A stretch of 64,000 nt of DNA from NCBI GenBank assembly GCA_026003215.1, contig BPGV01000001.1:1827729-1891728 (forward strand). The letters are read 5' to 3'. This DNA is from Bacteroidia bacterium (lineage in GTDB: Bacteria; Bacteroidota; Bacteroidia; SpSt-205). Shown piece after piece: positions 1-64,000 of the stretch. The notes beneath the pieces are model-generated. The model did not search any database, was not told the origin of the DNA, and saw only the letters and a list, made by a program, of their open reading frames with translations. Position 1 is the first letter of the stretch; each line of letters begins with the position of its first letter. A program made the position numbers and the translations under genes.

Positions 1-426
1 CCGTTGGCGCAATACGGCTATGCTATCATTAGCGATGGCGAAATGGCCGTGATAGACCCGGCTCGGGACGAGCGCCCCTACTTAGAGCTGGCTGAGGCTA
101 CCGGTGCCCGGATCGTGGCTTCCCTCCTCACCCATCCCCATGCGGACTTTGTGAGTAGCTACTGGGCCATTGCGCAGAAGACCGGCGCCAAAGTCTATGC
201 CAGCGAACTCATAGGTCTGCTGGTGCCTTACGTGGGCCTCAAAGACGGCGACGAAATCCCCATCGGCAGGGCCAAACTCAAAGCTTACCTCACCCCTGGG
301 CATTCCCCCGACAGCATGACGTATGTGCTCTATGATGAAGAAGGCCGAGAATATGCGGCTTTCACAGGGGACTGGCTTTTCATCGGGGATGTAGGCCGAG
401 CAGACCTGCGCGCCAAAGCCGGGTAA
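1..426 (+). CDS. Metallo-beta-lactamase-fold hydrolase, N-terminal part of a frameshifted MBL/rhodanese gene (5' cut by window edge)
   Basis: The frame is open at base 1, so the true start lies upstream of the window. The visible 140 residues form a metallo-beta-lactamase fold: THPHADF (residues 43-49) is the HxHxD metal-binding segment, TPGH (97-100) and TGDWLF (121-126) are the later His and Asp segments. Such a domain followed by rhodanese modules is typical of persulfide-dioxygenase-like enzymes of sulfur metabolism; the exact substrate is inferred. The frame stops at 424-426, but the same protein clearly continues one frame over (see the next feature). Deleting one A of the AAA at 415-417 restores an uninterrupted reading through AKPGNVQKQ into the downstream part. 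Either a sequencing indel or a real frameshift mutation explains this. Confidence 0.75.
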   Translation, partial: PLAQYGYAIISDGEMAVIDPARDERPYLELAEATGARIVASLLTHPHADFVSSYWAIAQKTGAKVYASELIGLLVPYVGLKDGDEIPIGRAKLKAYLTPGHSPDSMTYVLYDEEGREYAAFTGDWLFIGDVGRADLRAKAG

Positions 427-460
427 CGTCCAAAAGCAGCGGGAAGACCAAGCCCGCGAC

Positions 461-1339
461 ATGTACCATAGCCTCCGCCGCATGTTTGCTCGCCTGAAAG
501 ACTCTACCCTGGTCTATCCCGCCCATGGCGCCGGTACCCTCTGCGGTAAAGCCCTCAAGCAGTTCAACGCCAGCACTATAGGCGTGGAGCGCCTGGATAA
601 CTGGGCTGTACTCTTGGCTCACACCGCCGACGAGCAAACTTTTATTGAGGCGCTTGTGACGGGGCAGCCCCATATCCCCAAGTACTTCCCCAATAGCGTA
701 GAGGTCAATCGCCGAGGCCCTACGGGCTACGAAGAGGCCCTCAAAACTGTCCAAAAACTCGGACCATTTACGGCGCAGGCTGCGCAGGTTCTGGACCGGC
801 AAGCCACCGTCGTAGATGCTCGGCCCGCATACCTTTTCCGCAAAGGCCACCGCAAAGGCGCCATAAACATCCCCTTAGGAAAGAGCTTCAACACTTGGTT
901 GGGGTCTCTTATCGCCCCCGACGAACCCTACTACCTTATTGTGAGTTCAGCGCCGGCGTATGAGACGGCGATTGACCAGGTGCTGGCTATCGGCTACGAA
1001 GCCAACCTCAAAGGGGTATTCGTAGGTGTGGAATATGCCGAGGAAACCGGCCCAGAACCCTTCCCAGATGTAGAGGTGCTGCGCCATGACGGCCGCGCCT
1101 ACACCGTCGTAGATGTACGTGACCCCGACGAAGTAGGGGCGAACCCTCTGGTACCTCATGCGCTTCCTATCCGACTGGCAGAGCTGCGCGAGCGCATCGG
1201 TGAGGTGCCCCAGGGCAAGCCCATCGCCGTGCACTGTGCTGGCGGCTACCGTTCCGCTATCGGGAGTAGTATCCTCTTAGCCTCGGGCCGACAGCCCGTC
1301 TACGATGTAGGGGAAGCCATCACCCGCCTCCTCAACTAA
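461..1339 (+). CDS. Rhodanese-domain C-terminal part of the frameshifted MBL/rhodanese gene
   Basis: This frame continues the hydrolase of the previous feature. It is open back to the frameshift near 415, so ATG 461 is only the first available start after the break. MYHSLRR to VYPAHGAG (residues 1-24) completes the metallo-beta-lactamase domain, including its last His segment. Two rhodanese domains follow. The first (about 95-190) has SSAP where the catalytic Cys loop should be, so it is probably inactive. The second (about 205-292) has HCAGGYRS with the active Cys. The stop overlaps the convergent radical SAM gene by three bases, and a terminator lies just downstream. Loss of the frame would separate the hydrolase from its sulfurtransferase domains. 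Confidence 0.8.
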   Translation: MYHSLRRMFARLKDSTLVYPAHGAGTLCGKALKQFNASTIGVERLDNWAVLLAHTADEQTFIEALVTGQPHIPKYFPNSVEVNRRGPTGYEEALKTVQKLGPFTAQAAQVLDRQATVVDARPAYLFRKGHRKGAINIPLGKSFNTWLGSLIAPDEPYYLIVSSAPAYETAIDQVLAIGYEANLKGVFVGVEYAEETGPEPFPDVEVLRHDGRAYTVVDVRDPDEVGANPLVPHALPIRLAELRERIGEVPQGKPIAVHCAGGYRSAIGSSILLASGRQPVYDVGEAITRLLN

Positions 1340-2415
1340 CCCGAGAGCACCGGTTGAAGTGGGGCGGTCAGCTTAAGCTGGCCGCCCTTTCTTTTTTCCG
1401 GAGGCCATACCGTCCGCATCCATAACCGCAGAGATCCCCAGAAGCCCCACTTCCGCCACACATACCGTAGCGTGCTCGGGAGAGAGGCCCAAAAATACCG
1501 GCTCACCTCCACCGCGAAGCTCGGCTCCATGTAGCAGTTGATGACACACCCCTCGCAAAAACTAAATCGCCCCTCTAACTGGCGCAAATGCGCTACAGCT
1601 GGGCTGTGGTACAGTTCCGCCAAAGGCCGATCTATGGGGAAGCTGTACCCCTGCTCATGCGCATGATAGCAAGGGAGCAGCAAGCGGTTATCTGGGGAGA
1701 TGACGATAGTCGCTGAGGCGGCCCGACATACGGGGGCATAGGGGGAGTTGCCTCCCTCGGCACGCAGACGTAAAAAGGCTTCGTTTAGGTATACATCGGG
1801 GCGTCGTCCCCACCGGCGCAGCGCTCGCACCGCTTCTGCGGGTAGGTGATTAGCGCCTACGCTATTGTAGGCAAAAACCGGATTGAGTATTAGGATGAGC
1901 TTGTGCGGCCGCACAAACTGTTCATATACGCCCTCAATATCCTGCCAGTTTTCTGGGGTCACCGTGAAAAGAATATCCGGTTTCTCGCCGAGCTGAGTAG
2001 CTATTTTGAGGCTTTCTTTCACAAATGCGAAGCACGGGACCCCACCTCGTAAGCGGTCGTGTTTTTCTGCTGTGGCCGCATCTAAGGAGAAGTGGAGCAT
2101 ATCTATCTTGCCGCGCAGTTGGTGGGCGCGCTTGGGGTAAAGAAGGCCGTTGGTGGTCACGGTGGTGATGAATCCCATCCGCTGAGCTGCTTCTAAAAAG
2201 AGCGGGAGGTCCCGATGCAGGAGCGGTTCCCCCCCTGTGAAGTCAATAATACGCACGCCCAGCTTGCGTAAGGCACGCAAGTTTTCTATGACGCGCTCAG
2301 GGGTAGCGTAAGGCGAGGGTTTTTCCCAGATGTCGCAAAAGGTGCAGGCGGCGTTGCACCGGTAGGTGAGGTAGTAGTTTGCCAGGACTGGCCGGCGGCG
2401 CAGGAGCCCTCCCAT
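1336..2415 (-). CDS. Radical SAM protein with C-terminal cysteine-rich (SPASM/twitch-like) region
   Basis: The N-terminal CNAACTFC matches the CxxxCxxC motif that binds the radical SAM [4Fe-4S] cluster. GGEPLL follows at the usual SAM-contact position. C-terminal cysteines (CRAAS, LPCYHAH, CEGCVINCY) suggest auxiliary cluster ligands as in SPASM or twitch proteins. The substrate cannot be told. An upstream GTG at 2472 would place a terminator hairpin inside the coding sequence. I prefer ATG 2415, giving 359 residues, because a TATTTTG box lies 6 bases before it. A second radical SAM protein with similar organisation lies at 43.0-44.1 kb, but the two are not obviously close paralogues. Confidence 0.8.
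   Translation of the reverse strand: MGGLLRRRPVLANYYLTYRCNAACTFCDIWEKPSPYATPERVIENLRALRKLGVRIIDFTGGEPLLHRDLPLFLEAAQRMGFITTVTTNGLLYPKRAHQLRGKIDMLHFSLDAATAEKHDRLRGGVPCFAFVKESLKIATQLGEKPDILFTVTPENWQDIEGVYEQFVRPHKLILILNPVFAYNSVGANHLPAEAVRALRRWGRRPDVYLNEAFLRLRAEGGNSPYAPVCRAASATIVISPDNRLLLPCYHAHEQGYSFPIDRPLAELYHSPAVAHLRQLEGRFSFCEGCVINCYMEPSFAVEVSRYFWASLPSTLRYVWRKWGFWGSLRLWMRTVWPPEKRKGGQLKLTAPLQPVLSG
1361..1397 (+). terminator. Intrinsic terminator of the MBL/rhodanese gene
   Basis: A 13-base palindrome (1362-1374 against 1375-1387, one G-T pair, TTAA at the centre) is followed by a T-rich run to 1397. It sits inside the last codons of the convergent radical SAM gene, so the same bases both encode protein and end transcription on the other strand. 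Confidence 0.8.
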
Positions 2416-2428
2416 CTGGTCCAAAATA
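2416..2428 (-). promoter_or_regulatory. Putative -7 box of the radical SAM gene
   Basis: TATTTTG (2422-2428 on the minus strand) is a one-base-shorter form of TAnnTTTG and ends 6 bases before ATG 2415. It lies directly behind the T-tract of the preceding terminator. Confidence 0.4.
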
Positions 2429-2430
2429 CG

Positions 2431-2465
2431 ATTAAAAAGCAAACGGGGCTGCCTCAGCAGCCCCG
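2431..2465 (-). terminator. Intrinsic terminator of the sorted secreted protein gene
   Basis: On the minus strand a 9-base perfect stem (2465-2457 with 2452-2444) and a 4-base loop are followed by TTTGCTTTTTAAT. It lies 22 bases past the stop of the upstream minus-strand gene. Confidence 0.85.
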
Positions 2466-2487
2466 CTGCCACACTTTTTCAGGATAT

Positions 2488-3894
2488 TTAGCGGAGGATT
2501 GTCAGGTGGAAGGCGGCGGCCCCCAAGGGGCTTTGGACGCGGAGGAGGTAGCTCCCTGCGGGTAGATCGCCTGTATCCAGGCTCAAAGTGCTTTCGCCGG
2601 CAGAAAGGGAACGGGGCCCCCACGTCTTTACCCAGCGTCCATCCAGCGTATAAAGATAGAGGGTAGCTTCTGTGGGGGTAGGCGTCTGCACCTTGAGGTG
2701 GAAGCAGTCCGTGGCCGGATTCGGATACGGACTCATCATGCTGAGCTTATCCCCACGTATCCACACCCCTGTGGTAATGTCCTGGGCATACACAATCGGG
2801 AAAAGAACCCAGTTGAGTCCTTTGTTGATAGGCGGACCAAAGAGATGCGTCGGCACCCAGTCGGGCAGCGTAGGGCTCAATCCAGAAGGCTTTGCGTAGA
2901 AGTCCCCGCTGCTGGTGTCGTAAATCGCCCAGGACACAAGGCTCCGCCCTATAATCGCCGTATCCCCTGTAAAACAAGGATGATTAGTCATAGGACCCGC
3001 ATACGCAGGCCCCATCAGGAAGAAAAGCGTATCGGTGAGGTTATAGTTTTTTAGATTGTACCGTTCCGTGCCCACAGCCACATAATAGGAGGCCGAGTCA
3101 GTGATATCCAGCGGCGTAGAGAAATAAGCAAAGTCAAATAGTTCGGTAATGCTAGGGGGATTACCTTGGGGGGTGGGACAGTTGGCCCCTGTTTCATTTA
3201 AGAGCAGGTTGCCTATGCGCACGTCGGAAATGGGCTTAGCGGTGGTGCGTACAGGCGCTTGGGGATAGGTGCCTGGCCGAGCAGGACTATAGAAAGGACT
3301 GCCCCAGCTATAAGTGCGTGCGGGATGGAGTGTATAAAAGAGGGTATAGGCCCCGTCGCTTAAACTGTCCGGCGTGGGGGCTTGGAGTTGCGGGACGCAC
3401 CCGTTTGTGCCAGAGAAATTAACCCAGAGCAGGGCTACCCCCTTGATAGACACCGTACGATTGACATTGCCTAAGTCAGGGGTAATGTCGTAGCGTTCAG
3501 CAATAGCACCATCTAAGAAAGCTATGAGGGGAGGGCTCACAGTGCCCGCAGTGTCCCGGAGATTACTTACCACTAAGTAAGCCGCCTCTGCTTCTAACGA
3601 GTCGAAGAAAGTACCTATGCAAGCGGCAGGCGGATTGCTTCGGGTATTCGGTCCTGTACCATTACTGATGAGGGTGTCGCCGGCATAGTTTATGTCATTG
3701 GTAGGGGTGGGCACGATGGCGTAGTCTTGGTTAGGCTGGAGCCAAGGGAGGCTCTGGATGCGGCCCTGGGGCGTGGAGAGGAGATACGCAGGCAGCCGAA
3801 TAGGTCGGACAGGTCGTCCGATTTGCGTAGGCACCTGTACCTGCTGCGCCCATCCGAAAAGGAGGGCACTTAATAAAAGGTATGCGCGTGTCAT
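2488..3894 (-). CDS. Secreted protein with type IX secretion C-terminal sorting domain
   Basis: This 468-residue protein starts with a signal peptide (MTRAYLLLSALLFGWAQQ) with Gln after the cleavage site, as is common in Bacteroidota. The body is Thr/Pro/Asn-rich and I recognise no enzymatic domain. The last 80 or so residues begin MSPYPNPATDCF and run through LYTLDGRWV to PAGSYLLRVQ and a short final strand, which is the standard type A sorting domain. It should therefore be exported across the outer membrane by the secretion system encoded at 8-13.6 kb and be anchored or released. ATG 3894 is chosen over the upstream ATG 3915 because the signal peptide starts there and TATATTTG lies 7 bases before it. 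Confidence 0.85.
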   Translation of the reverse strand: MTRAYLLLSALLFGWAQQVQVPTQIGRPVRPIRLPAYLLSTPQGRIQSLPWLQPNQDYAIVPTPTNDINYAGDTLISNGTGPNTRSNPPAACIGTFFDSLEAEAAYLVVSNLRDTAGTVSPPLIAFLDGAIAERYDITPDLGNVNRTVSIKGVALLWVNFSGTNGCVPQLQAPTPDSLSDGAYTLFYTLHPARTYSWGSPFYSPARPGTYPQAPVRTTAKPISDVRIGNLLLNETGANCPTPQGNPPSITELFDFAYFSTPLDITDSASYYVAVGTERYNLKNYNLTDTLFFLMGPAYAGPMTNHPCFTGDTAIIGRSLVSWAIYDTSSGDFYAKPSGLSPTLPDWVPTHLFGPPINKGLNWVLFPIVYAQDITTGVWIRGDKLSMMSPYPNPATDCFHLKVQTPTPTEATLYLYTLDGRWVKTWGPRSLSAGESTLSLDTGDLPAGSYLLRVQSPLGAAAFHLTILR

Positions 3895-3909
3895 ATCGCC
3901 CCAAATATA
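3895..3909 (-). promoter_or_regulatory. -7 promoter box abutting the secreted-protein start
   Basis: Perfect TAnnTTTG (TATATTTG at 3909-3902) followed by the 7-base spacer GGGCGAT and then ATG 3894. The same GGGCGAT spacer is used by the fibre gene at 35916. Confidence 0.65.
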
Positions 3910-3975
3910 CGGCATAAAAAACCCCCTCTTGTAAAAAGTAACCGCACTTTTGGATTTGGGCCCGGATATTTGCGT

Positions 3976-4635
3976 ATGGCTCTCTCGCCTGCCGAAAAAG
4001 CCGTCCGCATCTTGCCTGTCTTAGAGGCCCGCTATGGGAATGCCACCACCGAGCTTCATTACCAAAACCCCTATCAGCTTACTGTGGCGGTGGTCCTCTC
4101 TGCGCAATGCACGGACGTGCGGGTCAATCAGACTACCCCGGCTTTTTTTGCGCGTTTCCCGGACTTTGCTACGCTGGCCCAGGCTACCCCCGAGGAGGTA
4201 TTCCCGTATATCCGCAGCATCTCTTATCCCAATAGCAAAGCCCAGCGCTTAGTAGCCCTCGCCCGAGAAGTGATGGACAAATACAATGGCGAGCTGCCCA
4301 AAGACCCGGAAGAGCTTCAAAAGCTCCCCGGCATCGGCCGGAAAAGCGCTAATGTGATTAGTTCGGTCCTGTGGGAAGCCCCAGTCATCGCCGTAGATAC
4401 ACATGTTTTCCGCGTAAGTCGGCGTCTGGGCCTGGCCCAAGGCAAAACCCCCGAAAAAGTAGAAGAAGAGCTACGCCAGATTATCCCCCCAGCGTATTTA
4501 GGGCGGGCACACCACTGGCTTATCCTCTTTGGACGCTATCACTGCACGGCCCGCAAGCCCCAGTGCGAACGCTGCCCCTTCACCGACTTATGTGCCTACT
4601 ACGCAGCCCATGTAGCCTCCAAAGCCGCCCCATAG
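3976..4635 (+). CDS. nth: Endonuclease III (DNA glycosylase/AP lyase)
   Basis: The 219-residue protein is of normal length for Nth, which removes oxidised pyrimidines and cleaves the abasic site in base excision repair. The helix-hairpin-helix LPGIGRKSANV carries the catalytic Lys, and VDTHVFRVSRRL carries the catalytic Asp. The C-terminal cysteines follow the C-x6-C-x2-C-x5-C pattern of the [4Fe-4S] cluster (CTARKPQCERCPFTDLC). An in-frame TTG six bases upstream is possible, but ATG 3976 is preferred; GATATTTG (one mismatch to TAnnTTTG) ends 3 bases before it. The gene is divergent from the secreted-protein gene. Confidence 0.95.
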   Translation: MALSPAEKAVRILPVLEARYGNATTELHYQNPYQLTVAVVLSAQCTDVRVNQTTPAFFARFPDFATLAQATPEEVFPYIRSISYPNSKAQRLVALAREVMDKYNGELPKDPEELQKLPGIGRKSANVISSVLWEAPVIAVDTHVFRVSRRLGLAQGKTPEKVEEELRQIIPPAYLGRAHHWLILFGRYHCTARKPQCERCPFTDLCAYYAAHVASKAAP

Positions 4636-4654
4636 CCCCGTCAGTTATTAGTTT

Positions 4655-4666
4655 TACTTTTGTCTC
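4655..4666 (+). promoter_or_regulatory. -7 promoter box abutting kynA
   Basis: TACTTTTG at 4655-4662 matches TAnnTTTG and is followed by TCTC and ATG 4667. The same TCTC spacer precedes the fibre gene at 40762. Confidence 0.65.
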
Positions 4667-5653
4667 ATGCAGGAAAAGTTAGAAGCCCTGCGCCGTAAAT
4701 ACAGCCTCCTCGGCCAGGACATGGAGACCTATTTGGAAGGGCTCCTGTATAGCCGTTCCCTCACCTACTGGGACTACATAGAACTGGATACCCTCCTTAC
4801 GCTGCAGAAGCCCCGAACGGATTTCCCGGATGAGGTGATTTTTATCGTGTATCACCAGATTACGGAGCTGTACTTCAAGCTGATAAAGGTAGAGTTGGAG
4901 CTTCTTTCGCAGGAGAGCTGGCAAGACGAACGTACTCTCCTTAAGCGCTTGCGGCGGATAGAAAGTTACTTTCGGCACCTCGCGCATAGCTTTGAGATTA
5001 TGCTGTATGGGATGGACTCGGAAAACTTTTTGCGGTTTCGGACGGCGCTTTTGCCAGCCAGTGGCTTTCAATCCGTACAGTTCCGTGAGATAGAGCTCAT
5101 GAGTACAGGCCTACGGCAGCTACTGGCCCCCCACCACCGCGATCTCAAAACCGACCATATAGATGAGCTCTATAACTACATCTACTGGAAGTACGGCAAC
5201 TTAGACAGTCGCACAGGCGAAAAAACCCTTACCCTAAAAATCTTTGAGCAAAAATATGATGGACACCTCCGGGCTATGGCCCATGCTTGGGTGGAGAAGA
5301 ACCTCAACGCGCGTTTAGAACAAGCGCTCACTAAGGGTCAGGTTTCGGATAAGCTTATTCAGGTTTTTCGGGAAGTGGATGTGCAAGTAAATATTTATTG
5401 GCGATTTGTGCATTTGCGTACGGCCGCGTATTACCTTAAGAGTGAGGAAAAGGCGTTACCCTCTACGGGCGGGACCAACTGGCAAGAATACTTACCGCCG
5501 TATAACCAAGGGATTCAGTTTTTCCCAAGCTTGTGGAGTGAGGAGGAGAAGGCGGAGTGGGGTAGAGGGAGTTTTTTGGAGCGGTTTCGGCGGGAGGTAG
5601 AGGCTACTTGGCGGCGTGGGCCTTCGGCGCCTTTGGCTCAAGAGGCTCGTTGA
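4667..5653 (+). CDS. kynA: Tryptophan 2,3-dioxygenase
   Basis: The haem enzyme opens the indole ring of tryptophan to N-formylkynurenine, the first step of the kynurenine route to catabolism or NAD. Family segments are in order: TYWDYIELDTLLTLQ near residue 34, the distal-site segment VYHQITELYFKLI near 62, SGFQSVQFREIE near 130, a haem-ligand candidate in WRFVHLRTA near 245, and STGGTNWQEYLPP near 270 corresponding to the family GTGGT motif. Length (328) is slightly above the usual bacterial size because of a charged C-terminal tail. No other kynurenine gene is next to it. Its 3' end overlaps the convergent ispF by 16 bases. Confidence 0.88.
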   Translation: MQEKLEALRRKYSLLGQDMETYLEGLLYSRSLTYWDYIELDTLLTLQKPRTDFPDEVIFIVYHQITELYFKLIKVELELLSQESWQDERTLLKRLRRIESYFRHLAHSFEIMLYGMDSENFLRFRTALLPASGFQSVQFREIELMSTGLRQLLAPHHRDLKTDHIDELYNYIYWKYGNLDSRTGEKTLTLKIFEQKYDGHLRAMAHAWVEKNLNARLEQALTKGQVSDKLIQVFREVDVQVNIYWRFVHLRTAAYYLKSEEKALPSTGGTNWQEYLPPYNQGIQFFPSLWSEEEKAEWGRGSFLERFRREVEATWRRGPSAPLAQEAR

Positions 5654-6132
5654 AGGAGCGCCACGGCATACGCTGCCACGCCCTCTTCTCGGCCTAAGGC
5701 CCCCATGCCCTCAGGGGTAGTTGCTTTTAGACTCACGTTCTCCAGCGGGATTTCCAAAGTAGTAGCGATGCTTTCCCGCATAGCAGGATAGTACGGACTA
5801 AGGCGAGGCCGCTGCGCAATAATCACCACATCTATATTAACTATCTCCCATCCCGCCGCCCAAATCCGTTCTCGTACGACCTTCAAGAGGTGTCGGGAGT
5901 CAATATCTTTATACTGGGGGTCAGAAGGGGGAAAGAGCTGTCCAATATCCCCGAGGTTAGCTGCACCGAGGAGGGCATCACAAATCGCATGAAGCACCAC
6001 ATCGGCGTCGGAGTGGCCTAATAGCCCCTTTTCATAGGGGATAGTTATCCCGCCTAAGCGGAGGGGGCGCCCTTCGGTATATTTGTGGGCATCGTAGCCC
6101 AGTCCGATGCGCAAGCTCCATTTCTGGCTCAT
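5638..6132 (-). CDS. ispF: 2-C-methyl-D-erythritol 2,4-cyclodiphosphate synthase
   Basis: IspF cyclises CDP-methylerythritol 2-phosphate in the MEP pathway to isoprenoid precursors. The N-terminal GLGYDAH holds the metal-binding Asp and His, GLLGHSDADV holds the third metal ligand, and ANLGDIGQLFPPSDPQYK and TTPEGMGALGREEG match conserved family segments. The 164-residue length is typical. TAGATTTG lies 7 bases before ATG 6132. The first 26 bases overlap the start of the divergent DUF4271-like gene, so the ispF promoter lies inside that gene. Confidence 0.95.
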   Translation of the reverse strand: MSQKWSLRIGLGYDAHKYTEGRPLRLGGITIPYEKGLLGHSDADVVLHAICDALLGAANLGDIGQLFPPSDPQYKDIDSRHLLKVVRERIWAAGWEIVNIDVVIIAQRPRLSPYYPAMRESIATTLEIPLENVSLKATTPEGMGALGREEGVAAYAVALLQRAS

Positions 6133-7195
6133 AGGGACGCAAATCTATGCCACTTTGTGGGGGCAAGGGTGGGTCTCGCCGGTGGCGTATGTGCCTTCCT
6201 CGTTGTTAGAAGCTGGCTATAAGGTTCAGGCAGAGCTTAGTCAGGGGTGGGGTGGAGGGCATACGGTACCTTTCCTTAGCGACTCTTCTTGGTTGATATC
6301 CAGGAAGATAGAGATAGATACGGGAACTGTGCTCTATATGGAAGGGGTGCAAGGGGAGATAGCCGTATATCAGGAGAATAGGCTTTTATTTTTAGGCAAC
6401 GCCCCTTGGGTAGCTATTCCCCTAATGGGGCGTGGGGTGGTAGGAGTGCGTATTCGGAGTAGAGGTAAGGGCGGTATATTGGGGGGTATTTATCTTCTTA
6501 GAAAGGATTCCTTGGTAGGTTGGCCAGCCGAGCCGTACCCCTCTTGGGTAGGGGATACATGCGAAGGGGACTGCAGTCACGTAGGACGTAGAGTACATAG
6601 CGTAGAGGCTCTGTTGCAACACAGGGACTCCTGTTTAGCCTTTGCGGAAATGCCCCCTGCGCGCGTACAAGTGGCGCTAAGCAAACAGCATAAGCAGTTT
6701 TGTATTGCCGCTTCGCCCCTTCCTTCTACACGTAACCCCCACGCAGGACCTCTTCCATTTCCGGTGTTTGTGGGCATGCTATTAGGGGTGGGGTTAGGGG
6801 TATTTTTCTTGCCTGTGCTCCGGGAGGTGATTATGGTCGGTCTTCATAGGCCTATCCCTACGAACTTTCTGGAAACGGTAGGTGGATTGACCCTTCTCTT
6901 AGGGCTGTCTGGGGCAGTGTTAGGCGATTGGGGGTGGGTAGGCCTTTTTGCGGGAGCGTTGGTGGGGGAAATGCTTTTTGGGTTATTCATGGAAGGCACT
7001 ATCCATCGGTACTGGCAGAGTTGGCTATCAGGGGCCTTGGTAGCGCTTATGGTGCGATTGGTATGGGGACCTGCGCTTCCTTGGGTACTGGTGGGCTTGT
7101 GGGGGATGCGGGCTGTGCGTTTGAGCCTACACATGCCTATTTTTCTGTACCTTTGCGCTGCCCAGGTTTTTATCTATTTCTTAATGACTGCATGA
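6107..7195 (+). CDS. DUF4271-like membrane protein upstream of hemD
   Basis: The 362-residue protein has a signal-like N terminus (MRKLHFWLIGTQIYATLWGQ), an extracytoplasmic region to about residue 225, then about five hydrophobic segments to the C terminus. In many Bacteroidota a DUF4271 protein precedes uroporphyrinogen-III synthase, and the order and topology here fit that family, though I cannot confirm similarity without a search. Its function is unknown. The stop overlaps the hemD start as ATGA, indicating translational coupling. ATG 6107 overlaps the divergent ispF coding region by 26 bases. A TATATTTG at 6078-6085 could be its -7 box with a longer leader. Confidence 0.65.
   Translation: MRKLHFWLIGTQIYATLWGQGWVSPVAYVPSSLLEAGYKVQAELSQGWGGGHTVPFLSDSSWLISRKIEIDTGTVLYMEGVQGEIAVYQENRLLFLGNAPWVAIPLMGRGVVGVRIRSRGKGGILGGIYLLRKDSLVGWPAEPYPSWVGDTCEGDCSHVGRRVHSVEALLQHRDSCLAFAEMPPARVQVALSKQHKQFCIAASPLPSTRNPHAGPLPFPVFVGMLLGVGLGVFFLPVLREVIMVGLHRPIPTNFLETVGGLTLLLGLSGAVLGDWGWVGLFAGALVGEMLFGLFMEGTIHRYWQSWLSGALVALMVRLVWGPALPWVLVGLWGMRAVRLSLHMPIFLYLCAAQVFIYFLMTA
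6133..6147 (-). promoter_or_regulatory. -7 promoter box abutting ispF
   Basis: TAGATTTG on the minus strand (6147-6140) is 7 bases from ATG 6132. A TTG lies 16 bases further upstream (6166-6164). The element is inside the coding sequence of the divergent gene. Confidence 0.6.
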
Positions 7196-7965
7196 AGCGA
7201 GTTCGGAGTATATTTATTGCTTTGGCTCCGCCGTCTGCTGACTCCCCGTATTATGATTTGGCCCGCTCCTGGAAAGTAGAGCTATATTTTGCTAATCTGG
7301 TAGAGACGCAAGGTATGACTTTACCGGAGTTTCGGGAGCAGGGAATTAGTCCGCTGGATTATAATGCGTATATTTTTTCGGGGCGGCAGGCGGTGGATCA
7401 TTTCTTCCGGCTTATGCAGGAGATGCGGTTGGAGGTGCCCGCTGACAGCCGCTTCCTCTGCGTGGGCGAAGCTGTGGCTCAACATCTTTACCAGTACATT
7501 CCGGGAGCACTGCGGCGCCGCACCTATGCCCAAGCCCATAGCTTAGATGAACTGATACCGTACATGCGTAAGCACCCCCAGAGTAAGTATTTATATGTAG
7601 GGGGAGGGGCTGCGCCACTGCATTTCTTTGGGGAAGCGGCTAAGTATAACATCCCCGTGGCTACGGTGCGGGTGTATCATGTACGGTATCTTCCCCTGCC
7701 GGCGGAGCTGCGACGCAAGCGATTTTCCGTGTTGTGTTTCTCTTCGCCGACCAGCGTATTGGCCTGGAAGCACCTGCATCCCCGTTACAAGCAAGGGGAG
7801 ACAGCTATCTTGGTCTTTGGGCAGGATACCTTGCGGGTAGCTCAGGCTGAGGGACTGCATGTAACAGATTATGCGCCGCGGGGTGAGATAAGTTCACTCT
7901 TGGCTTTGCTGGTTCAGTTTTTGCGCAATGCGCAGGGGCGGTCTTCGGCACTCGGACGCGATTGA
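7192..7965 (+). CDS. hemD: Uroporphyrinogen-III synthase
   Basis: HemD closes hydroxymethylbilane with inversion of ring D to give uroporphyrinogen III for haem and related tetrapyrroles. The family is poorly conserved in sequence. The two-lobed pattern is visible: an N-terminal VELYFANLVE with IFSGRQAVDHFF, then FLCVGEAVAQHL in the middle and YLYVGGGAA, CFSSPTSVLAW and TAILVFGQDTLRVAQ toward the C terminus. Length is 257 residues from ATG 7192, which overlaps the previous stop. The longer upstream open frame lies inside the DUF4271-like gene and is not coding. Confidence 0.85.
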   Translation: MKRVRSIFIALAPPSADSPYYDLARSWKVELYFANLVETQGMTLPEFREQGISPLDYNAYIFSGRQAVDHFFRLMQEMRLEVPADSRFLCVGEAVAQHLYQYIPGALRRRTYAQAHSLDELIPYMRKHPQSKYLYVGGGAAPLHFFGEAAKYNIPVATVRVYHVRYLPLPAELRRKRFSVLCFSSPTSVLAWKHLHPRYKQGETAILVFGQDTLRVAQAEGLHVTDYAPRGEISSLLALLVQFLRNAQGRSSALGRD

Positions 7966-7994
7966 CTTTCTAAAAAACCCTTTATATTTGCGCC
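7962..7994 (+). promoter_or_regulatory. Complete promoter of the secretion operon (porP)
   Basis: TTG at 7962-7964, then 18 bases, then TATATTTG at 7983-7990, then CGCC and the GTG start at 7995. Both elements match the Bacteroidota -33/-7 pattern. The predicted transcript would begin at or within about a base of the start codon. Confidence 0.7.
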
Positions 7995-8924
7995 GTGCAG
8001 CTTCGTTGGCTACTCCTAAGTGTGGGGGTGCTGGTGTGGGCCCAGCAAGACCCGCAGTTTACACAGTACATGTACAATCGGTTTGGCCTCAATCCTGCGG
8101 CGGCAGGCTATGCCGGAGCGTGGCAGTTTGTAGGGCTTACGCGCCTGCAGTGGGTGGGGATTGATGGGCACCCCACTACTTTTGTCGTGAATGCTCATAC
8201 GCCGGTTACTTTTTTGCGGGGCGGGGTGGGCCTGAGTGTGGTGGGCGACCAGATTGGCCCTTTTCGCACTACGGATGTGAAGGCAGCCTATGCGTTTCGC
8301 CTGCCTATTGGTTCCAGCGGTTCAGCCCTCCAAATAGGCGTCACGGGCGGAATAATCAGCAAGTCCCTGGATGGAGCTTCCCTCAAGCCCGAACAGATAC
8401 CGGACCCAACGCTCTTTAATAGGGCAGCCTCTATGGTCTTGCCAGATGTCGGGGCGGGACTGTATTTTACGCTCCCAGAAGATAAGTTCTATGTAGGGTT
8501 TTCTGCTTTGCACCTGACCGAGCCGGCGCTGAAAGACTTTACTTCTACAGGCCGTAGTCGAGTGCCGAGGCATTTTTATGCGACAGCTGGGTATACGGCT
8601 CGCTTGTCCGAGACTGTGGAACTGGTGCCTTCTCTCTTCTTTAAGCTGGCCCAGTCCCAATACATGGCTGAAGCTAACCTCGCGCTACGGGTTCAGCCGG
8701 TGGTGATAGGGGCTTCGTATCGGCTCGGGGATGCGGTATGTGCGCTTTTGGGGCTCCAAGCTACCGAGGGGCTATTTGTGGGGTATTCGTATGATTATAC
8801 CCTTTCCCGGCTGGGGGCAGTGACGACAGGGTCTCATGAGCTGGTGGTTGTGTATACGCTGGCCCCGGCCTTTCGGCTCATACCCCCAGACTTTGGTGTC
8901 CGTGACCGAAAAGACTTTCGCTAA
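7995..8924 (+). CDS. porP: PorP/SprF-family type IX secretion outer-membrane protein
   Basis: The 309-residue protein begins with a signal peptide ending VWAQQ and then DPQFTQYMYNRFGLNPAAAGYAG, the hallmark of the PorP/SprF family. The rest is a beta-barrel-like series of alternating strands ending near SRLGAVTTGSHELVVVYTL. PorP-type proteins bind the periplasmic face of the type IX apparatus and help anchor substrates at the surface. The position immediately upstream of gldK-gldL-gldM-gldN matches the porP-porK-porL-porM-porN order of Porphyromonas. GTG 7995 is taken as the start, fixed by the signal peptide and by the promoter 4 bases upstream. Confidence 0.93.
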   Translation: MQLRWLLLSVGVLVWAQQDPQFTQYMYNRFGLNPAAAGYAGAWQFVGLTRLQWVGIDGHPTTFVVNAHTPVTFLRGGVGLSVVGDQIGPFRTTDVKAAYAFRLPIGSSGSALQIGVTGGIISKSLDGASLKPEQIPDPTLFNRAASMVLPDVGAGLYFTLPEDKFYVGFSALHLTEPALKDFTSTGRSRVPRHFYATAGYTARLSETVELVPSLFFKLAQSQYMAEANLALRVQPVVIGASYRLGDAVCALLGLQATEGLFVGYSYDYTLSRLGAVTTGSHELVVVYTLAPAFRLIPPDFGVRDRKDFR

Positions 8925-8934
8925 TCCTAATCTC

Positions 8935-8981
8935 TTGCATATATGAAAAACGCCGTATATTTGCTGCAATCGCAGGAAGCT
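8935..8981 (+). promoter_or_regulatory. Internal promoter and leader before gldK
   Basis: TTG at 8935-8937, 18 bases, then TATATTTG at 8956-8963. Unlike most genes here there are 18 bases between the box and ATG 8982, and these contain AGGA at 8973-8976, a possible ribosome-binding site. This supports ATG 8982 over the upstream ATG 8943, which lies before the box. Confidence 0.6.
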
Positions 8982-10064
8982 ATGCGTAGCCCGAAACTAT
9001 CTATTTGTGTAGTAGCCAGTATCCTCTTCTGGCTGACAGCCTGTGGGGGTGGAGGTCAGACAGGTGCGCGGGGGGAGCTGACAGGCGTAAAAGGCCGCCC
9101 CAAATGGGATAATCCACTCCCTTATGGGATGGTGACTATTCCGGCGGGTACCTTCCACATGGGTAATAATGAGCAGGATGTGAATTATTCGCAAAATGCC
9201 CGCATCCGTCAAATAACCCTGAGCGCTTTCCATATAGATGATACAGAAATCTCTAACAACGAGTACCGGCAGTTTGTGGATGAAGTGGTCGCCGGCTCTG
9301 AAAATGCTTTTCCAGATAGTGTCTTTTCTTTCATGGAGCGGTATTATGGGAAGAAAATAAATAATCAAGAGGAATACTTGCGGCTTGTGTATCCGGACAC
9401 GCAGGTGTGGAATAGGGACTTTGGCAACTTTGTCTATAATGAGCCGCTCGTAGAGAACTACTATTGGCATCCGGCGTTTGATGATTATCCGGTGGTAGGG
9501 GTGAATTGGTATGCGGCTCAAGCCTTTTGCTATTGGCGGACGCTCTTTTATAATGCCTATCGCGCCAGTCGGGAGCTACCGCCGGTGCCCCGCTTCCGCT
9601 TGCCTACCGAGGCGGAATGGGAGTATGCGGCGCGGGGTGGTTATGAGCACAAGATTTACCCTTGGCTGGGGCCTTATACCCGCAACTCTAAGGGGTGCCC
9701 CTTGGCAAACTTTAAGCCTGGCCGCGGAGATTATATAGCAGATGGCTTTGAGTATACAGCGCCCGTTAAGTCGTACTTCCCAAATGATTACGGGCTCTAT
9801 CATACGGTGGGGAATGTGGCTGAATGGTGTGAGGATGACTTTGAAGAGACGGGTCCTATCGCTTATGCCCACGACCTCAATCCTGTTTATCGGGATCCCC
9901 GCAAGCAAAATCGCCGTCGTGTGGTGCGAGGGGGTGGGTGGAATGATGTGGCTTATTTCTTGTCGGTGGGTACGCGGGATTATGAGTATGCCGATACGAC
10001 TAAGTCGCATATTGGCTTTCGATGCGCGCTGTCGGTGATTGGTCGTTCGGGTGCAATGCGATAA
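8982..10064 (+). CDS. gldK: Type IX secretion/gliding lipoprotein GldK (PorK)
   Basis: The protein starts MRSPKLSICVVASILFWLTACGGGG, a lipoprotein signal with Cys in the lipobox. The mature part is a formylglycine-generating-enzyme-like fold: VTIPAGTFHMGNN near the start, FHIDDTEISNNEYRQFV, the central FRLPTEAEWEYAARGG, and a C-terminal RRVVRGGGWNDVAYF with GFRCA. GldK and GldN form the periplasmic ring under the outer membrane in the type IX system. GldJ is a similar protein, but the position between porP and gldL indicates GldK. Length is 360 residues. Confidence 0.92.
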   Translation: MRSPKLSICVVASILFWLTACGGGGQTGARGELTGVKGRPKWDNPLPYGMVTIPAGTFHMGNNEQDVNYSQNARIRQITLSAFHIDDTEISNNEYRQFVDEVVAGSENAFPDSVFSFMERYYGKKINNQEEYLRLVYPDTQVWNRDFGNFVYNEPLVENYYWHPAFDDYPVVGVNWYAAQAFCYWRTLFYNAYRASRELPPVPRFRLPTEAEWEYAARGGYEHKIYPWLGPYTRNSKGCPLANFKPGRGDYIADGFEYTAPVKSYFPNDYGLYHTVGNVAEWCEDDFEETGPIAYAHDLNPVYRDPRKQNRRRVVRGGGWNDVAYFLSVGTRDYEYADTTKSHIGFRCALSVIGRSGAMR

Positions 10065-10094
10065 TCTTGGAAAAATATCTAACTATATAGACTT

Positions 10095-10946
10095 ATGGCT
10101 ACAAAAAAAGCAAGCGGATTTGATGCCCTTCTTCGTTCTCGGGGCTACAGAATCGCGATGAAGTATCTCTATGCATGGGGAGCTTCTGTGGTGATTATAG
10201 GTGCCCTTTTTAAGATTTTGCACCTTCCGGGAGCCAACGAGATGCTTATTGTAGGGCTGGGTACGGAGGCGGCTGTGTTTTTTGTGTCTGGTTTGGAGCC
10301 TCTTGCGGAAGATGAGAAGCACTGGGATTGGAGTAGGGTTTTTCCTCAGCTCAAGGAAGAAGAGGAGGAAGCCCCGGTTGAGCTGGGTTTGGGTATGGGG
10401 GGGCCGGGGGGTGTTTTGCCGGGCCTCGCGCCGGGCATTAAGTCTCTTCAGGAGAGTAGTTTGACGCCCGATCTTTTGGAGCAGTTGGCCTCTTCCATTG
10501 AGGGGCTGCGCTTGAGTGTGACTAACCTGGCAGATATTACTGATGCTGCGGCCGCCACGAATGAGTTTGCGCAGAAGGTGCGGGAGGCCTCGGACAGGGT
10601 AGAACAGCTTTCGCAAAGCTATGCTGTCACAGCCGATGCGATGTCAAAGATAGCCGCCTCTTTTGGAGACATACAAAGCTATCAGGCCCAGATAAAAACC
10701 CTTTCGCATACTATAGCTCAGCTCAATAGCGTATATGAGAATGAGCTGCAGGAGATGCAAAAGCATATTGCTTCTATCGGGCGTTTCTATGGCGGAATTG
10801 GTCGTGTGCTCAGTAGTATAGAGGCTACCGCCCAAGATGCCGATCAGCTTCGTCAAGAGCTGGTCACCCTCAATAATAACTTACGCGGTTTGAATGCCGT
10901 GTATGGCGGTATGCTCTCAGGGATTACATCGGCATTTCAACGCTGA
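10095..10946 (+). CDS. gldL: Type IX secretion motor protein GldL (PorL)
   Basis: GldL sits in the inner membrane with GldM and uses the proton gradient to drive secretion and gliding. Two transmembrane helices occur near the N terminus (about residues 18-36 and 50-70), with the helix-1 region KYLYAWGASVVIIGALFKILHLPGANEML typical of the family. A Glu-rich stretch (about 90-96) and a Gly/Pro-rich linker (about 100-118) follow, then a long helical coiled-coil cytoplasmic domain to residue 283. The gene lies 30 bases after gldK and 6 bases before gldM. Confidence 0.93.
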   Translation: MATKKASGFDALLRSRGYRIAMKYLYAWGASVVIIGALFKILHLPGANEMLIVGLGTEAAVFFVSGLEPLAEDEKHWDWSRVFPQLKEEEEEAPVELGLGMGGPGGVLPGLAPGIKSLQESSLTPDLLEQLASSIEGLRLSVTNLADITDAAAATNEFAQKVREASDRVEQLSQSYAVTADAMSKIAASFGDIQSYQAQIKTLSHTIAQLNSVYENELQEMQKHIASIGRFYGGIGRVLSSIEATAQDADQLRQELVTLNNNLRGLNAVYGGMLSGITSAFQR

Positions 10947-10952
10947 GAAAAT

Positions 10953-12662
10953 ATGGCCTCGGGCAAGCTGACACCCCGTCAGAAAATGATAAACCTGATG
11001 TACCTCGTGCTCACGGCGCTTCTCGCGCTGAACGTGAGCGCAGAGGTGCTCCAGGCTTTTCAAAATCTGGCGGACTCGCTGCAAAATACCGCTGAGCAGT
11101 TTCAGAAAAATAACCACGACTTGGGTGAGAGCATAAAAGCAGCTATCCAAAAGGAGATAGAAACCGGTAGTCGCAAGAATGAGCCGCTCATTGAGGAAGT
11201 GAATAGAGTCCGGGCTAAAACCGACAGTGTGGCGGGGAAGCTGCGAGAGTATGCCATAGCTCTTTTTGATGAAAAGATAGCGGGGAAGGATCCCGAAACG
11301 GGGCGTTTAAAACGCTTGGATGAGCGGGAAAATAACTACCGCTTCTGGATGGGGAAGAACGACGCAGCTAATGGCGGAAGGGGGGAAGGTAAAGCGCTGG
11401 AAATGCACGCTTTGTTAGATACCTTTATAAGCTGGGCGAACCAAACCTATGCGCGAATCTCCGGCGGCAAGCTGCCTAATGCAGGAAAAGGCTTTCAAGA
11501 TTTGGTGGTGGATCCCAAGGATAATCCCTATGTGAAGGAAAAAGAATCCAAGGAAAAGACCTGGGAGTACTTCACATTCCACATGACCCCGGCTGTAGCT
11601 AACTTGGCGGTCATTTACAAGTATGTCAATGATATTTATGTAGTGGAGGCGGAGATACTCAACCTTATCAAGTCCAAGCTGGGGCAAGTAACCTTCAAGA
11701 TAGACTCCCTGGTGCTGGTAGATGCGCCTCGGTCAGAGATAGTGGTGGCGGGGATGAAGTTTGAGACACGGGTGTTTGTGGCGGCTACCTCTTCCGAAGC
11801 CAAGCCCCAGTTTTCGGGCACGGGTAGTATGAAACTCGAAGGGGGAGGTTATACCGCCGTATTTAGCATTCCTGCGTCAGCTCGCGTAATCCCTGCGGGC
11901 CAGCGTAAAGGGAAACAAGAGTATAGCGTCGTGGCTCGAATCCCTAAAGCAGATGGTTCTTTTCAGGAGCTGCGCTTGCGTAAGACTTTTGAAGTGGTCA
12001 AGCCAGAAATCGTAGTAACTTCTGCTGCGGTGCAGCTTTTGTATGCAGAGTGTGGCAACGACCTCAATATTGATGTGCCGGCGCTGGGTGAACTGTATGA
12101 TCCGGTAGTTACGGCAGATAATGCCCAGGTACTGCAATCTAAACAAAGTAAGAAGAAGTTTCGTGTGGTGCCTCGGGGGGGAGCTAAGACCTGTAGGCTC
12201 AATGTACAGACGCGCACTGCGGGGCAGTTGGTGAATTTGGGCTCTTTGGATTACAAGGTGGTTCCGCCGCCGCGCCCTTCTCTGCGGGTGTTTGTAAATA
12301 ATGACCCGTATAATGGGGTCTCGCCTGTGCCGCGCACGGCTACAGTGACTATCAGAGTGGTGCCCGATAATGATTTTGCCAAGTCCCTGCCGGAAGATGC
12401 GCGCTATATTATAGATCGCCCTGAGGTTAAGGTGGTCAAAGGGCTCGCAGGGGCGCAGACTATCGGTACCCTCCCCAGCTCCCGGGTAGCTCCTTCCCCT
12501 TTCGTACGCGTGGATCTCACCGACTACGCTCGGGGCCTTCAGCCGGGCAATGTGCTTTACGTGCAGTTTTCAGATGTCTTTCGGGTTAACTTCCAGAATA
12601 AGCAAGTTAAGCAGGACTTTTCCATTACGGAAATGACATTCCCTATAACCATCGGCAAATGA
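10953..12662 (+). CDS. gldM: Type IX secretion/gliding protein GldM (PorM)
   Basis: The N-terminal MASGKLTPRQKMINLMYLVLTALLALNVSAEVL region is the conserved single transmembrane helix with its cytoplasmic KLTPRQKMI segment. The remaining 530 residues form the periplasmic domains that couple the GldL motor to the GldK/GldN ring. The 569-residue length is slightly above the usual size of about 515. The stop overlaps the gldN start as ATGA. The gene is plus strand in the middle of the operon, with no promoter signal of its own. Confidence 0.95.
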   Translation: MASGKLTPRQKMINLMYLVLTALLALNVSAEVLQAFQNLADSLQNTAEQFQKNNHDLGESIKAAIQKEIETGSRKNEPLIEEVNRVRAKTDSVAGKLREYAIALFDEKIAGKDPETGRLKRLDERENNYRFWMGKNDAANGGRGEGKALEMHALLDTFISWANQTYARISGGKLPNAGKGFQDLVVDPKDNPYVKEKESKEKTWEYFTFHMTPAVANLAVIYKYVNDIYVVEAEILNLIKSKLGQVTFKIDSLVLVDAPRSEIVVAGMKFETRVFVAATSSEAKPQFSGTGSMKLEGGGYTAVFSIPASARVIPAGQRKGKQEYSVVARIPKADGSFQELRLRKTFEVVKPEIVVTSAAVQLLYAECGNDLNIDVPALGELYDPVVTADNAQVLQSKQSKKKFRVVPRGGAKTCRLNVQTRTAGQLVNLGSLDYKVVPPPRPSLRVFVNNDPYNGVSPVPRTATVTIRVVPDNDFAKSLPEDARYIIDRPEVKVVKGLAGAQTIGTLPSSRVAPSPFVRVDLTDYARGLQPGNVLYVQFSDVFRVNFQNKQVKQDFSITEMTFPITIGK

Positions 12663-13567
12663 ATGAGGTTATGACGAGAAGAGCATATATCATGCTATCC
12701 GTTTTTGGGATAGCTACGGCGTTTGCCCAGTTTCCGCCGCGGGTAGATGACCACTTTTGGCGAAAAAAAGTGGTCCTTACGATAGACCTGCGTGAGAAAG
12801 TTAACGAACCTATTGAAGCAGGTCAAGCTGGGTATAGGCTCTATACCAACTATAGTACCGACCCTATCACAGATAAGTCTCCGTATGCCAATCGGGAGGG
12901 TATGATAGTGGCCCTTCTTAAGGGCTTCAAGGACGGCAAGTTTGTAGGGTATAGTCCTAAAAACCTTAGCCAGCAAGTTTCTTTTGAAGAGTTTGATGCG
13001 CGTTCTCGTCGTATTGAAAGCGGAGGAGAGGCTGCAGGCGGAGAGGGGGGAGATGAGATGGGCGGGGGAGACTTTGGCGGGGATGAGTTTGGGGGCGATG
13101 ACCTTGGCGGGGATGAGTTTGGGGGCGAGGACTTAGGGGGCGGGATCGATGCTGCACCTACTTCCGATGCTACCGTCACTCCCAAGGCAGAGCAAGGTTT
13201 CCCATACCTCAAATACTACCGAACTAAAATACAGATTGTAGAAGACCGCATCTTTGATAAGAACCGCTCGGATATGTACTATGACATGCAGTACCTCTGC
13301 CTTATTCAGGTAGATCCCAAGGGGGCCTTGCCGGATGAACCTGCTGTATGTTTCCGCTATAAGGATGTCATGGATGTAATGGATGATACCCAGTGGCGCA
13401 ATCGGTCTAATGACGCAGAGGATCGTTCTATGCGGGAAATCATTGAGCTGCGCCGCTTCAACGGATATGTAACTATCGTGTCCGGTGAGGAGTCGCGTAC
13501 GCTAAATGAGGCAGAACGCCGGCGTCAGCAAATGATTGAATTTGAGCACAATCTCTGGACCTTCTAA
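12659..13567 (+). CDS. gldN: Type IX secretion protein GldN (PorN) with an acidic glycine-rich repeat insert
   Basis: A signal peptide ending AFAQ precedes FPPRVDDHFWRKKVVLTIDLREKVNEP, the conserved GldN start. The C-terminal part (FPYLKYYRTKIQIVEDRIFDKNRSDMYY and later PAVCFRYKDVMD) is also typical. GldN is periplasmic and forms a ring with GldK. Between the two conserved parts (about residues 121-170) lies an insert made of Gly, Asp, Glu and Phe/Leu, including three 10-residue repeats of the type DEFGGDDLGG. I know of no such insert as a standard family feature. The start overlaps gldM, and a strong terminator follows the stop. Confidence 0.92.
   Translation: MNEVMTRRAYIMLSVFGIATAFAQFPPRVDDHFWRKKVVLTIDLREKVNEPIEAGQAGYRLYTNYSTDPITDKSPYANREGMIVALLKGFKDGKFVGYSPKNLSQQVSFEEFDARSRRIESGGEAAGGEGGDEMGGGDFGGDEFGGDDLGGDEFGGEDLGGGIDAAPTSDATVTPKAEQGFPYLKYYRTKIQIVEDRIFDKNRSDMYYDMQYLCLIQVDPKGALPDEPAVCFRYKDVMDVMDDTQWRNRSNDAEDRSMREIIELRRFNGYVTIVSGEESRTLNEAERRRQQMIEFEHNLWTF
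13051..13140 (+). repeat. Three 30-base tandem repeats inside gldN
   Basis: Units 13051-13080, 13081-13110 and 13111-13140 are aligned without gaps. The second and third are nearly identical and the first is more diverged. In protein they read DEMGGGDFGG, DEFGGDDLGG and DEFGGEDLGG. A 10-codon unit keeps frame when copies are gained or lost. Confidence 0.9.
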
Positions 13568-13594
13568 CCCTTACCACCGCTGTATACTCTACAG

Positions 13595-13628
13595 ATGCCC
13601 CCTTCCGAGGGAAGGGGGCATTTTCTTT
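13595..13628 (+). terminator. Intrinsic terminator of the secretion operon
   Basis: An 11-base perfect stem (13596-13606 with 13610-13620), extendable by one A-T pair, has a 3-base loop and is followed by TTTTCTTT. It lies 28 bases past the gldN stop. Its T-tract runs directly into the TACTTTG box of nuoH. Confidence 0.93.
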
Positions 13629-13639
13629 TACTTTGTGCC

Positions 13640-14653
13640 GTGCCAGTGACTTTTTGGATGACGTTAGGGGGCCTTTTGGCCGTGTTTTTTACCCTCGCGG
13701 CCTATGCTACTCTTATGGAAAGAAAAGTTTCTGCCTGGATCCAAGATAGAGTAGGCCCTAATCGGGTAGGACCTAAGGGACTGTTACAACCTTTGGCTGA
13801 TGTCCTTAAGCTTGTTTTCAAGGAAACTTTCCAGCCTTCGCAAGGCTATCAACTCCTCCAGCTGGCAGCGCCTGTGCTGATGGTTATGTTGGCCTTGGGG
13901 GCGGTGGCTATTCTCCCTCTTTCGCCTTACCTTCAAATCTTTGATGGGAATATCGGTATTTTGTATCTTTTAGGTGTTCTTTCGCTTAATGTTTATGGGC
14001 TGTCTCTGGCTGGGTGGGCGACAGGAAGTAAGTATTCGCTTTTAGGAGGCTTACGCAGCGGAGCTCAGACCATTTCTTATGAGCTTTCTTTAGGCGTAGC
14101 GCTTTTGAGCGTACTGCTTCTGACGGCTTATCTCCTCCCTCAAGAAAATCCCCTTTCTGTGCGGAGTATCGTAGAAGCTCAGCGGTATGGGTGGTTCGTT
14201 TTTCTAAACCCTGTAGGGTTTGTGGTGTATGTCGTGGCTGCTTTTGCAGAGGCCAATCGGGCCCCCTTTGATTTTGCCGAGGCCGAACAAGAACTCGTAG
14301 GCGGGTATCATACCGAATATTCGGCTATTCGGTTTGGGGCTTTTTTTGTGGCTGAGTATATGAATCTTATCACGGCTTCGGCGCTAATAGCGACTTTTTT
14401 CTGGGGGGGGTATTTGGGGCCGTTTGAGGGACTGATAGGGGTGTCAAAGTGGCCTGTGGTCTGGCAAAATGTCTGGGGCATCGGCTGGCTGCTCGTCAAG
14501 ACGGTATTTTGGATGTTTGTGTTTATGTGGGTGCGTTGGACGCTTCCCCGCTTTCGGTATGACCAGCTGATGCGGATAGGCTGGAAGGTACTCCTTCCCT
14601 TAGGCATGGCTAACCTATTACTTTTGGCAGGAATATTGTTACTTCTCCTATAG
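13640..14653 (+). CDS. nuoH: NADH-quinone oxidoreductase subunit H
   Basis: NuoH is the membrane subunit of Complex I at the junction with the hydrophilic arm, contributing to the quinone site. The hallmark MERKVSAWIQDRVGPNRVGPKG, about 30 residues from the start, and the loop EANRAPFDFAEAEQELVGGYHTEYS are intact, with about eight membrane helices. GTG 13640 is chosen as the start, with TACTTTG 4 bases upstream; ATG 13658 is an alternative. The longer frame to 13595 would run through the terminator. No other nuo gene adjoins it; nuoF lies 11 kb away on the other strand. Confidence 0.92.
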   Translation: MPVTFWMTLGGLLAVFFTLAAYATLMERKVSAWIQDRVGPNRVGPKGLLQPLADVLKLVFKETFQPSQGYQLLQLAAPVLMVMLALGAVAILPLSPYLQIFDGNIGILYLLGVLSLNVYGLSLAGWATGSKYSLLGGLRSGAQTISYELSLGVALLSVLLLTAYLLPQENPLSVRSIVEAQRYGWFVFLNPVGFVVYVVAAFAEANRAPFDFAEAEQELVGGYHTEYSAIRFGAFFVAEYMNLITASALIATFFWGGYLGPFEGLIGVSKWPVVWQNVWGIGWLLVKTVFWMFVFMWVRWTLPRFRYDQLMRIGWKVLLPLGMANLLLLAGILLLLL

Positions 14654-14655
14654 CT

Positions 14656-17166
14656 ATGGAAGCGGAGTTCTCCCAAAAAGCCCGTGAGGTCGTCTCCCAA
14701 AGTCGAGAGGAAGCTATTCGGCTGGGGAGTGATTATGTGGGCGTTGAGCATTTAGCGTTAGCCCTCTTCCGGGAGGAAGAGGAGAATGGGATATATCAGT
14801 TATTGATTGCGTTGGGGGTGCCGGTCAAGGAGGTATGCCGAGCCTTGGAGGAGCTGGGGCGCTCTCCTCAGCCACGTCTTACCTCTGGACGCATAGCTCT
14901 TTCTAAGCAGGTAGAGAAAGTACTGCGTCAAGCGGCCTTAGAAGCCCGCCGTTTCCGTTCGCCTGAGGTACAGCCAGAGCACTTGCTGTTAGCTATTTTG
15001 CGACAGCCTGATTCCCCAGTGACGCATCTTTTAGAGAAGTACAGTGTTTCGTATGCCGTGGTACAAGCGGAGATTGAACAGCAGCTTCCTACGATGTCCA
15101 GTTCGGACCCGATAGAGCCGGGCGAGCCGCCGGCTCGGGGCAGCCGTTCAGGGGGAGGAAGTGCTTCGGGTAAAACTGCGACCCGCTCCCGTACGCCTGT
15201 ATTGGATAACTTCGGGCGAGACCTTACCCGTTTGGCCGAAGAAGGCAAGCTGGACCCTGTAATCGGGCGGGACCGTGAGATTGAACGTGTGGCTCAAGTG
15301 CTGAGCCGCCGCAAAAAAAACAACCCGGTCCTCATAGGCGAGCCTGGCGTCGGGAAAACGGCCATCGTGGAAGGGTTAGCCCTTCGTATCGTGCAGCGCA
15401 AGGTAAGCCGCGTCCTTTTTGGCAAGCGTATTGTAGCGCTTGACCTCACCGCTTTGGTCGCAGGTACAAAGTATCGCGGCCAGTTTGAAGAGCGCATGAA
15501 AAGTGTTCTTGCTGAGCTTGAGAAAGCGCCTGAAGTTATCCTATTTATTGATGAGCTGCATACGATTGTAGGGGCAGGAGGGGCTTCGGGGTCGCTGGAT
15601 GCCTCTAATATCTTTAAGCCAGCTCTGGCGCGAGGGGAAATACAGATTATCGGTGCTACGACCTTAGATGAATATCGGCAGTATATTGAAAAAGATGGAG
15701 CGTTAGAACGGCGCTTTCAGAAGATAATGATAGATCCGCCCACCGAAGAGGAGACTTTACGGATTCTCCACCAGCTCAAAGACCGCTATGAAGAGCACCA
15801 TCATGTGTATTACACGGATGCAGCGATAGAGGCTTGTGTGCGGCTCAGTGGTCGCTATATTACCGATCGACAGTTTCCGGATAAGGCCCTGGATGTGCTG
15901 GACGAAGCTGGGGCTCGGGTGTATATGGCCAATATCCAGGTACCTCCGCGTATAGCTGAGTTAGAGGCTAAGATTGAGGAGGTGCGAGAAAAGAAAGCCC
16001 AGGTGGTGCGTAGCCAGCGGTATGAAGAGGCAGCTCAACTAAGAGACTTGGAAAAGCGCTTGCAAGAGCAGCTGGAAGCGGAAAAGGCGCGATGGGAGGA
16101 TGAGCTTAAGAAAATGCGCTTCAAAGTAGATGAGGCGGACATTGCGGCCGTAGTGGCTTCTATGACGGGTATTCCCGTTCAGAAGGTGGGAGAAGGCGAC
16201 CTGGCGCGTTTGGCCCAGATGGAAGAAGCTCTCAAGCAGCGCATTATAGGGCAGGATGAAGCGGTAGAACGGGTCACACGGGCCATCCGACGGGCGCGAG
16301 CAGGACTCAAGAACCCCCGCAAGCCTATTGCTTCTTTTGTATTTCTGGGCCAGACAGGTGTAGGGAAAACAGAACTGGCCCGCGCCCTGGCCGAATATCT
16401 CTTTGATACCCCTGATGCCCTCATTCGCATAGACATGTCGGAGTACATGGAGAAGTTCTCCGTGTCTCGGCTTATCGGCGCTCCCCCAGGCTATGTCGGC
16501 TACGAAGAAGGGGGCCAACTCACCGAACGCGTGCGCCGCAAACCCTATAGCGTCATCCTCTTAGACGAAATAGAGAAAGCTCATCCAGATGTCTTCAATA
16601 TCCTTTTACAGGTGCTGGATGATGGGTCTCTCACCGACGGCTTGGGCCGGCGGGTGGATTTCCGCAATGCGGTTATCATCATGACCTCTAACGTTGGGGC
16701 CAGAGAACTGCGCGAGTTTGGTACAGGGGTCGGCTTTATGACCGCAGCCCGCCGCGAAAAGAACCAAGATGCTATGCGCCAAGTACTTGAAGGCGCCCTC
16801 CGCAAGGTATTTCGCCCTGAGTTCCTCAACCGTATAGACGATATTATCGTATTCAATCCGCTTACACGGGAACATGCTCGGAAGATTTTGGAGCTTCAGC
16901 TGGCAGAGCTGAATAAACAACTCGCGGAAAATAAGTGGACCCTGGAAGTTACACAGGCCGCAAAGGAGTTTCTCATAGACCGAGGGTTTGATGAGCAGTT
17001 TGGGGCACGACCGCTACAGCGGGCTATACAGCGATTCCTGGCGGATAAACTGGCGGATGCTGTTATTCTACATCATGTGCAAGGGCCTGCGGCTTTCCGA
17101 GCGGACTTGAGCGAAGATCGGACTACCATAGAAGTGTCCTTAGTAGAGCTTGCCCCTTCTGCGTGA
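14656..17166 (+). CDS. clpC: ATP-dependent Clp protease ATPase subunit ClpC
   Basis: ClpC is a hexameric unfoldase that feeds proteins to ClpP. The 836-residue order is complete: two N-terminal Clp repeats (1-145), a Ser/Gly-rich linker (about 150-178), AAA+ module 1 with Walker A GEPGVGKT at about 228, a UVR segment near 445 ([20 protein letters not shown]), and AAA+ module 2 with Walker A GQTGVGKT at about 565. The UVR motif and short middle domain distinguish it from ClpB. It begins 2 bases after the nuoH stop and is probably co-transcribed, although functionally unrelated. Confidence 0.95.
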
Positions 17167-17855
17167 GGTGGACGCTTAGGGTACTCGGTATAGGAGCAAT
17201 AGGGTGGACCCAAGGGGTTTCCGACTCTCTCCAACGGCTTTTTGCGAAAGACCATGCTTTTGATATCGTGGTCTTGCGGAGCTTTCCTCTGCAGACCGCT
17301 ATTAGCGATACTTTCCCTGTGGTACCGTTGCTTTCTGGGCATGTGCGGATGGGGGCGGCGTGGCAGTGGCATGTGTGGCGGAGCGTTGGGGTCGGTGTCC
17401 AGGCAGGATGGGCCTGGGGTAGGGAGGTATTACGGGCTACTTCTGCCAGTACGGCGCCTTACGCTGACTCTATGCCAGCGGGGTATCGGTGGCTCAGGTA
17501 CCGGTTTGGGGCCGTATATGTGCAGGGGAGCTTCCGCTGGGAGAGACGCCGAAGCGATGATATTTTCCCCCAATATTGGATAGAAATAGGCGGTTGGGCC
17601 CAAAGACATATCGCCAGCAGTCTTAAGTATGTAGCTCATCGCCATGGACGGGTTGAGCGGGTGCGCTGGGATGGGGTCTCTGTTTTTTCCCCTTGGCAGG
17701 GCGGATTGTATGCTTCTTTTGGGCGGCAGTGGATAGGATTGTGTGCCTATTATCACCTTTTGCCCCTGTATCGGCGGGGTACCTATGGAGAAGCACCTCC
17801 TCGTTCTTATCCCTCTGCGCCTCGCTGGGAGATAGGCTTTTTGTTAGCCTTGTGA
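17163..17855 (+). CDS. Hypothetical protein, probably outer-membrane beta-barrel
   Basis: The 230-residue protein is not recognised. It begins with a weak signal-like segment ([18 protein letters not shown]). It is rich in Trp, Tyr and Arg, with alternating hydrophobic patterns such as VGVGVQAGWAW, FGAVYVQGSFRW and QGGLYASFGRQWIGLCAYYHL, suggesting membrane beta-strands. GTG 17163 overlaps the clpC stop as GTGA, and only 3 bases separate its stop from ubiX, so it belongs to this transcription unit. Confidence 0.6.
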   Translation: MRWTLRVLGIGAIGWTQGVSDSLQRLFAKDHAFDIVVLRSFPLQTAISDTFPVVPLLSGHVRMGAAWQWHVWRSVGVGVQAGWAWGREVLRATSASTAPYADSMPAGYRWLRYRFGAVYVQGSFRWERRRSDDIFPQYWIEIGGWAQRHIASSLKYVAHRHGRVERVRWDGVSVFSPWQGGLYASFGRQWIGLCAYYHLLPLYRRGTYGEAPPRSYPSAPRWEIGFLLAL

Positions 17856-17858
17856 GGT

Positions 17859-18434
17859 ATGCGCAAGCTCGTCGTGGCCGTCACCGGCGCCAGTGGAAGC
17901 ATTTACGCAGATAGGCTTTTAGAGCGGCTCGCCACCGTGAAGGAACAAACGCCGCTGGCGGTAGCGGTGGTCTTCTCCGAAAATGCCCGCACCGTCTGGG
18001 AGTGGGAACTCCAAAAACCGCTGCCCACGACTTTCCCCGTGTATGAGGCGAAAGATTATTTCGCCCCATTTGCTTCCGGCTCTGCGCAGTATGAGGCGAT
18101 GGTGATAATTCCTTGTTCTATGGGGACGGTAGGACGGTTGGCCGCAGGGGTCTCGGATGACTTGATTACGCGCGCCGCCGATGTGATGCTCAAGGAACGC
18201 CGCAAGCTCATCTTAGTGCCCCGCGAAACGCCTTTACACGCAGGGCACTTGGAACGGCTGTTGTATTTAGCGCGCTTGGGGGCCCTGATTGTGCCGGCGA
18301 TGCCTTCTTTTTATAGTCGGCCTGTATCGGTGGAGGCGCTGGTAGATACAGTCGTGCTACGAGTGTTGGACCTTTTGGGTATCCCGGTGGAAGCGCCGCG
18401 ATGGGGGTCAGAGGCCCCAGGTGCTTCGGTCTAA
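17859..18434 (+). CDS. ubiX: Flavin prenyltransferase UbiX
   Basis: UbiX attaches a dimethylallyl group to FMN to make the prenylated flavin used by UbiD-type decarboxylases. VAVTGASGSIYADRLLERL is the FMN-binding N terminus, and IPCSMGTVGRLAAGVSDDLITRAADVMLKERRKLILVPRETPL is the strongly conserved core. Length (191) is normal. With mqnD at 59.8 kb it may serve a decarboxylation step in menaquinone synthesis, which is inference. The last 27 bases overlap the convergent comM gene. Confidence 0.93.
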   Translation: MRKLVVAVTGASGSIYADRLLERLATVKEQTPLAVAVVFSENARTVWEWELQKPLPTTFPVYEAKDYFAPFASGSAQYEAMVIIPCSMGTVGRLAAGVSDDLITRAADVMLKERRKLILVPRETPLHAGHLERLLYLARLGALIVPAMPSFYSRPVSVEALVDTVVLRVLDLLGIPVEAPRWGSEAPGASV

Positions 18435-19946
18435 GGTGCGGTAGGTGAGGGCCTCCGCTATGTGTTCGGGTCGGATGCGTTCGCTGCCGGCTAAGTCGGC
18501 GATGGTACGAGCTACTTTGAGGATGCGGTCGTAGGCACGTGCGGAGAGCTGGAGGCGTTCCATAGCGCTCTCTAAGAGGCGACGGCCGGGTTCGTCCAGC
18601 CGGCAGAACTCTTCTACGACTTTGGGGGGCATCTGGGCGTTGGTGTAAACCTGGGGTATGTCGCCAAAGCGTTTCAGTTGCAGGGCGCGGGCACGCTCTA
18701 CCCGTTCTCGGATAGTGGCGCTATCTTCTCTGGGGCCGCTATCGGCTAAGGCTTGGGTTTCCACCGGGGTCACTGAAATGTGCAGGTCAATCCTATCTAA
18801 GAGCGGCCCGGAGATGCGTGCGGTGTAGCGTTGTACGGCGCCGGGGGCGCAGGTGCAGGGACGCATAGGGTGAGTATAGTAGCCACAGGGGCAGGGATTC
18901 ATCGCTGCTACCAGCATGAACCGTGCGGGATACTCTACGCGGAAGCGTGCCCGAGCGATTACGATACGGTGTTCTTCCAAAGGCTGCCGAAGTACTTCTA
19001 ACACTTGGCGCTTAAACTCGGGTAGCTCGTCCAGAAAAAGTACGCCATTATGGGCGAGGCTAATCTCGCCGGGCATCGGATAAGCCCCACCCCCCACCAG
19101 CGCTATGTCGCTGATAGTATGATGGGGCGCCCGAAAAGGGCGGCGTGTGACAAGGCCCTGGTGGTCGCGCAGCAGCCCCGCCACAGAATGGATACGTGTG
19201 GTTTCCAGCGATTCTTCCAAGGAAAGAGGGGGGAGAATGGTAGGCAGTCGGCGCGCCAACATGGTTTTCCCCGCGCCTGGGGGCCCAATCAGTAAGATGT
19301 TATGCCCTCCAGCCGCAGCTATCTCTAAGGCGCGTTTTACTTGGGCTTGCCCTTTGACTTCGCTCATGTCTACCTCGTCGGTGGTAGGCTGGCTCTGGAA
19401 AAGCGCTCGTGCATCTATGAATACGCGGTGGAGCGGCAGCCGTCCACTCAGGAAAGCCACCGTCTCTGCCAGCGTCTTGGGGGCATACACCTCTATGTCT
19501 TTGACAATGCCGGCTTCGCCAGCGTTGGCCGGGGGGAGGATGAGGCGGGAGGTGCCTTGCTTGCGTGCCGCAATAGCTATTGGCAGCGCGCCTCGAATAG
19601 GCATAAGGCTCCCATCCAGCGAAAGCTCCCCCATAATCAGCGTGTGATTCCACGCCTCCCCGGCTACTTGCCCAGAAGCCGCCAAGATTCCGATGGCTAT
19701 AGGAAGGTCATATGCTGTTCCTTCTTTGCGCAGGTCTGCCGGCGAGAGGTTTATAATGATTTTCCCCCGTGGAAAAGAAAACCCACTATTGCGTATAGCT
19801 GTCTCTACGCGTTCTCGGCTTTCTTTGACGGCGTTATCCGGCAGACCCACAATAGCATACCCTAACCCCGGTGAAAGATTGACCTCTACGGTTACGGGAT
19901 AGGCATAGATGCCGTAGAGCGCCGCAGCCGGTACTTTCACCAGCAT
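18408..19946 (-). CDS. comM: YifB/ComM family Mg-chelatase-like AAA+ ATPase
   Basis: ComM is a hexameric helicase that promotes branch migration during natural transformation. The N-terminal Lon-like domain (residues 1-170, GIYAYPVTVEVNLSPGLGYAIVGLPDNAVKESRERV) precedes the AAA+ domain with Walker A GPPGAGKTM and Walker B VLFLDELPEF. CPCGYYTHPMRPCTC is a conserved cysteine cluster, and the C-terminal Mg-chelatase-like lid ends in AEALTYRTLDR. The 512-residue length is standard. The start is 28 bases from the divergent membrane gene at 19975. Confidence 0.94.
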   Translation of the reverse strand: MLVKVPAAALYGIYAYPVTVEVNLSPGLGYAIVGLPDNAVKESRERVETAIRNSGFSFPRGKIIINLSPADLRKEGTAYDLPIAIGILAASGQVAGEAWNHTLIMGELSLDGSLMPIRGALPIAIAARKQGTSRLILPPANAGEAGIVKDIEVYAPKTLAETVAFLSGRLPLHRVFIDARALFQSQPTTDEVDMSEVKGQAQVKRALEIAAAGGHNILLIGPPGAGKTMLARRLPTILPPLSLEESLETTRIHSVAGLLRDHQGLVTRRPFRAPHHTISDIALVGGGAYPMPGEISLAHNGVLFLDELPEFKRQVLEVLRQPLEEHRIVIARARFRVEYPARFMLVAAMNPCPCGYYTHPMRPCTCAPGAVQRYTARISGPLLDRIDLHISVTPVETQALADSGPREDSATIRERVERARALQLKRFGDIPQVYTNAQMPPKVVEEFCRLDEPGRRLLESAMERLQLSARAYDRILKVARTIADLAGSERIRPEHIAEALTYRTLDRSTWGL

Positions 19947-19962
19947 AGGGGGGTAAGATAGG

Positions 19963-19974
19963 TAACTTTGGCCG
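19963..19974 (+). promoter_or_regulatory. -7 promoter box abutting the 19975 membrane gene
   Basis: TAACTTTG at 19963-19970 matches TAnnTTTG and is followed by GCCG and ATG 19975. On the other strand comM has only a weaker candidate, TATCTTAC, before its start. Confidence 0.6.
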
Positions 19975-21222
19975 ATGGTGGTACTGGACCCCTTGCGAGA
20001 ACTCTTCGGGTTTGGGTTGGTAGGCGCATGGCTGGGCTATACCGCTTATTGGCTGGAATGGCACCGTAAGCCCTTTTGGGTGTATGCCGTTTTAGTGGCC
20101 CGCATCTTCGCAGCATGGGCCTTCGGATGGCTCTATGCTCGCTATTATTGCTTTGGCGATACCTTAAAAGTATATCTTACCGCTGGCCGCCTCTCCTACT
20201 ACCTATGGCATGAACCGGGCGTAGCCTTAGCTTTATTTTTCAAAGAGTTTTCCTACAACTGGGAAAAAGTAGGTTGGCAGGTGTTCTTTCAAGATATAGA
20301 GCTTTTTGGCTACGATTACGAGTGGAGCGAACCCAGTAACTATATTTTTTATCGCTTGGCCGTCTTGCCTTATGTAGCGGCTGGGGGGAGTTATTATGGG
20401 CTTCAGGGGCTGATGGGGCTGATAGGCGGCTTGCTTACATATGCGGCCTACAGGCGGTGGGAGACAGTTATTTCTTTGCCACGCTATTTCTGGGTGTTTC
20501 TTTTCTTATGGCCGAGTGTAGCGTTTTGGTTTTCTGGGGCGCTCCGAGATACGTTGGTGTTTCCGCTTATGCTATATGGGGCGGCATGGGTGGCTTCGGT
20601 AAGGCACTGGCGCGATATAGGGGGGGGGCTGGCCCTGGTAGCCGTGCTGCTCCTGCGCCCGGAAAGTATGCCCTTGGCGATAGGAGTGGGACTCTTCTTG
20701 CGCTTCCCTTCGTGGTGGGCAATAAGTGTGGGAAGTGTAGTTGGCGTCCTCGCTTTTATGTATTGGGTAGGCCCCTGGGCCTATCGGTATCGTGCGGAAG
20801 CTTTGGCGCCGGTACTGCATCCAGAGCTGCCTGAGGCCAGTGTGTTTTACTTGGATTTTAAGCCTACGCCTTGGGGGGTATGGAAGGGCTTAGGGGGAGG
20901 GATAGTCTATGGACTCTTAGGGCCTTTGCCTTGGCATATTCAGAAGCTTTTGGTAGCTGTTTATGCGCTGGAAGCTTGGGTCGGTGCAGGGCTTATGGCG
21001 TATTGGGGGCTGTGGGCGTGGTGGCGTGGGGGATGGAAGCGGTCTTATGTCGCCCTGCTCCTATTAGGGGTTATAGTAGTAGGAGGAGTGGCGATGGCGG
21101 TGCCGTATTGGGGGACGCTGGCGCGGCAGCGAGTCTATGGGCTGTGTTGGATGGCCTTAGGGATAGCTGCTGCCGTCCAAGAAGGTACGCAGCGTGCCCA
21201 AAACCGCCTGGGCCAGCCGTAG
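19975..21222 (+). CDS. Polytopic membrane protein of unknown function
   Basis: The 415-residue protein has about ten hydrophobic segments and is rich in Trp, Tyr and Gly. Conserved-looking loops include RYYCFGDTLKVYLTAGRLSYY near residue 60 and the charged loop DIELFGYDYEWSEPSNYIFYR near 105. The fold pattern resembles the lipid-linked sugar polymerase/GT-C type membrane proteins of Bacteroidota, but I see no diagnostic motif and make no functional claim. Its last 66 bases overlap the convergent hydroxyacid dehydrogenase, the longest tail-to-tail overlap in the window. Confidence 0.7.
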   Translation: MVVLDPLRELFGFGLVGAWLGYTAYWLEWHRKPFWVYAVLVARIFAAWAFGWLYARYYCFGDTLKVYLTAGRLSYYLWHEPGVALALFFKEFSYNWEKVGWQVFFQDIELFGYDYEWSEPSNYIFYRLAVLPYVAAGGSYYGLQGLMGLIGGLLTYAAYRRWETVISLPRYFWVFLFLWPSVAFWFSGALRDTLVFPLMLYGAAWVASVRHWRDIGGGLALVAVLLLRPESMPLAIGVGLFLRFPSWWAISVGSVVGVLAFMYWVGPWAYRYRAEALAPVLHPELPEASVFYLDFKPTPWGVWKGLGGGIVYGLLGPLPWHIQKLLVAVYALEAWVGAGLMAYWGLWAWWRGGWKRSYVALLLLGVIVVGGVAMAVPYWGTLARQRVYGLCWMALGIAAAVQEGTQRAQNRLGQP

Positions 21223-22113
21223 CTCACTCTCCTGGCTTACCCCGGCGATGTGTGGCGTAAGTAATACCGCCGGATGCTGACGCAGGTAAGCCCAAGCTTC
21301 TTGGTCGGCCGATGAGAGTTTGGCTGGCGGCTCTTCTGGCAGGGTATCTATGGCAGCCCCCCATACTTTGCCTGCAGATAGTGCTTGAGCTAAGGCGGGC
21401 AAGGACACAATTCCGCCTCGTGCAGCATTAATAAGGGCAATCGGACGAGAGAACCGCTTGAAAAAACTTTCATCCACCCACCCCCGTGTCTCGGGCGTGA
21501 GGGGTATATGTAGGCTCACCACATCGGCTTCTTCATAGAGGGTTTCTAAGGGCACTTCGTGAATGCCGTTACCGCCAAAGCCGCTTTTGTATTTGTCGTA
21601 TGCCAGTACGGTGGCGCCTATGGCTACCAAGAGTCGGGCCGTGCGGCTTCCATTTTCACCGAAGCCGATAAGGCCTACTTTCAAGGCGGGGAGTTCTCGG
21701 CCTATGAAGGTCTTACGCTGCCAGGTGTTCTGCTCACGCAGGGCATGGTGGGCGGGTAAAAAACCACGGCAGAGGGAAAGGATAGCGGCTGCTACGTATT
21801 CTGCCACAGGGGCAGCGTTGGCTTGGGGCGTACTACGCAGAGCGATACCTCGGCGGGCCAAGGCTTCTTTGTCTATGTGTTCGGTGCCTGAGCCTGCCCG
21901 TAGGATAAGCCGCAGCTTAGGGGCATGGGATAGTAGGGACTCGTCTATGGGGATAGCCCCGCGCAGGATCCATAGCTCTATTTCGGGGAGGACAGCCGTG
22001 ATGGCAGGGTGGGTAGGAGTAGGGAGCGTGTAGAGTTGAATCTCTGACCAAGTAGAGAGCGTATCAAGAAGTAGGGGGTGGTAAGACTCGGTAAGGAGTA
22101 CCGTGGTGGGCAT
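21157..22113 (-). CDS. D-isomer-specific 2-hydroxyacid dehydrogenase (phosphoglycerate dehydrogenase-like)
   Basis: The NAD-binding segment VGLIGFGENGSRTARLLVAIGATVLAYD, the Arg-containing LINAARGGIV and the LTPHIAG His segment are those of the D-2-hydroxyacid dehydrogenase family. At 318 residues it lacks the C-terminal ACT domain of full-length SerA. It could be a short phosphoglycerate dehydrogenase for serine synthesis or a glyoxylate/hydroxypyruvate reductase. ATG 22113 (MPTTVLLTESYHP) is chosen; it overlaps the end of the NUDIX gene by 50 bases. This is the last gene of a six-gene minus-strand operon. Confidence 0.85.
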   Translation of the reverse strand: MPTTVLLTESYHPLLLDTLSTWSEIQLYTLPTPTHPAITAVLPEIELWILRGAIPIDESLLSHAPKLRLILRAGSGTEHIDKEALARRGIALRSTPQANAAPVAEYVAAAILSLCRGFLPAHHALREQNTWQRKTFIGRELPALKVGLIGFGENGSRTARLLVAIGATVLAYDKYKSGFGGNGIHEVPLETLYEEADVVSLHIPLTPETRGWVDESFFKRFSRPIALINAARGGIVSLPALAQALSAGKVWGAAIDTLPEEPPAKLSSADQEAWAYLRQHPAVLLTPHIAGVSQESELRLAQAVLGTLRTFLDGSSYP

Positions 22114-22651
22114 AGTAGAGGAGTGTATGGGCGAGGGTTTGAAGGTTTTGGGTGGTGGAAAGGATTTGGTCGGGCGGCAGGGCAAGTAGGAAGAGTTTTT
22201 CGCCGGCGGGGGTATAGCGGAAGGGTTTTTGGGCGTAGGCCTCCAGGACAGTGGCCGGTACCATCAGCCGAGCCGCATAAAAGAAACCCGACTCATGCCA
22301 AAAGGCCGGCGAAGGATAAAGCGGTTTTTCATGGAGGGGCGTAAGGTCCTCGGGGAGGAGGAGCCAGCCTGTTTCTTCAGCCAGCTCCCGCAGGGCTGCT
22401 TGTAGGGGCGATTCGCCCGGGTCTATCATACCAGCGGGGTGTTCCCAAGAGACTGTTTGGAGCGTAGGTCTTTCTTGGCCTACAAGTAAGAAGGCTTCTT
22501 GTCCCTCGGGCGTGAGGAGGTGTAGGCATACCCCTACAAACTGGCCTCTATGCACCACGAGTCGACTCTCCCCCGAAGGAAGGAGTCTTTCCTCCACTTG
22601 CAGGAGGGGATGCTGCCACAAAATTCGGCTTTCAGGAACCTGCTTTTCCAT
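22064..22651 (-). CDS. NUDIX hydrolase
   Basis: The NUDIX box is clear: GMIDPGESPLQAALRELAEETGW fits G-x5-E-x7-REUxEExGU and binds Mg2+. Length is 195 residues from ATG 22651, with an extra N-terminal strand region as in ADP-ribose pyrophosphatases. Substrate is probably ADP-ribose or a similar nucleoside diphosphate derivative, which is inference. It overlaps DUF502 upstream by 20 bases and the dehydrogenase downstream by 50 bases. Confidence 0.85.
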   Translation of the reverse strand: MEKQVPESRILWQHPLLQVEERLLPSGESRLVVHRGQFVGVCLHLLTPEGQEAFLLVGQERPTLQTVSWEHPAGMIDPGESPLQAALRELAEETGWLLLPEDLTPLHEKPLYPSPAFWHESGFFYAARLMVPATVLEAYAQKPFRYTPAGEKLFLLALPPDQILSTTQNLQTLAHTLLYYAHHGTPYRVLPPPTS

Positions 22652-23225
22652 CGGCACTTTCGGTAGGGGTCACCAAGCCGCCAGAAATCACAAAGCGCAG
22701 TGCTTCTGCCCCTTTCATCGGGATTTCTTGGATCTGGTCTCGGGGTACAAACACGAGCTGCCCCATAAAACTAAGGGCATAGGGCAGGTATACCGCTACA
22801 AGGGGAAGAGGTGGGAGAGGATTTTCATGGGTGAGGAAGCCCAGCTGGTAGGTTTCGCTTTGGGGATGCAGGCGCACAAGTACAGGTCTATCAAACCGTA
22901 CGGAACGCCGAGAGTTTTCAATCAAATCCCGTATAGAGCTATAAATGAAGCCGATGAAGGGTATTTTGCGTATGCGGTTTTCTATGAAGTTTATGAGAGA
23001 AGGGCCTATCCAGTGGGTGCTTAGATAGCCTAAGAGCGTCAGCCCCACTATGAGAATGAGACTCCCCAAGCCTGGGAAGCCCGTGGGGATGATATTATCC
23101 AGCCAGCGGAGTAAGACCCATAAGATATACAGCGTGGCGAGGGCCGGCAGGAAAAGGAATACCCCCCTAAGGAAATACCGGAAAAGTAGGGCAAACAGGA
23201 GCTTAGGACGGGAGAGAAAGTTCAT
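22632..23225 (-). CDS. DUF502 family membrane protein
   Basis: The 197-residue protein has two hydrophobic segments in the first 75 residues (FRYFLRGVFLFLPALATLYILWVLL and LGSLILIVGLTLLGYLSTHW), then a conserved IPFIGFIYSSIRDLIENS segment and a soluble C-terminal part with VFVPRDQIQEIPMKGAEALRFVISGG. This pattern is that of DUF502, a conserved inner-membrane family of unknown function. The start overlaps the end of lpxD by 23 bases and its end overlaps the NUDIX gene. Confidence 0.85.
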   Translation of the reverse strand: MNFLSRPKLLFALLFRYFLRGVFLFLPALATLYILWVLLRWLDNIIPTGFPGLGSLILIVGLTLLGYLSTHWIGPSLINFIENRIRKIPFIGFIYSSIRDLIENSRRSVRFDRPVLVRLHPQSETYQLGFLTHENPLPPLPLVAVYLPYALSFMGQLVFVPRDQIQEIPMKGAEALRFVISGGLVTPTESADGKAGS

Positions 23226-24225
23226 CGTGGGCTTGGCCGTTGCTGTTGGGTGGGTCTAAGGTGCGCAGGAGACGAGGTAGGCGTCCCATGGAAGCAATCT
23301 CGCGCCAAGCTTTCTTGACTTCCTTAGCGATGAAGCCGAAATACACTTTGCCGCCTTCTAAGGAGGTGAGGACGCCGGATTTAGCCAGTACGGTGGCACG
23401 CGGTCCAATCCGAATCCCACTTGGAATGCCTACTTGTCCCCATAAGATGACCCCATCTTCAATCACGCAAGCGCCGGCTATTCCTACCTGAGCCGCTATT
23501 TGACAGTTTCGCCCGATGAAGGTATCGTGTCCAATCTGTACCAGGTTATCAATCTTGGTATGGTCGCCTATATAGGTATCGGAGGTAACGCCGCGATCTA
23601 TGGTGGTATTGGCGCCGATTTCTACGTAATCGCCAATCACCACGCGCCCTTTACTCAGGAGGCGTTCGGAGCCAGCGGGGTTGCGTTTGTAGTAAAACGC
23701 TTCGCCGCCGATCACGCAGCCCGACTGAATGACCACATGGCTTCCGATATAGCAGTTGGGGCCGATGGTGACATTGGGATAGATGAGGGTATCTCGTCCG
23801 ATGTAGCAGTTTGGGCCGATAGTGGTATTGTGGCCTATGTGGCAGCCGGGTTCTATGTAGGTATTTTCGCCAATCACGACATTTTGACCAATCGCTACCC
23901 CTTCAAAAGATGCCTGAGTGGGCGCAAAGGTGGGCAAGGTAGCGGGTTGGAAGTATTCCAGCAGCCGATTGAAGTCTCGGAAAGGGAAAGGGGTAAGTAT
24001 CAGCGCTTTAGTAGGGGGCGGCTCTACCCTTTGGTTAATCAGGATTACCGAAGCGGCGCTTTCCATGGCTTTGCGGAAGTACTTCGGCACATCGGTGAAG
24101 GTCAGGTCCCCTGGCCCTACGCGGTGTATCTCATTGATGCCTGTGACGGGGATCGTAGGGTCACCTATCAAAGAACCGCCCAAAATTTCGGCTATTTGTG
24201 CCGCTGTATGCGCAGGTATCTTCAT
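23203..24225 (-). CDS. lpxD: UDP-3-O-(3-hydroxyacyl)glucosamine N-acyltransferase
   Basis: LpxD adds the second hydroxyacyl chain in lipid A synthesis. The N-terminal uridine-binding domain is followed from about residue 100 by hexapeptide repeats of a left-handed beta-helix (IGENTYIEPGCHIGHNTTIGPNCYIG and so on). QIGHDTFIGRNCQIAAQVGIAG carries the catalytic His. The total of 340 residues is normal. ATG 24225 is used because it overlaps the dcd stop as ATGA. Its presence confirms a Gram-negative outer membrane with lipid A. Confidence 0.94.
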   Translation of the reverse strand: MKIPAHTAAQIAEILGGSLIGDPTIPVTGINEIHRVGPGDLTFTDVPKYFRKAMESAASVILINQRVEPPPTKALILTPFPFRDFNRLLEYFQPATLPTFAPTQASFEGVAIGQNVVIGENTYIEPGCHIGHNTTIGPNCYIGRDTLIYPNVTIGPNCYIGSHVVIQSGCVIGGEAFYYKRNPAGSERLLSKGRVVIGDYVEIGANTTIDRGVTSDTYIGDHTKIDNLVQIGHDTFIGRNCQIAAQVGIAGACVIEDGVILWGQVGIPSGIRIGPRATVLAKSGVLTSLEGGKVYFGFIAKEVKKAWREIASMGRLPRLLRTLDPPNSNGQAHDELSLPS

Positions 24226-24764
24226 AAAGGATGAAAGTTTTTCCAATATAATGAAGGCATAGGTAGGGGATCGCGCTGGGTATATTTGGCGGCGGGCCGG
24301 GCTACATAGGGGACCTCGGCAGGGCCTTGTAAGGCAAAGAAAATAAGCTGACCAATCGGCATCCCCGCATAGACCCGCACGGGCTGAATGACCGTAATCT
24401 CTAAGGTCCAGTGGTTACAAAAGCCTACATCCCCTTTACTGGCGGTGGCGTGAATCTGTATCCCCAGCCGGCCTATACTGCTTTTACCTTCTAAGAAGGG
24501 GACATAAGCATGGCTTTCGGTATATTCTTCGGTAGCAGCTAAGTACAAGACACCTGGCACCAAGTATAATCCCTTGGGAGGGATTTTTATCAGGTTGGAG
24601 GGCGTAGGCCTGCGGGCATCCAGTACAGGCGCTGCATATACCCGCAAGTAAGGACCCAAGTGTACATCATAGCTATTGCTACCGAGGGCTTCTTTGCGAA
24701 AAGGTTCTATTTTGATATCGCCTTTTTCTATGGCGGCGAGAATCTGGGTATCAGAAAGTATCAT
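24222..24764 (-). CDS. dcd: dCTP deaminase
   Basis: Dcd converts dCTP to dUTP in pyrimidine deoxynucleotide synthesis. MILSDTQILAAIEKGDIKIEPF, LGSNSYDVHLG, FLEGKSSIGRLGIQIHATAS and the active-site region GDVGFCNHWTLEI are all conserved family segments. Length 180 fits. Both ends overlap neighbours by 4 bases (divIVA upstream, lpxD downstream), indicating translational coupling. Confidence 0.93.
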   Translation of the reverse strand: MILSDTQILAAIEKGDIKIEPFRKEALGSNSYDVHLGPYLRVYAAPVLDARRPTPSNLIKIPPKGLYLVPGVLYLAATEEYTESHAYVPFLEGKSSIGRLGIQIHATASKGDVGFCNHWTLEITVIQPVRVYAGMPIGQLIFFALQGPAEVPYVARPAAKYTQRDPLPMPSLYWKNFHPL

Positions 24765-25324
24765 AGTTTCTCGGCGATTTTAGCGGCCCAAGTGTGTGTA
24801 GTGGGGGGCGGCGTGGTAAGGGGCGGCGGCGTAACCGGTGTGTTAGTTTTAGTGGCTGCCGTAGAAATAACACTGCCAGAGACTTGGCTGAGCTGCTCCA
24901 GCTTTTCTAACTGGAGGGTTAAGAATGAACGCAGCTCCAAGAGAATATCTTGGCGGCGCTGCTGCAAAGCCCGTATAGCTTCTTCCAGCTGTTCTTTACG
25001 CCGTTCTGTCTGAGCCAGTATTTCTTGGGCTTTTTGTTGCGCCTCAGCTATAAGAAGGGCTGCTTTTTGTTCGGCGGTGTGGAGGGTAGAACGGCTGGTC
25101 TCCTCCGCTTGTAGGAGGGTCTTTTGCAAAAGAGCTTCCATTTCTTTATACCTTTGCAGCTCAGTGGTGAGCTGCTCTACTTTTTGCCTAAGCTGGTGTT
25201 TTTCTTCTAATAGGGCGGCCCATTCCTGCGCTACTTGTCGTAAAAAAGTCTTTACCTCCTCGGGGTCGTAGCCGCGTAGGGTTTTATTGAAGGTTTGATT
25301 TTGGATGTCTATGGGGGTGAGCAT
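24761..25324 (-). CDS. DivIVA-domain coiled-coil protein
   Basis: LTPIDIQNQTFNKTLRGYDPEEVKTFLRQVAQEW at the N terminus is the DivIVA membrane-binding domain with the characteristic GYDPEEV. Residues 35-130 form a long coiled coil rich in Glu, Gln and Leu, and the tail from about 150 is Thr/Pro-rich and disordered. DivIVA proteins mark curved membrane at poles or septa; the role in Bacteroidota is not established. It is the first gene of a six-gene operon. A TACCTTTG box (25346-25339) lies 14 bases before the start. Confidence 0.88.
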   Translation of the reverse strand: MLTPIDIQNQTFNKTLRGYDPEEVKTFLRQVAQEWAALLEEKHQLRQKVEQLTTELQRYKEMEALLQKTLLQAEETSRSTLHTAEQKAALLIAEAQQKAQEILAQTERRKEQLEEAIRALQQRRQDILLELRSFLTLQLEKLEQLSQVSGSVISTAATKTNTPVTPPPLTTPPPTTHTWAAKIAEKL

Positions 25325-25346
25325 AGAGGCCAGTGAAGCAAAGGTA
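25325..25346 (-). promoter_or_regulatory. Promoter box of the divIVA-dcd-lpxD operon
   Basis: TACCTTTG on the minus strand at 25346-25339, with 14 bases to ATG 25324, so a short leader of about 10 bases is expected. Confidence 0.5.
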
Positions 25347-25363
25347 CCAAAAACCGTGCCTAC

Positions 25364-26644
25364 TTAGGCGCCTACGGGAATGAGGGTAGGTTTGGCCGCT
25401 TTTTCAAACTCTTTTCGGTATTTTTGGACGATAGCCCGCACGGGCCATACGGCTGCATCCGCCAAGGCACAAATCGTACGCCCTTCTATTTGATTGGCTA
25501 CCGAGAGCAGTCGGTCAATATCGCTATAAGTAGCCGTTCCATCCAGGAAGCGGTGCAAGATTTGCTTCATCCAGCCGGTGCCTTCGCGGCAGGGGGTGCA
25601 TTGGCCGCAGGATTCGTGTTTGTAGAAAGCTGCGATACGGTAGGCAAAGCGCACCATATCGGTATCTTCGTCCAGGACTAACATGCCTGCGGTGCCCATC
25701 ATAGAGCCTACTTTACGGAGGGCATCAGCGCTCATATGCACGCCTTCTATTTCCTCAGGAGTGAGTATAGGCGTGGAAGAACCGCCAGGAACCACGCCTT
25801 TGAGTTTTTTGTCATTGCGGATGCCTCCGGCTACCTCGTAGATAAGGTTTGTAATCAACATGCCACTTGGGTACTCATATACGCCGGGGCGCCGGACATG
25901 CCCGGAAATCCCATAAAGGACGGGCCCTGGGTGTTCGGGTGCGCCAATCTGCGTATAAGCAGCGGCCCCTATCCGTAGGACAAGGGGTACATGTGCCAAG
26001 GTTTCTACATTATTGATAGTGGTAGGACAGCCCCACAAGCCTTTTTGTGCGGGGAAAGGCGGCTTATACCGCGGGTAGGCTCGCTTGCCTTCCAAGGACT
26101 CCATGAGCCCGGTTTCTTCGCCGCAGATGTAGGCGCCAGCCCCTCGGTGGAGGTACAGCTCCGTGGAAAACCCGCTGCCTAAGATGTTTTTCCCAATATA
26201 TCCCCGGGCGTAGGCTTCATCTACGGCTGCTTGGAGGCGGTCAATCCAATCGGCGTATTCCCCTCGGATATAGACATAAATCGCGTCTATTTGCATGGCA
26301 TAGGCGGCAATGAGGGCCCCTTCTACAAAGGCATGGGGATTAAACTCAAAAATCCTACGGTCTTTACAGGTCCCGGGTTCGGATTCGTCGCCGTTGGCGG
26401 CCAGGTAGCGGGGGATACTCTCTTTTTTAGGGGGCATGAAGCTCCACTTGAGGCCGGCGTTGAAGCCAGCGCCCCCTCGGCCACGGATATTAGCCGCTTT
26501 GACTTCCTCAATCACTTGGGCTGGGGTCATTTCGGTGAGGACCTTTCGGAGTTGGGCATAGCCGCCATGAGCCTCGTATACCGCTATCTGATGAAGGTCG
26601 GGAATACGCGGAAGGAGGAGCGGTTTATAACTGCGCCAATCCAT
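25364..26644 (-). CDS. nuoF: NADH-quinone oxidoreductase subunit F
   Basis: NuoF carries the NADH site, FMN and the [4Fe-4S] cluster N3 of Complex I. The NADH segment RGRGGAGFNAGLKW, the FMN segment GAYICGEETGLMESLEGKR and the cluster ligands ESCGQCTPCREGT with a later Cys (RTICALADA) are intact. The 426-residue length is standard. It stands apart from other nuo genes; not even nuoE or nuoG adjoins it. A TTCCTTTG box (one mismatch) lies 4 bases before ATG 26644. Confidence 0.95.
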   Translation of the reverse strand: MDWRSYKPLLLPRIPDLHQIAVYEAHGGYAQLRKVLTEMTPAQVIEEVKAANIRGRGGAGFNAGLKWSFMPPKKESIPRYLAANGDESEPGTCKDRRIFEFNPHAFVEGALIAAYAMQIDAIYVYIRGEYADWIDRLQAAVDEAYARGYIGKNILGSGFSTELYLHRGAGAYICGEETGLMESLEGKRAYPRYKPPFPAQKGLWGCPTTINNVETLAHVPLVLRIGAAAYTQIGAPEHPGPVLYGISGHVRRPGVYEYPSGMLITNLIYEVAGGIRNDKKLKGVVPGGSSTPILTPEEIEGVHMSADALRKVGSMMGTAGMLVLDEDTDMVRFAYRIAAFYKHESCGQCTPCREGTGWMKQILHRFLDGTATYSDIDRLLSVANQIEGRTICALADAAVWPVRAIVQKYRKEFEKAAKPTLIPVGA

Positions 26645-26682
26645 ACCTCAAAGGAAAACGATTTTAGGCAAAGAAAAAGTTG

Positions 26683-27450
26683 TTAGGACACGGGTAGCTT
26701 CTGTAAAAGGGCTTTGGCGATAGCGAGGAAGCTTTCGGTTTTGAGGCTGGCTCCGCCTACTAAGCCGCCATCCACCTCGGGCTGGGCAAAGAGTTCGGCG
26801 GCGTTTTCGGGTTTGAGGCTGCCACCGTAGAGGATCGGGATAGTATCGGCGGGTGCGCCGTAGGTGCGAAGCTGGGCGCGGAGAAAGGCGTGGGCTTCTT
26901 GGGCTTGGGTAGCGGTAGCATTGAGGCCCGTACCGATAGCCCATACCGGCTCATAAGCCAAGGCGAAGCGAGACCACGCTATGGGTGTATCGCGCAAGAC
27001 GCCCTCCAGCTGGCTCGTGAGCACAGAAAAGGTCTGTCCGGCAGAGCGTTGGGCTTGGGTTTCGCCGACGCAGTAGAGGACCGACAGACCGCGCTGCTGT
27101 GCACTGAGGATCTTTTCTCGGAGGAAGGCTTCTCCTTCGCCAAAGTATTGACGCCGTTCGGAATGGCCTACGAGTACCCACTGGGTGCCTACTGCTGCGA
27201 GTTGGGCCATGGAGACTTCGCCGGTGTAAGCGCCAAACTCTCCCGGGTATCCATTTTGGGCCCCTATCTGGAGGGGGCTTCCTTGGCGCAAATCGGAAAG
27301 CCGCTGTAGGTAAAGCACCGGCGGAAAAATAATCCCCGGCAAGTTTGATAGGGGGGCTTCCTGCCAGGCATCCCGTAACGCGAGAAAAAGCGCCTCTGCC
27401 TCAGCAGGGTATAGGTGCATTTTCCAGTTTGCCGCTATACAGTACCTCAT
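26683..27450 (-). CDS. tpiA: Triosephosphate isomerase
   Basis: TpiA interconverts dihydroxyacetone phosphate and glyceraldehyde 3-phosphate in glycolysis. AANWKMHL carries the catalytic Lys, VLVGHSERR the electrophilic His, and YEPVWAIGTG the catalytic Glu with the flexible loop. ILYGGSLKPENA and DGGLVGGASL close the barrel. Length 255 fits. Its start overlaps the upstream release-factor-like gene as ATGA. Confidence 0.97.
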   Translation of the reverse strand: MRYCIAANWKMHLYPAEAEALFLALRDAWQEAPLSNLPGIIFPPVLYLQRLSDLRQGSPLQIGAQNGYPGEFGAYTGEVSMAQLAAVGTQWVLVGHSERRQYFGEGEAFLREKILSAQQRGLSVLYCVGETQAQRSAGQTFSVLTSQLEGVLRDTPIAWSRFALAYEPVWAIGTGLNATATQAQEAHAFLRAQLRTYGAPADTIPILYGGSLKPENAAELFAQPEVDGGLVGGASLKTESFLAIAKALLQKLPVS

Positions 27451-28526
27451 GGTAATACGAGCATGAGGGGATGCTTAAGCTTCTCCGCAGGGAGAAAAAG
27501 GACTTCTCCCCCTTTTTCGCGTACCGCTGCCACGAGGAGGTCAACGCCGTCCTTAGTAGGGAGGCTACGCTTGGGGAGGAGCTCCTGGGCAGGGAAACTA
27601 TACCCCTCTTGTACAAAAAGGACTGGAGCCGAAGGGAGCGAGTCCTGCAAGAGGGTCCATATCTCCTCGGGGGTATAGGGTTCGGAATAAGCTAAGAACG
27701 GATAGTAGAGCTGTTCTAAGACCATTTTTTGGTGGAAGAGGTGCTGTTGGATATGTTGGGCAATCAACTCAGGTGCTGCGGTCTCGGGAATGCCTCCAAT
27801 CAGCGTCAGAGCGCTGTTGTCTTCCATGCCGCGAGCGACTTCGTGCAAAAGACGGTCTTCTCCCATGAGGACCACAGGCGCTTTTTCCTCAGTGAGGTAG
27901 AAAGTGACTACGCTGCGCAGCGTATCGGTGTATTTTACCAGCGCCATGGTATAGGCCGAGCGGGCCATCTGCACAAATAACTCCGAATACTGAGGGGAAT
28001 CTACGGTAATCTGCTGTATTTGCTGGCGCGCTTTGTGGAGCTGGGATAAAGCTTCTTTTACTTCAGGCTGCACCGCAATAGGGAAGAGTCGATGGTTGAC
28101 CCACTCAAACCACCGAACTGTGTTTTCAGAAAAGACGCCAATAAAGACGGTTTTCACCCGGTAAAGGGCATAGAGGGCGGGGTGTGGTTTGAGCGCTTTA
28201 CCTATATGGATTTCCTCGGGCAGGGCGAAAGGCAGGAATAGCGCTTCGGCTATGGTGGGGGTTACCGCTAAAAGCCAGGTGCCGTCGCTGTATTCGGCTT
28301 CGGTCACTTGGCTGATGGCATAGTCTAAGTTGGTACGGAAACTTTCGGCCTCTTTTACGTCGGGGTGTTTCGCCAAAGCTTTTTCGGCTTTTTCTCGGAC
28401 TTTGCCCAGTCGCTCCGGGGAAACCGTAGGCTCTTCGGTAGGAACGGGTAAATAGGCAGTTAAAGCCAGAGAAGCGGCCGGCTCTTGGGCCAGCCGACGC
28501 ACGCGTGTAAATCTTAGCGACTCCAT
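27447..28526 (-). CDS. Probable bacterial archaeo-eukaryotic release-factor-like (baeRF) protein
   Basis: The 359-residue protein has an N-terminal domain with LSIYLPV-like strand (ALTAYLPVPTEEPT), a central segment resembling the baeRF core, and a C-terminal DGVDLLVAAVREKGGEVLFLPAEKL, which resembles the eRF1-type L7Ae-like domain ending of this group. The assignment is from pattern memory and is moderate. The proposed role of baeRFs in ribosome rescue or hibernation is itself mostly predicted. ATG 28526 is chosen; a longer frame back to TTG 28577 overlaps the divergent gene. Confidence 0.55.
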   Translation of the reverse strand: MESLRFTRVRRLAQEPAASLALTAYLPVPTEEPTVSPERLGKVREKAEKALAKHPDVKEAESFRTNLDYAISQVTEAEYSDGTWLLAVTPTIAEALFLPFALPEEIHIGKALKPHPALYALYRVKTVFIGVFSENTVRWFEWVNHRLFPIAVQPEVKEALSQLHKARQQIQQITVDSPQYSELFVQMARSAYTMALVKYTDTLRSVVTFYLTEEKAPVVLMGEDRLLHEVARGMEDNSALTLIGGIPETAAPELIAQHIQQHLFHQKMVLEQLYYPFLAYSEPYTPEEIWTLLQDSLPSAPVLFVQEGYSFPAQELLPKRSLPTKDGVDLLVAAVREKGGEVLFLPAEKLKHPLMLVLP

Positions 28527-28571
28527 AAGCCAATCCAATACCTTACCTTTACCGGCACTTCTGCCATAGGC

Positions 28572-28952
28572 ATGCAAAGTAAAGGGTTTCTCCTTTTTCT
28601 GGGGGCAGTACTCCTCCTTACGGGCGTGGCTACCGCATGGCTACCCCACTGGAGTGGAACCTTGTATGTACTTGCGGTGGTAGGGTACCTTTTCCGGGGG
28701 AAGGGGTGGTGGGCGTTAGCCGCAGGCGGCGTCGTCGCCATAGAATGGCTCGTTTTTGCACTGGCTTGGGATATTCCCAATCAGGGCCTTCTGGCTGAAA
28801 GGGTGGCTACGCTTTTCGGGGTTACCCGGCCTTTTTTGTGGGGCATCACGGCAGTAGTAGGCTTTCTTTTAGGGGGGGTAGGGATTGGTTTAGGGCAGGC
28901 GTTAGCGGCACTCCTTCCACAAAAACCCCCGCGTTTCCGTGAGCGCCGATAG
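28572..28952 (+). CDS. Small membrane protein of unknown function
   Basis: The 126-residue protein has about four hydrophobic helices (from LLFLGAVLLLTGVATAW to VGFLLGGVGIGLGQALAALL) and a basic tail KPPRFRERR. I do not recognise a family. It overlaps the following symporter gene by 14 bases, so the two are co-translated. A TACCTTTA sequence at 28544-28551 is a possible -7 box 20 bases upstream. Confidence 0.65.
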   Translation: MQSKGFLLFLGAVLLLTGVATAWLPHWSGTLYVLAVVGYLFRGKGWWALAAGGVVAIEWLVFALAWDIPNQGLLAERVATLFGVTRPFLWGITAVVGFLLGGVGIGLGQALAALLPQKPPRFRERR

Positions 28953-30213
28953 CGATAAGCGTCTGCCCCTCTATTTACTCGCGGGCTTTGGGGTAGGGGC
29001 CGGCTTGGGGTTACTCGTGCGGGGGATAGGGCTATCTACGGAGATCCCTTTGCAGGTGGCCAACCTCGCCGGCGAAATCTTTCTGCGCGGCATATTCATG
29101 CTTATTCTACCGTTGGTGGTGCCGATGCTCTTATTGGGTATTCAGCAGCTGAGTGAGACGGGGGCGATGGGCCGGGTAGGGTGGCGAGCCTTTTGGGCGA
29201 TAATCGGTCTGACGGCCATAGCGGCTGCCATAGGCCTTACGCTGGCTAAGCTTTTCCAGCCGGGAGCCACGCTTTCTCCCGCCGCTCAAGCACAGCTTCT
29301 GGCCCGCTTTTCTACCGAGACGCTGCCCCAAAAACACCTCTCAGCAGCATATATCCTCTCCCTCCTGCCCACTAATCCTTTCCGAGAAGTGGCTATGGCC
29401 TTTACCCCCCAGCAGGAAGGAGGGCTTTTAGCTGTGGTCACTTTCGTGCTGCTTTTTGGGATAGCCCTGGCTCGCTTGCCCCGAGAAGAAACGCAGTCTT
29501 TTTATCGCCTTTTAGAAGTCGTGTATAAAGCCAGCCTGTGGCTCCTTATCCAAATCATGCGATGGATAGCTCCGCTTGGTGTCGCGGGCCTGGTCTTTAA
29601 AGCTGTCGTGGGCCTGGGGTGGGAACTATTTCCTCTGTTAGGCAGATATGTAGCGACGGTAGGGGTAGGCCTGCTTGTGCAGTTGATAGCCGTGTATAGC
29701 TTGTTTGTGTGGCTTTTCGCGCGGCGCTCTCCGATCCAGATGCTGCGCGAAAGTAGTCCCGCCATCTTGATGGCTTTTTCCTCGGCCAGCAGTAATGCCA
29801 CCTTGCCTACTACCCTCCGCGTGGCCACCGAACGGCTCAAAATCGCCCCGCCTATCGCGCAGTTTATCGTAACCCTCGGCGCTACCGTCAATCAAAATGG
29901 CACTGCCTTGTACGAGGGCGTCACTTTGCTCTTTCTGATGCAAGTATTTGGGGTTCCGCTTACCTTTGGCGAGCAGATAGGGGTAGTGGGTTTGGCTATG
30001 CTGATTGCTATTGGGGCAGCGGGGGTGCCGGGCGGGTCTTTGCCGCTGTTAGCGGGTGTGTTGCCGCTCTTTGGGGTGCCCAGCGGGGCCATAGCCCTGA
30101 TATATGGGATTGATAGATTTTTGGATATGCTGCGCACCACCCTAAATGTGTATGGAGACTTGGTGATAGCGGCTTACCTAAACCGTTCATACGATGGAGT
30201 TTCTACAGACTAA
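28939..30213 (+). CDS. Dicarboxylate/amino acid:cation symporter (DAACS family)
   Basis: The 424-residue protein has the diagnostic DAACS motifs in the C-terminal half: the Ser-rich hairpin FSSASSNATLPT, the substrate-site NQNGTALYE (NxxGTALYE), the AGVPGGS hairpin, and DRFLDMLRTTLNVYGD. Relatives import glutamate, aspartate, serine or C4-dicarboxylates with Na+ or H+. The substrate cannot be fixed from the sequence. GTG 28939 is the start, overlapping the small membrane gene; the end overlaps panC by 20 bases. Confidence 0.9.
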   Translation: MSADSDKRLPLYLLAGFGVGAGLGLLVRGIGLSTEIPLQVANLAGEIFLRGIFMLILPLVVPMLLLGIQQLSETGAMGRVGWRAFWAIIGLTAIAAAIGLTLAKLFQPGATLSPAAQAQLLARFSTETLPQKHLSAAYILSLLPTNPFREVAMAFTPQQEGGLLAVVTFVLLFGIALARLPREETQSFYRLLEVVYKASLWLLIQIMRWIAPLGVAGLVFKAVVGLGWELFPLLGRYVATVGVGLLVQLIAVYSLFVWLFARRSPIQMLRESSPAILMAFSSASSNATLPTTLRVATERLKIAPPIAQFIVTLGATVNQNGTALYEGVTLLFLMQVFGVPLTFGEQIGVVGLAMLIAIGAAGVPGGSLPLLAGVLPLFGVPSGAIALIYGIDRFLDMLRTTLNVYGDLVIAAYLNRSYDGVSTD

Positions 30214-31051
30214 GGCTGAACTGCGCGCCTGGCGCCAAAAAGTCAAAGATGGGGTGGGTTTTGTACCGACCATGGGGGCCTTGCACGAAGGACACCTTTC
30301 CCTCGTGCGGCGCAGCTTAGAAGAAAACGCCTGGACCGTCGTAAGTATTTTTGTCAATCCCCGCCAGTTTGGTGCCAATGAAGACTACCACCGTTACCCG
30401 CGTACCTTAGACCGTGACAGGCGCCTCTTAGAAAATCTGGGCATCGCCGCCCTTTTCGCCCCTTCGGAGGAAGAAATATATTCCCCCGAAGACGAAGTAT
30501 GGATAAGCCTTACGCGCCTGAGCCGCTTATGGTGTGGTAGCTATAGGCTGGGGCACTTTGATGGGGTGGCGTTGGTGGTTACGAAGTTATTCAACTTAGT
30601 GGCGCCAAACCGCGCCTACTTTGGCGAAAAAGACTTTCAGCAGGCTCGTATCATAGAAAAGCTGGTAAGTGAGCTGTTTTACCCCATAGAGATAGTGCGG
30701 GTACCTACAGTAAGAGAGCCGGACGGGCTGGCCATGAGCTCGCGCAACACGTACCTTTCGCCTCGCGGACGAGCCCAAGCTGTGGCTTTATATAAGACCC
30801 TCCAATACATCCAAGCGCTTGTTCCTAAAACCAGGCTGACTGCGGACCTTTTGCGCGAGGCGCGCACCTACTTAATAGAACGCTTCCCAGAAGTCAAACT
30901 GGAATACTTGGCTATCGTGGATGAATATTCCTTGGAGCCCATAGAGCATCTCTCCCAGACAAGCCAGCCCAGAGCCTTAATAGCCGCCTATGTGGAAGGA
31001 GTACGCTTGATTGATAACCTCTCACTTACGGTGCCGCCTGATGCAGAATAG
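30194..31051 (+). CDS. panC: Pantothenate synthetase
   Basis: PanC joins pantoate and beta-alanine with ATP to form pantothenate for coenzyme A. VPTMGALHEGHLSLVRRS is the ATP-site HIGH-type motif, FVNPRQFGANEDYHRYPR and FGEKDFQQARII follow, and VREPDGLAMSSRNTYLSPRGR contains the KMSKS-like loop. Length 285 is standard. The start lies inside the symporter gene and the last 26 bases overlap the convergent tsaE. Confidence 0.96.
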   Translation: MEFLQTKAELRAWRQKVKDGVGFVPTMGALHEGHLSLVRRSLEENAWTVVSIFVNPRQFGANEDYHRYPRTLDRDRRLLENLGIAALFAPSEEEIYSPEDEVWISLTRLSRLWCGSYRLGHFDGVALVVTKLFNLVAPNRAYFGEKDFQQARIIEKLVSELFYPIEIVRVPTVREPDGLAMSSRNTYLSPRGRAQAVALYKTLQYIQALVPKTRLTADLLREARTYLIERFPEVKLEYLAIVDEYSLEPIEHLSQTSQPRALIAAYVEGVRLIDNLSLTVPPDAE

Positions 31052-31436
31052 CGCGTATTTTGCGCAGGGAGTTGGGTAGTACTTCTATAAAAAGGGCTAC
31101 ATACGGCAAAGGAGGCGGTTCGGGGAGCTTGTCGGCCCACTCTACGAAGATAAGGGGGGCTTCTTCCAAAAGGTCATACAGCTCTGCCCAGCGGGAAGGG
31201 CTATGGAAGGGAAAGCGATACAAATCCACATGCACCCCTCGGGAGTAGGGGTGGATATAAGTGAAGGTAGGGCTGGATACTTCGGGGCCGAGCCACGCTC
31301 GTACGAGCTGGGTTTTACCGGCGCCCAGGGGGCCGTAGAGCAGCCATCGGGGTACCCCGGGCGCCCAGCTACGCAACGCTTCTACTACAGCTGGAAGCTC
31401 TTCTAAGCTGTAGATGCGTTCGTAGGGAGTAGGCAT
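31026..31436 (-). CDS. tsaE: tRNA threonylcarbamoyladenosine biosynthesis ATPase TsaE
   Basis: TsaE is the ATPase that cycles the TsaB-TsaD complex making t6A at position 37 of ANN-decoding tRNAs. Walker A GPLGAGKTQLVRAWLG, the segment SSPTFTYIHPY, HVDLYR and FVEWADKL are hallmark elements. At 136 residues it is of normal size. The longer frame back to 31664 is not coding; ATG 31436 overlaps the M16 stop as TAATG. Confidence 0.92.
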   Translation of the reverse strand: MPTPYERIYSLEELPAVVEALRSWAPGVPRWLLYGPLGAGKTQLVRAWLGPEVSSPTFTYIHPYSRGVHVDLYRFPFHSPSRWAELYDLLEEAPLIFVEWADKLPEPPPLPYVALFIEVLPNSLRKIRAILHQAAP

Positions 31437-34321
31437 TAGTAGCCGAAAACCTCCTCTATGGAAAGCTCGCGCACCTCCAGGCCTTTTTTCTGGAGGGCCT
31501 CGAGGGGCAGCCGTTCTCGGTCGCCTACCAGGAGGAGGGTTCTGGGCTTGTGTTGGAGATAGGTACGGTAAAAGGCTTCCAGGTCTTTGGCGGAGAGCTG
31601 CTGGAGGGCTTCCCACAGGTCGGCGCGGCGCTCCCGAGACAGACCGAAGCGACGTGCTTCCCAAAAGCTATAAAATACCTCCTCATGTTGAGGACGGGTC
31701 GTAGCTATTTCGGCCAAAAGGGCCTGACGGGCTACCTCCGCCAAAGAAGGCACAATCTCTAAGCTGTCTATGAGGGCTTCCATGGCCGCATGCGCTTCTA
31801 TGAGCTTATCTGCTTGCGTGCCAATGTTGCCGATAAAGTAAAAAGGCTTATCCGGCTGGTCGGGTGCCACAAAATAAGCCCCCGCCGCATACGCTAAACC
31901 CTTAGCTTCCCGAATCTGTTGGAAAACGACCGCTGACATCCCACCTCCGAAATACTCTGTAAAAAACCGAGCTTGTGGGACCAGTTCGCGTTGGTAAGAT
32001 ACCGAGCGGTGTATCCAAGTCATAAGCGCCCGTACCATAGGGAAATGAACGAAAAATACTTTTTTCTGGGCTGTTTCTTGCATGAGGAAGCGTTTAGGGG
32101 CGGGTGGCCTTTCCCAAGACGGTGGGGCTGAAATAGATTTTTCTAACTGTTTTTCTAATCCTTCGCTGGTCGGGCCGTCGTAATACAGCTCCCACGGGAA
32201 GCGCCAGAGGTCGGCGGCGCGCCGGGCCAACTCTTCGGCCGTCATTTGCCGAAGCTCCGCCTCAGAGGGGAGGTACCGACTGGGATTTTCTGGGCCATAC
32301 AAACCGTAAGCAATCAGGAACCGTTGTATGGATAAAGGATTTTGCTTGGCATCTAATCGGTTTTTTAGGGTATTTTCTCGGAGGAAAGCCCAAGTTTTTT
32401 CATCTACTTCGGGCATGCGCAAAAGAGAGTCCACCAGGGCGGCGAGGGGAACGAGGTTTTGCGCGAGGCCTTCTACTTGGATGTAAGCTTGTCTGTTGTC
32501 AGAACGGAAAGCGATGCGTCCCCCCAAGCTAAAGAGCCGTCGTTTGAAGGCTTGTACTCCCATGCCTTTAGGCCCTACGAGTTCATAGTAGCGGAGGAGG
32601 AGCGGGACCCATTTGTCGTGTTCGCTGCCGAGCGGGAGGTACCATACGAGGGTGAAGAGGCTATCCTCTCGGTTGGGGAGGAGGTAGAGGGGGATACGAC
32701 CATGCAGGCTTCGGGTTTGCAGGGCTTGGTCAAACTGCACAAACTGCGGCTGGGGTGGTTCTATGGAGGAGGCTTCTGCCAAAAACGCCTCGGTGAAAGA
32801 GGAAGCTTGCGCGCGTTCAATCTTGAGCGGGGTGATAGGCGGCTTAGGCACCTTGGGTAAGGGAGGACGAGGCCCTTGTTTTTTATAAGCCACTACGCAG
32901 GCCTTGGGATTGTAATACTTGCGAGCGAAGGCCACTAAATCCGCTTTTCGGAGGGTACGCAGGGTTTCTATTTCATAGAGCGCTTCGCTCCAAGGAAGCT
33001 GTTTGATGAAAATATCCAGGAGCGTTTGGGCGCGGGCGCGGTTGTCTCGCCAGGTTTTGAGCCGACTAAAAAGTAGGTCATTAGCGGCCGCTTGGAGGAG
33101 GCTCTCGTCAAAGTCCCCTTTTTGAATGCGCCGGAGGGTTTCCCAGAAGAGTTTTTCGGCTTCTTCCAAGGATTGGCCGGGTTTGGGTTCTACATAAAAG
33201 AAATGCACGCTGTGGTCGGCTAAAACCATCGGCGAGGAAGAAGCGGATTTGACTTTTCGGGTTTGGATGAGCCATTCGTCTAAGAGACCTGTGACACTAT
33301 TAGAGAGGATCTGGTCTAAGAGCCGCAGCTTGAGCGCTTCTGGGGTGCCCGCAGGTGGCATGCGGAAAGCTACTACCAGCTGGGGCGGTTGGGGGCCTAC
33401 GACCTCTACATACTGGCGCTTTTTTAGGGGAGAAGGTCCGCCTTTGGCATAGGGGAAGGGCGGTATGGGTTTAGGCGCAAACGCCCCAAAGTATTTTTGG
33501 ACCCATTCGGCTACTTTTTGCGGTTCTACGGCGCCAGCTACGATAATCGCCATGTTATTGGGCACGTAGTAGGTCTCGTAGTATTTTTTGATAGCGGAGA
33601 TGGAGGGATTTTTGAGGTGTTCTATGGTGCCGATGGTAGTTTGTGTGCCGTAGGGGTGGTCGGGGAAAAGGGCTGCTAAGAGTTTTTCATTTAGCTCGCG
33701 TGCCTCATTGTCGATAGCGATGTTTTTTTCTTCATATACGGCTTCCAGTTCGGTGTGGAAGAGGCGGAGGATGGGTTTTCGGAAGCGTTCGGCTTCCAGG
33801 CGGAGGAGCCGCTCTACTTGGTGGGCGGGGATATCGTTGATGTAGGCGGTGACTTCGAAGCTGGTGAAGGCATTCGTGCCGGTGGCACCGAGGGCGCTTA
33901 CCATGCGGTCGTATTCGTTGGGGATGGCCCATTCTGCGGCCAGCTGGGCTACGGAGTCGATTTGCTGGTATAGGCGCAGCCTGGCCAGGGAGTCGCGGGT
34001 TTGGTTGTATGTTTCGTACAGAGCTTCAATTGCATCTAAGTAGGGTTTTTCGCGGTCGTAGTCTTTGGTGCCATAGCGGTCGGTTCCTTTGAAGAGGAGG
34101 TGTTCCAGGTAATGGGCTAAGCCGGTGTGGGTGGGCGGGTCATTTTTGCTGCCGGCGCGGGTGGCAATCATTACGAAAGCGCGGGGCGTAGCGGGGTTGG
34201 GACTCACAATGACAGTCAAGCCATTTGCGAGGGTATAGACATACACTTTTCGGGTAGGGTCTTGGTAGGTAAGGGTGACTTGGCTCCAGAGGAGGGAGCT
34301 CAGGAGGAGGAGGCGCCACAT
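31436..34321 (-). CDS. Secreted two-domain M16 family zinc metallopeptidase
   Basis: A signal peptide (MWRLLLLSSLLWSQ) leads to a 961-residue protein made of two M16 halves. The first half holds the inverted zinc motif HYLEH (His70, Glu73, His74) and a downstream Glu-rich ELEAVYEEKNIA segment that supplies the third ligand. The second half (from about residue 515) lacks the motif, as usual for the non-catalytic half of pitrilysin-type peptidases. It probably degrades peptides in the periplasm or at the outer membrane. ATG 34321 is set by the signal peptide and by TACCTTTG 5 bases upstream. Confidence 0.9.
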   Translation of the reverse strand: MWRLLLLSSLLWSQVTLTYQDPTRKVYVYTLANGLTVIVSPNPATPRAFVMIATRAGSKNDPPTHTGLAHYLEHLLFKGTDRYGTKDYDREKPYLDAIEALYETYNQTRDSLARLRLYQQIDSVAQLAAEWAIPNEYDRMVSALGATGTNAFTSFEVTAYINDIPAHQVERLLRLEAERFRKPILRLFHTELEAVYEEKNIAIDNEARELNEKLLAALFPDHPYGTQTTIGTIEHLKNPSISAIKKYYETYYVPNNMAIIVAGAVEPQKVAEWVQKYFGAFAPKPIPPFPYAKGGPSPLKKRQYVEVVGPQPPQLVVAFRMPPAGTPEALKLRLLDQILSNSVTGLLDEWLIQTRKVKSASSSPMVLADHSVHFFYVEPKPGQSLEEAEKLFWETLRRIQKGDFDESLLQAAANDLLFSRLKTWRDNRARAQTLLDIFIKQLPWSEALYEIETLRTLRKADLVAFARKYYNPKACVVAYKKQGPRPPLPKVPKPPITPLKIERAQASSFTEAFLAEASSIEPPQPQFVQFDQALQTRSLHGRIPLYLLPNREDSLFTLVWYLPLGSEHDKWVPLLLRYYELVGPKGMGVQAFKRRLFSLGGRIAFRSDNRQAYIQVEGLAQNLVPLAALVDSLLRMPEVDEKTWAFLRENTLKNRLDAKQNPLSIQRFLIAYGLYGPENPSRYLPSEAELRQMTAEELARRAADLWRFPWELYYDGPTSEGLEKQLEKSISAPPSWERPPAPKRFLMQETAQKKVFFVHFPMVRALMTWIHRSVSYQRELVPQARFFTEYFGGGMSAVVFQQIREAKGLAYAAGAYFVAPDQPDKPFYFIGNIGTQADKLIEAHAAMEALIDSLEIVPSLAEVARQALLAEIATTRPQHEEVFYSFWEARRFGLSRERRADLWEALQQLSAKDLEAFYRTYLQHKPRTLLLVGDRERLPLEALQKKGLEVRELSIEEVFGY

Positions 34322-34334
34322 GAAAGCAAAGGTA
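34322..34334 (-). promoter_or_regulatory. -7 promoter box abutting the M16 peptidase gene
   Basis: TACCTTTG on the minus strand (34334-34327) followed by the 5-base spacer CTTTC and ATG 34321. Confidence 0.65.
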
Positions 34335-34367
34335 AGGCGCACTCAGAATGTGCGGTAGAAAAGGGCG

Positions 34368-35861
34368 CTACGGCTTTTTCCGACGGAAGATAACCAGTAG
34401 GTCTTTGTCGTAGATTTTTTCCCAGTGGGGGTCGTGGCTTAGGTCGACTATCTTTTTTTCGTATTCCTGTGGGTTAAGTGGCCATGTACCTTCGGGATTG
34501 TTGCGAAGTAGGGCGACATACTCTGCATCACCAATATACGGAAACTCATAATAGCCAAAACGTGGGGGGATGTGGGGGGCTAAGTTGGTACAGGCAGATA
34601 CGCGGGCTTCTCGGGGGATGAGCTTGAGTGCTTTATGGATTTTAGCATAATTGTGATGGCTACAATAATGTTTTGAGTGCCAAAAGATACTTCGTGTAGG
34701 AATATGCCATTTGGAATAGGGATGGGCTATCATTTCATAAGCAATAGCATGGCTTCCGATTATGCCAGCCCCCAAAGCCCACCAAAAATAGCGGGTACCT
34801 CGCCAGCGTAAGGCTCCCCATAGCAAAAATATAGGTAGGGTTATGGCAAATTCCATGCTATACTGAGTTAGGGTGCCCCAAAGCTGCAGATCAGCGCTTA
34901 AGTTCTTGTACAAGAAAACGGGTGCGTATACGAGTAAGAATATGGGATTGGTGAGGCCGACCCATCCTCCAGACCATAAGAAGGCCCAATAAGTTTCGGT
35001 TTTGATACCCACACCTTCCGGAGTAGGAGACTCGAAGAGAAGAGTCCATACCAGTTGAGGACGGGTAAGAAGATTGCGTAAGAGGGCGAGGGTATTGTGT
35101 TCCGGCAGGGGTTTGCGTCCTTGTAAAACGGCTATGGGGTCTGGGTCAGCAAGATAAGTATATAGATGGGCCCGCGAAGCCTCAGGAGAACCGCCCTTTA
35201 AGTAAAGAAGCCAACCAACCCCTATCCATAGAAGGGTCAGAAGCGTGGTCAGCCCTAAGAAGCGTACTTTTTGACGATCCTCTCGGTAAAAGAAGGTAAG
35301 GCATGCACTTAGCCAAGCGCCCCATATGGCGAAAGTTTCCTTAGCTCCAATAAAGAAAGCCCAAAAAAGTGCTGCGAGAAAATATTTTCTTTTTTCAAAA
35401 AAAAGCAGAAAAAAGGGGATGCCAAATATACCTGTGCATACTTCGTGCCAATCGAAGGAGAGCAGGCTGTAGCTTCCCCACATGCCGAAGAAATGCATCA
35501 TACTGAGCAAGGCTACTACCCACTGCTGGGTGCGGTGATACGCATATAAAAAAATACCCACTGCCGTCACGCCTATGGCCAACCACTGAAAAATCAGCGT
35601 GCCCCAAGCCCCTCCTACAGCATAAAAGGGAAGGGCTACATAGAAAGAGGGGGAGGCATGAAGCGCTACAGGAAATCCAAACATTTGTTTTTTCTCTGGA
35701 ATAATATACCCTTGAAGGTGCTGTTCTAAAATACCGAGGCTGAAAGCAAGGTCATAAAAATAAGTTCGAAAGTTATAGTGGTTGGGAAAGGTGATAAGGC
35801 CCATAATCGTCATATACCCACCCCACACGGCGGCTACTATCCCCTTTTGCCAAAGCTTCAT
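34368..35861 (-). CDS. DUF2079-like polytopic membrane protein
   Basis: The 497-residue protein has about ten to twelve hydrophobic segments. The N-terminal loop YFYDLAFSLGILEQHLQGY, the SPSFYVALPFY segment, SFDWHEVCTGIFGIPFFLLFFEKRKYFLAALFWAFFIGAKET and the C-terminal soluble part (LIPREARVSACTNLAPHIPPRFGYYEFP) match the pattern of DUF2079 membrane proteins, which resemble GT-C glycosyltransferases. Function is not known. ATG 35861 is fixed by TACCTTTG 4 bases upstream; a longer frame to 36029 would overlap the divergent fibre gene. It shares its promoter region with that fibre. Confidence 0.75.
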   Translation of the reverse strand: MKLWQKGIVAAVWGGYMTIMGLITFPNHYNFRTYFYDLAFSLGILEQHLQGYIIPEKKQMFGFPVALHASPSFYVALPFYAVGGAWGTLIFQWLAIGVTAVGIFLYAYHRTQQWVVALLSMMHFFGMWGSYSLLSFDWHEVCTGIFGIPFFLLFFEKRKYFLAALFWAFFIGAKETFAIWGAWLSACLTFFYREDRQKVRFLGLTTLLTLLWIGVGWLLYLKGGSPEASRAHLYTYLADPDPIAVLQGRKPLPEHNTLALLRNLLTRPQLVWTLLFESPTPEGVGIKTETYWAFLWSGGWVGLTNPIFLLVYAPVFLYKNLSADLQLWGTLTQYSMEFAITLPIFLLWGALRWRGTRYFWWALGAGIIGSHAIAYEMIAHPYSKWHIPTRSIFWHSKHYCSHHNYAKIHKALKLIPREARVSACTNLAPHIPPRFGYYEFPYIGDAEYVALLRNNPEGTWPLNPQEYEKKIVDLSHDPHWEKIYDKDLLVIFRRKKP

Positions 35862-35873
35862 GTCGCAAAGGTA
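35862..35873 (-). promoter_or_regulatory. -7 promoter box abutting the DUF2079-like gene
   Basis: TACCTTTG on the minus strand (35873-35866) followed by CGAC and ATG 35861. A near-copy of this element and start is found at 39682-39707. Confidence 0.65.
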
Positions 35874-35876
35874 GGA

Positions 35877-35915
35877 TTTGGCGAGTTCGCTTTTTTTTTT
35901 TACCTTTGGGGCGAT
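35877..35915 (+). promoter_or_regulatory. Poly-T promoter of fibre gene 1
   Basis: TTTG at 35877-35880, a 20-base spacer that ends in a run of T, then TACCTTTG at 35901-35908 and 7 bases to ATG 35916. The T run is 11 bases (35891-35901) and lies in the spacer, where a change in length would alter element spacing. Confidence 0.6.
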
Positions 35916-37829
35916 ATGCGTACGCGTAAGGCTTTTCTTGGGATTGGCTTGCTGCTCAGTAGTGCGCCGCTCTGGGCGCAAAATGTCGGTATTGGTACGG
36001 CGATGCCGCATCCTGCGGCGAGGCTGCACGTGGCTGGAACGGACATGGGGGTGCTCTTGCCTACGGCTGCCCTCACGAGTGCCACGGTATGGACGCCGCT
36101 GGTAGGTACGCCGCAGGCCGGGATGATAGTGTATAATACGGCCACGGCAGGTACTCCCCCCAACGATGTAAGTCCAGGGTACTATTACTGGGATGGCAGT
36201 CGGTGGGTTCGGATGGATGGGGGGACCAAAGCGTGGCTGCTTACCGGGAATGCGGGGACGAACCCGACAGTGAACTTTTTAGGGACGACGGATGCGCAGC
36301 CGCTGGTGATACGGGTGAACAATCAAGAGACCTTCCGCTTCAATACCCCGGGCACCGTAGCCCCAGGGTGGAGCATCCAGCGAGGTGGGGGGAACACCCG
36401 CGGGCTGCATGCGGTAGATTTGCAAAGTAGTCGGAGTGCAAACACGCAAGTAGCCAGTGGCGCTTACAGTGTCATTAGTGGGGGTAGGGACAACACCGCC
36501 AGCAGTGGTTACAGTACAGTCAGCGGGGGCTATCAAAACACCGCTACGGGCAATTTCAGCACAGTCGCTGGTGGATACCAAAATCAGGCCAGTGGTTCTT
36601 ATGCCTTAGCCGCCGGCTATCAAAACGTGGCCTCAGGCTCTATGTCTACTGCCTTAGGAGATCGGGATACAGTTTTAGGTAGTGGTTCCATGGCAGTAGG
36701 ATCAGTTCACCGGGTGGAACCACTTGTAGCTGCGGCAATAGGAGGAGTGAATAATAAGATACTTGGTTCTGGAGCCGAGCAAGTCATAATCGGAGGGCAA
36801 GGAAATACGATAATGAATTCTGGGGGTTCAGTCATAGTAGGATCAGATCGCTCTGTTATTATGTCTGGGGAGAGCTGGAAAGGTATATACTCATGCTCGC
36901 AATGCTCTATCGGCACAGCGATCACGGGCGGGGGATGGCAATCTATCATAGTAGGAGGCGCGCACAATGCTATCCGCACGAATGGGGCCAATAGTGCAGG
37001 GGGTGCTTGTGCCATTATAGCCTCTGGCAATAGCGTAGTTGCTCCTAATGGGGAGGCTGTTTGGGGTGCTACCATCATAAGTTCTGGCCGTGATACGGTG
37101 ATAAGTGGTAAGAGCTATGCAGGATATAGAAGTAAATACCATGGAGCTGTATTCGGGCTTGGCTGCGCTTACTGTGATTTGCGAGGATATTATGTATATG
37201 GCATAGGATATGGCGTACGACCTACTGCTGACCCTAATACGCATGCAGATCGTCTATATATTTTTGGAAATGGTAACACGATTCCTGGCTATTTGACTAT
37301 CCCTACCGAAGAGCCTCCCGGAAACCAGCCTGTGGTATCTCGGCCAGGACGAGTAGCTATTAATCGCTGGACTGAGCCTCAGTATCCCCTTCAGGTAGGG
37401 GAGTCCGGGAATACTTCGACTGGAAATGGGGCGTATGTTTCGGGTGGAGGCACATGGACAAATGGTTCTTCTATTTCTTTCAAAGAGCGGTTTGTGGATT
37501 TAGATAAACAGGATATATTGTCTCGCGTGTGTAGGCTGACGATAAAGGGGTGGTACTACAAGGGAACGGAGGAATATCACATAGGTCCATTTGCGGAGGA
37601 GTTTTATAGCCTTTTCCGTACGGGTGCGCAGGATGCGCCAGATGTAGAAAAGTATATTTCTACGGTTGACCCTGCGGGTGTGGCTCTGGTAAGCATTCAA
37701 GCTTTGGTAGAGCGCTTAGAATCTCAGGCTCGTCGAATAAGTCAGTTAGAAGAGCAGCTTAGAACGTTGTCTGAGCGTGTAGCCGACTTAGAAGCGCAAA
37801 ATAGGCAGCTTCGCTCGCAGGGCCAGTAA
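35916..37829 (+). CDS. Tail-fibre-like surface protein with YadA-type head repeats and S74-type C-terminal chaperone domain
   Basis: The 637-residue protein has a signal peptide ending PLWAQ, then an NVGIGT...RLHVAGT module common at the start of Bacteroidota fibre proteins. Residues about 170-320 are YadA-like head repeats of the form ASGxYSTVSGGYQNTA. An irregular region follows. Near residue 510 SSISFKERFVDLDKQDIL to YHIGPFAEEFY is an S74-type intramolecular chaperone region that normally trimerises and is cleaved off, and a coiled coil ends the protein. It is probably a trimeric surface adhesin; there are no phage structural genes nearby. The start is fixed by the promoter 7 bases upstream. 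Confidence 0.82.
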   Translation: MRTRKAFLGIGLLLSSAPLWAQNVGIGTAMPHPAARLHVAGTDMGVLLPTAALTSATVWTPLVGTPQAGMIVYNTATAGTPPNDVSPGYYYWDGSRWVRMDGGTKAWLLTGNAGTNPTVNFLGTTDAQPLVIRVNNQETFRFNTPGTVAPGWSIQRGGGNTRGLHAVDLQSSRSANTQVASGAYSVISGGRDNTASSGYSTVSGGYQNTATGNFSTVAGGYQNQASGSYALAAGYQNVASGSMSTALGDRDTVLGSGSMAVGSVHRVEPLVAAAIGGVNNKILGSGAEQVIIGGQGNTIMNSGGSVIVGSDRSVIMSGESWKGIYSCSQCSIGTAITGGGWQSIIVGGAHNAIRTNGANSAGGACAIIASGNSVVAPNGEAVWGATIISSGRDTVISGKSYAGYRSKYHGAVFGLGCAYCDLRGYYVYGIGYGVRPTADPNTHADRLYIFGNGNTIPGYLTIPTEEPPGNQPVVSRPGRVAINRWTEPQYPLQVGESGNTSTGNGAYVSGGGTWTNGSSISFKERFVDLDKQDILSRVCRLTIKGWYYKGTEEYHIGPFAEEFYSLFRTGAQDAPDVEKYISTVDPAGVALVSIQALVERLESQARRISQLEEQLRTLSERVADLEAQNRQLRSQGQ

Positions 37830-37904
37830 GTGGAGGCGGAAGTTTTTCAAGGTCAACAGCTGCTGTATTAGGGTTTAGAGGGGGGAACGTTTTGGGAAGG
37901 AGCT

Positions 37905-37937
37905 GGCCGCGATAGCGCCTACGGCGCTGTCGCGGCC
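37905..37937. repeat. 15-base-pair hairpin downstream of fibre gene 1
   Basis: Arms 37905-37919 and 37923-37937 pair with one G-T pair and a TAC loop. No T run follows, so it is not a classical terminator. The gap 37830-37990 holds this hairpin, CTTCCCTATG at 37957-37966 and the next promoter. Confidence 0.75.
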
Positions 37938-37975
37938 TCGTTAGGGTACAAGATGCCTTCCCTATGAGAGTGTAT

Positions 37976-37990
37976 TACATTTGCAGGGGT
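37976..37990 (+). promoter_or_regulatory. -7 promoter box abutting the AT-rich membrane gene
   Basis: TACATTTG at 37976-37983 matches TAnnTTTG and is followed by CAGGGGT and ATG 37991. No TTG is seen at the expected distance. Confidence 0.55.
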
Positions 37991-39646
37991 ATGGCTACGC
38001 CTCTCCGTAGGAAGAGAACTTTTTTTGTACTCATGGGTCGAGAGTGGCCTTTCTTATTTTTCATCTTGGGGATGTACTTCTCTCATATTGTTTGGAGATG
38101 GGGATGCGACTTCTCCATTTTTCCAGGTGATAATATAGATTCGCGTTACCAGATGGCTTGTTTGGAATATAATTACATTTTCTGGAAAAAATTTCCTAAT
38201 GTTTCACTTTTTAATGCCCCGTATTTTTATCCATTTGACTCCTCCCTATTGCTAAGCGACTCCTTTCTATTTACGAGCATTCCTTATATTATTTTTAGAA
38301 TAATGGGTATAAATATGGAGTATTCATTTTCTTTTTGGTTGATTTTAGGTATTTTTTCTAAGTATGTTACGGCATACTACGTATTGAGAAAAAGTTTTAT
38401 GCCTCCATGGTTAAGTGGAGCGGGTGCCTTTCTGTTTGCCCTCTCTTTACCCATTCTTGGAATGCTTGATCCCAAAACTCTGTACTTGTTTGCTACTCCA
38501 CTAACTCTATATTATTTTCAAATGTTTATCTCTTCCATGAACGTAAAATATCTACGTATATCTGTAATGTGGTTAGGTGTACAAGGATTGTTTTTTATAC
38601 AAGGAGGCTATATGCTGGCTTTTTGTCTAATGATAATGTTCATGCTCTATTTTTTGCTGTATGTAAGGAGTGTGTCCATTTTGTGGAAAAGTTATATCGT
38701 AGGTATTTTTTCTTTGCGCTCCATTCCATATTTATTGCCTTTGAGTTTGTATGTCATTATCGCTATTTTGCATACGCGTTATACCTATAATAGAGAGCCA
38801 ATCTCTCTACATGTACTCTCCTATTTTATTTCTGCTCCACAAAGTTTAATTTATCACAATATATACGCTTATTTTGCACATTTACTTGGTCCATATGCTT
38901 ACATTAGGGCTCAAATGATCGGTCTTATTACGCTATTCCTATTCTTATTAGTGGCATTGAATTCATCAGCAAGGAAAAATGTGATATGGAAGTTATTCTT
39001 TTATTCTTTTTTAGCCATCACCCTATTAACTACTTCGATAAACTCAAAGGGACAAAGTATGCATGATATTTTTTTTAAGTATTTTATTGGTAATGATAAT
39101 GCTATGAATTCTACATATAGATTTACTATGGTATCTATTTTTTTATTCGCTTTTGCCATGGTCTACGGGATTGCTAATATCCAGGAACTTCAATGGCGTA
39201 AAGCTATTGGTTTTCTACTTGGCATAGGAGTAGTGGTGGAGAGTTGGATAATCCCTAATTATTATAATTCATATAAGATAGGTTATTTTGAACAAAAAGT
39301 TATAGTATCTGAGGCAGTTAGACGATACAAGAAAAGCTGTCATAAGGCGTTTGTACTTATTTTTGATGAAAGTATAAGTATAGAGAAGGGCGAACATCTC
39401 CCTTACACCACCGCGGCCATATTAACAGCTTTAGAAGTAGGGCTTCCTACTGTCAATGGATATAGTACATTTTGCCCGCCAGGGGGATATTGCTATGGTC
39501 CTGAGGTTAGAGACTCTATGGCGGTAGCCAACTACTTGAAATATCACGGTTTATCTGATAATGAGATAAGAGAGCAAATTTTGTACCTTTATGTGTCCAA
39601 AAACTCAATTATAAATCGTGTTCAACAATCGACTTATTGTAGATAG
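37991..39646 (+). CDS. AT-rich polytopic membrane protein, GT-C/YfhO-like, probably acquired
   Basis: The 551-residue protein has around twelve hydrophobic segments. An early acidic loop (FPGDNIDSRYQMACLEYNYIFW) and NAPYFYPF resemble the N-terminal region of GT-C fold glycosyltransferases and YfhO-type proteins; no closer family is recognised. Many stretches are strikingly AT-rich and use codons such as ATA and TTA more than the neighbours, suggesting horizontal origin. The start at ATG 37991 follows the -7 box by 7 bases. It lies between a fibre gene and a broken fibre copy, and may modify the surface structure, which is inference. Confidence 0.7.
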   Translation: MATPLRRKRTFFVLMGREWPFLFFILGMYFSHIVWRWGCDFSIFPGDNIDSRYQMACLEYNYIFWKKFPNVSLFNAPYFYPFDSSLLLSDSFLFTSIPYIIFRIMGINMEYSFSFWLILGIFSKYVTAYYVLRKSFMPPWLSGAGAFLFALSLPILGMLDPKTLYLFATPLTLYYFQMFISSMNVKYLRISVMWLGVQGLFFIQGGYMLAFCLMIMFMLYFLLYVRSVSILWKSYIVGIFSLRSIPYLLPLSLYVIIAILHTRYTYNREPISLHVLSYFISAPQSLIYHNIYAYFAHLLGPYAYIRAQMIGLITLFLFLLVALNSSARKNVIWKLFFYSFLAITLLTTSINSKGQSMHDIFFKYFIGNDNAMNSTYRFTMVSIFLFAFAMVYGIANIQELQWRKAIGFLLGIGVVVESWIIPNYYNSYKIGYFEQKVIVSEAVRRYKKSCHKAFVLIFDESISIEKGEHLPYTTAAILTALEVGLPTVNGYSTFCPPGGYCYGPEVRDSMAVANYLKYHGLSDNEIREQILYLYVSKNSIINRVQQSTYCR

Positions 39647-39681
39647 GAGATTAGGTAAGCCTTGTATTGTCGAATGTCGCC

Positions 39682-39707
39682 AGCTTCATGCCGCGAAGGT
39701 AGGATTT
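39682..39707 (-). repeat. Remnant of a DUF2079-type gene start (copy of 35854-35879)
   Basis: These 26 bases match 35854-35879 at 24 positions. On the minus strand they read a TACCTTCG box, a 4-base spacer, and ATGAAGCT. After the start the frame ends within 12 codons. It marks the 5' edge of a duplicated divergent-promoter block. Confidence 0.65.
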
Positions 39708-40635
39708 TACGCTGTGGTATAGTGTACCTGCTGGTGCTCAGCATAGCTTTTACCATGGGGGTAATGAGGTTTTTGCCATTACGCCTACTACGAGGAATAT
39801 CGTAACCGTAGGTGGTAGTATAAACTATCCTTCTATATGGTTGGGGCAGCTTATTTGGCAATCCTCTTCTGGCCCTTATCCCAAGCGAGGCACCTTGGTG
39901 TTCTTTGGCGGTCCTACCAATAATTTTGAAAATAACACCGATGCTGCTTTTATGTACTTCGTGCACTTGGGGAATGATATAACCAGGCTGAGGCTACATG
40001 TAGAAGATAATAGTCCGAATACAAGCCCTTATCCTGATGAAGGATTTAGTATTATGGGGAATAGCTGTAGTAATACATGTAATGACATAGCCGGGTCTCA
40101 GCTGCTTTTTGACTTTGTTAGCGATGGGCAGGCCTACAAGCCCGGCGGTGGGCCCTGGGCCAGTCTTTCGGACTTGAGAACAAAAGCGGAGGTGAGGCCC
40201 TATGCGCGTGGGCTTGAGGCGGTACGGGCTTTGCGACCGGTGTCGTACCGATACAGCGAGAAGTATTTTCCTGCCCTCAAGGACAAGTGGTATGTGGGAC
40301 TTATCGCGCAGGAGGTACAGGAGGTGGCACCGGAGATGGTGCATCCTTATTGGCTTCAATGCCCGGGGGATAGGTTAGAGGAGGTTTTAGCGGTGGATCC
40401 GAATGAGCTTACCTACATGCTTATCAATGCGGTGAAGGAGCTGGATGCGGAACGTGAACGACTGGGGCAGCGGGTAGATAGCCTTGAAGCGGAGAATGCC
40501 GAGCTGCGGGCGCTTAATGCTGAGCTTCGCTCTGTTATGGAGTCGCTTCGGGTGCGACAGGCGGCCTTTGCGGCAGAGCTTGAGCGACTACGGGTGGTGG
40601 TAGGCCTCAAGGCCGAAGGGCCAGCGCAGGAATAA
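39703..40635 (+). pseudogene. 5'-truncated fibre gene with S74-type C-terminal domain
   Basis: The frame is open from the TAG at 39700-39702 to 40635 (310 codons) but has no ATG or GTG near its beginning; the first possible starts are TTG 39841 or an internal ATG. It begins mid-protein (YSVPAGAQHSFYHGGNEVFAIT), like the middle of a fibre protein, and lacks the signal peptide and NVGIGT head. The C-terminal LSDLRTKAEVRPYARGLEAVRALRPVSYRY with WYVGLIAQEVQEVAPEMV is a good S74-type chaperone domain, followed by a heptad coiled coil. It is probably a deletion remnant, or a silent cassette for recombination with intact fibres. Confidence 0.7.
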
Positions 40636-40653
40636 GGCGTTGGCTTTTTTGTG

Positions 40654-40686
40654 GGGGGCGGCCTGCCCGCAGGGCAGGCCGCCCCC
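40654..40686. repeat. Perfect 15-base-pair hairpin downstream of the broken fibre
   Basis: Arms 40654-40668 and 40672-40686 pair perfectly around a GCA loop. T6 lies before it, not after, so plus-strand termination is unlikely by the classical mechanism. CTTCCCTATG follows at 40697-40706, as it does after the hairpin at 37.9 kb. Confidence 0.8.
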
Positions 40687-40727
40687 GTGTAGTAGACTTC
40701 CCTATGGTTCTCAGGAGGGTATGGGCC

Positions 40728-40761
40728 TTGCAAGTGTCTTTTTTTTTTTTACCTTTGTCTC
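40728..40761 (+). promoter_or_regulatory. Poly-T promoter of fibre gene 2
   Basis: TTG at 40728-40730, 19 bases, TACCTTTG at 40750-40757, then TCTC and ATG 40762. A run of 12 T (40739-40750) fills the downstream part of the spacer, as in fibre gene 1. Confidence 0.65.
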
Positions 40762-41772
40762 ATGCGAACGATAGTAACTCTAACTTGCGTAAGTGGGCTT
40801 ATGTGGGCCCAAAATGTAGGTATTGGTACGGCGGCACCGGTTTCTCGCTTGCATGTAGCTGGCACGAATGCTACCCTCACGGTGGGGCCTTTTGGGATAG
40901 GTGAGGTTGAGGGGCGTATAGTAGCCACAGGGCTTGGGGCAGAGGTCGTCTTTGTACGGCGGACGCTCTCCAGCTGGCCTACTACACCTGCTGCGGGGGA
41001 TAGGTTTGCATGGTATAATCCTAACGGTACGGCCCGCCTGTGGACACATGTGACCGGTGATCTGGTTACCGTTACGGCGACAGGAAATGTCGGCATCGGG
41101 ACCACGGCGCCGCATGTAGCGGCGCGGTTACATGTAGCTGGAACGAACATGGGGGTACTCTTGCCTGCGACTGCCCTCACGAGTGCCACGGCATGGGCGC
41201 CATTAGGGGGCACGTCCCAGAACGGAATGATAGTGTATAATACCGCTACCAGTGGCTCTGGTCAAGATGCAGTGTCGCCGGGCTACTACTACTGGCTAAG
41301 TGGGCGCTGGCGCAGATTTATAGACAATGGCTATGCAGGCATGGTTCAGGGGGTGCTGGCTACCCCTCCCCAAAGTCTTGTCACTAATCCTCCAAGTTGG
41401 CAATACTTGAATAGTTACATAGACCTCCCGCCTGGAAGGTGGATAGTGTTTTCTACGCAGCTACTTCATCCCGCAGGTGGCCCTCTTCCTTCTAATGCTT
41501 CTATTTGGGTAAGAACCACTTTCTGCGAAAGCGACCTAACTTTTCTCCAATCTGGTGATATTATTGGTTCTCCCTTGATTAGCGGGCTTCTACCGTCTCA
41601 GAGTTGGTACAGCATGGCAACTGGCCAGATAATTATTCAAAATAACAGTGGGGGGGTGAAGCGATACTACTACTGGGGGCATAGCGCGGGATACAATACT
41701 ACTGCTAATGTGTATTATTTCGCTACAGATTATTGGGGGGAGAATCAGTTTTTCGCCCTTCCGGCGGAGTGA
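40762..41772 (+). CDS. Tail-fibre-like surface protein with tandem NVGIGT modules and a jelly-roll-like C terminus
   Basis: The 336-residue protein has a signal peptide ending LMWAQ and two NVGIGT...RLHVAGT modules (about residues 17-35 and 112-132). The second is closely similar to the module of fibre gene 1, continuing through MGVLLP, ALTSAT, GMIVYNTAT and SPGYYYW. The last 130 residues are different: beta-rich sequence (WIVFSTQLLHPAGGP, IWVRTTFCES, YYYWGHSAGY) that suggests a C1q/TNF-like jelly-roll tip instead of an S74 domain. Probably a surface adhesin. ATG 40762 is 4 bases past the promoter box. Confidence 0.75.
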   Translation: MRTIVTLTCVSGLMWAQNVGIGTAAPVSRLHVAGTNATLTVGPFGIGEVEGRIVATGLGAEVVFVRRTLSSWPTTPAAGDRFAWYNPNGTARLWTHVTGDLVTVTATGNVGIGTTAPHVAARLHVAGTNMGVLLPATALTSATAWAPLGGTSQNGMIVYNTATSGSGQDAVSPGYYYWLSGRWRRFIDNGYAGMVQGVLATPPQSLVTNPPSWQYLNSYIDLPPGRWIVFSTQLLHPAGGPLPSNASIWVRTTFCESDLTFLQSGDIIGSPLISGLLPSQSWYSMATGQIIIQNNSGGVKRYYYWGHSAGYNTTANVYYFATDYWGENQFFALPAE

Positions 41773-41775
41773 GGC

Positions 41776-42384
41776 TTAGAAGAGGGTGACGACGCGGCGC
41801 ACGACCTGATCGACGAGGCGGGCGGGGCCGTCCTCCCGGCCATGTAGCTCATCCATCGAGAGGGCGAGCTTCTCTCCTCGGTCGTAGGCTTCAAACCAAG
41901 CCTCATAGGCTTGGTTGAGCTTGCGGATATACTCCAAGCTGATGTGCTCCTCGTAGGGGCGGCCTCGCGCTAAAATCTGCTCCACCAGCGTAGGCACCGA
42001 CGCCCGTAAATACACCAGTAGGTCCGGCGGTTTTATCAGGGAGGCAATCTTCTCATACAAGGCCCGATAGACTTCATACTCCCGCGCCGGAAGGATATTC
42101 ATGTCTCGTAGGACAGGGGCGAAGACTTCGGCGTCTTCATACAGGGTGCGGTCTTGGACATAATCTTTACCGCTGCGCTGGATCAGGAGGGTAGTTTCTA
42201 AGCGCTTGTTGAGGAGGTAGATTTGCATAGGGAAGGCCCAGCGCACCATGTCCTGGTAAAAGTCCATGAGGAAGGGGTTTTCGCTGTCGTCTTCGTAGGC
42301 GGCTTCGTAATGGAGGGCTTGGCTGAGGAGGTAGGTGGCGTAGGTTTTGCCGGCGCCGATATTTCCTGCGAGGGCGATATGCAT
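41776..42384 (-). CDS. Deoxynucleoside kinase
   Basis: HIALAGNIGAGKT is the P-loop of the deoxynucleoside kinase family. YEDDSENPFLMDFYQD carries the catalytic Glu region, and VQDRTLYEDAEVF holds the DR(T/S) motif with the substrate-binding Arg. LVYLRASVPTLVEQILARGRPYEE is the lid. The enzyme phosphorylates deoxynucleosides for salvage; base preference (dA/dG) is inferred from similar Gram-positive and Bacteroidota enzymes. ATG 42384 lies 2 bases after the psd stop. It is the last gene of a minus-strand operon. Confidence 0.88.
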   Translation of the reverse strand: MHIALAGNIGAGKTYATYLLSQALHYEAAYEDDSENPFLMDFYQDMVRWAFPMQIYLLNKRLETTLLIQRSGKDYVQDRTLYEDAEVFAPVLRDMNILPAREYEVYRALYEKIASLIKPPDLLVYLRASVPTLVEQILARGRPYEEHISLEYIRKLNQAYEAWFEAYDRGEKLALSMDELHGREDGPARLVDQVVRRVVTLF

Positions 42385-42386
42385 GC

Positions 42387-43055
42387 TTAGCTCCAAGTAG
42401 CGATAGGCGTTACGGGACCGCGGACAGTTTGGCCGGGTTGTACTCGGATTTGGGCGGTGGGGGGCAGCAGAATATCCACGCGCGAGCCAAAGAGGATAAA
42501 GCCAATCTCTTGGCCGCTGGTGAGCTGGTCCCCGGCGTCTGGATAAGTGCGGATGCGACGCGCTAAAAAGCCCGCAATCTGCCGTAAAGCATAGTACTTT
42601 TTTCCGGGTTCTTGTACCACGGCTAAGAAGGTTTGTTCATTCAGGAGGGAAGCCTTGGGGTGCCAGGCTACTTTATACAGGCCGGGGTTGTGTTGTTTGT
42701 AGAGGAGTTTCCCGGGGGCTGGGGCCCAATTGACATGCACGTTGAGGGGAGACATAAAGATGCTGATTTGGAGCATTTCGGCGTGGAAGTATTTCGGCTC
42801 GAAGGTGCGTTTGATTTCCACGACTTTGCCGTCGCAAGGGGCGTAAAGGGTGTTAGGCTCGGCGGGACAGGCACGAGGGGGGTAACGAAAAAAGTTGAGT
42901 ATAAGCCCTGTCCAGAGGAGCCAGAGGCCGCCTAAGGAGAGGCCCAGCCAAGCGGGGAGGGGCCATAGGCCCCAGGCGCCTATTCCCATAAGGCCTACGA
43001 GGAGCGAACCGCCTATCCAGTAGCGCCCTTCTCTATGGAAGCGAATCAAAGCCAT
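42387..43055 (-). CDS. psd: Phosphatidylserine decarboxylase
   Basis: Psd converts phosphatidylserine to phosphatidylethanolamine. The 222-residue short form has two N-terminal membrane segments, then LYAPCDGKVVEI, ISIFMSPLNVHVNWAP with the conserved NVHVN, and the C-terminal ILFGSRVDILLP. The Gly-Ser in FGSR is the self-cleavage site that generates the pyruvoyl group. This FGSR form is that of the short Psd type. ATG 43055 overlaps the radical SAM gene end by 10 bases. Confidence 0.93.
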   Translation of the reverse strand: MALIRFHREGRYWIGGSLLVGLMGIGAWGLWPLPAWLGLSLGGLWLLWTGLILNFFRYPPRACPAEPNTLYAPCDGKVVEIKRTFEPKYFHAEMLQISIFMSPLNVHVNWAPAPGKLLYKQHNPGLYKVAWHPKASLLNEQTFLAVVQEPGKKYYALRQIAGFLARRIRTYPDAGDQLTSGQEIGFILFGSRVDILLPPTAQIRVQPGQTVRGPVTPIATWS

Positions 43056-44074
43056 GTGCGTATGCCCTCCGAGCAGTTTCGGCAAATATCTATACTTTCT
43101 CGGTGCTGGAAAACGGTTTTTCGGAAGGCTTCGGCTGGGGGGCTGTGCCAGGCAGCAGCGAAGGAGGCCTCTTGCACGGAACCGAAAGCGTGCTCGGCGT
43201 TTTTGTCGAAGCAGCAGGGAAGCACTTGGCCGTCCCAGGTGATTTCTGCGCTACGCCAGAGCCGCCAGCAGGCATGGGGGAGAGGCTTTTGGAGCTGTAT
43301 CTCGCCTGTGGGGGTGCGGGCATAGCGGGAAGCCTGCGGCGGGATCCAGCTGTCATAGGCTTCGGGAGAGAGGTCTAAGAGCTGAGCGGTCTTGATGCGG
43401 GCATAGTCGGCCCCGATTTTTCGGGCCCACGCTTTGAAGGCGGGGATTTCGGCGTAGTTGTGCTTGAAGGCGATAAACTGCACTTCTACGAGGGGGAAGC
43501 GGCTGCCAAAGGCCTTGCGCAGCGTCAGCAGTCGCTCCAGGCCTTTTTGGACGGTGGCGAGGGAGCCGCCTTGGCGGTAAAGGCTGTACGACTCTTGCGT
43601 CATGCCGTCTATGGAGAGGCGTAGGTGAGTCAAGCCGGCCAGAATGAGCTCTTCTATTTTCTCGTCGGTGAGGAAGTGGCCATTAGTGCTGAGTGAGGTA
43701 AGGAGGCGGTATTGGCTGGCGGTGCGGATGAGGCGGCCGATTTCGGGATGGAGAAGGGGTTCCCCTTGGAAGTAGAAGAGCACGCCCCAGAGGTAGGGGT
43801 GGAGTTCGTCTAAGAGTTTTTCCAGCAGGGTAGGGTCCATGCGGCCGGTGGGCCGCGTGAAGGCCCGCAAGCCGGAGATGCACTGCGGGCAACGGAGGTT
43901 GCAAGCGGTGGTGGGTTCTACCCCGAGGAAGAGCGGGTACTTAGGGGGGGCCCAGCGGAGGCGCGTGCGGGCCAAAAGGTAAGATAGCCCCACGTACGCC
44001 CCGTGTCGCAAGCGCTGCCAAGTAAGCATCTGGAGGCTTGCCTGCAGCCCTCCGACAAACCATCGTGCAGTCAT
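43046..44074 (-). CDS. Radical SAM protein with SPASM-like C-terminal cysteines
   Basis: EPTTACNLRCPQC contains CxxxCxxC for the radical SAM cluster, and FQGEPLLHPEI and SIDGMTQESYSLYR are the following family segments. C-terminal CCFDKNAEHAFG and ICRNCSEGI provide cysteines for an auxiliary cluster as in SPASM proteins. The substrate is unknown. Length is 342 residues from ATG 44074, which overlaps the rsmD stop as ATGA. It sits between rsmD and psd in one operon. Confidence 0.82.
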   Translation of the reverse strand: MTARWFVGGLQASLQMLTWQRLRHGAYVGLSYLLARTRLRWAPPKYPLFLGVEPTTACNLRCPQCISGLRAFTRPTGRMDPTLLEKLLDELHPYLWGVLFYFQGEPLLHPEIGRLIRTASQYRLLTSLSTNGHFLTDEKIEELILAGLTHLRLSIDGMTQESYSLYRQGGSLATVQKGLERLLTLRKAFGSRFPLVEVQFIAFKHNYAEIPAFKAWARKIGADYARIKTAQLLDLSPEAYDSWIPPQASRYARTPTGEIQLQKPLPHACWRLWRSAEITWDGQVLPCCFDKNAEHAFGSVQEASFAAAWHSPPAEAFRKTVFQHRESIDICRNCSEGIRTWL

Positions 44075-44607
44075 CCGAGAAAGAAGCTTAGGCGGCTGGC
44101 GACGTATTTTTCTTCGCGCCAAAAGCCGGGCATGTCGGCGTAGGACTCGTACAGGGGGTGTTCTAAGATGAAGCAGCCGCCGGGTTTGAGCCAGCCTTTT
44201 TGGAGGATGAGGGTGATGAGACGGCGTTTATGCCAGTAGCGGAAAGGCGGCCCCGCGAAGATGAAGTCGGCAGGTTTAGGGGTGCTTTGCAGGAAAGTCT
44301 CTACGTTGGTAGGGAGGAGCGTAGCGCAGGAGAGGGCGTTCCACTGGGTAAGGAGCTGCCGCAAGGAGGTGATGGCGCGCAGGTCTTTTTCTACGAAGGT
44401 GACATGGGCGGCGCCCCGAGAGAGGAACTCGAGGCCTACGCTGCCCGAGCCGGCAAAGAGGTCAATGGCTTCTTTGCCCTGGAGGCTCCAACGGTGGGTA
44501 AGGATGTTGAAGAGGGCTTCTCGGGCTTTTTCGGTGAGGGGGCGGGTAGGCGCGCCCGTGGGAAAGGGAATGGTGCGCCCTTGCCACTTACCCTGCAGTA
44601 TCCGCAC
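44071..44607 (-). CDS. rsmD: RsmD-like 16S rRNA (guanine-N2) methyltransferase with altered catalytic motif
   Basis: RsmD methylates G966 of 16S rRNA using SAM. MRILQGKWQGRTIPFP, TRPLTEKAREALFNIL and the SAM-binding DLFAGSGSVGLEFLSRGA are typical, as is the 178-residue length and the C-terminal strand. The catalytic motif, normally DPPF or DPPY, reads AGPPF here: the Asp is a Gly (codon 44253-44251). This may reduce activity or shift the base-contacting residue. The DUF3822 gene directly upstream is the usual Bacteroidota neighbour. Confidence 0.85.
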   Translation of the reverse strand: MRILQGKWQGRTIPFPTGAPTRPLTEKAREALFNILTHRWSLQGKEAIDLFAGSGSVGLEFLSRGAAHVTFVEKDLRAITSLRQLLTQWNALSCATLLPTNVETFLQSTPKPADFIFAGPPFRYWHKRRLITLILQKGWLKPGGCFILEHPLYESYADMPGFWREEKYVASRLSFFLG

Positions 44608-45481
44608 CGACGAAGGTTAGCGGTAAGACATCTTCTACGGATAGGCCAGCTTCCTTGAGGGTACTTGGCGGGGGGAAGGCCCGGCCCAGATCGCGATAGC
44701 CTCCCCCATAGAAACGGTACAATACCGTAGCTACATAGGGCTTCAGACCGGAATACCCCCCCACCGTAAGGGCGATTTGGGTCTTTTCTATGCCTAACAA
44801 GTTGTGCAGGCCTTGGAGATAATACAACACATCTTCGGCTGTGGCTGCTGAAAACTGATTGATGAAAATGAGGGTGTCATTCTGGAAGAGCACGTAATAA
44901 AATCGCCCGAGGAAGAGCCATACTACGCCTCGGAAGGGACGATGGGTGAGGTGGTTTTGTTGGATGTAGGCGCTTAGCTGCAGGGAGCGAAAGGCGGTGT
45001 GGGTGGTATGAAAGCTACTTAGACGGGTAGCCAGGTATTCCTCTAAGGGCTTAGGGACGAGAGAGAGGATAGCTGCGCCACTTCCCCGCAGGATCTCTTT
45101 TTTGTAGGCATACGCCTGGGCGCCTTCTTCCGAGGTAATCCCATAATAGGCTCGCAAGTAGGCTGCTTCTTGGCCATCGGGCACGTACTCGGCAGGTACG
45201 ATCAGCCATTTATCCGTATCCAGGAGCAGGAGGCCCCGAGCGAAGCGCTTGCGTAAAAACTCATCTTGTTGCCAAACTGCTTCTAAAAACAACGGAAGAT
45301 CTAAGCCATCGCGGTTTTTATACAAGCGTATCAGCAGGGGTTCGTGCTGGATAGTGGAAACGACATATTGGATATGGTCTATATCCAAATGAAGGCCGAG
45401 GTGATAAATATTGAGGGAGGCGGGGTTGAAGGTGGAAGAGACATAGACATCCTGCGGGGTAAGTGGCTTAGCGATGGTCAT
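44588..45481 (-). CDS. DUF3822 family protein
   Basis: This 297-residue protein of Bacteroidota-restricted type usually lies next to rsmD, as here. Features include NIYHLGLHLDID near the start, FLEAVWQQDEFLRKRF, and a second half with VWLFLGRFYYVLFQNDTLIFINQFSAATAEDVLYYL and LTVGGYSG. The shape recalls an actin/FtsA-like ATPase fold such as that in type IV pilus PilM, but I see no confirmed nucleotide motif. It overlaps rsmD by 20 bases and follows the Fic gene by 4 bases. Confidence 0.75.
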   Translation of the reverse strand: MTIAKPLTPQDVYVSSTFNPASLNIYHLGLHLDIDHIQYVVSTIQHEPLLIRLYKNRDGLDLPLFLEAVWQQDEFLRKRFARGLLLLDTDKWLIVPAEYVPDGQEAAYLRAYYGITSEEGAQAYAYKKEILRGSGAAILSLVPKPLEEYLATRLSSFHTTHTAFRSLQLSAYIQQNHLTHRPFRGVVWLFLGRFYYVLFQNDTLIFINQFSAATAEDVLYYLQGLHNLLGIEKTQIALTVGGYSGLKPYVATVLYRFYGGGYRDLGRAFPPPSTLKEAGLSVEDVLPLTFVGADTAG

Positions 45482-45485
45482 GGAT

Positions 45486-46925
45486 TTAGTAGATTTCGTT
45501 AGCGAGTTCGGCCAGGGCCTGCGTTAGGCTTTGATGTACATATTCTCGGAGGAGGGTACGCACGTTAGGGGGGTCTTGTTCTATGGAGAAGGCCAGAGGC
45601 TGGCTATAGAAGGGAAGCGGCGCGAAAAGATAGACGGTTTTTTCGCGGCGGGGACGACGGCGGCTTCGGAGGCGTTTTTGTTGGTATTTGAGGGGTTCTA
45701 AGAAGTGGAGAAAGGCGCTGACGAGGAGGGTCGCATCGTCGTGGCCTGCGTGATGGAGCGCAAAAACCAGTTGATATTTTTTGCTGGCAGAAAGAGAAAA
45801 CTTGAGCTTGAACCAGCCCCGCGGTAGCCCTCGGTTGAAATAATAGCCGTGTTCTTTGGCGTATTCGGCGATGTTGCTGGTGAACTGGTGGTAGTAAGGC
45901 GAGTCGGGGTAAGCTTTGGCGATGAGCGCGCGGGTACCCCGTCCTTCTTCTACTTTGAGTTTTTCATCCAGTTCGGCGGCTATTTGGCGGAGGATCTCTT
46001 CCAGGTAATCAAAGACGGTGTAGCGGTTATTCATGATGCGCTGGGAGCGCTCGCGGTCGTGTTTGGTGCGCCAGTCAGCGAAACGGCGGTTGAAGGTAGA
46101 TAGGCTTTCCTCGTAGGTACGCGGGGTGAAGCGTCCCCAGCTGAGGGCGTACAATACCGCTTTTTGGAGGCCTTCTAAGAAGAGGTGTGCCCAAGGGCTA
46201 ATATCGCCTGCATCTGCCCGGTGGAGGGCTTGATAATAGGAGAGGGTAGGATGCGCGACGATACTCCACCCGGGGAGGCCTCCGCGGCGTAGGGCGTAAT
46301 GGGTAAGGAGGAAAGCGGCGCGGGCGTTTCCGTCGGCATAAGGGCGGATCTGCGAAAGGGCGTGATGGGCCCAGGCCGCCACCCATATCGGCGAAGTGCC
46401 CATCGTAATCTGGGTATGTACTTCGTGCAGGAGGGCTTGCAGGGCGGCTTCTATCTCGCTGGTGGGTATAAGCGTTACACGGCCGTTGGTGGTGTCTGTG
46501 CGTGGGAGGGGGGGCTGGCCTAAGGCCTTTTCTACCCAGCTGTGGAAATCAGCCACGCTCAGCGCTCCGCCGGTTGCGGCATGACGCTGGGCTTCTTCCA
46601 TAGCGCTTACTAAGCGGTGTAGGTGGTTATGTACCTCCGCTGGGGCGGGCCATGCTTCCCCCGGATACAGAGCGAGCACATCATGGCCGGTTTTTTGGTA
46701 CCGGGTCCAGGAGGGCTCTGGCACGTACACTATGCCTTGCAGCCGGAGGAAGTCATAGGCCGCCTGGAAGTACCAGTCCTTTTCATAAGCGGAGAGTTCT
46801 CCGTGCGCTTCTAAGTAAGCATGTCGGCTTTTCCAGGAGGGGGCTAAGAGTTCCCAGCGCAGAAGCGGCTGCTCCAGCCAAACGGAACGAAAGCGAATGT
46901 CTTGTGCGGAAAGGGTTACGCTCAT
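45486..46925 (-). CDS. Fic/DOC-domain protein with substituted catalytic motif
   Basis: Fic proteins transfer AMP or other phosphate groups to target hydroxyls using HPFx(D/E)GN(G/K)R. Here the aligned segment is RPYADGNAR (residues 194-202): the catalytic His is Arg (codon 46346-46344) and the Gly after Asn is Ala. The preceding helix (PIWVAAWAHHALSQI) and following YYQALHRADAGDISPWAHLFLEGL match the Fic fold well. The C-terminal 200 residues are basic and Tyr-rich and not recognised. It is probably non-AMPylating or uses a different mechanism. Length 479; it heads a six-gene operon with a TTG-N18-TACCTTTG promoter. Confidence 0.78.
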   Translation of the reverse strand: MSVTLSAQDIRFRSVWLEQPLLRWELLAPSWKSRHAYLEAHGELSAYEKDWYFQAAYDFLRLQGIVYVPEPSWTRYQKTGHDVLALYPGEAWPAPAEVHNHLHRLVSAMEEAQRHAATGGALSVADFHSWVEKALGQPPLPRTDTTNGRVTLIPTSEIEAALQALLHEVHTQITMGTSPIWVAAWAHHALSQIRPYADGNARAAFLLTHYALRRGGLPGWSIVAHPTLSYYQALHRADAGDISPWAHLFLEGLQKAVLYALSWGRFTPRTYEESLSTFNRRFADWRTKHDRERSQRIMNNRYTVFDYLEEILRQIAAELDEKLKVEEGRGTRALIAKAYPDSPYYHQFTSNIAEYAKEHGYYFNRGLPRGWFKLKFSLSASKKYQLVFALHHAGHDDATLLVSAFLHFLEPLKYQQKRLRSRRRPRREKTVYLFAPLPFYSQPLAFSIEQDPPNVRTLLREYVHQSLTQALAELANEIY

Positions 46926-46977
46926 AGGCAATAGGCGATTGGATTGCGCAAAGGTAGTGAGAAAATCTCTTAGGCAA
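46926..46977 (-). promoter_or_regulatory. Complete promoter of the Fic-DUF3822-rsmD operon
   Basis: On the minus strand TTG (46977-46975), 18 bases, then TACCTTTG (46956-46949). The box is 23 bases from ATG 46925, so this is one of the few genes here with a real leader. The TTG overlaps the T-tract end of the rlmN terminator. Confidence 0.65.
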
Positions 46978-47010
46978 AAAAAAGGAAGTTAGCCCGTTTG
47001 TCGGGCTAAC
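46976..47010 (-). terminator. Intrinsic terminator of rho-rlmN
   Basis: A 9-base perfect stem (47010-47002 with 46996-46988), 5-base loop, then TTCC and an eight-T run on the minus strand. The rlmN stop codon lies inside the hairpin. Confidence 0.9.
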
Positions 47011-48029
47011 TGTCCGCAGCCTGCTGCCACATCAGCTCCTCGGCTGTAGCGGATGGTAGTGATGATCCCCATTCTTAGGAGGGCTTGTTGGAAAGCTTTC
47101 AGGCGGGGAGAGGGCCGAAAAGGAAGGCCAGGCACAGGGTTATACACAATTAGGTTGACTTTGGCTTGCAGGGGAGGGGCTATGAACGCGCGTAAAGCCT
47201 CTGCATCTTCTGGGCCGTCATTTTCCCCCGCTAAGAGCACATATTCCAAGGTGACCCATTCTTGACGGGTCTGGCCATAGGTAATCAGAGCTTCCCGTAC
47301 CTCTTCTAAGGAGATATGCGCAGCTAAGGGGATAAGCTTTTGACGCTTTTCCGGTATCGCGCTATGCAAGGAGAAAGCCAGCTCAAAAGGCTCTTTTCTT
47401 TCTGCAAGACGTCGGATACCCTTAGGGATGCCTACGGTAGAGATGGTGATGCGGCGGGGGCTGAGGCCCATTTTTTGCGAGAAGCCCTCCAAAGACTCTA
47501 TCACGGCGCTGTAGTTGAGGAGGGGTTCGCCCATGCCCATATACACGATATGGGTCACGGGCAGGCGCAAGCGATGCTTGAGGGTATAGACTTGGAGGAG
47601 GATTTCGTAGCCTTGGAGCTGGCGTTCTAAGCCGAGCTGGCCGGTCGCGCAGAAGCGGCAGTTGAGGCTGCATCCTACCTGCGAGGAGACGCAGACGGTG
47701 GCTCGGTCCTGGTGGGGTATCCATACGGTTTCTACGGTGCCGCCTTCCGGCAGCTGCCAGAGAAACTTACGTGTACCGTCTTGGCTTTTGCGCTCGTGGA
47801 GGAGCTGGAGCTCGGGCACAGGAAAAGCCTCCGCTAAGGCCTGCCGAAGGGCTGCGGGCAGGTTAGACATCTGGCTGAAATCTGAGACGCCTTTTTCCCA
47901 TACCCACTGCCACACCTGGCTGGCCCGGTAGGGCGGGTGCCCTTCCGCGGCCATCCAAGCTTGAAGGTTCTCTTGAGAAAGGGTCCATAGCGGCTGGGTG
48001 GGGGTAGTGGACGGCGTCACTCGGACCAT
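46989..48029 (-). CDS. rlmN: 23S rRNA/tRNA adenine C2-methyltransferase RlmN
   Basis: RlmN is a radical SAM enzyme that methylates C2 of A2503 in 23S rRNA and A37 in some tRNAs. [17 protein letters not shown] is the cluster motif, [14 protein letters not shown] and [10 protein letters not shown] are conserved, and the C-terminal [12 protein letters not shown] carries the methyl-bearing Cys. The 346-residue length fits. Its start overlaps the rho end by 13 bases in a different frame. Confidence 0.95.
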
Positions 48030-49633
48030 TTAGCCATGAGATCTAAAAACTCCTCGTTAGTGCGGGTGTGCCGCATCCGTTCTAAGAGAAACTCGGTCGC
48101 CTCTACGGGTTTCATTTCGGCGAGGAACTTGCGCAAGATCCACATGCGCTCCAGCTGGTCCTTTTCCATCAAGAGCTCTTCATGGCGGGTGCCCGAAGCC
48201 TGCACATCAATAGCGGGATAGACCCGCTTATTGGCCAGGCGCCTATCCAGTTGGAGCTCCATATTCCCGGTACCCTTAAATTCTTCAAAGATGACTTCAT
48301 CCATGCGGCTGCCGGTGTCTATGAGGGCGGTAGCGATGATGGTGAGGGAGCCGCCCTCTTCTATTTTGCGGGCTGCGCCAAAGAAGCGTTTCGGCTTATG
48401 AAGGGCGGTGGAGTCCATTCCCCCTGTGAGGATTCGGCCAGAGACGGGGGTAGCCGCATTATAAGCCCGAGCTAAGCGGGTGATGGAGTCCAATAAAACC
48501 ACTACATCCATTTTCGTTTCTGCCAAGCGTTTGGCTTTTTCCAGTACGACTTCGGCTACTTCTACTTGACGTTCGGCCGGCTCATCAAAGGTAGAAGCCA
48601 CTACTTCTGCCGGCACATTGCGGGCAAAATCGGTCACTTCTTCAGGCCGTTCATCTATAAGGAGGACGATAACGTAGCATTCGGGATGGTTTTTGAGGAT
48701 GGCGTTAGCGATTTTTTGGAGGAGGATGGTCTTGCCGGTTTTCGGTTGGGCGACAATCAAGGCTCGCTGCCCTTTGCCGATGGGAGCGAAAAGGTCAATC
48801 ACCCGCAGCGACAGGTCGGTGGTGCCCTCTGAGAGGCGAAACCGCTCCGTAGGGAAAAGCGGCGTAAGGTGTTCTAAGGCTACTCGCTCGCGCAGGTACG
48901 CGGGGGGAAGGCCATTTACTTGCGCTATGTCAAGGAGCGTATAGTAGCGCTCGCCTTCACGGGGCAGGCGAATATGCCCTTCTAAGGTATCCCCGGGCCG
49001 CAGCCCGTATTTCCGTATGAGTACCGGGGAGACATAAATGTCGTCTGGCGAGTTTTTATAGCTGTAAAAGGGCGACCGTAAGAAGCCATGAGGCCCCTTT
49101 TTATCTGGCCAGAAAACGCCTGTAGCTTTTACGGTGAGCTTTTCTAAAATCTCCAGGGAGGTAGGCGCAGCAGGGGGTATAGGAGGAGCGGACTCAGACG
49201 TTTCCGTGGGCAGGCTTGCTGGCGAATCGGGAGTTGTTTGTACGGGGGCAGGGGAGAGGGAAGGTTGCGGGACTGCGGCGGTATCGGAAGGGGCAAGTGC
49301 AGAGGCTGGGGCCCCATTCGTAAGTTCTTTTCGCTTGATACGGCGCCGCTCACGCTTAGGCCCTTCACCAGCAGGAACTTCTATGGAGCCATTCACCTCT
49401 TCCGAAAGAGGCGCCTCCGTCAGGGGTGAAGAGGTAGGAGAACCAATTTCCGCGGCTTCTGCTTCGGGGGTATTCGCTGCGTGGGCCGCAAGAAGCCGTT
49501 CAATAAGCGTCTCCCGCTTGGTATTAGGAGAAAAGCGCAAGCCTGCGCTGCGGGCTTCTCGCCGAAGCGCGGCAGTATCTAAACTCTCGAGATAGGCTTT
49601 ATACGCTCTCACACGCTCGGTAGTATCGGTCAT
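48017..49633 (-). CDS. rho: Transcription termination factor Rho
   Basis: Rho is the hexameric RNA helicase that ends transcription. Residues 1-45 form the N-terminal helical domain, and about 46-150 is a disordered insert rich in Pro, Ser, Glu and Arg, as often in Bacteroidota. The RNA-binding domain ([17 protein letters not shown]) precedes the ATPase with Walker [24 protein letters not shown] and [15 protein letters not shown]. Length 538. ATG 49633 is preferred over the upstream TTG; a TTGATTTG sequence (one mismatch) lies 8 bases before it. Co-transcribed with rlmN. Confidence 0.97.
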
Positions 49634-49758
49634 AGGCACTCCAAATCAAAGGCGTAGCCCCAGGCTGGTTGGGGTCCCGGGCTTTTGCCTCAGGTGAAAC
49701 AAAAATAAGGCTTTTTTTTCATCCCAAGGCGGCGGCTTTTTTCCGTAATATCGCCCAG

Positions 49759-51105
49759 ATGCATACCGTGCTGGTGGTAGATGATGAACCCACTGTCGTA
49801 GAAGCCCTCACGGCCCAACTCCTCCCCTTAGGCGTGTGGATAGAAGGGGCATATAACGCAGAAGAGGCCCTGAACCTCTTATCTGCGCAGCCGGCGGTAA
49901 TCATAGCCGATTACCTGATGCCGGGCATGCGGGGAGATGACTTCCTCATAGAAGCCCATAAAAAACACCCGGAAGCCCGCCTTATCTTGCTTACTGGTCA
50001 GGCTGGCGCGGATAATGTAGGCAAAATCATTAATCATGCGCGCCTATTTCGGTACATCCCTAAGCCGTGGGAAGTAGAAGACCTGCGCCTGACTGTACGC
50101 GAAGCCCTCCGCAGCTATGAGCAAGAAAAAGAACTGGCTAAGCGCGCCCAGCTTACCCAAGAACTGGTACTTTTTCTCCAAGATCTTTTAGCGTGTGCTG
50201 GCACTGCCGCGCTGGAAGATCTCCGGAGTGCGTGGGCAAAGCGGCTCTTTGGGAGTGAAGGTTCACCTGTACAATCTCCTTCTGAGGTAGAAGCGTCGGC
50301 GCACGCTATCTTTGAACGGGTTCTTGAGCTGCGCAGGGGGCACCTCACACTCTTAGAAGACTTGGAGAGACTGGTAGAGAACCGTACAGCCCACCTTGTG
50401 GCCGTCATGCAGGAGCTCAAAGCGCTGGCCTCCCAGCGGGAAGCGTGGATAAAGATTATTTCTCATGACCTGCGGGGGCCGCTGGCCGGCCTACGCCAAA
50501 TAGCTACGCTCCTCCAACAAAACCCCTCTCCTGAAAACCAAAAACGCTATGCTACACTTCTGGAGAAAAGTCTATCGGAGTTAGAGCGCTATGTAAAAAA
50601 TCTTTTAGACCTTACGCGCCTGTCGCATAAGGAAATAGCGCTTAGTTTTGAAAGATTTTCTTGGCGAGAGATGGCGCAGCGCCTCCACGCCCTGGTAGCC
50701 CCGAGCTTAGAAATGAAAGGCATTACTTGGGTAGAAGAAGTAACCGATACCCAGGGGTGGGGCGACCCCGTCTATGCGGCCGAAGCCTTATACAATATCG
50801 TCGCCAATGCGGTGAAGTTTACGCCGGCGGGGGGTAAGGTTATCTTTCGGGTGCGGGCCGAGGATACGCGCGATCACGATATAGTAGAGATACAGGATAC
50901 GGGGATAGGTATGGATGCGGAGCAGGTGGCCGGTCTGTGGGACCCCGTACGGCGACGCAGTCGGCCCGGCACCGCCGGCGAAAAAGGCACCGGCTTAGGC
51001 CTGGCCGTAGCAAAGGCAATTTTAGACCAGCACGGCATAGCAGTGGAAGTGCTCTCGGCCCCAGACACTGGTACCACCTTCCGGCTCTTGTGGCCAAGGA
51101 CGTAG
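49759..51105 (+). CDS. Response-regulator receiver fused to a histidine kinase
   Basis: The 448-residue soluble protein starts with a receiver domain (acidic pocket VVDDE, phospho-acceptor Asp51 in IIADYLMPG, conserved Lys in YIPKPW). A helical linker (about 125-225) leads to a HisKA domain with ISHDLRGPL (His236) and a HATPase domain with N box EALYNIVANAVKFT, DTGIGMDAEQ and GTGLGLAVAK. There are no membrane helices or sensor domains, so input likely comes through phosphorylation of the receiver. No partner regulator is adjacent. ATG 49759 begins the receiver; an upstream frame to 49669 lacks domain content. Confidence 0.88.
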   Translation: MHTVLVVDDEPTVVEALTAQLLPLGVWIEGAYNAEEALNLLSAQPAVIIADYLMPGMRGDDFLIEAHKKHPEARLILLTGQAGADNVGKIINHARLFRYIPKPWEVEDLRLTVREALRSYEQEKELAKRAQLTQELVLFLQDLLACAGTAALEDLRSAWAKRLFGSEGSPVQSPSEVEASAHAIFERVLELRRGHLTLLEDLERLVENRTAHLVAVMQELKALASQREAWIKIISHDLRGPLAGLRQIATLLQQNPSPENQKRYATLLEKSLSELERYVKNLLDLTRLSHKEIALSFERFSWREMAQRLHALVAPSLEMKGITWVEEVTDTQGWGDPVYAAEALYNIVANAVKFTPAGGKVIFRVRAEDTRDHDIVEIQDTGIGMDAEQVAGLWDPVRRRSRPGTAGEKGTGLGLAVAKAILDQHGIAVEVLSAPDTGTTFRLLWPRT

Positions 51106-51115
51106 CTTTGTGCCC
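51103..51115 (+). promoter_or_regulatory. -7 promoter box abutting the epimerase gene
   Basis: TAGCTTTG at 51103-51110 overlaps the stop codon of the preceding kinase gene and is followed by TGCCC and ATG 51116. Confidence 0.55.
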
Positions 51116-52051
51116 ATGCGTATCTTAGTCACTGGTGGCGCCGGCTTTATAGGTTCGCACTTGGTAGAAGCGCTCTTGCCTCACCACGAAGTGCATGTTT
51201 TGGATAATCTTTCTACAGGTTTCCGAACCAACCTCCCGTCAGCGGTGCCCCTCTATGCGATAGATCTGCGGGATGAAGCGGCGCTCCAAGCCCATTTTGC
51301 TCGCCATACGTATGAGGTGGTGTACCACCTGGCTGCCCAGGTGGATGTCCGTACCTCCGTAGAGACGCCCGTGGAAGATGCCCGTATTAACATCATAGGC
51401 ACGCTAAACCTCCTGCAAGCGGTGCGTCCGCAAGGGAGCTGGGTCATCTTTGCTTCCACGGGCGGGGCTATCTATGGGGAGGTGCCGACCCTCCCTGTGG
51501 TGGAAACCCACCCACCCCATCCCGAGTCGCCGTACGCTATCGCCAAGCTCGCCGGCGAACTGTATCTCAAGCATTATGGCACAGCCCATGGCCTCCCATA
51601 TACTATCCTGCGTTTAGCGAATGTCTATGGCCCTCGGCAAAATCCCTTTGGCGAAGCCGGAGTCGTGGCCATTTTTACGCATCGGCTCCTGCAGGGAGAA
51701 ACGCCTCATATCTACGGAGACGGCGAACAGACACGGGACTTTGTGTATGTAGGGGATGTGGTACGGGCTTTTTTAGCGGTACTGGAAGCTCCCCAGGCTA
51801 CCCAAGGGCAAATCTTCAATGTAGGCACAGGCCAAGAAACCTCCGTCAATCAGCTCTACCGAGCGCTAACGCAGCTCATAGGCGTACCTACCTCCCCCCT
51901 GTACAAGCCCCCTAAAGCCGGCGAGTTACGCCATAATGCCTTGGCTTGGGGCGCCCTCCATAAAGCCACGGGATGGCAACCTACCGTTTCGCTGGCAGAA
52001 GGCCTCCGTCACACCGTGGAAGCTTTCCGACAATCGCTCCACCTGTATTAA
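51116..52051 (+). CDS. NAD-dependent nucleotide-sugar epimerase/dehydratase (UDP-glucose 4-epimerase-like)
   Basis: MRILVTGGAGFIGSHLVEAL is the extended SDR nucleotide-binding site, LDNLSTG and YHLAAQVDVR follow, and SPYAIAKLAGE holds the catalytic Tyr and Lys. FASTGGAIYGE supplies the Ser/Thr. The overall pattern matches the UDP-glucose 4-epimerase/GalE2 group of 311 residues, supplying sugars for surface polysaccharide. The exact sugar is unknown. ATG 51116 is chosen over GTG 51110 because of the box 5 bases upstream. Confidence 0.88.
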   Translation: MRILVTGGAGFIGSHLVEALLPHHEVHVLDNLSTGFRTNLPSAVPLYAIDLRDEAALQAHFARHTYEVVYHLAAQVDVRTSVETPVEDARINIIGTLNLLQAVRPQGSWVIFASTGGAIYGEVPTLPVVETHPPHPESPYAIAKLAGELYLKHYGTAHGLPYTILRLANVYGPRQNPFGEAGVVAIFTHRLLQGETPHIYGDGEQTRDFVYVGDVVRAFLAVLEAPQATQGQIFNVGTGQETSVNQLYRALTQLIGVPTSPLYKPPKAGELRHNALAWGALHKATGWQPTVSLAEGLRHTVEAFRQSLHLY

Positions 52052-52109
52052 TCCCAACTTCCTTTTGCTATACGCTGAAACTCCAGGGCTATTCTGTTAC
52101 TTTGTCGTA

Positions 52110-52481
52110 GTGCGAGGCCTGTGGGTTTTGGCCCTGGGTATAGGAGGGGTTTTTGCCCAGCGGTGCGTGGTAGCCACCATGAGCGAAGTGGACTTTAACT
52201 ACTTCCGGTTGGAGGTGGCCTCGCAAAGCATTGAGTCCAGTCGAATAGCGCTTATTCGGACAGGTTTGGAGGATCAGTGTATCTCCTTAGCGCAGCTGAG
52301 AGACCTCCTGTGGACCTTAGAGCACGAAAGTAGCCGCGTAGAAGTCCTACGCTTTGCGGCCGATAAGGTCTATAACCCCGGCGATTTATACGAAGAACTC
52401 CTCCCCCTCTTTGCTACTGAAAGCGGCCGAAAAGAGTTTGAACGCTGGTGGCAAAGCTGGAGCAAGAAGCACAAAAAATAG
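52110..52481 (+). CDS. Secreted DUF4476-like protein
   Basis: The 123-residue protein has a signal peptide (MRGLWVLALGIGGVFAQ) with Gln at the expected mature N terminus region. The mature domain is helical, with ESSRIALIRTGLEDQCISLAQLRDLLWTLEHESSRVEVLRFAADKV, the pattern of the DUF4476 domain found in Bacteroidota secreted proteins. Function is unknown. GTG 52110 is fixed by a TACTTTG box 5 bases upstream. Its end is 2 bases from the convergent glycosyltransferase. Confidence 0.7.
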   Translation: MRGLWVLALGIGGVFAQRCVVATMSEVDFNYFRLEVASQSIESSRIALIRTGLEDQCISLAQLRDLLWTLEHESSRVEVLRFAADKVYNPGDLYEELLPLFATESGRKEFERWWQSWSKKHKK

Positions 52482-52483
52482 CT

Positions 52484-53497
52484 TTACGCCTCCAGGGGAA
52501 GGCAAGGTATAGAACCTGTGCCGAACTTCCACGGCCGAGGCGTCAGTCCCTTCAGTTTTTTATAAGGGAGGTAGGGGAGCTCAGGAAGGGCAGGACGACT
52601 TTTCTGCCGCAGATAGCGGAAAAAATCCCAGTGGGCCCGTGCGATGGCTCGTACATGGGGCCACCCTGCCCGCATCCATAGATAGATCGCTGCTGGCGCA
52701 TCCAAGAGCAAACGCCAAAAAACTTTCCTATATTGTTCTATTCCCCTTAGGTTTTCCCATAGCATCAGTAAGCTATTGCGAAAGTTGTAATAGGTTTTTT
52801 GCGGTTTTTTGGGATGTAGGGAGGCTCCGCCTACGTGATATACTACGCTGGTGGGTTCGTAGCCGACCATCCAGCCGGCACGCTGGAGGCGCCAGCACAG
52901 GTCTATCTCCTCCATGTGCATGAAGTAGTAGGGTTTGAAGAGGAGGCCCTTTTGGCTTTCAAGTACCGCCTTTGTGCGCAGGAGGAAAGCGGCCCCACTG
53001 GCCCAGAAGATTTGGCAAGGCTTATCGTATTGGCCATAATCTTTTTCTCCGCGTCCCCGGCACGTGGGATAGCCCCACGGGTCTAAAAATCCCCCCGCTG
53101 CACCGGCATATTCAAAGGCGGTTTTGTCGTGCCAGCTCAGCACCTTGGGTTGGACCGCAGCTAAACCGGGATGCGTCTCCATACATTTTACTAAAGCGGA
53201 TAGCCATAAGGCCGTGACCTCTACATCACTATTAAGCAGGGCCATATAAGGCACCTCATGGCCATGAGCTGAAAAAAAATGCTGGTATCCTCCGGCATAG
53301 CCGAGATTTTCTTCGTAACGTAGGGTTTTTACGGTAGGAAAGTTTTCTTTTAGCCAAGGGACCAAAGGGGGCTCGCTGGCATTATCTATCACCCATACGG
53401 TGAAAGACGGGTACTCTGTGGCCAGAATGGAAGGCAAAAAGGCTTTGAGCCACTCACGGCCGCCATGGGCTAAGATGACGACATAGACGGGGGGCAC
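52484..53497 (-). CDS. Family 2 glycosyltransferase
   Basis: The GT-A fold is clear: VYVVILAHGGREWLKAFLPS, VWVIDNASEPP, NLGYAGGYQHFF, and LLNSDVEV as the DxD-like metal-binding site. FMHMEEIDLCWRLQRAGW is the acceptor-side ED motif, and NFRNSLLMLWENL lies in the C-terminal part. It resembles rhamnosyl- or galactofuranosyl-transferases of surface polysaccharide synthesis. GTG 53497 (337 residues) is chosen because CACTTTTG, one mismatch to the -7 consensus, ends 4 bases before it. The longer frame to 53629 would overlap the divergent nrnA start. Confidence 0.88.
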   Translation of the reverse strand: MPPVYVVILAHGGREWLKAFLPSILATEYPSFTVWVIDNASEPPLVPWLKENFPTVKTLRYEENLGYAGGYQHFFSAHGHEVPYMALLNSDVEVTALWLSALVKCMETHPGLAAVQPKVLSWHDKTAFEYAGAAGGFLDPWGYPTCRGRGEKDYGQYDKPCQIFWASGAAFLLRTKAVLESQKGLLFKPYYFMHMEEIDLCWRLQRAGWMVGYEPTSVVYHVGGASLHPKKPQKTYYNFRNSLLMLWENLRGIEQYRKVFWRLLLDAPAAIYLWMRAGWPHVRAIARAHWDFFRYLRQKSRPALPELPYLPYKKLKGLTPRPWKFGTGSIPCLPLEA

Positions 53498-53544
53498 CCT
53501 GCAAAAGTGCCTCTCTTTGGAGAGACTCCCATGGCTTTTGTGCG

Positions 53545-53558
53545 TATCTTTGTTCAAG
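53545..53558 (+). promoter_or_regulatory. -7 promoter box abutting nrnA
   Basis: TATCTTTG at 53545-53552 matches TAnnTTTG, followed by TTCAAG and ATG 53559. On the minus strand CACTTTTG at 53509-53502 serves the divergent glycosyltransferase. Confidence 0.6.
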
Positions 53559-54623
53559 ATGCCTGAGGTACCCTCTTGGTGGGAAGCTGTGACGCACGCC
53601 CGTCGTATTTTTTGTGTAAGCCATCCCAAGCCGGATGGAGATGCCGTAGGTTCTTTGTTAGGCCTATACCATGCTTTCCGACGTAGGGGGCAAGAAGTTA
53701 CTTTGGTTTTGCCAGACCCCGTGCCGAGCTACCTTCAGTTTTTGCCCGGCTGGCAGGAGATATTGGTTTGGAGCGAGGCCCCTGAGGCTATCACCCAAGC
53801 CGCTGGACAGGCCGACCTATTCTTCTGCGTGGACTTCGGGAAGTGGGACAGGCTCCCCAGCCAGTTGCGCGCCCTCATAGACCCCGAACGGCTCGTATGG
53901 GTGGATCATCACGTAGATAGCGAACCCCTTAGCACCCAGTGGAATATATGGGTGCCTACAGCGGCCGCTACTTGCCAGATTCTGTATGAGCGTCTTTTGC
54001 GACCCTGGTACGGAGAACCCCTGCCTTTACCTGCCCGGATAGCCCTCTACACAGGGATGGTGACGGATACGGGGGGGTTCCGCTTTCGGAGTGTCCAGCC
54101 GGAGACTTTGCGTAGCGCGGCTGAGCTCATAGCGCCGCCCTTCCCCTTAGAAGCTATCCACCATTATATATTTCAGCGAAAGAAGCTGTCTACCCTGCGC
54201 TTACAAAGCTACCTTTTACAAAATCGCCTGCGTAGGTTAGAGCCCTTGCCTGTGTGGCTGGTGGATATCCCAGCGCAAGTATTGGCGGAGTTTGGGGCGA
54301 CGTGGGAGGAGGTAGAGACGCTCCCTAATCAGATCTTGGCTTTGGAGGGGGCGCTCTTAGTGGTCGTGCTGAAAGAATACCCAGAAGGCACGCGAGTGAG
54401 CCTACGCAGTGTAGGGGAGTTTCCCTGTCATCAGGTGGCGCAGCGCTATGATGTAGGTGGAGGCCACCGCAATGCCGCCGGAGCCACCTTGTATGCCCCG
54501 CTCGCAGAAGCCGTAACTTTTACCGAAAATCTTTTACGAAACGAATATGCGGATAAGCTATTGGCTGACTATCGGGCTTTTTTGGACAGTCTGGAGCTGC
54601 AAGCCCTCGGCAAGTACGCCTGA
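53559..54623 (+). CDS. nrnA: DHH-family oligoribonuclease/pAp phosphatase NrnA
   Basis: NrnA degrades short RNA oligonucleotides and dephosphorylates pAp. CVSHPKPDGDAVGSLLGL holds the first metal-binding Asp residues, FCVDFGKWDRLP the next, and VWVDHHVD the DHH motif. The C-terminal DHHA1 domain ends in YDVGGGHRNAAGATL, with the conserved GGGH substrate-binding segment. The 354-residue length is slightly above average. The end contains the start of the FKBP lipoprotein gene, overlapping by 77 bases. Confidence 0.93.
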   Translation: MPEVPSWWEAVTHARRIFCVSHPKPDGDAVGSLLGLYHAFRRRGQEVTLVLPDPVPSYLQFLPGWQEILVWSEAPEAITQAAGQADLFFCVDFGKWDRLPSQLRALIDPERLVWVDHHVDSEPLSTQWNIWVPTAAATCQILYERLLRPWYGEPLPLPARIALYTGMVTDTGGFRFRSVQPETLRSAAELIAPPFPLEAIHHYIFQRKKLSTLRLQSYLLQNRLRRLEPLPVWLVDIPAQVLAEFGATWEEVETLPNQILALEGALLVVVLKEYPEGTRVSLRSVGEFPCHQVAQRYDVGGGHRNAAGATLYAPLAEAVTFTENLLRNEYADKLLADYRAFLDSLELQALGKYA

Positions 54624-55032
54624 GACTTTGAGTTCGGCGCCACCGGCGCAGCCCATCGTACAGGCCTTTACGCCCTACCCCATAGATACGGCGGCCATAG
54701 ATACGTACCCTTCGGGCCTGATGATCTATGTCAAGCAAAAAGGCACCGGTAATATACCCATGCTCGGACAAAGGATAGTTGTACATTATCATGGCCTCCT
54801 TACAAATGGCCAGAAGTTTGATAGCTCGTATGAGCGGGGACAGCCTTTTGAGTTTATATTAGGTCAAGGGCAAGTGATAGGGGGATGGGAGGAGGGGTTT
54901 GCTCGGCTGCCGGTAGGGACACAAGCGGTCTTAATAGTGCCTCCGGACCTGGGCTATGGGGCTGAGGGCCGGGGCATCATTCCGCCCAATGCTACCCTCA
55001 TCTTTTATGTGGAAGTTTTGGCGGCTATGTAG
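54547..55032 (+). CDS. FKBP-type peptidyl-prolyl isomerase lipoprotein
   Basis: A lipoprotein-like signal (MRISYWLTIGLFWTVWSC) precedes a short Pro/Thr-rich linker and one FKBP domain (about residues 60-161): VHYHGLLTNGQKFDSSYERGQPFEFILGQGQVIGGWEEGFARLPVG and GYGAEGRGIIPPNATLIFYVEVL. These catalyse proline isomerisation in periplasmic protein folding. ATG 54547 lies 77 bases inside nrnA; this position is supported by the lipobox. Its end overlaps the next gene. Confidence 0.88.
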   Translation: MRISYWLTIGLFWTVWSCKPSASTPETLSSAPPAQPIVQAFTPYPIDTAAIDTYPSGLMIYVKQKGTGNIPMLGQRIVVHYHGLLTNGQKFDSSYERGQPFEFILGQGQVIGGWEEGFARLPVGTQAVLIVPPDLGYGAEGRGIIPPNATLIFYVEVLAAM

Positions 55033-55762
55033 AAAGGGCCTTTGGGGGATCGTCGGGTGGGGGGCCTGGATAGGGCAGCTCTCCGCTCAAGGTCTTGTAC
55101 AGGAACCCTTGCCCCACGGCTTATCGGTGGCCCCTTTCTTACATACCTACGGATGGGGGCTGAGCGTGTATGTGCCTAAGTGGAAAGGACCTCGCCAGGG
55201 TACCTTTTGGGTAGGAGACCTCACCTCCTACCGCACCAAATACGAAGCGCGTACCCGCTCTGCTTATCGGGACCAAGGCGGGAAAAACTTCGTCTTTGGT
55301 AAGCTCTACTATGCCTACCTGTGGGAAGTTTTGTGGGGCTATCAGTACCTATTTGCACAGCGAGGCTCCACCACGCCTCTCCAAATGAGCCTTCAAGTAG
55401 GCATAGGACCAGCTTTCACCCTTTTGAAGCCCTACTATATTGAAGTAGCTCAGCCTATCTCCGCTACGCAGGCTATTATCCAAGTAGATACGTACGACCC
55501 CAATCGGTACTCGTATTATGATATTGTGGGGGAAGCTGATTTTTACTTGGGCTTTGATAAGCTGCGGTTGGTGCCGGGGGCGGTGGCGCAGGTGGGGCTC
55601 ATGGCGGATGTAGCCCGAACGTCTGCGCTCATCCGCAGCCTGGCGTTAGGGGTGCGAGTGCAGGGCTTTACCCAGCCTATCCAGACTTTGTACCAACGGC
55701 CGGGCCGCTCCTGGTGGGTAGCAGGCTATATGGCTTTTTACATCGGTAACGCATGGAAGTAA
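55007..55762 (+). CDS. Hypothetical outer-membrane beta-barrel protein
   Basis: The 251-residue protein begins with a long signal-like region ending GQLSAQ and then beta-rich sequence: WGLSVYVPKWKGPRQGTFWVGDL, FVFGKLYYAYLWEVLWGYQYLF, MSLQVGIGPAFTLLKPYYIEVA and a terminal WWVAGYMAFYIGNAWK ending in an aromatic-rich strand as in barrel proteins. It is not recognised as a named family, though similar proteins are common in Bacteroidota. ATG 55007 overlaps the FKBP gene by 26 bases and its end overlaps plsY by 10 bases. Confidence 0.65.
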   Translation: MWKFWRLCRKGLWGIVGWGAWIGQLSAQGLVQEPLPHGLSVAPFLHTYGWGLSVYVPKWKGPRQGTFWVGDLTSYRTKYEARTRSAYRDQGGKNFVFGKLYYAYLWEVLWGYQYLFAQRGSTTPLQMSLQVGIGPAFTLLKPYYIEVAQPISATQAIIQVDTYDPNRYSYYDIVGEADFYLGFDKLRLVPGAVAQVGLMADVARTSALIRSLALGVRVQGFTQPIQTLYQRPGRSWWVAGYMAFYIGNAWK

Positions 55763-56355
55763 TCCAGATAGGCCTAACGCTTTTAGGCGGGTACTTGTTG
55801 GGTTCCTTAGTGCCGGGCCTCTGGATAGCCCGCTGGCAAGGCATAGATATTCGTCGGGTAGGCAGTGGGAATATTGGCAGTACCAATGTGTATCGGGCTT
55901 TGGGGCTGTGGGCAGGACTGGTGGTGCAGGTCGTAGATATAGGAAAAGCCCTTTTAGCGGTGTGGCTGGCCCAAAGGCAGGGCTTACCCTTATGGGCGGT
56001 ATATAGCACGGCCACCGCAGCGGTACTGGGACATATTTATCCGATTTGGGCGGGCTTCAGAGGGGGGAAAGGCATCAATACCCTACTGGGCGGTATGCTC
56101 ATGATAGAGCCGGCCAGTGCTGTCGCCGCTTTGGGCGTATTCCTCATAGCCGTAGCTCTCTCAGAGATTGTTTCTGTAAGCTCCCTTACGGCGGTAAGTA
56201 GTTTCCTCTTTTGGCACAGTGTGGTAGGCGCTGGGAGCGCCGTAGGGTATGGATTTGGCCTTTTTTGGGTAGGACTTGTTTTTTATACGCACCGAGAGAA
56301 CCTTCGGCGCCTTTGGAACGGCACGGAACCGCGCATAGGCCGCCGAAAACCCTAA
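55753..56355 (+). CDS. plsY: Acyl-phosphate:glycerol-3-phosphate acyltransferase PlsY
   Basis: PlsY adds the first acyl chain to glycerol 3-phosphate from acyl phosphate in phospholipid synthesis. The family loops are present: VGSGNIGSTNVYRALG, the GHIYPIWAGFRGGKGINTLLG segment, and the third loop with HRENLRRLWNGTEPRIG. About five membrane helices fit the 200-residue length. It is followed by an NDP-sugar pyrophosphorylase with its own box. Confidence 0.94.
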   Translation: MEVIQIGLTLLGGYLLGSLVPGLWIARWQGIDIRRVGSGNIGSTNVYRALGLWAGLVVQVVDIGKALLAVWLAQRQGLPLWAVYSTATAAVLGHIYPIWAGFRGGKGINTLLGGMLMIEPASAVAALGVFLIAVALSEIVSVSSLTAVSSFLFWHSVVGAGSAVGYGFGLFWVGLVFYTHRENLRRLWNGTEPRIGRRKP

Positions 56356-56365
56356 CTTTGACGCC
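56353..56365 (+). promoter_or_regulatory. -7 promoter box abutting the nucleotidyltransferase gene
   Basis: TAACTTTG at 56353-56360 begins in the stop codon of plsY (TAA) and is followed by ACGCC and ATG 56366. Confidence 0.6.
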
Positions 56366-57358
56366 ATGCGGCTGATTATCCCGATGGCCGGCGAAGGGAA
56401 ACGGCTCCGCCCCCATACTTTTACTACCCCGAAGCCGCTTTTTCCCCTCTTAGGCAAGCCGGTCTTGCAATGGCTCGTAGAAGAGGTCCATGCAGCGCTA
56501 CCGCTGCCTGTGGAAGCCCTGGTATTTATTGTACGCGACCTCCGTCCTGAGTGGCAAGCTTACTTAGAAGCCTTGGCACAGCAGTGGGGCGCTCAGGCGC
56601 ACTTCTGCGAGCAGCGGGACCCCTTAGGGACAGCCCATGCGCTCTATCAAGCAAAAGACTACCTGGCCGGCCCCTGTGCCATTCTTTTTGCAGACACTAT
56701 CTTCAAGGCTTCTATTCAGGTCCCGCGTGAGGTAGACGGCGTTCTATGGGTTAAGCGGGTAGAAGATCCCCGTAGTTATGGCGTAGTAGAGCTGTCGCCC
56801 GAAGGGCACATTACCCGCCTGATAGAAAAACCGGAGGTGCCGCCTTCGGATCTGGCGGTTATAGGGATATACTTTTTTTGGGAGGGGGAAAGGCTTTTGC
56901 CCGCGATTGAATTCCTTTTCCAACACAATATTCAATCCAAAGGAGAGTACCAACTGACGGATGCGCTACAATGGCTTTGTGAGCGGGGGCTGCGTCTGCG
57001 TGCCTTACCTGTAGAGGAGTGGCTGGATTGCGGTAGCAAAGCGCTTATTTTACAAGCGCAGGCTCGCCTCTTGGATTTGGGTGTAGGACCTTCCTCCGCA
57101 CCGGTGAATGCTACAGTGCGGGTTATCCCGCCGGTATATATCGCAGAGGGGGCCGCTGTCTCTGAAAGTGTCATAGGCCCCTATGTCGCCATAGAAGAAG
57201 GCGCTCGCATCCACCGCAGTGTGCTAAGCCACACCTTGTGCCGAAAAGGGGCTACAATAGAAGACTCGGTGCTGTATAATGCCTTAGTGGGGGCACACGC
57301 TACCTGCAAAGGCGCCGTGGGAGCCGTAGATTTGGGCGATTATAGCCGCTATGGCTAA
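56366..57358 (+). CDS. NDP-sugar nucleotidyltransferase with left-handed beta-helix C terminus
   Basis: IPMAGEGKRLRPHTFTTPKPLFPLLGKPVLQ is the nucleotide-binding signature of sugar-phosphate nucleotidyltransferases. The catalytic Asp lies in ILFADTIFK, and VIGIYFFWEGERLL and EYQLTDALQWL follow. The C terminus (about 245-330) is a short hexapeptide-repeat helix (VYIAEGAAVSESVIGPYVAIEEGARI). This shape is like glucose-1-phosphate thymidylyl- or uridylyl-transferases or GlmU relatives. The product is likely a precursor for surface sugars. The end overlaps the TPR gene by 8 bases. Confidence 0.85.
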   Translation: MRLIIPMAGEGKRLRPHTFTTPKPLFPLLGKPVLQWLVEEVHAALPLPVEALVFIVRDLRPEWQAYLEALAQQWGAQAHFCEQRDPLGTAHALYQAKDYLAGPCAILFADTIFKASIQVPREVDGVLWVKRVEDPRSYGVVELSPEGHITRLIEKPEVPPSDLAVIGIYFFWEGERLLPAIEFLFQHNIQSKGEYQLTDALQWLCERGLRLRALPVEEWLDCGSKALILQAQARLLDLGVGPSSAPVNATVRVIPPVYIAEGAAVSESVIGPYVAIEEGARIHRSVLSHTLCRKGATIEDSVLYNALVGAHATCKGAVGAVDLGDYSRYG

Positions 57359-59015
57359 GGTGAGTGTATGGCTGCTGGGTCTGGTAGGCCTATTGCTTTT
57401 TGCCCAAAAGAAACCCCAGTCCCCTAAAAAAGACAAAGACCACACAGCCTCAGCCGATACGCACGTCTGGCGTCAAGCAGTGCCGCCTTTTGTGCGAGGC
57501 GTGGTCTTATGGAGTCAAGGTCTCTCCGAAGAAGCCGCAGAGTTTTTCTACAAAGCTGCGGAGGCCGCGCCCCATAGTCCAGGCATCCATTACTACTTGG
57601 CCCGCTTGGCTTACACCCAGGAAGATTATATCCGTATGCTCACCCATGCCGAAAAGGCTTATCGGGAGGCCCCCAATGAACTGTGGATAGGGATAGGCTA
57701 TGCCATCGCCCTGGAACTAAATGGACAAAAAAAACAAGCAGTGGAGATTTTAGAACGGCTACATAAGCTGTATCCTCAGGAACCCGAAATCCTGCTGAGG
57801 CTGGCCCAAGCTTACCAACAAATAGGCCAGATAGACAAAGCCGATGCGTACTATAATAAACTCCTTGCTGTAGAAGGAAGCTATGAAGAAGTATTTCAAG
57901 CCCGCGTGCGGCTCTTTGTGGAAGCGGGGCACTTAGGCCGGGCGATTGCTCTCGCCGAATCTACTGTGGCGCTATGGCCTAAACATGAGGGGTATTGGGA
58001 GACCTTGACCCGGCTGTATGAACTAAGCCGTAACCTTCCCCGCATGGCCGAAGTGGTCCAAAAACTGCTCGAAATAGACCCGGCCAATATGGTTGGGTGG
58101 AGTTTGGTCCTGGCATATCCCGAGTATTTTGAACAGCTCTGGGGGCCAGAAATGTGGGAGGAACTATTGGCTGCTCCGGCTGTCCCAGCTGAGGTCAAAT
58201 ACAGCCTTCTCCAAAGGGCCGACTTCTTAGAGGAGGAGGACTATCAGCAAGTACTGGCTCAGCTGCTTAGGCAGCAGCCGAGTGCGGTGGGCTGGGATTT
58301 GTGGGGGCGCTTCTGGGCCGGGAAAGGCCACTGGGATAGCGCCGCTGTCGCTTGGAAACGTGCCTGGAGCGCCGATACCCAAGGGCTCTCTTTCTTAGCC
58401 AGCTACTTGTATGCGCTATATCGGCTTGGGGGGGGCGACTCCCTCCTGCGGGAGGTAGAAAAGACGCAAGAGCTTTTTCCAGGACAAGGGCGTTTTTTTC
58501 TCTGGGAGGGGGTGGCTGCCGCCCAGTGCCGCCAGTGGACCCGCGCAAGTGCCGCTTTTACTCGGGGATGGCGCCTCTTCGTCGGCGGCGACTCCGTGTT
58601 AGCCCAGGCAGCTGCTTACTATCATCTGCTGACAGAGCTGGCCCAAGGCGGCCTCTCAGCCTCTACCCGAGAACGATTCCTCCGAGAATGTGGGACTTCG
58701 GTAGGGGAGGCGCTTATCGCTCTCCTACAAGCTCGGCAAGGCCAGAAAGCTTCTCAGCTTCAAACAGCGGCCCCCGCACTACCAGAGCCCTATCGCCGTT
58801 GGGCCGCCTTTTGGATGGCTTATGCCGAAGGGCGCCTGGATGAAGCACGTCGCATCGCCGCTTCCGCCGCCGAAGAGACTTCCCTCCCCTTGGAGATGTG
58901 GGAAGATTTCCTTCTACGCCTCACCCCCCAAACCGTAGGAACCCTCTACCAGCGGTGGCGCCAAAAAGCTGCCCAAGCCTATCCGCTGGCTTGCTTCTGG
59001 AGAGACTTGCCATGA
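57351..59015 (+). CDS. Secreted tetratricopeptide-repeat protein
   Basis: The protein has a signal peptide (MAKVSVWLLGLVGLLLFAQ) and then a Lys-rich segment. At least five TPR units are visible from residue 55 to 250 (for example GIHYYLARLAYTQEDYIRMLTHAEKAYREAPN and EILLRLAQAYQQIGQIDKADAYYNKLL), with a helical C-terminal half that continues the pattern less regularly. TPR proteins scaffold complexes; the partner is unknown. Length 554. It overlaps its neighbours on both sides, ATGA with the DUF4292 gene. Confidence 0.8.
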   Translation: MAKVSVWLLGLVGLLLFAQKKPQSPKKDKDHTASADTHVWRQAVPPFVRGVVLWSQGLSEEAAEFFYKAAEAAPHSPGIHYYLARLAYTQEDYIRMLTHAEKAYREAPNELWIGIGYAIALELNGQKKQAVEILERLHKLYPQEPEILLRLAQAYQQIGQIDKADAYYNKLLAVEGSYEEVFQARVRLFVEAGHLGRAIALAESTVALWPKHEGYWETLTRLYELSRNLPRMAEVVQKLLEIDPANMVGWSLVLAYPEYFEQLWGPEMWEELLAAPAVPAEVKYSLLQRADFLEEEDYQQVLAQLLRQQPSAVGWDLWGRFWAGKGHWDSAAVAWKRAWSADTQGLSFLASYLYALYRLGGGDSLLREVEKTQELFPGQGRFFLWEGVAAAQCRQWTRASAAFTRGWRLFVGGDSVLAQAAAYYHLLTELAQGGLSASTRERFLRECGTSVGEALIALLQARQGQKASQLQTAAPALPEPYRRWAAFWMAYAEGRLDEARRIAASAAEETSLPLEMWEDFLLRLTPQTVGTLYQRWRQKAAQAYPLACFWRDLP

Positions 59016-59788
59016 ATGCTTGGGTAAAACATACCTCCCTCCTGTGGATAGGATGGGCCGGGCTAATCCTCGTAGGATGTTCTCGACGAGGGGTTGCCGC
59101 ACGAAAGACAACACCCTCACTCCTATCCGATGCAAAAAGCATTGTCCTAAAGCTGAGCAAGCGGTCGGCTTTTACCCCTTTCCGGGCGAAATATCAGGCC
59201 TTGTATGAGGGAGAGAAACGGCAATCTTTCCAGCTCCGCCTCATCGTACCAGCAGAGACCGTGGTGTGGCTCTCCGCAGGGCTTATGGGCTTTGAAGGTT
59301 TGCGGGGCCTCTGGAGAGGAGATAGCCTTTTCCTCCTCAATCGCTTGACCCAGGAAGCTTATTTCGGGCGGGCTGACAGTCTGCGGGACTTTTTGCCCGC
59401 GGTAGGCCCGAGGGAACTTGTAGCCCTGCTTACCGGCGGCTGGTCTGCCGGGCTCTCCCGCCTCCCCTGGGAATGGAACCCAGCAGCACGCCAACTTCAT
59501 ACCACCTGGCGACGGTATCACCTTGCCCTTGCACTTATCCTCCAAGAAGCCCCCTGCCCCCGGGCCTGGACCCTCACCGAACCGTCCGGCCTCAGCTATC
59601 ACATAGCGTACGAGTGGGCTTCTTGCGCTGACCCCCTTCCTAAAAAGGTTATCCTCACCCTCCCCGACAACTCTCGGCTAACCCTCATCCCCAAACAAAT
59701 AAGCTTCGGAGCTACGGCTGCTGACCTGCCGCCCTTCCAAGTGCCAGCCGGCTACACCCTGAAACCCCTCGCTGCGTTTCGTTGGTGA
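59012..59788 (+). CDS. DUF4292 family lipoprotein
   Basis: The signal MNAWVKHTSLLWIGWAGLILVGC ends in a lipobox Cys. The mature domain (FTPFRAKYQALYEGEKRQSFQLRLIVPAETVVWLSAG, then SLFLLNRLTQEAYFGRADSL and a C-terminal strand set) matches the DUF4292 family, which resembles LolA-like beta-sandwiches in Bacteroidota. It follows the TPR protein gene, a common arrangement in this phylum. Function is not established. The end overlaps mqnD as GTGA. Confidence 0.8.
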   Translation: MNAWVKHTSLLWIGWAGLILVGCSRRGVAARKTTPSLLSDAKSIVLKLSKRSAFTPFRAKYQALYEGEKRQSFQLRLIVPAETVVWLSAGLMGFEGLRGLWRGDSLFLLNRLTQEAYFGRADSLRDFLPAVGPRELVALLTGGWSAGLSRLPWEWNPAARQLHTTWRRYHLALALILQEAPCPRAWTLTEPSGLSYHIAYEWASCADPLPKKVILTLPDNSRLTLIPKQISFGATAADLPPFQVPAGYTLKPLAAFRW

Positions 59789-60588
59789 AGCGTCCCCTCA
59801 CCGTAGCTATAAGCCCTTGCCCCAATGATACCTTCCTATGGGGGCCGCTGGCCCTCGGCCAAGTGCGTTCCCCTTTCAGCTTGCGGTTTCATTATGAGGA
59901 TATCGAAACGCTCAATAAACTCGCTGCTGCTGGCGCCGTGGATGTGGTCAAGCTTTCTTTTTTTCAATATGCGCGGCTTCCTCGGGGGCTGTATCGCCTT
60001 TTGCCGGCAGGAGCTGCGCTGGGATATGGCGTAGGCCCGCTCCTGGTAGCTCAAAAGCCTCTCCCCTATCCAGAGCTTAGAAACGCACCCATCGGCATAC
60101 CCGGCTGGGGCACCACCGCTTATAGCCTTTTACGCTTTTTTGCCCCTCACGCCGAAAACCTCATAGCAATGCGCTATGACCTACTGATGCCCGCGGTAGT
60201 GCAGGGGGAGATTGCGGCAGCGGTGATTATTCATGAGAGTCGTTTTACTTATCCTTCGTATGGGCTGGTCTGTATGCAGGATTTGGGGGCCTATTGGACG
60301 GAGCGGACGGGCTTCCCGATACCGTTGGGCGGGGTAGCCGTCAAGCGAGAAGTGCCCCGTCGCTGGCTTACTCGCCTTTTACGGCGAAGCCTCCGCCAAG
60401 CCTGGAAGGGTCCTTCTCTGAGCCTTGCTGATTTTATCGCACAGCATGCGCAGGAGATGGCTCCCACCGTGCAAAAGGCCCACATAGACCTCTATGTCAA
60501 TCGCTTTACTTACCGTTTAGGGCCGGTGGGGTCAGCGGCGGTACGCTTTTACCTGCGCTGGGTCCAAGCGGTTATATCTCAGCGCTGA
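59785..60588 (+). CDS. mqnD: 1,4-dihydroxy-6-naphthoate synthase MqnD
   Basis: MqnD acts in the futalosine pathway of menaquinone synthesis, cleaving the cyclic intermediate to 1,4-dihydroxy-6-naphthoate. VAISPCPNDTFLWGPLALG at the start and DIETLNKLAAAGAVDVVKLSFFQYARL are hallmark segments. Further on AGAALGYGVGPLLVAQKP, AVIIHESRFTYPSYGL and GFPIPLGGVAVKRE match. The 267-residue length is normal. GTG 59785 overlaps the previous stop. It implies the classical menaquinone route is not used here, and other mqn genes should be elsewhere. Confidence 0.93.
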   Translation: MKRPLTVAISPCPNDTFLWGPLALGQVRSPFSLRFHYEDIETLNKLAAAGAVDVVKLSFFQYARLPRGLYRLLPAGAALGYGVGPLLVAQKPLPYPELRNAPIGIPGWGTTAYSLLRFFAPHAENLIAMRYDLLMPAVVQGEIAAAVIIHESRFTYPSYGLVCMQDLGAYWTERTGFPIPLGGVAVKREVPRRWLTRLLRRSLRQAWKGPSLSLADFIAQHAQEMAPTVQKAHIDLYVNRFTYRLGPVGSAAVRFYLRWVQAVISQR

Positions 60589-60660
60589 GTCGTTCTCAGG
60601 CGTCCCTCAAAGGCCCAAAACGCTAACCGGAAGGCTCTACAAGCACCTTAGCGGGCCGAT

Positions 60661-60705
60661 GCCAAATATTGGCTTTTCCACTAAACTTCCTACCTTAGCG
60701 GCGAT
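60661..60705 (+). promoter_or_regulatory. Promoter of the giant glycine-rich gene
   Basis: TTG at 60669-60671, 19 bases, TACCTTAG at 60691-60698 (one mismatch), then 7 bases (CGGCGAT) to ATG 60706. GGCGAT before ATG is the same as in the fibre-1 and secreted-protein genes. A small 5-base hairpin at 60661-60673 with TTTT may be a weak terminator for mqnD. The gap 60589-60705 otherwise shows nothing. Confidence 0.5.
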
Positions 60706-63700
60706 ATGCAACGGCGTGTATTTGGTTGGCTTGCCCAGGCAGCTACTCTAACGGGTTTTACTCTCTTACATGCGCAAGATCCCTGTGGAGAGGGACGTAT
60801 CTGGTATGTGGCTCCGGGTGGCTGCACAGGAGGGGCTAACTGTGGCTCGCGCAGCAATCCCGCCGATATCTACTGGGCCCGGAACCAGGCGTGTGCCGTA
60901 GCTACGCCCACTGCACCGCATGTGATACGCCTTGCAGTCGGAAACTACACCTTGGATAATACGATAGAGCTGTGCTCCAACGTGTACTGGGAAGGCGGCT
61001 ACGATCAGTCTCAGCAGTGGAAAAAAACAAATGCCTCTAACACCATCCTCAATCGCACGACAGCCAATGCAGAAACGGTATGGCCTCCGCGTCTTATCGG
61101 CATACGGGGGGTAGGGGTGACCAACTTTCAGATACACGATATCGTACTGAATGTGCAGGGCTATGCGCCGGGGGTGCGCCCTACGAATCACGGGATGAGT
61201 GTATATGGGATTTACCTTGCGGGATGTTCTAACTATCGGATTGTCCGGTGTGAAGTAAATCCGGGTCGGGGGGCGGATGGCGCCAATGGTCCTAACGGGG
61301 CCAATGGGGGTGGTGGCGGCTGGGGATGCAATGGAGCCAATGGCGGGGAGTCTGGAGGGGTATGTTCGGCGTTTGGATGTGGTAACTGTGGTGGTACAGG
61401 CAATGCCTGTGGGGGGGGGGGTGGAGCTGGCGGTGCAGGAGGGAATGCGGCAGACCTGCAACCCGGGCAAGCAGGGGGTAATGGCGGAGCGGGTGGCGGG
61501 GGAGGAGGGGGGGGCACAGGAGCCCATACGAATCCTTGCCGGCCGGGGGGAGCTGGCGGCGCAGGGGCCTTAGGCAATGCAGGGAACCCTGGCGGAGGGG
61601 GGGCCCCCGGTGGAGGCGGGGGTACAGCGGGTGGCGGAGGGGGGGCCGGCGGAGCTAATGGCCCTAATTGCCAATGCTGCACACAGCAAGGGAGTGGCTC
61701 GCCCGGTACAGCTGGTGGCGCCGCTACGCCCGGCGCCGCTGGCGCAAGTGCTGCAGGTTTTGTTTTTGCAACTAACTATTATGCGCCAAACTGGGGGCGT
61801 GGGGGGGGCGGCGGCGGTGGGGGACGAGGCGGTGGCGGTGGGGGGGGCGGCGCTTCTAACCAGAGCACTTGCTCGGGGTTCCTCTGTACAGGGTGTTGTT
61901 GCTTAGGGGACGCAGGTGGTGGGGGGGGCGGCGGTGGTGGCGGCGGTGGTGGCGGCGGTGGTGGCGCCGGGGGGTATGGAGGAGGGGGCTCTTTTGGGCT
62001 CTTTACTATCAATAACGGGGCCGGCGGCTTTGTGATAGACTGTCGCTTTACCAGTGGAGGGGGTGGAACCGGGGGAAACGGGGGGTTAGGGGGTAATGGG
62101 GCTGGCGGTGGAGGAGGTGGTGCAGGTGGGGGAGCCATACAGCAAGGGGGCCTTGGGGCAAACGGTGCCAGTGGAGGGGCAGGCGCCCGAGGCGGCGATG
62201 GCGGTCGTGGCTTAGATGGCCCCACTTACGCCATCGCCAACGTGGGCGGACTTACTCCGGCTTTCACTGCTACAGGCGCCCCTACCATCAGTGGCTTTGG
62301 CTGTACGCTTAATAGCGATCCTTCTTGCGGCACCGTGCCTAACCCGCCTTACGTCTTCAATGTGGAACTTTTGGAAGGCTGTACAAACTCCGAGATTACC
62401 ATTTCCCAGACTGTCGGCCCTGCGGCAAACTGGGTCACGCCCGGCGCAGAAAGACTGGATAGTGCCGGCGGGAATAGTGTCTTGGTCGTGTCCTACCCGA
62501 ACCAAGGTTGGCATACTATCACACGAGACGGGCCACCCGCCGGCGCAGGCGGAACCGATGTCACCTATTCGGAGTTTATTAATATCTTTACCAATCGCCT
62601 CTTGCCGGGGATACGCACCCTTTACAATGGTGTCCCGAGTAAGCGCATGTGTGCGGGCGAGTTTATGGTATTTGAGCATGTGCCGGCGCTGGGACGTTTC
62701 GGCGATGCCAATACCACGGACTGGTTATGGGATTTCCCCGGCGGGTCTATCAATGCTTCTGGGGCGCCGGTACCGCCATCGGTTCGCTCGCAGGCGGACC
62801 CGGGGGCTATCTATTTCCTTACGCCGGGCACGTATGTCGTCACCCTCAGGGCCAAACATGACTGTTGCGGCTGGTCTAAGCCTATCCGCGACACCATCTA
62901 CGTGCTCCCTAAACCGCAGGTGACCATCCTCGGCCCGAATGAGGTCTGCGCCACAGGCCCCATGCCCACCTATCAAGCAGTACCCGCTATACCGCTTTCC
63001 ATAGACCCTGACCCCGAGTTCCGCTGGTATATCAACGGCATACCGCAAACTTTCAACTGGATACCGTATAGCGCTAATGGGCACCTCTTCACGCCCTCCA
63101 GCTTGAATAATGGCGATGTCATCAAGGTGGAGATTCGCTCTACGGCGCCGCTGCGCTGCTTTGATCCGGCTATATCCTTTGCCACAAAGACCATCACGGT
63201 TAGTGCGCCTTCTCAAGGGGGCTTTGCCTATATCAATGCCCCAGGTATCACGCAGCTCAATGTCTGCCCCGGCGAACAGCATACCGTAGGCGTAGTCGGC
63301 CAATCTGTTGGTTCATACGCCTCCTATCAGTGGCAAGTCAGTACGGACGGTGGCGTAACATGGACAAATGTACTCAGTGGGGTAACCCAAAGCATCCTCA
63401 CCGCGCCCATTACAGTGAATGGCATCATGTATCGGGTGCAAGTGACCAATGGCTCGTGTGCACCGGCCTACTCTACGCCTGTGACCTTTTACCTGAATGC
63501 AGGAGCTAATCCGGGGGTAGCTTCCGTAGACCCCAATACCGATACGATTTGTGCCGGCCAGTCGGCTAACCTCTCCGTGACAGGCTTCTCCGGTTCTATT
63601 GTGTGGCAATATACTACCACCCCCTGGATAGTCACCTCCTGGGTGACGACAAGCTATACTTCCCCAAATATTACCTTCCCGAATATCACCCAGACGACGT

Positions 63701-64000
63701 ACTTCCGAGTACGAGCGTATATTCCGGGCGGGGGGCCATGCTCCGAAGCCTTCTCTAATATCGTGCAGGTTACGGTCATCCCCAGTCCGGTGGCGGGCAC
63801 CATCTTGGTGGATCCTAATCCGGCCTGTAGCGGTTCTAATGTGCTCCTCACGCTTACGGGCTATACCGGCGACTCTATCCGGTGGCAGCAGCTGGTAGGA
63901 GGCGTCTGGACCAATGTCGGACCGAACTCCGATAGTTGGCTGGCGGGCCCCATCACTGGGACAACCTTCTACCGAGCTTTGGTATATAATAAAGGCTGCG
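60706..64000 (+). CDS. Giant glycine-rich surface protein with beta-helix-like N terminus and PKD/Ig-like repeats (3' end outside window)
   Basis: I translated the frame from ATG 60706 to the window end without a stop: at least 1,098 residues. The signal peptide ends LLHAQ. Residues 27-185 (IWYVAPGGCTGG, VGNYTLDNTIELCSNVYWEGGYD) resemble the start of a parallel beta-helix protein. About 186-505 is a Gly-rich domain with GGGGG runs, Ala/Asn and clustered Cys. Then come PKD-like sequence (DWLWDFPGGS, PGTYVVTLRAKHDCC) and repeated Ig-like units with C-x(n)-W pairs (ASYQWQVSTDGGVTWTN, GIMYRVQVTNGSC). Such proteins are usually exported by the type IX system with a sorting domain at the end, which lies outside the window. 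Confidence 0.8.
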   Translation, partial: MQRRVFGWLAQAATLTGFTLLHAQDPCGEGRIWYVAPGGCTGGANCGSRSNPADIYWARNQACAVATPTAPHVIRLAVGNYTLDNTIELCSNVYWEGGYDQSQQWKKTNASNTILNRTTANAETVWPPRLIGIRGVGVTNFQIHDIVLNVQGYAPGVRPTNHGMSVYGIYLAGCSNYRIVRCEVNPGRGADGANGPNGANGGGGGWGCNGANGGESGGVCSAFGCGNCGGTGNACGGGGGAGGAGGNAADLQPGQAGGNGGAGGGGGGGGTGAHTNPCRPGGAGGAGALGNAGNPGGGGAPGGGGGTAGGGGGAGGANGPNCQCCTQQGSGSPGTAGGAATPGAAGASAAGFVFATNYYAPNWGRGGGGGGGGRGGGGGGGGASNQSTCSGFLCTGCCCLGDAGGGGGGGGGGGGGGGGGAGGYGGGGSFGLFTINNGAGGFVIDCRFTSGGGGTGGNGGLGGNGAGGGGGGAGGGAIQQGGLGANGASGGAGARGGDGGRGLDGPTYAIANVGGLTPAFTATGAPTISGFGCTLNSDPSCGTVPNPPYVFNVELLEGCTNSEITISQTVGPAANWVTPGAERLDSAGGNSVLVVSYPNQGWHTITRDGPPAGAGGTDVTYSEFINIFTNRLLPGIRTLYNGVPSKRMCAGEFMVFEHVPALGRFGDANTTDWLWDFPGGSINASGAPVPPSVRSQADPGAIYFLTPGTYVVTLRAKHDCCGWSKPIRDTIYVLPKPQVTILGPNEVCATGPMPTYQAVPAIPLSIDPDPEFRWYINGIPQTFNWIPYSANGHLFTPSSLNNGDVIKVEIRSTAPLRCFDPAISFATKTITVSAPSQGGFAYINAPGITQLNVCPGEQHTVGVVGQSVGSYASYQWQVSTDGGVTWTNVLSGVTQSILTAPITVNGIMYRVQVTNGSCAPAYSTPVTFYLNAGANPGVASVDPNTDTICAGQSANLSVTGFSGSIVWQYTTTPWIVTSWVTTSYTSPNITFPNITQTTYFRVRAYIPGGGPCSEAFSNIVQVTVIPSPVAGTILVDPNPACSGSNVLLTLTGYTGDSIRWQQLVGGVWTNVGPNSDSWLAGPITGTTFYRALVYNKGC
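61265..62217 (+). repeat. GGN-rich low-complexity tract coding for poly-glycine
   Basis: Roughly 950 bases of degenerate GGN codons, with long runs such as 61922-61974 made almost only of GGT, GGC and GGG. It encodes the Gly-rich domain of the giant protein. Long Pro-rich frames on the other strand are its shadows. Confidence 0.85.

Follow-up and report, generated by a model that had tools for sequence, protein, structure and literature searches.

Genes of the Bacteroidia genome studied here, and of the family to which it belongs (the host family), are often preceded by a TAnnTTTG box ending only a few bases before the start codon. We interpret these boxes as −7 elements of ordinary primary-sigma promoters, most of the detectable ones giving mRNAs that are predicted to be leaderless or nearly so in the host family, a reading to which we assign a probability of roughly 87%. 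What is seen in the sequence is the identity of the box, its sharp spacing, its promoter-like flanks, its enrichment before first genes, its conservation within the family and its movement together with the start codon. Transcription would begin at the start codon or 0 to 4 bases before it, a distance borrowed from Flavobacterium, with exact 5′ ends deduced from the position of the box. Ribosomes would then initiate on the 5′-terminal AUG or GUG with initiator tRNA, using neither a Shine-Dalgarno (SD) sequence nor an upstream leader.

The window, a stretch of 64,000 nucleotides, comes from a host genome of 2.27 Mb in one contig. A first-pass annotation had reported thirteen perfect boxes in it, and all of them were found at the places given, ending 4 to 7 bases 5′ of the named starts. 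It had also listed weaker versions: those before 2415, 26644 and 53497 (minus strand) and before 13640 and 52110 (plus strand) were recovered with 7 to 11 bits, while those before 3976 and 60706 (plus strand) turned out to be poor matches. The perfect boxes, followed by the weaker ones, are given below; NuoF is listed in order of position.

TATATTTG, 3902..3909, minus strand: box 7 bases before ATG 3894; protein with a T9SS C-terminal sorting domain; predicted start (coding-potential start at 3915)
TACTTTTG, 4655..4662, plus strand: box 4 bases before ATG 4667; Trp_dioxygenase family; most upstream possible start
TAGATTTG, 6140..6147, minus strand: box 7 bases before ATG 6132; IspF, YgbB family
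TATATTTG, 7983..7990, plus strand: box 4 bases before GTG 7995; PorP/SprF; most upstream possible start
TAACTTTG, 19963..19970, plus strand: box 4 bases before ATG 19975; most upstream possible start
TTCCTTTG (one mismatch), 26649..26656, minus strand: box 4 bases before ATG 26644; NuoF; 10.9 bits; most upstream possible start
TACCTTTG, 34327..34334, minus strand: box 5 bases before ATG 34321; M16 peptidase
TACCTTTG, 35866..35873, minus strand: box 4 bases before ATG 35861; DUF2079 membrane protein; predicted start (coding-potential start at 36011)
TACCTTTG, 35901..35908, plus strand: box 7 bases before ATG 35916; signal-peptide adhesin-like protein; back to back with the 35866-35873 box in a 54-bp divergent gap
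TACATTTG, 37976..37983, plus strand: box 7 bases before ATG 37991; no Pfam family; start predicted from the box and the ORF
TACCTTTG, 40750..40757, plus strand: box 4 bases before ATG 40762; signal peptide, no Pfam family; most upstream possible start
TAGCTTTG, 51103..51110, plus strand: box 5 bases before ATG 51116; NAD-dependent epimerase
TATCTTTG, 53545..53552, plus strand: box 6 bases before ATG 53559; DHH/DHHA1 phosphoesterase
TAACTTTG, 56353..56360, plus strand: box 5 bases before ATG 56366; nucleotidyl transferase; most upstream possible start
TTACTTTG (shifted or one mismatch), 13628..13635, plus strand: box 4 bases before GTG 13640; NuoH; 10.1 bits; coding-potential start at 13595
CACTTTTG (weak), 53502..53509, minus strand: box 4 bases before GTG 53497; glycosyltransferase; 8.4 bits
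TATTTTGG (weak), 2421..2428, minus strand: box 5 bases before ATG 2415; radical SAM; 7.2 bits; coding-potential start at 2472
TTACTTTG (weak), 52097..52104, plus strand: box 5 bases before GTG 52110; DUF4476; 10.1 bits

The starts at 4667, 6132, 7995, 19975, 26644, 40762 and 56366 are the most upstream start codons possible in frame, so a longer protein is impossible at these places. Those at 3894, 35861, 35916 and 37991 depend in part on the box itself and, together with 40762, differ from the picks of a coding potential that ignores the motif. The chance expectation of 0.06 matches given in the first-pass annotation was too optimistic, since some starts and boxes had been partly picked together. 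The conclusion on the window boxes holds despite this free choice of starts: repeating the test on motif-free starts gave an exact box at 4 to 7 bases for 8 of some 57 window genes, compared with about 0.29 expected (Poisson p ~1e-9).

Three pairs of divergent starts in the window, 28 to 61 bp apart, hold putative back-to-back promoters (35861-35916, 19946-19975 and 53497-53559), and the median divergent gap in the host genome is 61 bp. Boxes at a spacing of 7 often read TTTG-CGGCGAT or CGGCGGT-ATG, a longer string common between box and start (for example at 35901-35915 of the window); among several examples with CGGCGAT before the ATG, no tie to one gene type was seen. Regarding NuoF (25364-26644), its best identity among named records is only 67%, to Balneolales proteins and an unnamed Bacteroidetes MAG, a likeness that suggests horizontal transfer or a sparse database.

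A genome-wide peak at 4 to 7 bases, which the first-pass annotation had proposed as a check, is strongly present in the host genome and in every other host-family species examined. Over the entire host genome, TAnnTTTG-N(4-7)-ATG gave 462 matches and the reversed control 58, an eightfold excess. We also performed an annotation-free count, pairing every box with every ATG in 464 kb of sampled sequence (20 stretches of 20 kb), and obtained 48, 25, 13 and 17 pairs at k = 4, 5, 6 and 7 (k being the number of bases between box and start codon), compared with about 4.5 per position elsewhere; the peak is sharpest at 4 to 5 bases. Spacings of 20 to 27 amounted to 181 matches summed over eight positions of the host genome, the leaderless spacing being about five times commoner per position than the usual leadered one. 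At k = 4, the counts were 162 against 49 for ATG, 85 against 50 for GTG and 42 against 55 for TTG, so that ATG and GTG, and not TTG, rise above background after the box. These whole-genome pattern counts are independent of our home-made gene calls, and both agree.

To place the boxes relative to genes, we called 350 genes in a host-genome sample using a home-made, self-trained gene finder that makes no use of the motif. With these starts, an exact box was found at k = 4-7 in 76 of 337 usable genes (22.6%), at k = 16-39 in 12 and at k = 40-69 in 13. Exact boxes precede 21 to 24% of genes in four host-family genomes, in contrast to 0, 1.6, 1.9 and 6% in four other Bacteroidia, the comparator gene sets being small, and incomplete in AT-rich genomes. 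A weight matrix obtained by expectation-maximisation on relatives only, and then tested on the host genome at k = 4-8, detected a box in 32% of all genes, with 1 to 3% at control positions; the values for three comparator Bacteroidia were 0 to 4%, and 13% for a fourth. In the host genome this share reached about 47% (42-56%) in divergent (first) genes and 58% in genes lying 25 to 59 nt behind a same-strand gene, and was 17% at less than 25 nt. Allowing neighbouring in-frame starts, 67% of divergent genes were boxed in the host genome (null 2-5%) and 71% in genome G307.

Pooling the host family, 99 of 204 divergent genes were boxed, compared with 47 of 261 genes that follow a same-strand gene at under 25 nt (p = 2e-12). 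Exact boxes before the divergent genes of this pool numbered 78 at k = 3-8 and 12 at k = 16-25, with few elsewhere. For the roughly 69% of boxed genes with a spacing of 4 or 5, the predicted leader is 0 to 1 nt long, and for the others 1 to 4 nt; leaders above 10 nt between promoter and start are not predicted for boxed genes, and few boxes lie at 16 to 60 nt. Among close-following same-strand genes, 3% were boxed in G307 and 17 to 28% in three genus members, and values of up to 28% require internal promoters. As for the scale claimed in the first-pass annotation, the box is seen in some genes only: between roughly one half and two thirds of those that are clearly first, and far fewer of the operon-internal ones. 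Between a third and a half of the genes that are clearly first lack a recognisable box at the 4-7 spacing; these may have weak boxes, other sigma factors, wrong starts or real leaders, which we take together as one group.

The learned motif matches the published Bacteroidota −7 element. T−12 and A−11 are nearly invariant, and G is avoided at both N positions of TAnnTTTG, at 5 to 11% (host-family pool, expectation-maximisation weight matrix). Taking the transcription start to be 4 nt past the box, AT content peaks at −18 to −20 and at −28. In mapped promoters of F. johnsoniae the −7 box lies 4 to 5 nt from the transcription start, AT peaks are found near −18 and −28, and the −33 TTTG element is not evident (PMC6847099). 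The match between both sets of AT peaks indicates that the box behaves as a sigma-A promoter, with mRNAs predicted to carry leaders of 0 to 4 nt. We found no positional peak of TTTG near −33, which does not exclude a sigma-A promoter, as it is also not evident in the mapped F. johnsoniae promoters. The sigma-ABfr promoters of F. johnsoniae, F. psychrophilum and B. thetaiotaomicron share with the host boxes the −7 consensus TAnnTTTG, the scarcity of G at −9 and −10, the AT peaks at about −18 and −28 and a weak or absent −33 TTTG. Their leaders, however, average 33 nt or have medians of 24 and 32 nt, whereas the modal predicted leader in the host is zero. One RpoD-type sigma was found in the host genome (262 bits, 300-aa frame), with a score below the general cut-off, like in the other Bacteroidia tested. 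Positions −14 and −13, immediately 5′ of the box, favour C (51%) and G (46%) in the host-family pool, with a consensus near CGTAnCTTTG that is perhaps an extended −7 element.

Several starts can be fixed by homology. In IspF, the distance from the start codon to the conserved RIGxGxD motif downstream varies between 6 and 21 bases among species of the host genus, and the box stands 7 (once 4) bases before the start codon in nine of the ten genus species with an IspF match; the spacing is 10 in the tenth species and 13 in the sister genus. The position of the start therefore differs by as much as 15 nt among species, with the box moving along, and the length of the N-terminus varies. The same pairing of box and start, again with starts fixed by homology, was observed in lipoyl-domain, UvrA-like, EVE-domain and nucleoside diphosphate kinase orthologues, all of them named by N-terminal sequence only. 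In rpsU (bS21), whose N-terminus is fixed, the box lies 5 to 7 bases before the ATG in four host-family genomes, with no SD:

L017 19229-19390 (G000), L141, L148 and L169: rpsU (bS21) in the host family

In the readable cases from other Bacteroidia families, the rpsU box is mostly 23 to 34 bases upstream, and several have a strong SD. As judged from these sequences, gene and box are unchanged and the leader has been removed in the host family. An extended SD of rpsU has been described across Bacteroidota, and SD-based autoregulation of this gene in Bacteroidia (PMC9976891). In common with that system, bS21 is present in the host family and keeps the RAAY motif with the Tyr54 equivalent; unlike it, rpsU has no SD and its box is 5 to 7 nt from the ATG, so SD-based autoregulation appears to have been lost in the host family. 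An apparent leaderless box was also seen 7 to 8 nt before the GTG of infC (IF3) in two genomes (G300 L271 and G306 L273, at about 1470), and was not seen in the host genome.

One could argue that the box is a translation signal, that is, a U-rich or UUUG ribosome-binding element within a longer leader, and no promoter. Its position fits a ribosome-binding site, and the host family lacks SD sequences. Yet the box equals the Bacteroidota sigma-A consensus, and AT content peaks at one and two helix turns 5′ of it, as in mapped promoters; besides, the odds of finding it are 4.3 times higher for divergent than for close-following same-strand genes, and rpsU carries the same box at 23 to 34 nt in other families, all of which makes this explanation very improbable. 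Scarcely better are the prospects of a promoter with ordinary leaders, in which the true start would usually lie further in than the ATG found 4 to 7 nt downstream. Although leaders in the phylum are, by published accounts, normally longer, and some of the first-pass starts differ from coding-potential ones, motif-free starts coincide with the start codon after the box in 106 of 142 boxed genes, the N-termini of rpsU, IspF and the lipoyl-domain protein fix the starts by homology, and the annotation-free count gave no second ATG peak between 10 and 59 nt past the box. Chance or base composition, aided by picking starts to suit the boxes, has a negligible probability: TAnnTTTG is common in Bacteroidota DNA and some starts had been chosen freely in the first-pass annotation, but this idea is refuted by the whole-genome counts, the annotation-free spacing peak, the motif-free starts that yield the same peak, and the excess in relatives.

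It could also be that leaderless transcription is widespread in Bacteroidota and has been missed by scans for TATAAT-like boxes, a scenario that we deem unlikely, if slightly less so than the previous ones. In its favour, the survey of 953 genomes by Zheng et al. (2011), which reported leaderless genes in 1 of 37 Bacteroidetes/Chlorobi genomes (2.4%), modelled Pribnow-like (TATAAT-like) signals only, and two groups outside the host family show part of the pattern. One is family f86 (G342, G375 and G404; L195-L201, L251-L263), the only one to come close among about 450 other Bacteroidota genomes. Its members are AT-rich genomes of about 3 Mb from the same class as the host, with exact boxes at 4 to 7 bases before 17 to 20% of genes in two of the three, plus many leadered boxes, and may represent an independent second case. 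The other, order-mate G308, is intermediate, with 13.5% of only 52 genes and a mild pattern excess. On the other hand, RNA mapping in three Bacteroidia gave 3.7% of leaders under 10 nt in B. thetaiotaomicron, 5.5% of leaderless mRNAs in F. psychrophilum and 13% of leaders of 10 nt or less in F. johnsoniae (PMC6847099). Moreover, the excess over the reversed control is mostly 1- to 1.5-fold in the approximately 450 genomes, compared with 5- to 21-fold in the other host-family species, and the leaderless-to-leadered ratio per position is mostly 0.5 to 2, compared with about 3.5 to 6 in the host family. Outliers G316, G041 and G349 showed no strong gene-level effect.

The pattern was shared by 11 of 11 other host-family species tested (ten of the same genus and one of the sister genus), a spread indicating that the trait marks the family, whose ancestor probably acquired or completed it. 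The leaderless reading of the first-pass annotation is thus supported by the peak, as a property of the host family with a weaker parallel in f86 and not as a rule of Bacteroidota. One comparative paper has suggested leaderless mRNAs in Bacteroidetes from base composition, and our search of open-access papers returned no report of a Bacteroidota clade dominated by leaderless mRNA, or of it as a rule.

On the translation side, we detected no SD enrichment in boxed or unboxed genes, the SD core being at background level, and no A-rich leader signal on unboxed genes. These unboxed genes may be of the SD-less leadered type known in Bacteroidia. The idea that the trait was caused by losing bS21, bS1 or IF3 is unsupported, given that all three are present in the host genome, bS21 with its RAAY motif kept; bS1 scores somewhat lower in the host family. 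The simplest view, drawn from what is established about leaderless initiation, is that all bacteria can recognise a 5′-terminal AUG with ribosomes loaded with initiator tRNA, and that the host family came to depend on this where its leaders had already lost SD. Operon-internal genes more often lack the box and have no SD, and are hence probably reached through reinitiation or coupling.

The leaderless regimes of Mycobacterium, Deinococcus and many archaea resemble that of the host family in having a box just 5′ of the start, in involving a large part of the first genes, and in using AUG or GUG starts with no SD there. The host family differs in its phylum and in its box, which is TAnnTTTG instead of a TATAAT-like or TATA/BRE element. 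Its remaining genes also lack SD, unlike those of genomes that mix SD and leaderless genes.

Taken together, we favour with moderate confidence a scenario in which leaderless transcription became the default of the host family. Promoters would have moved against start codons genome-wide, with loss of the SD feedback of rpsU; first genes would be translated by recognition of 5′-terminal starts, with bS21, bS1 and IF3 kept, and f86 would have gone independently part of the way. While the three mapped Bacteroidia species use leaders, this small-genome family appears to have dropped them at most recognisable promoters. Bacteroidota ribosomes keep their anti-Shine-Dalgarno hidden, which raises the question of how they choose starts. 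Comparing leadered and leaderless versions of one gene between close families, as in rpsU and IspF, offers a natural experiment on which leader features matter. In practical terms, the box-to-start rule fixes gene starts straight from DNA in host-family genomes, where standard gene finders that expect Shine-Dalgarno or A-rich leaders may misplace them.
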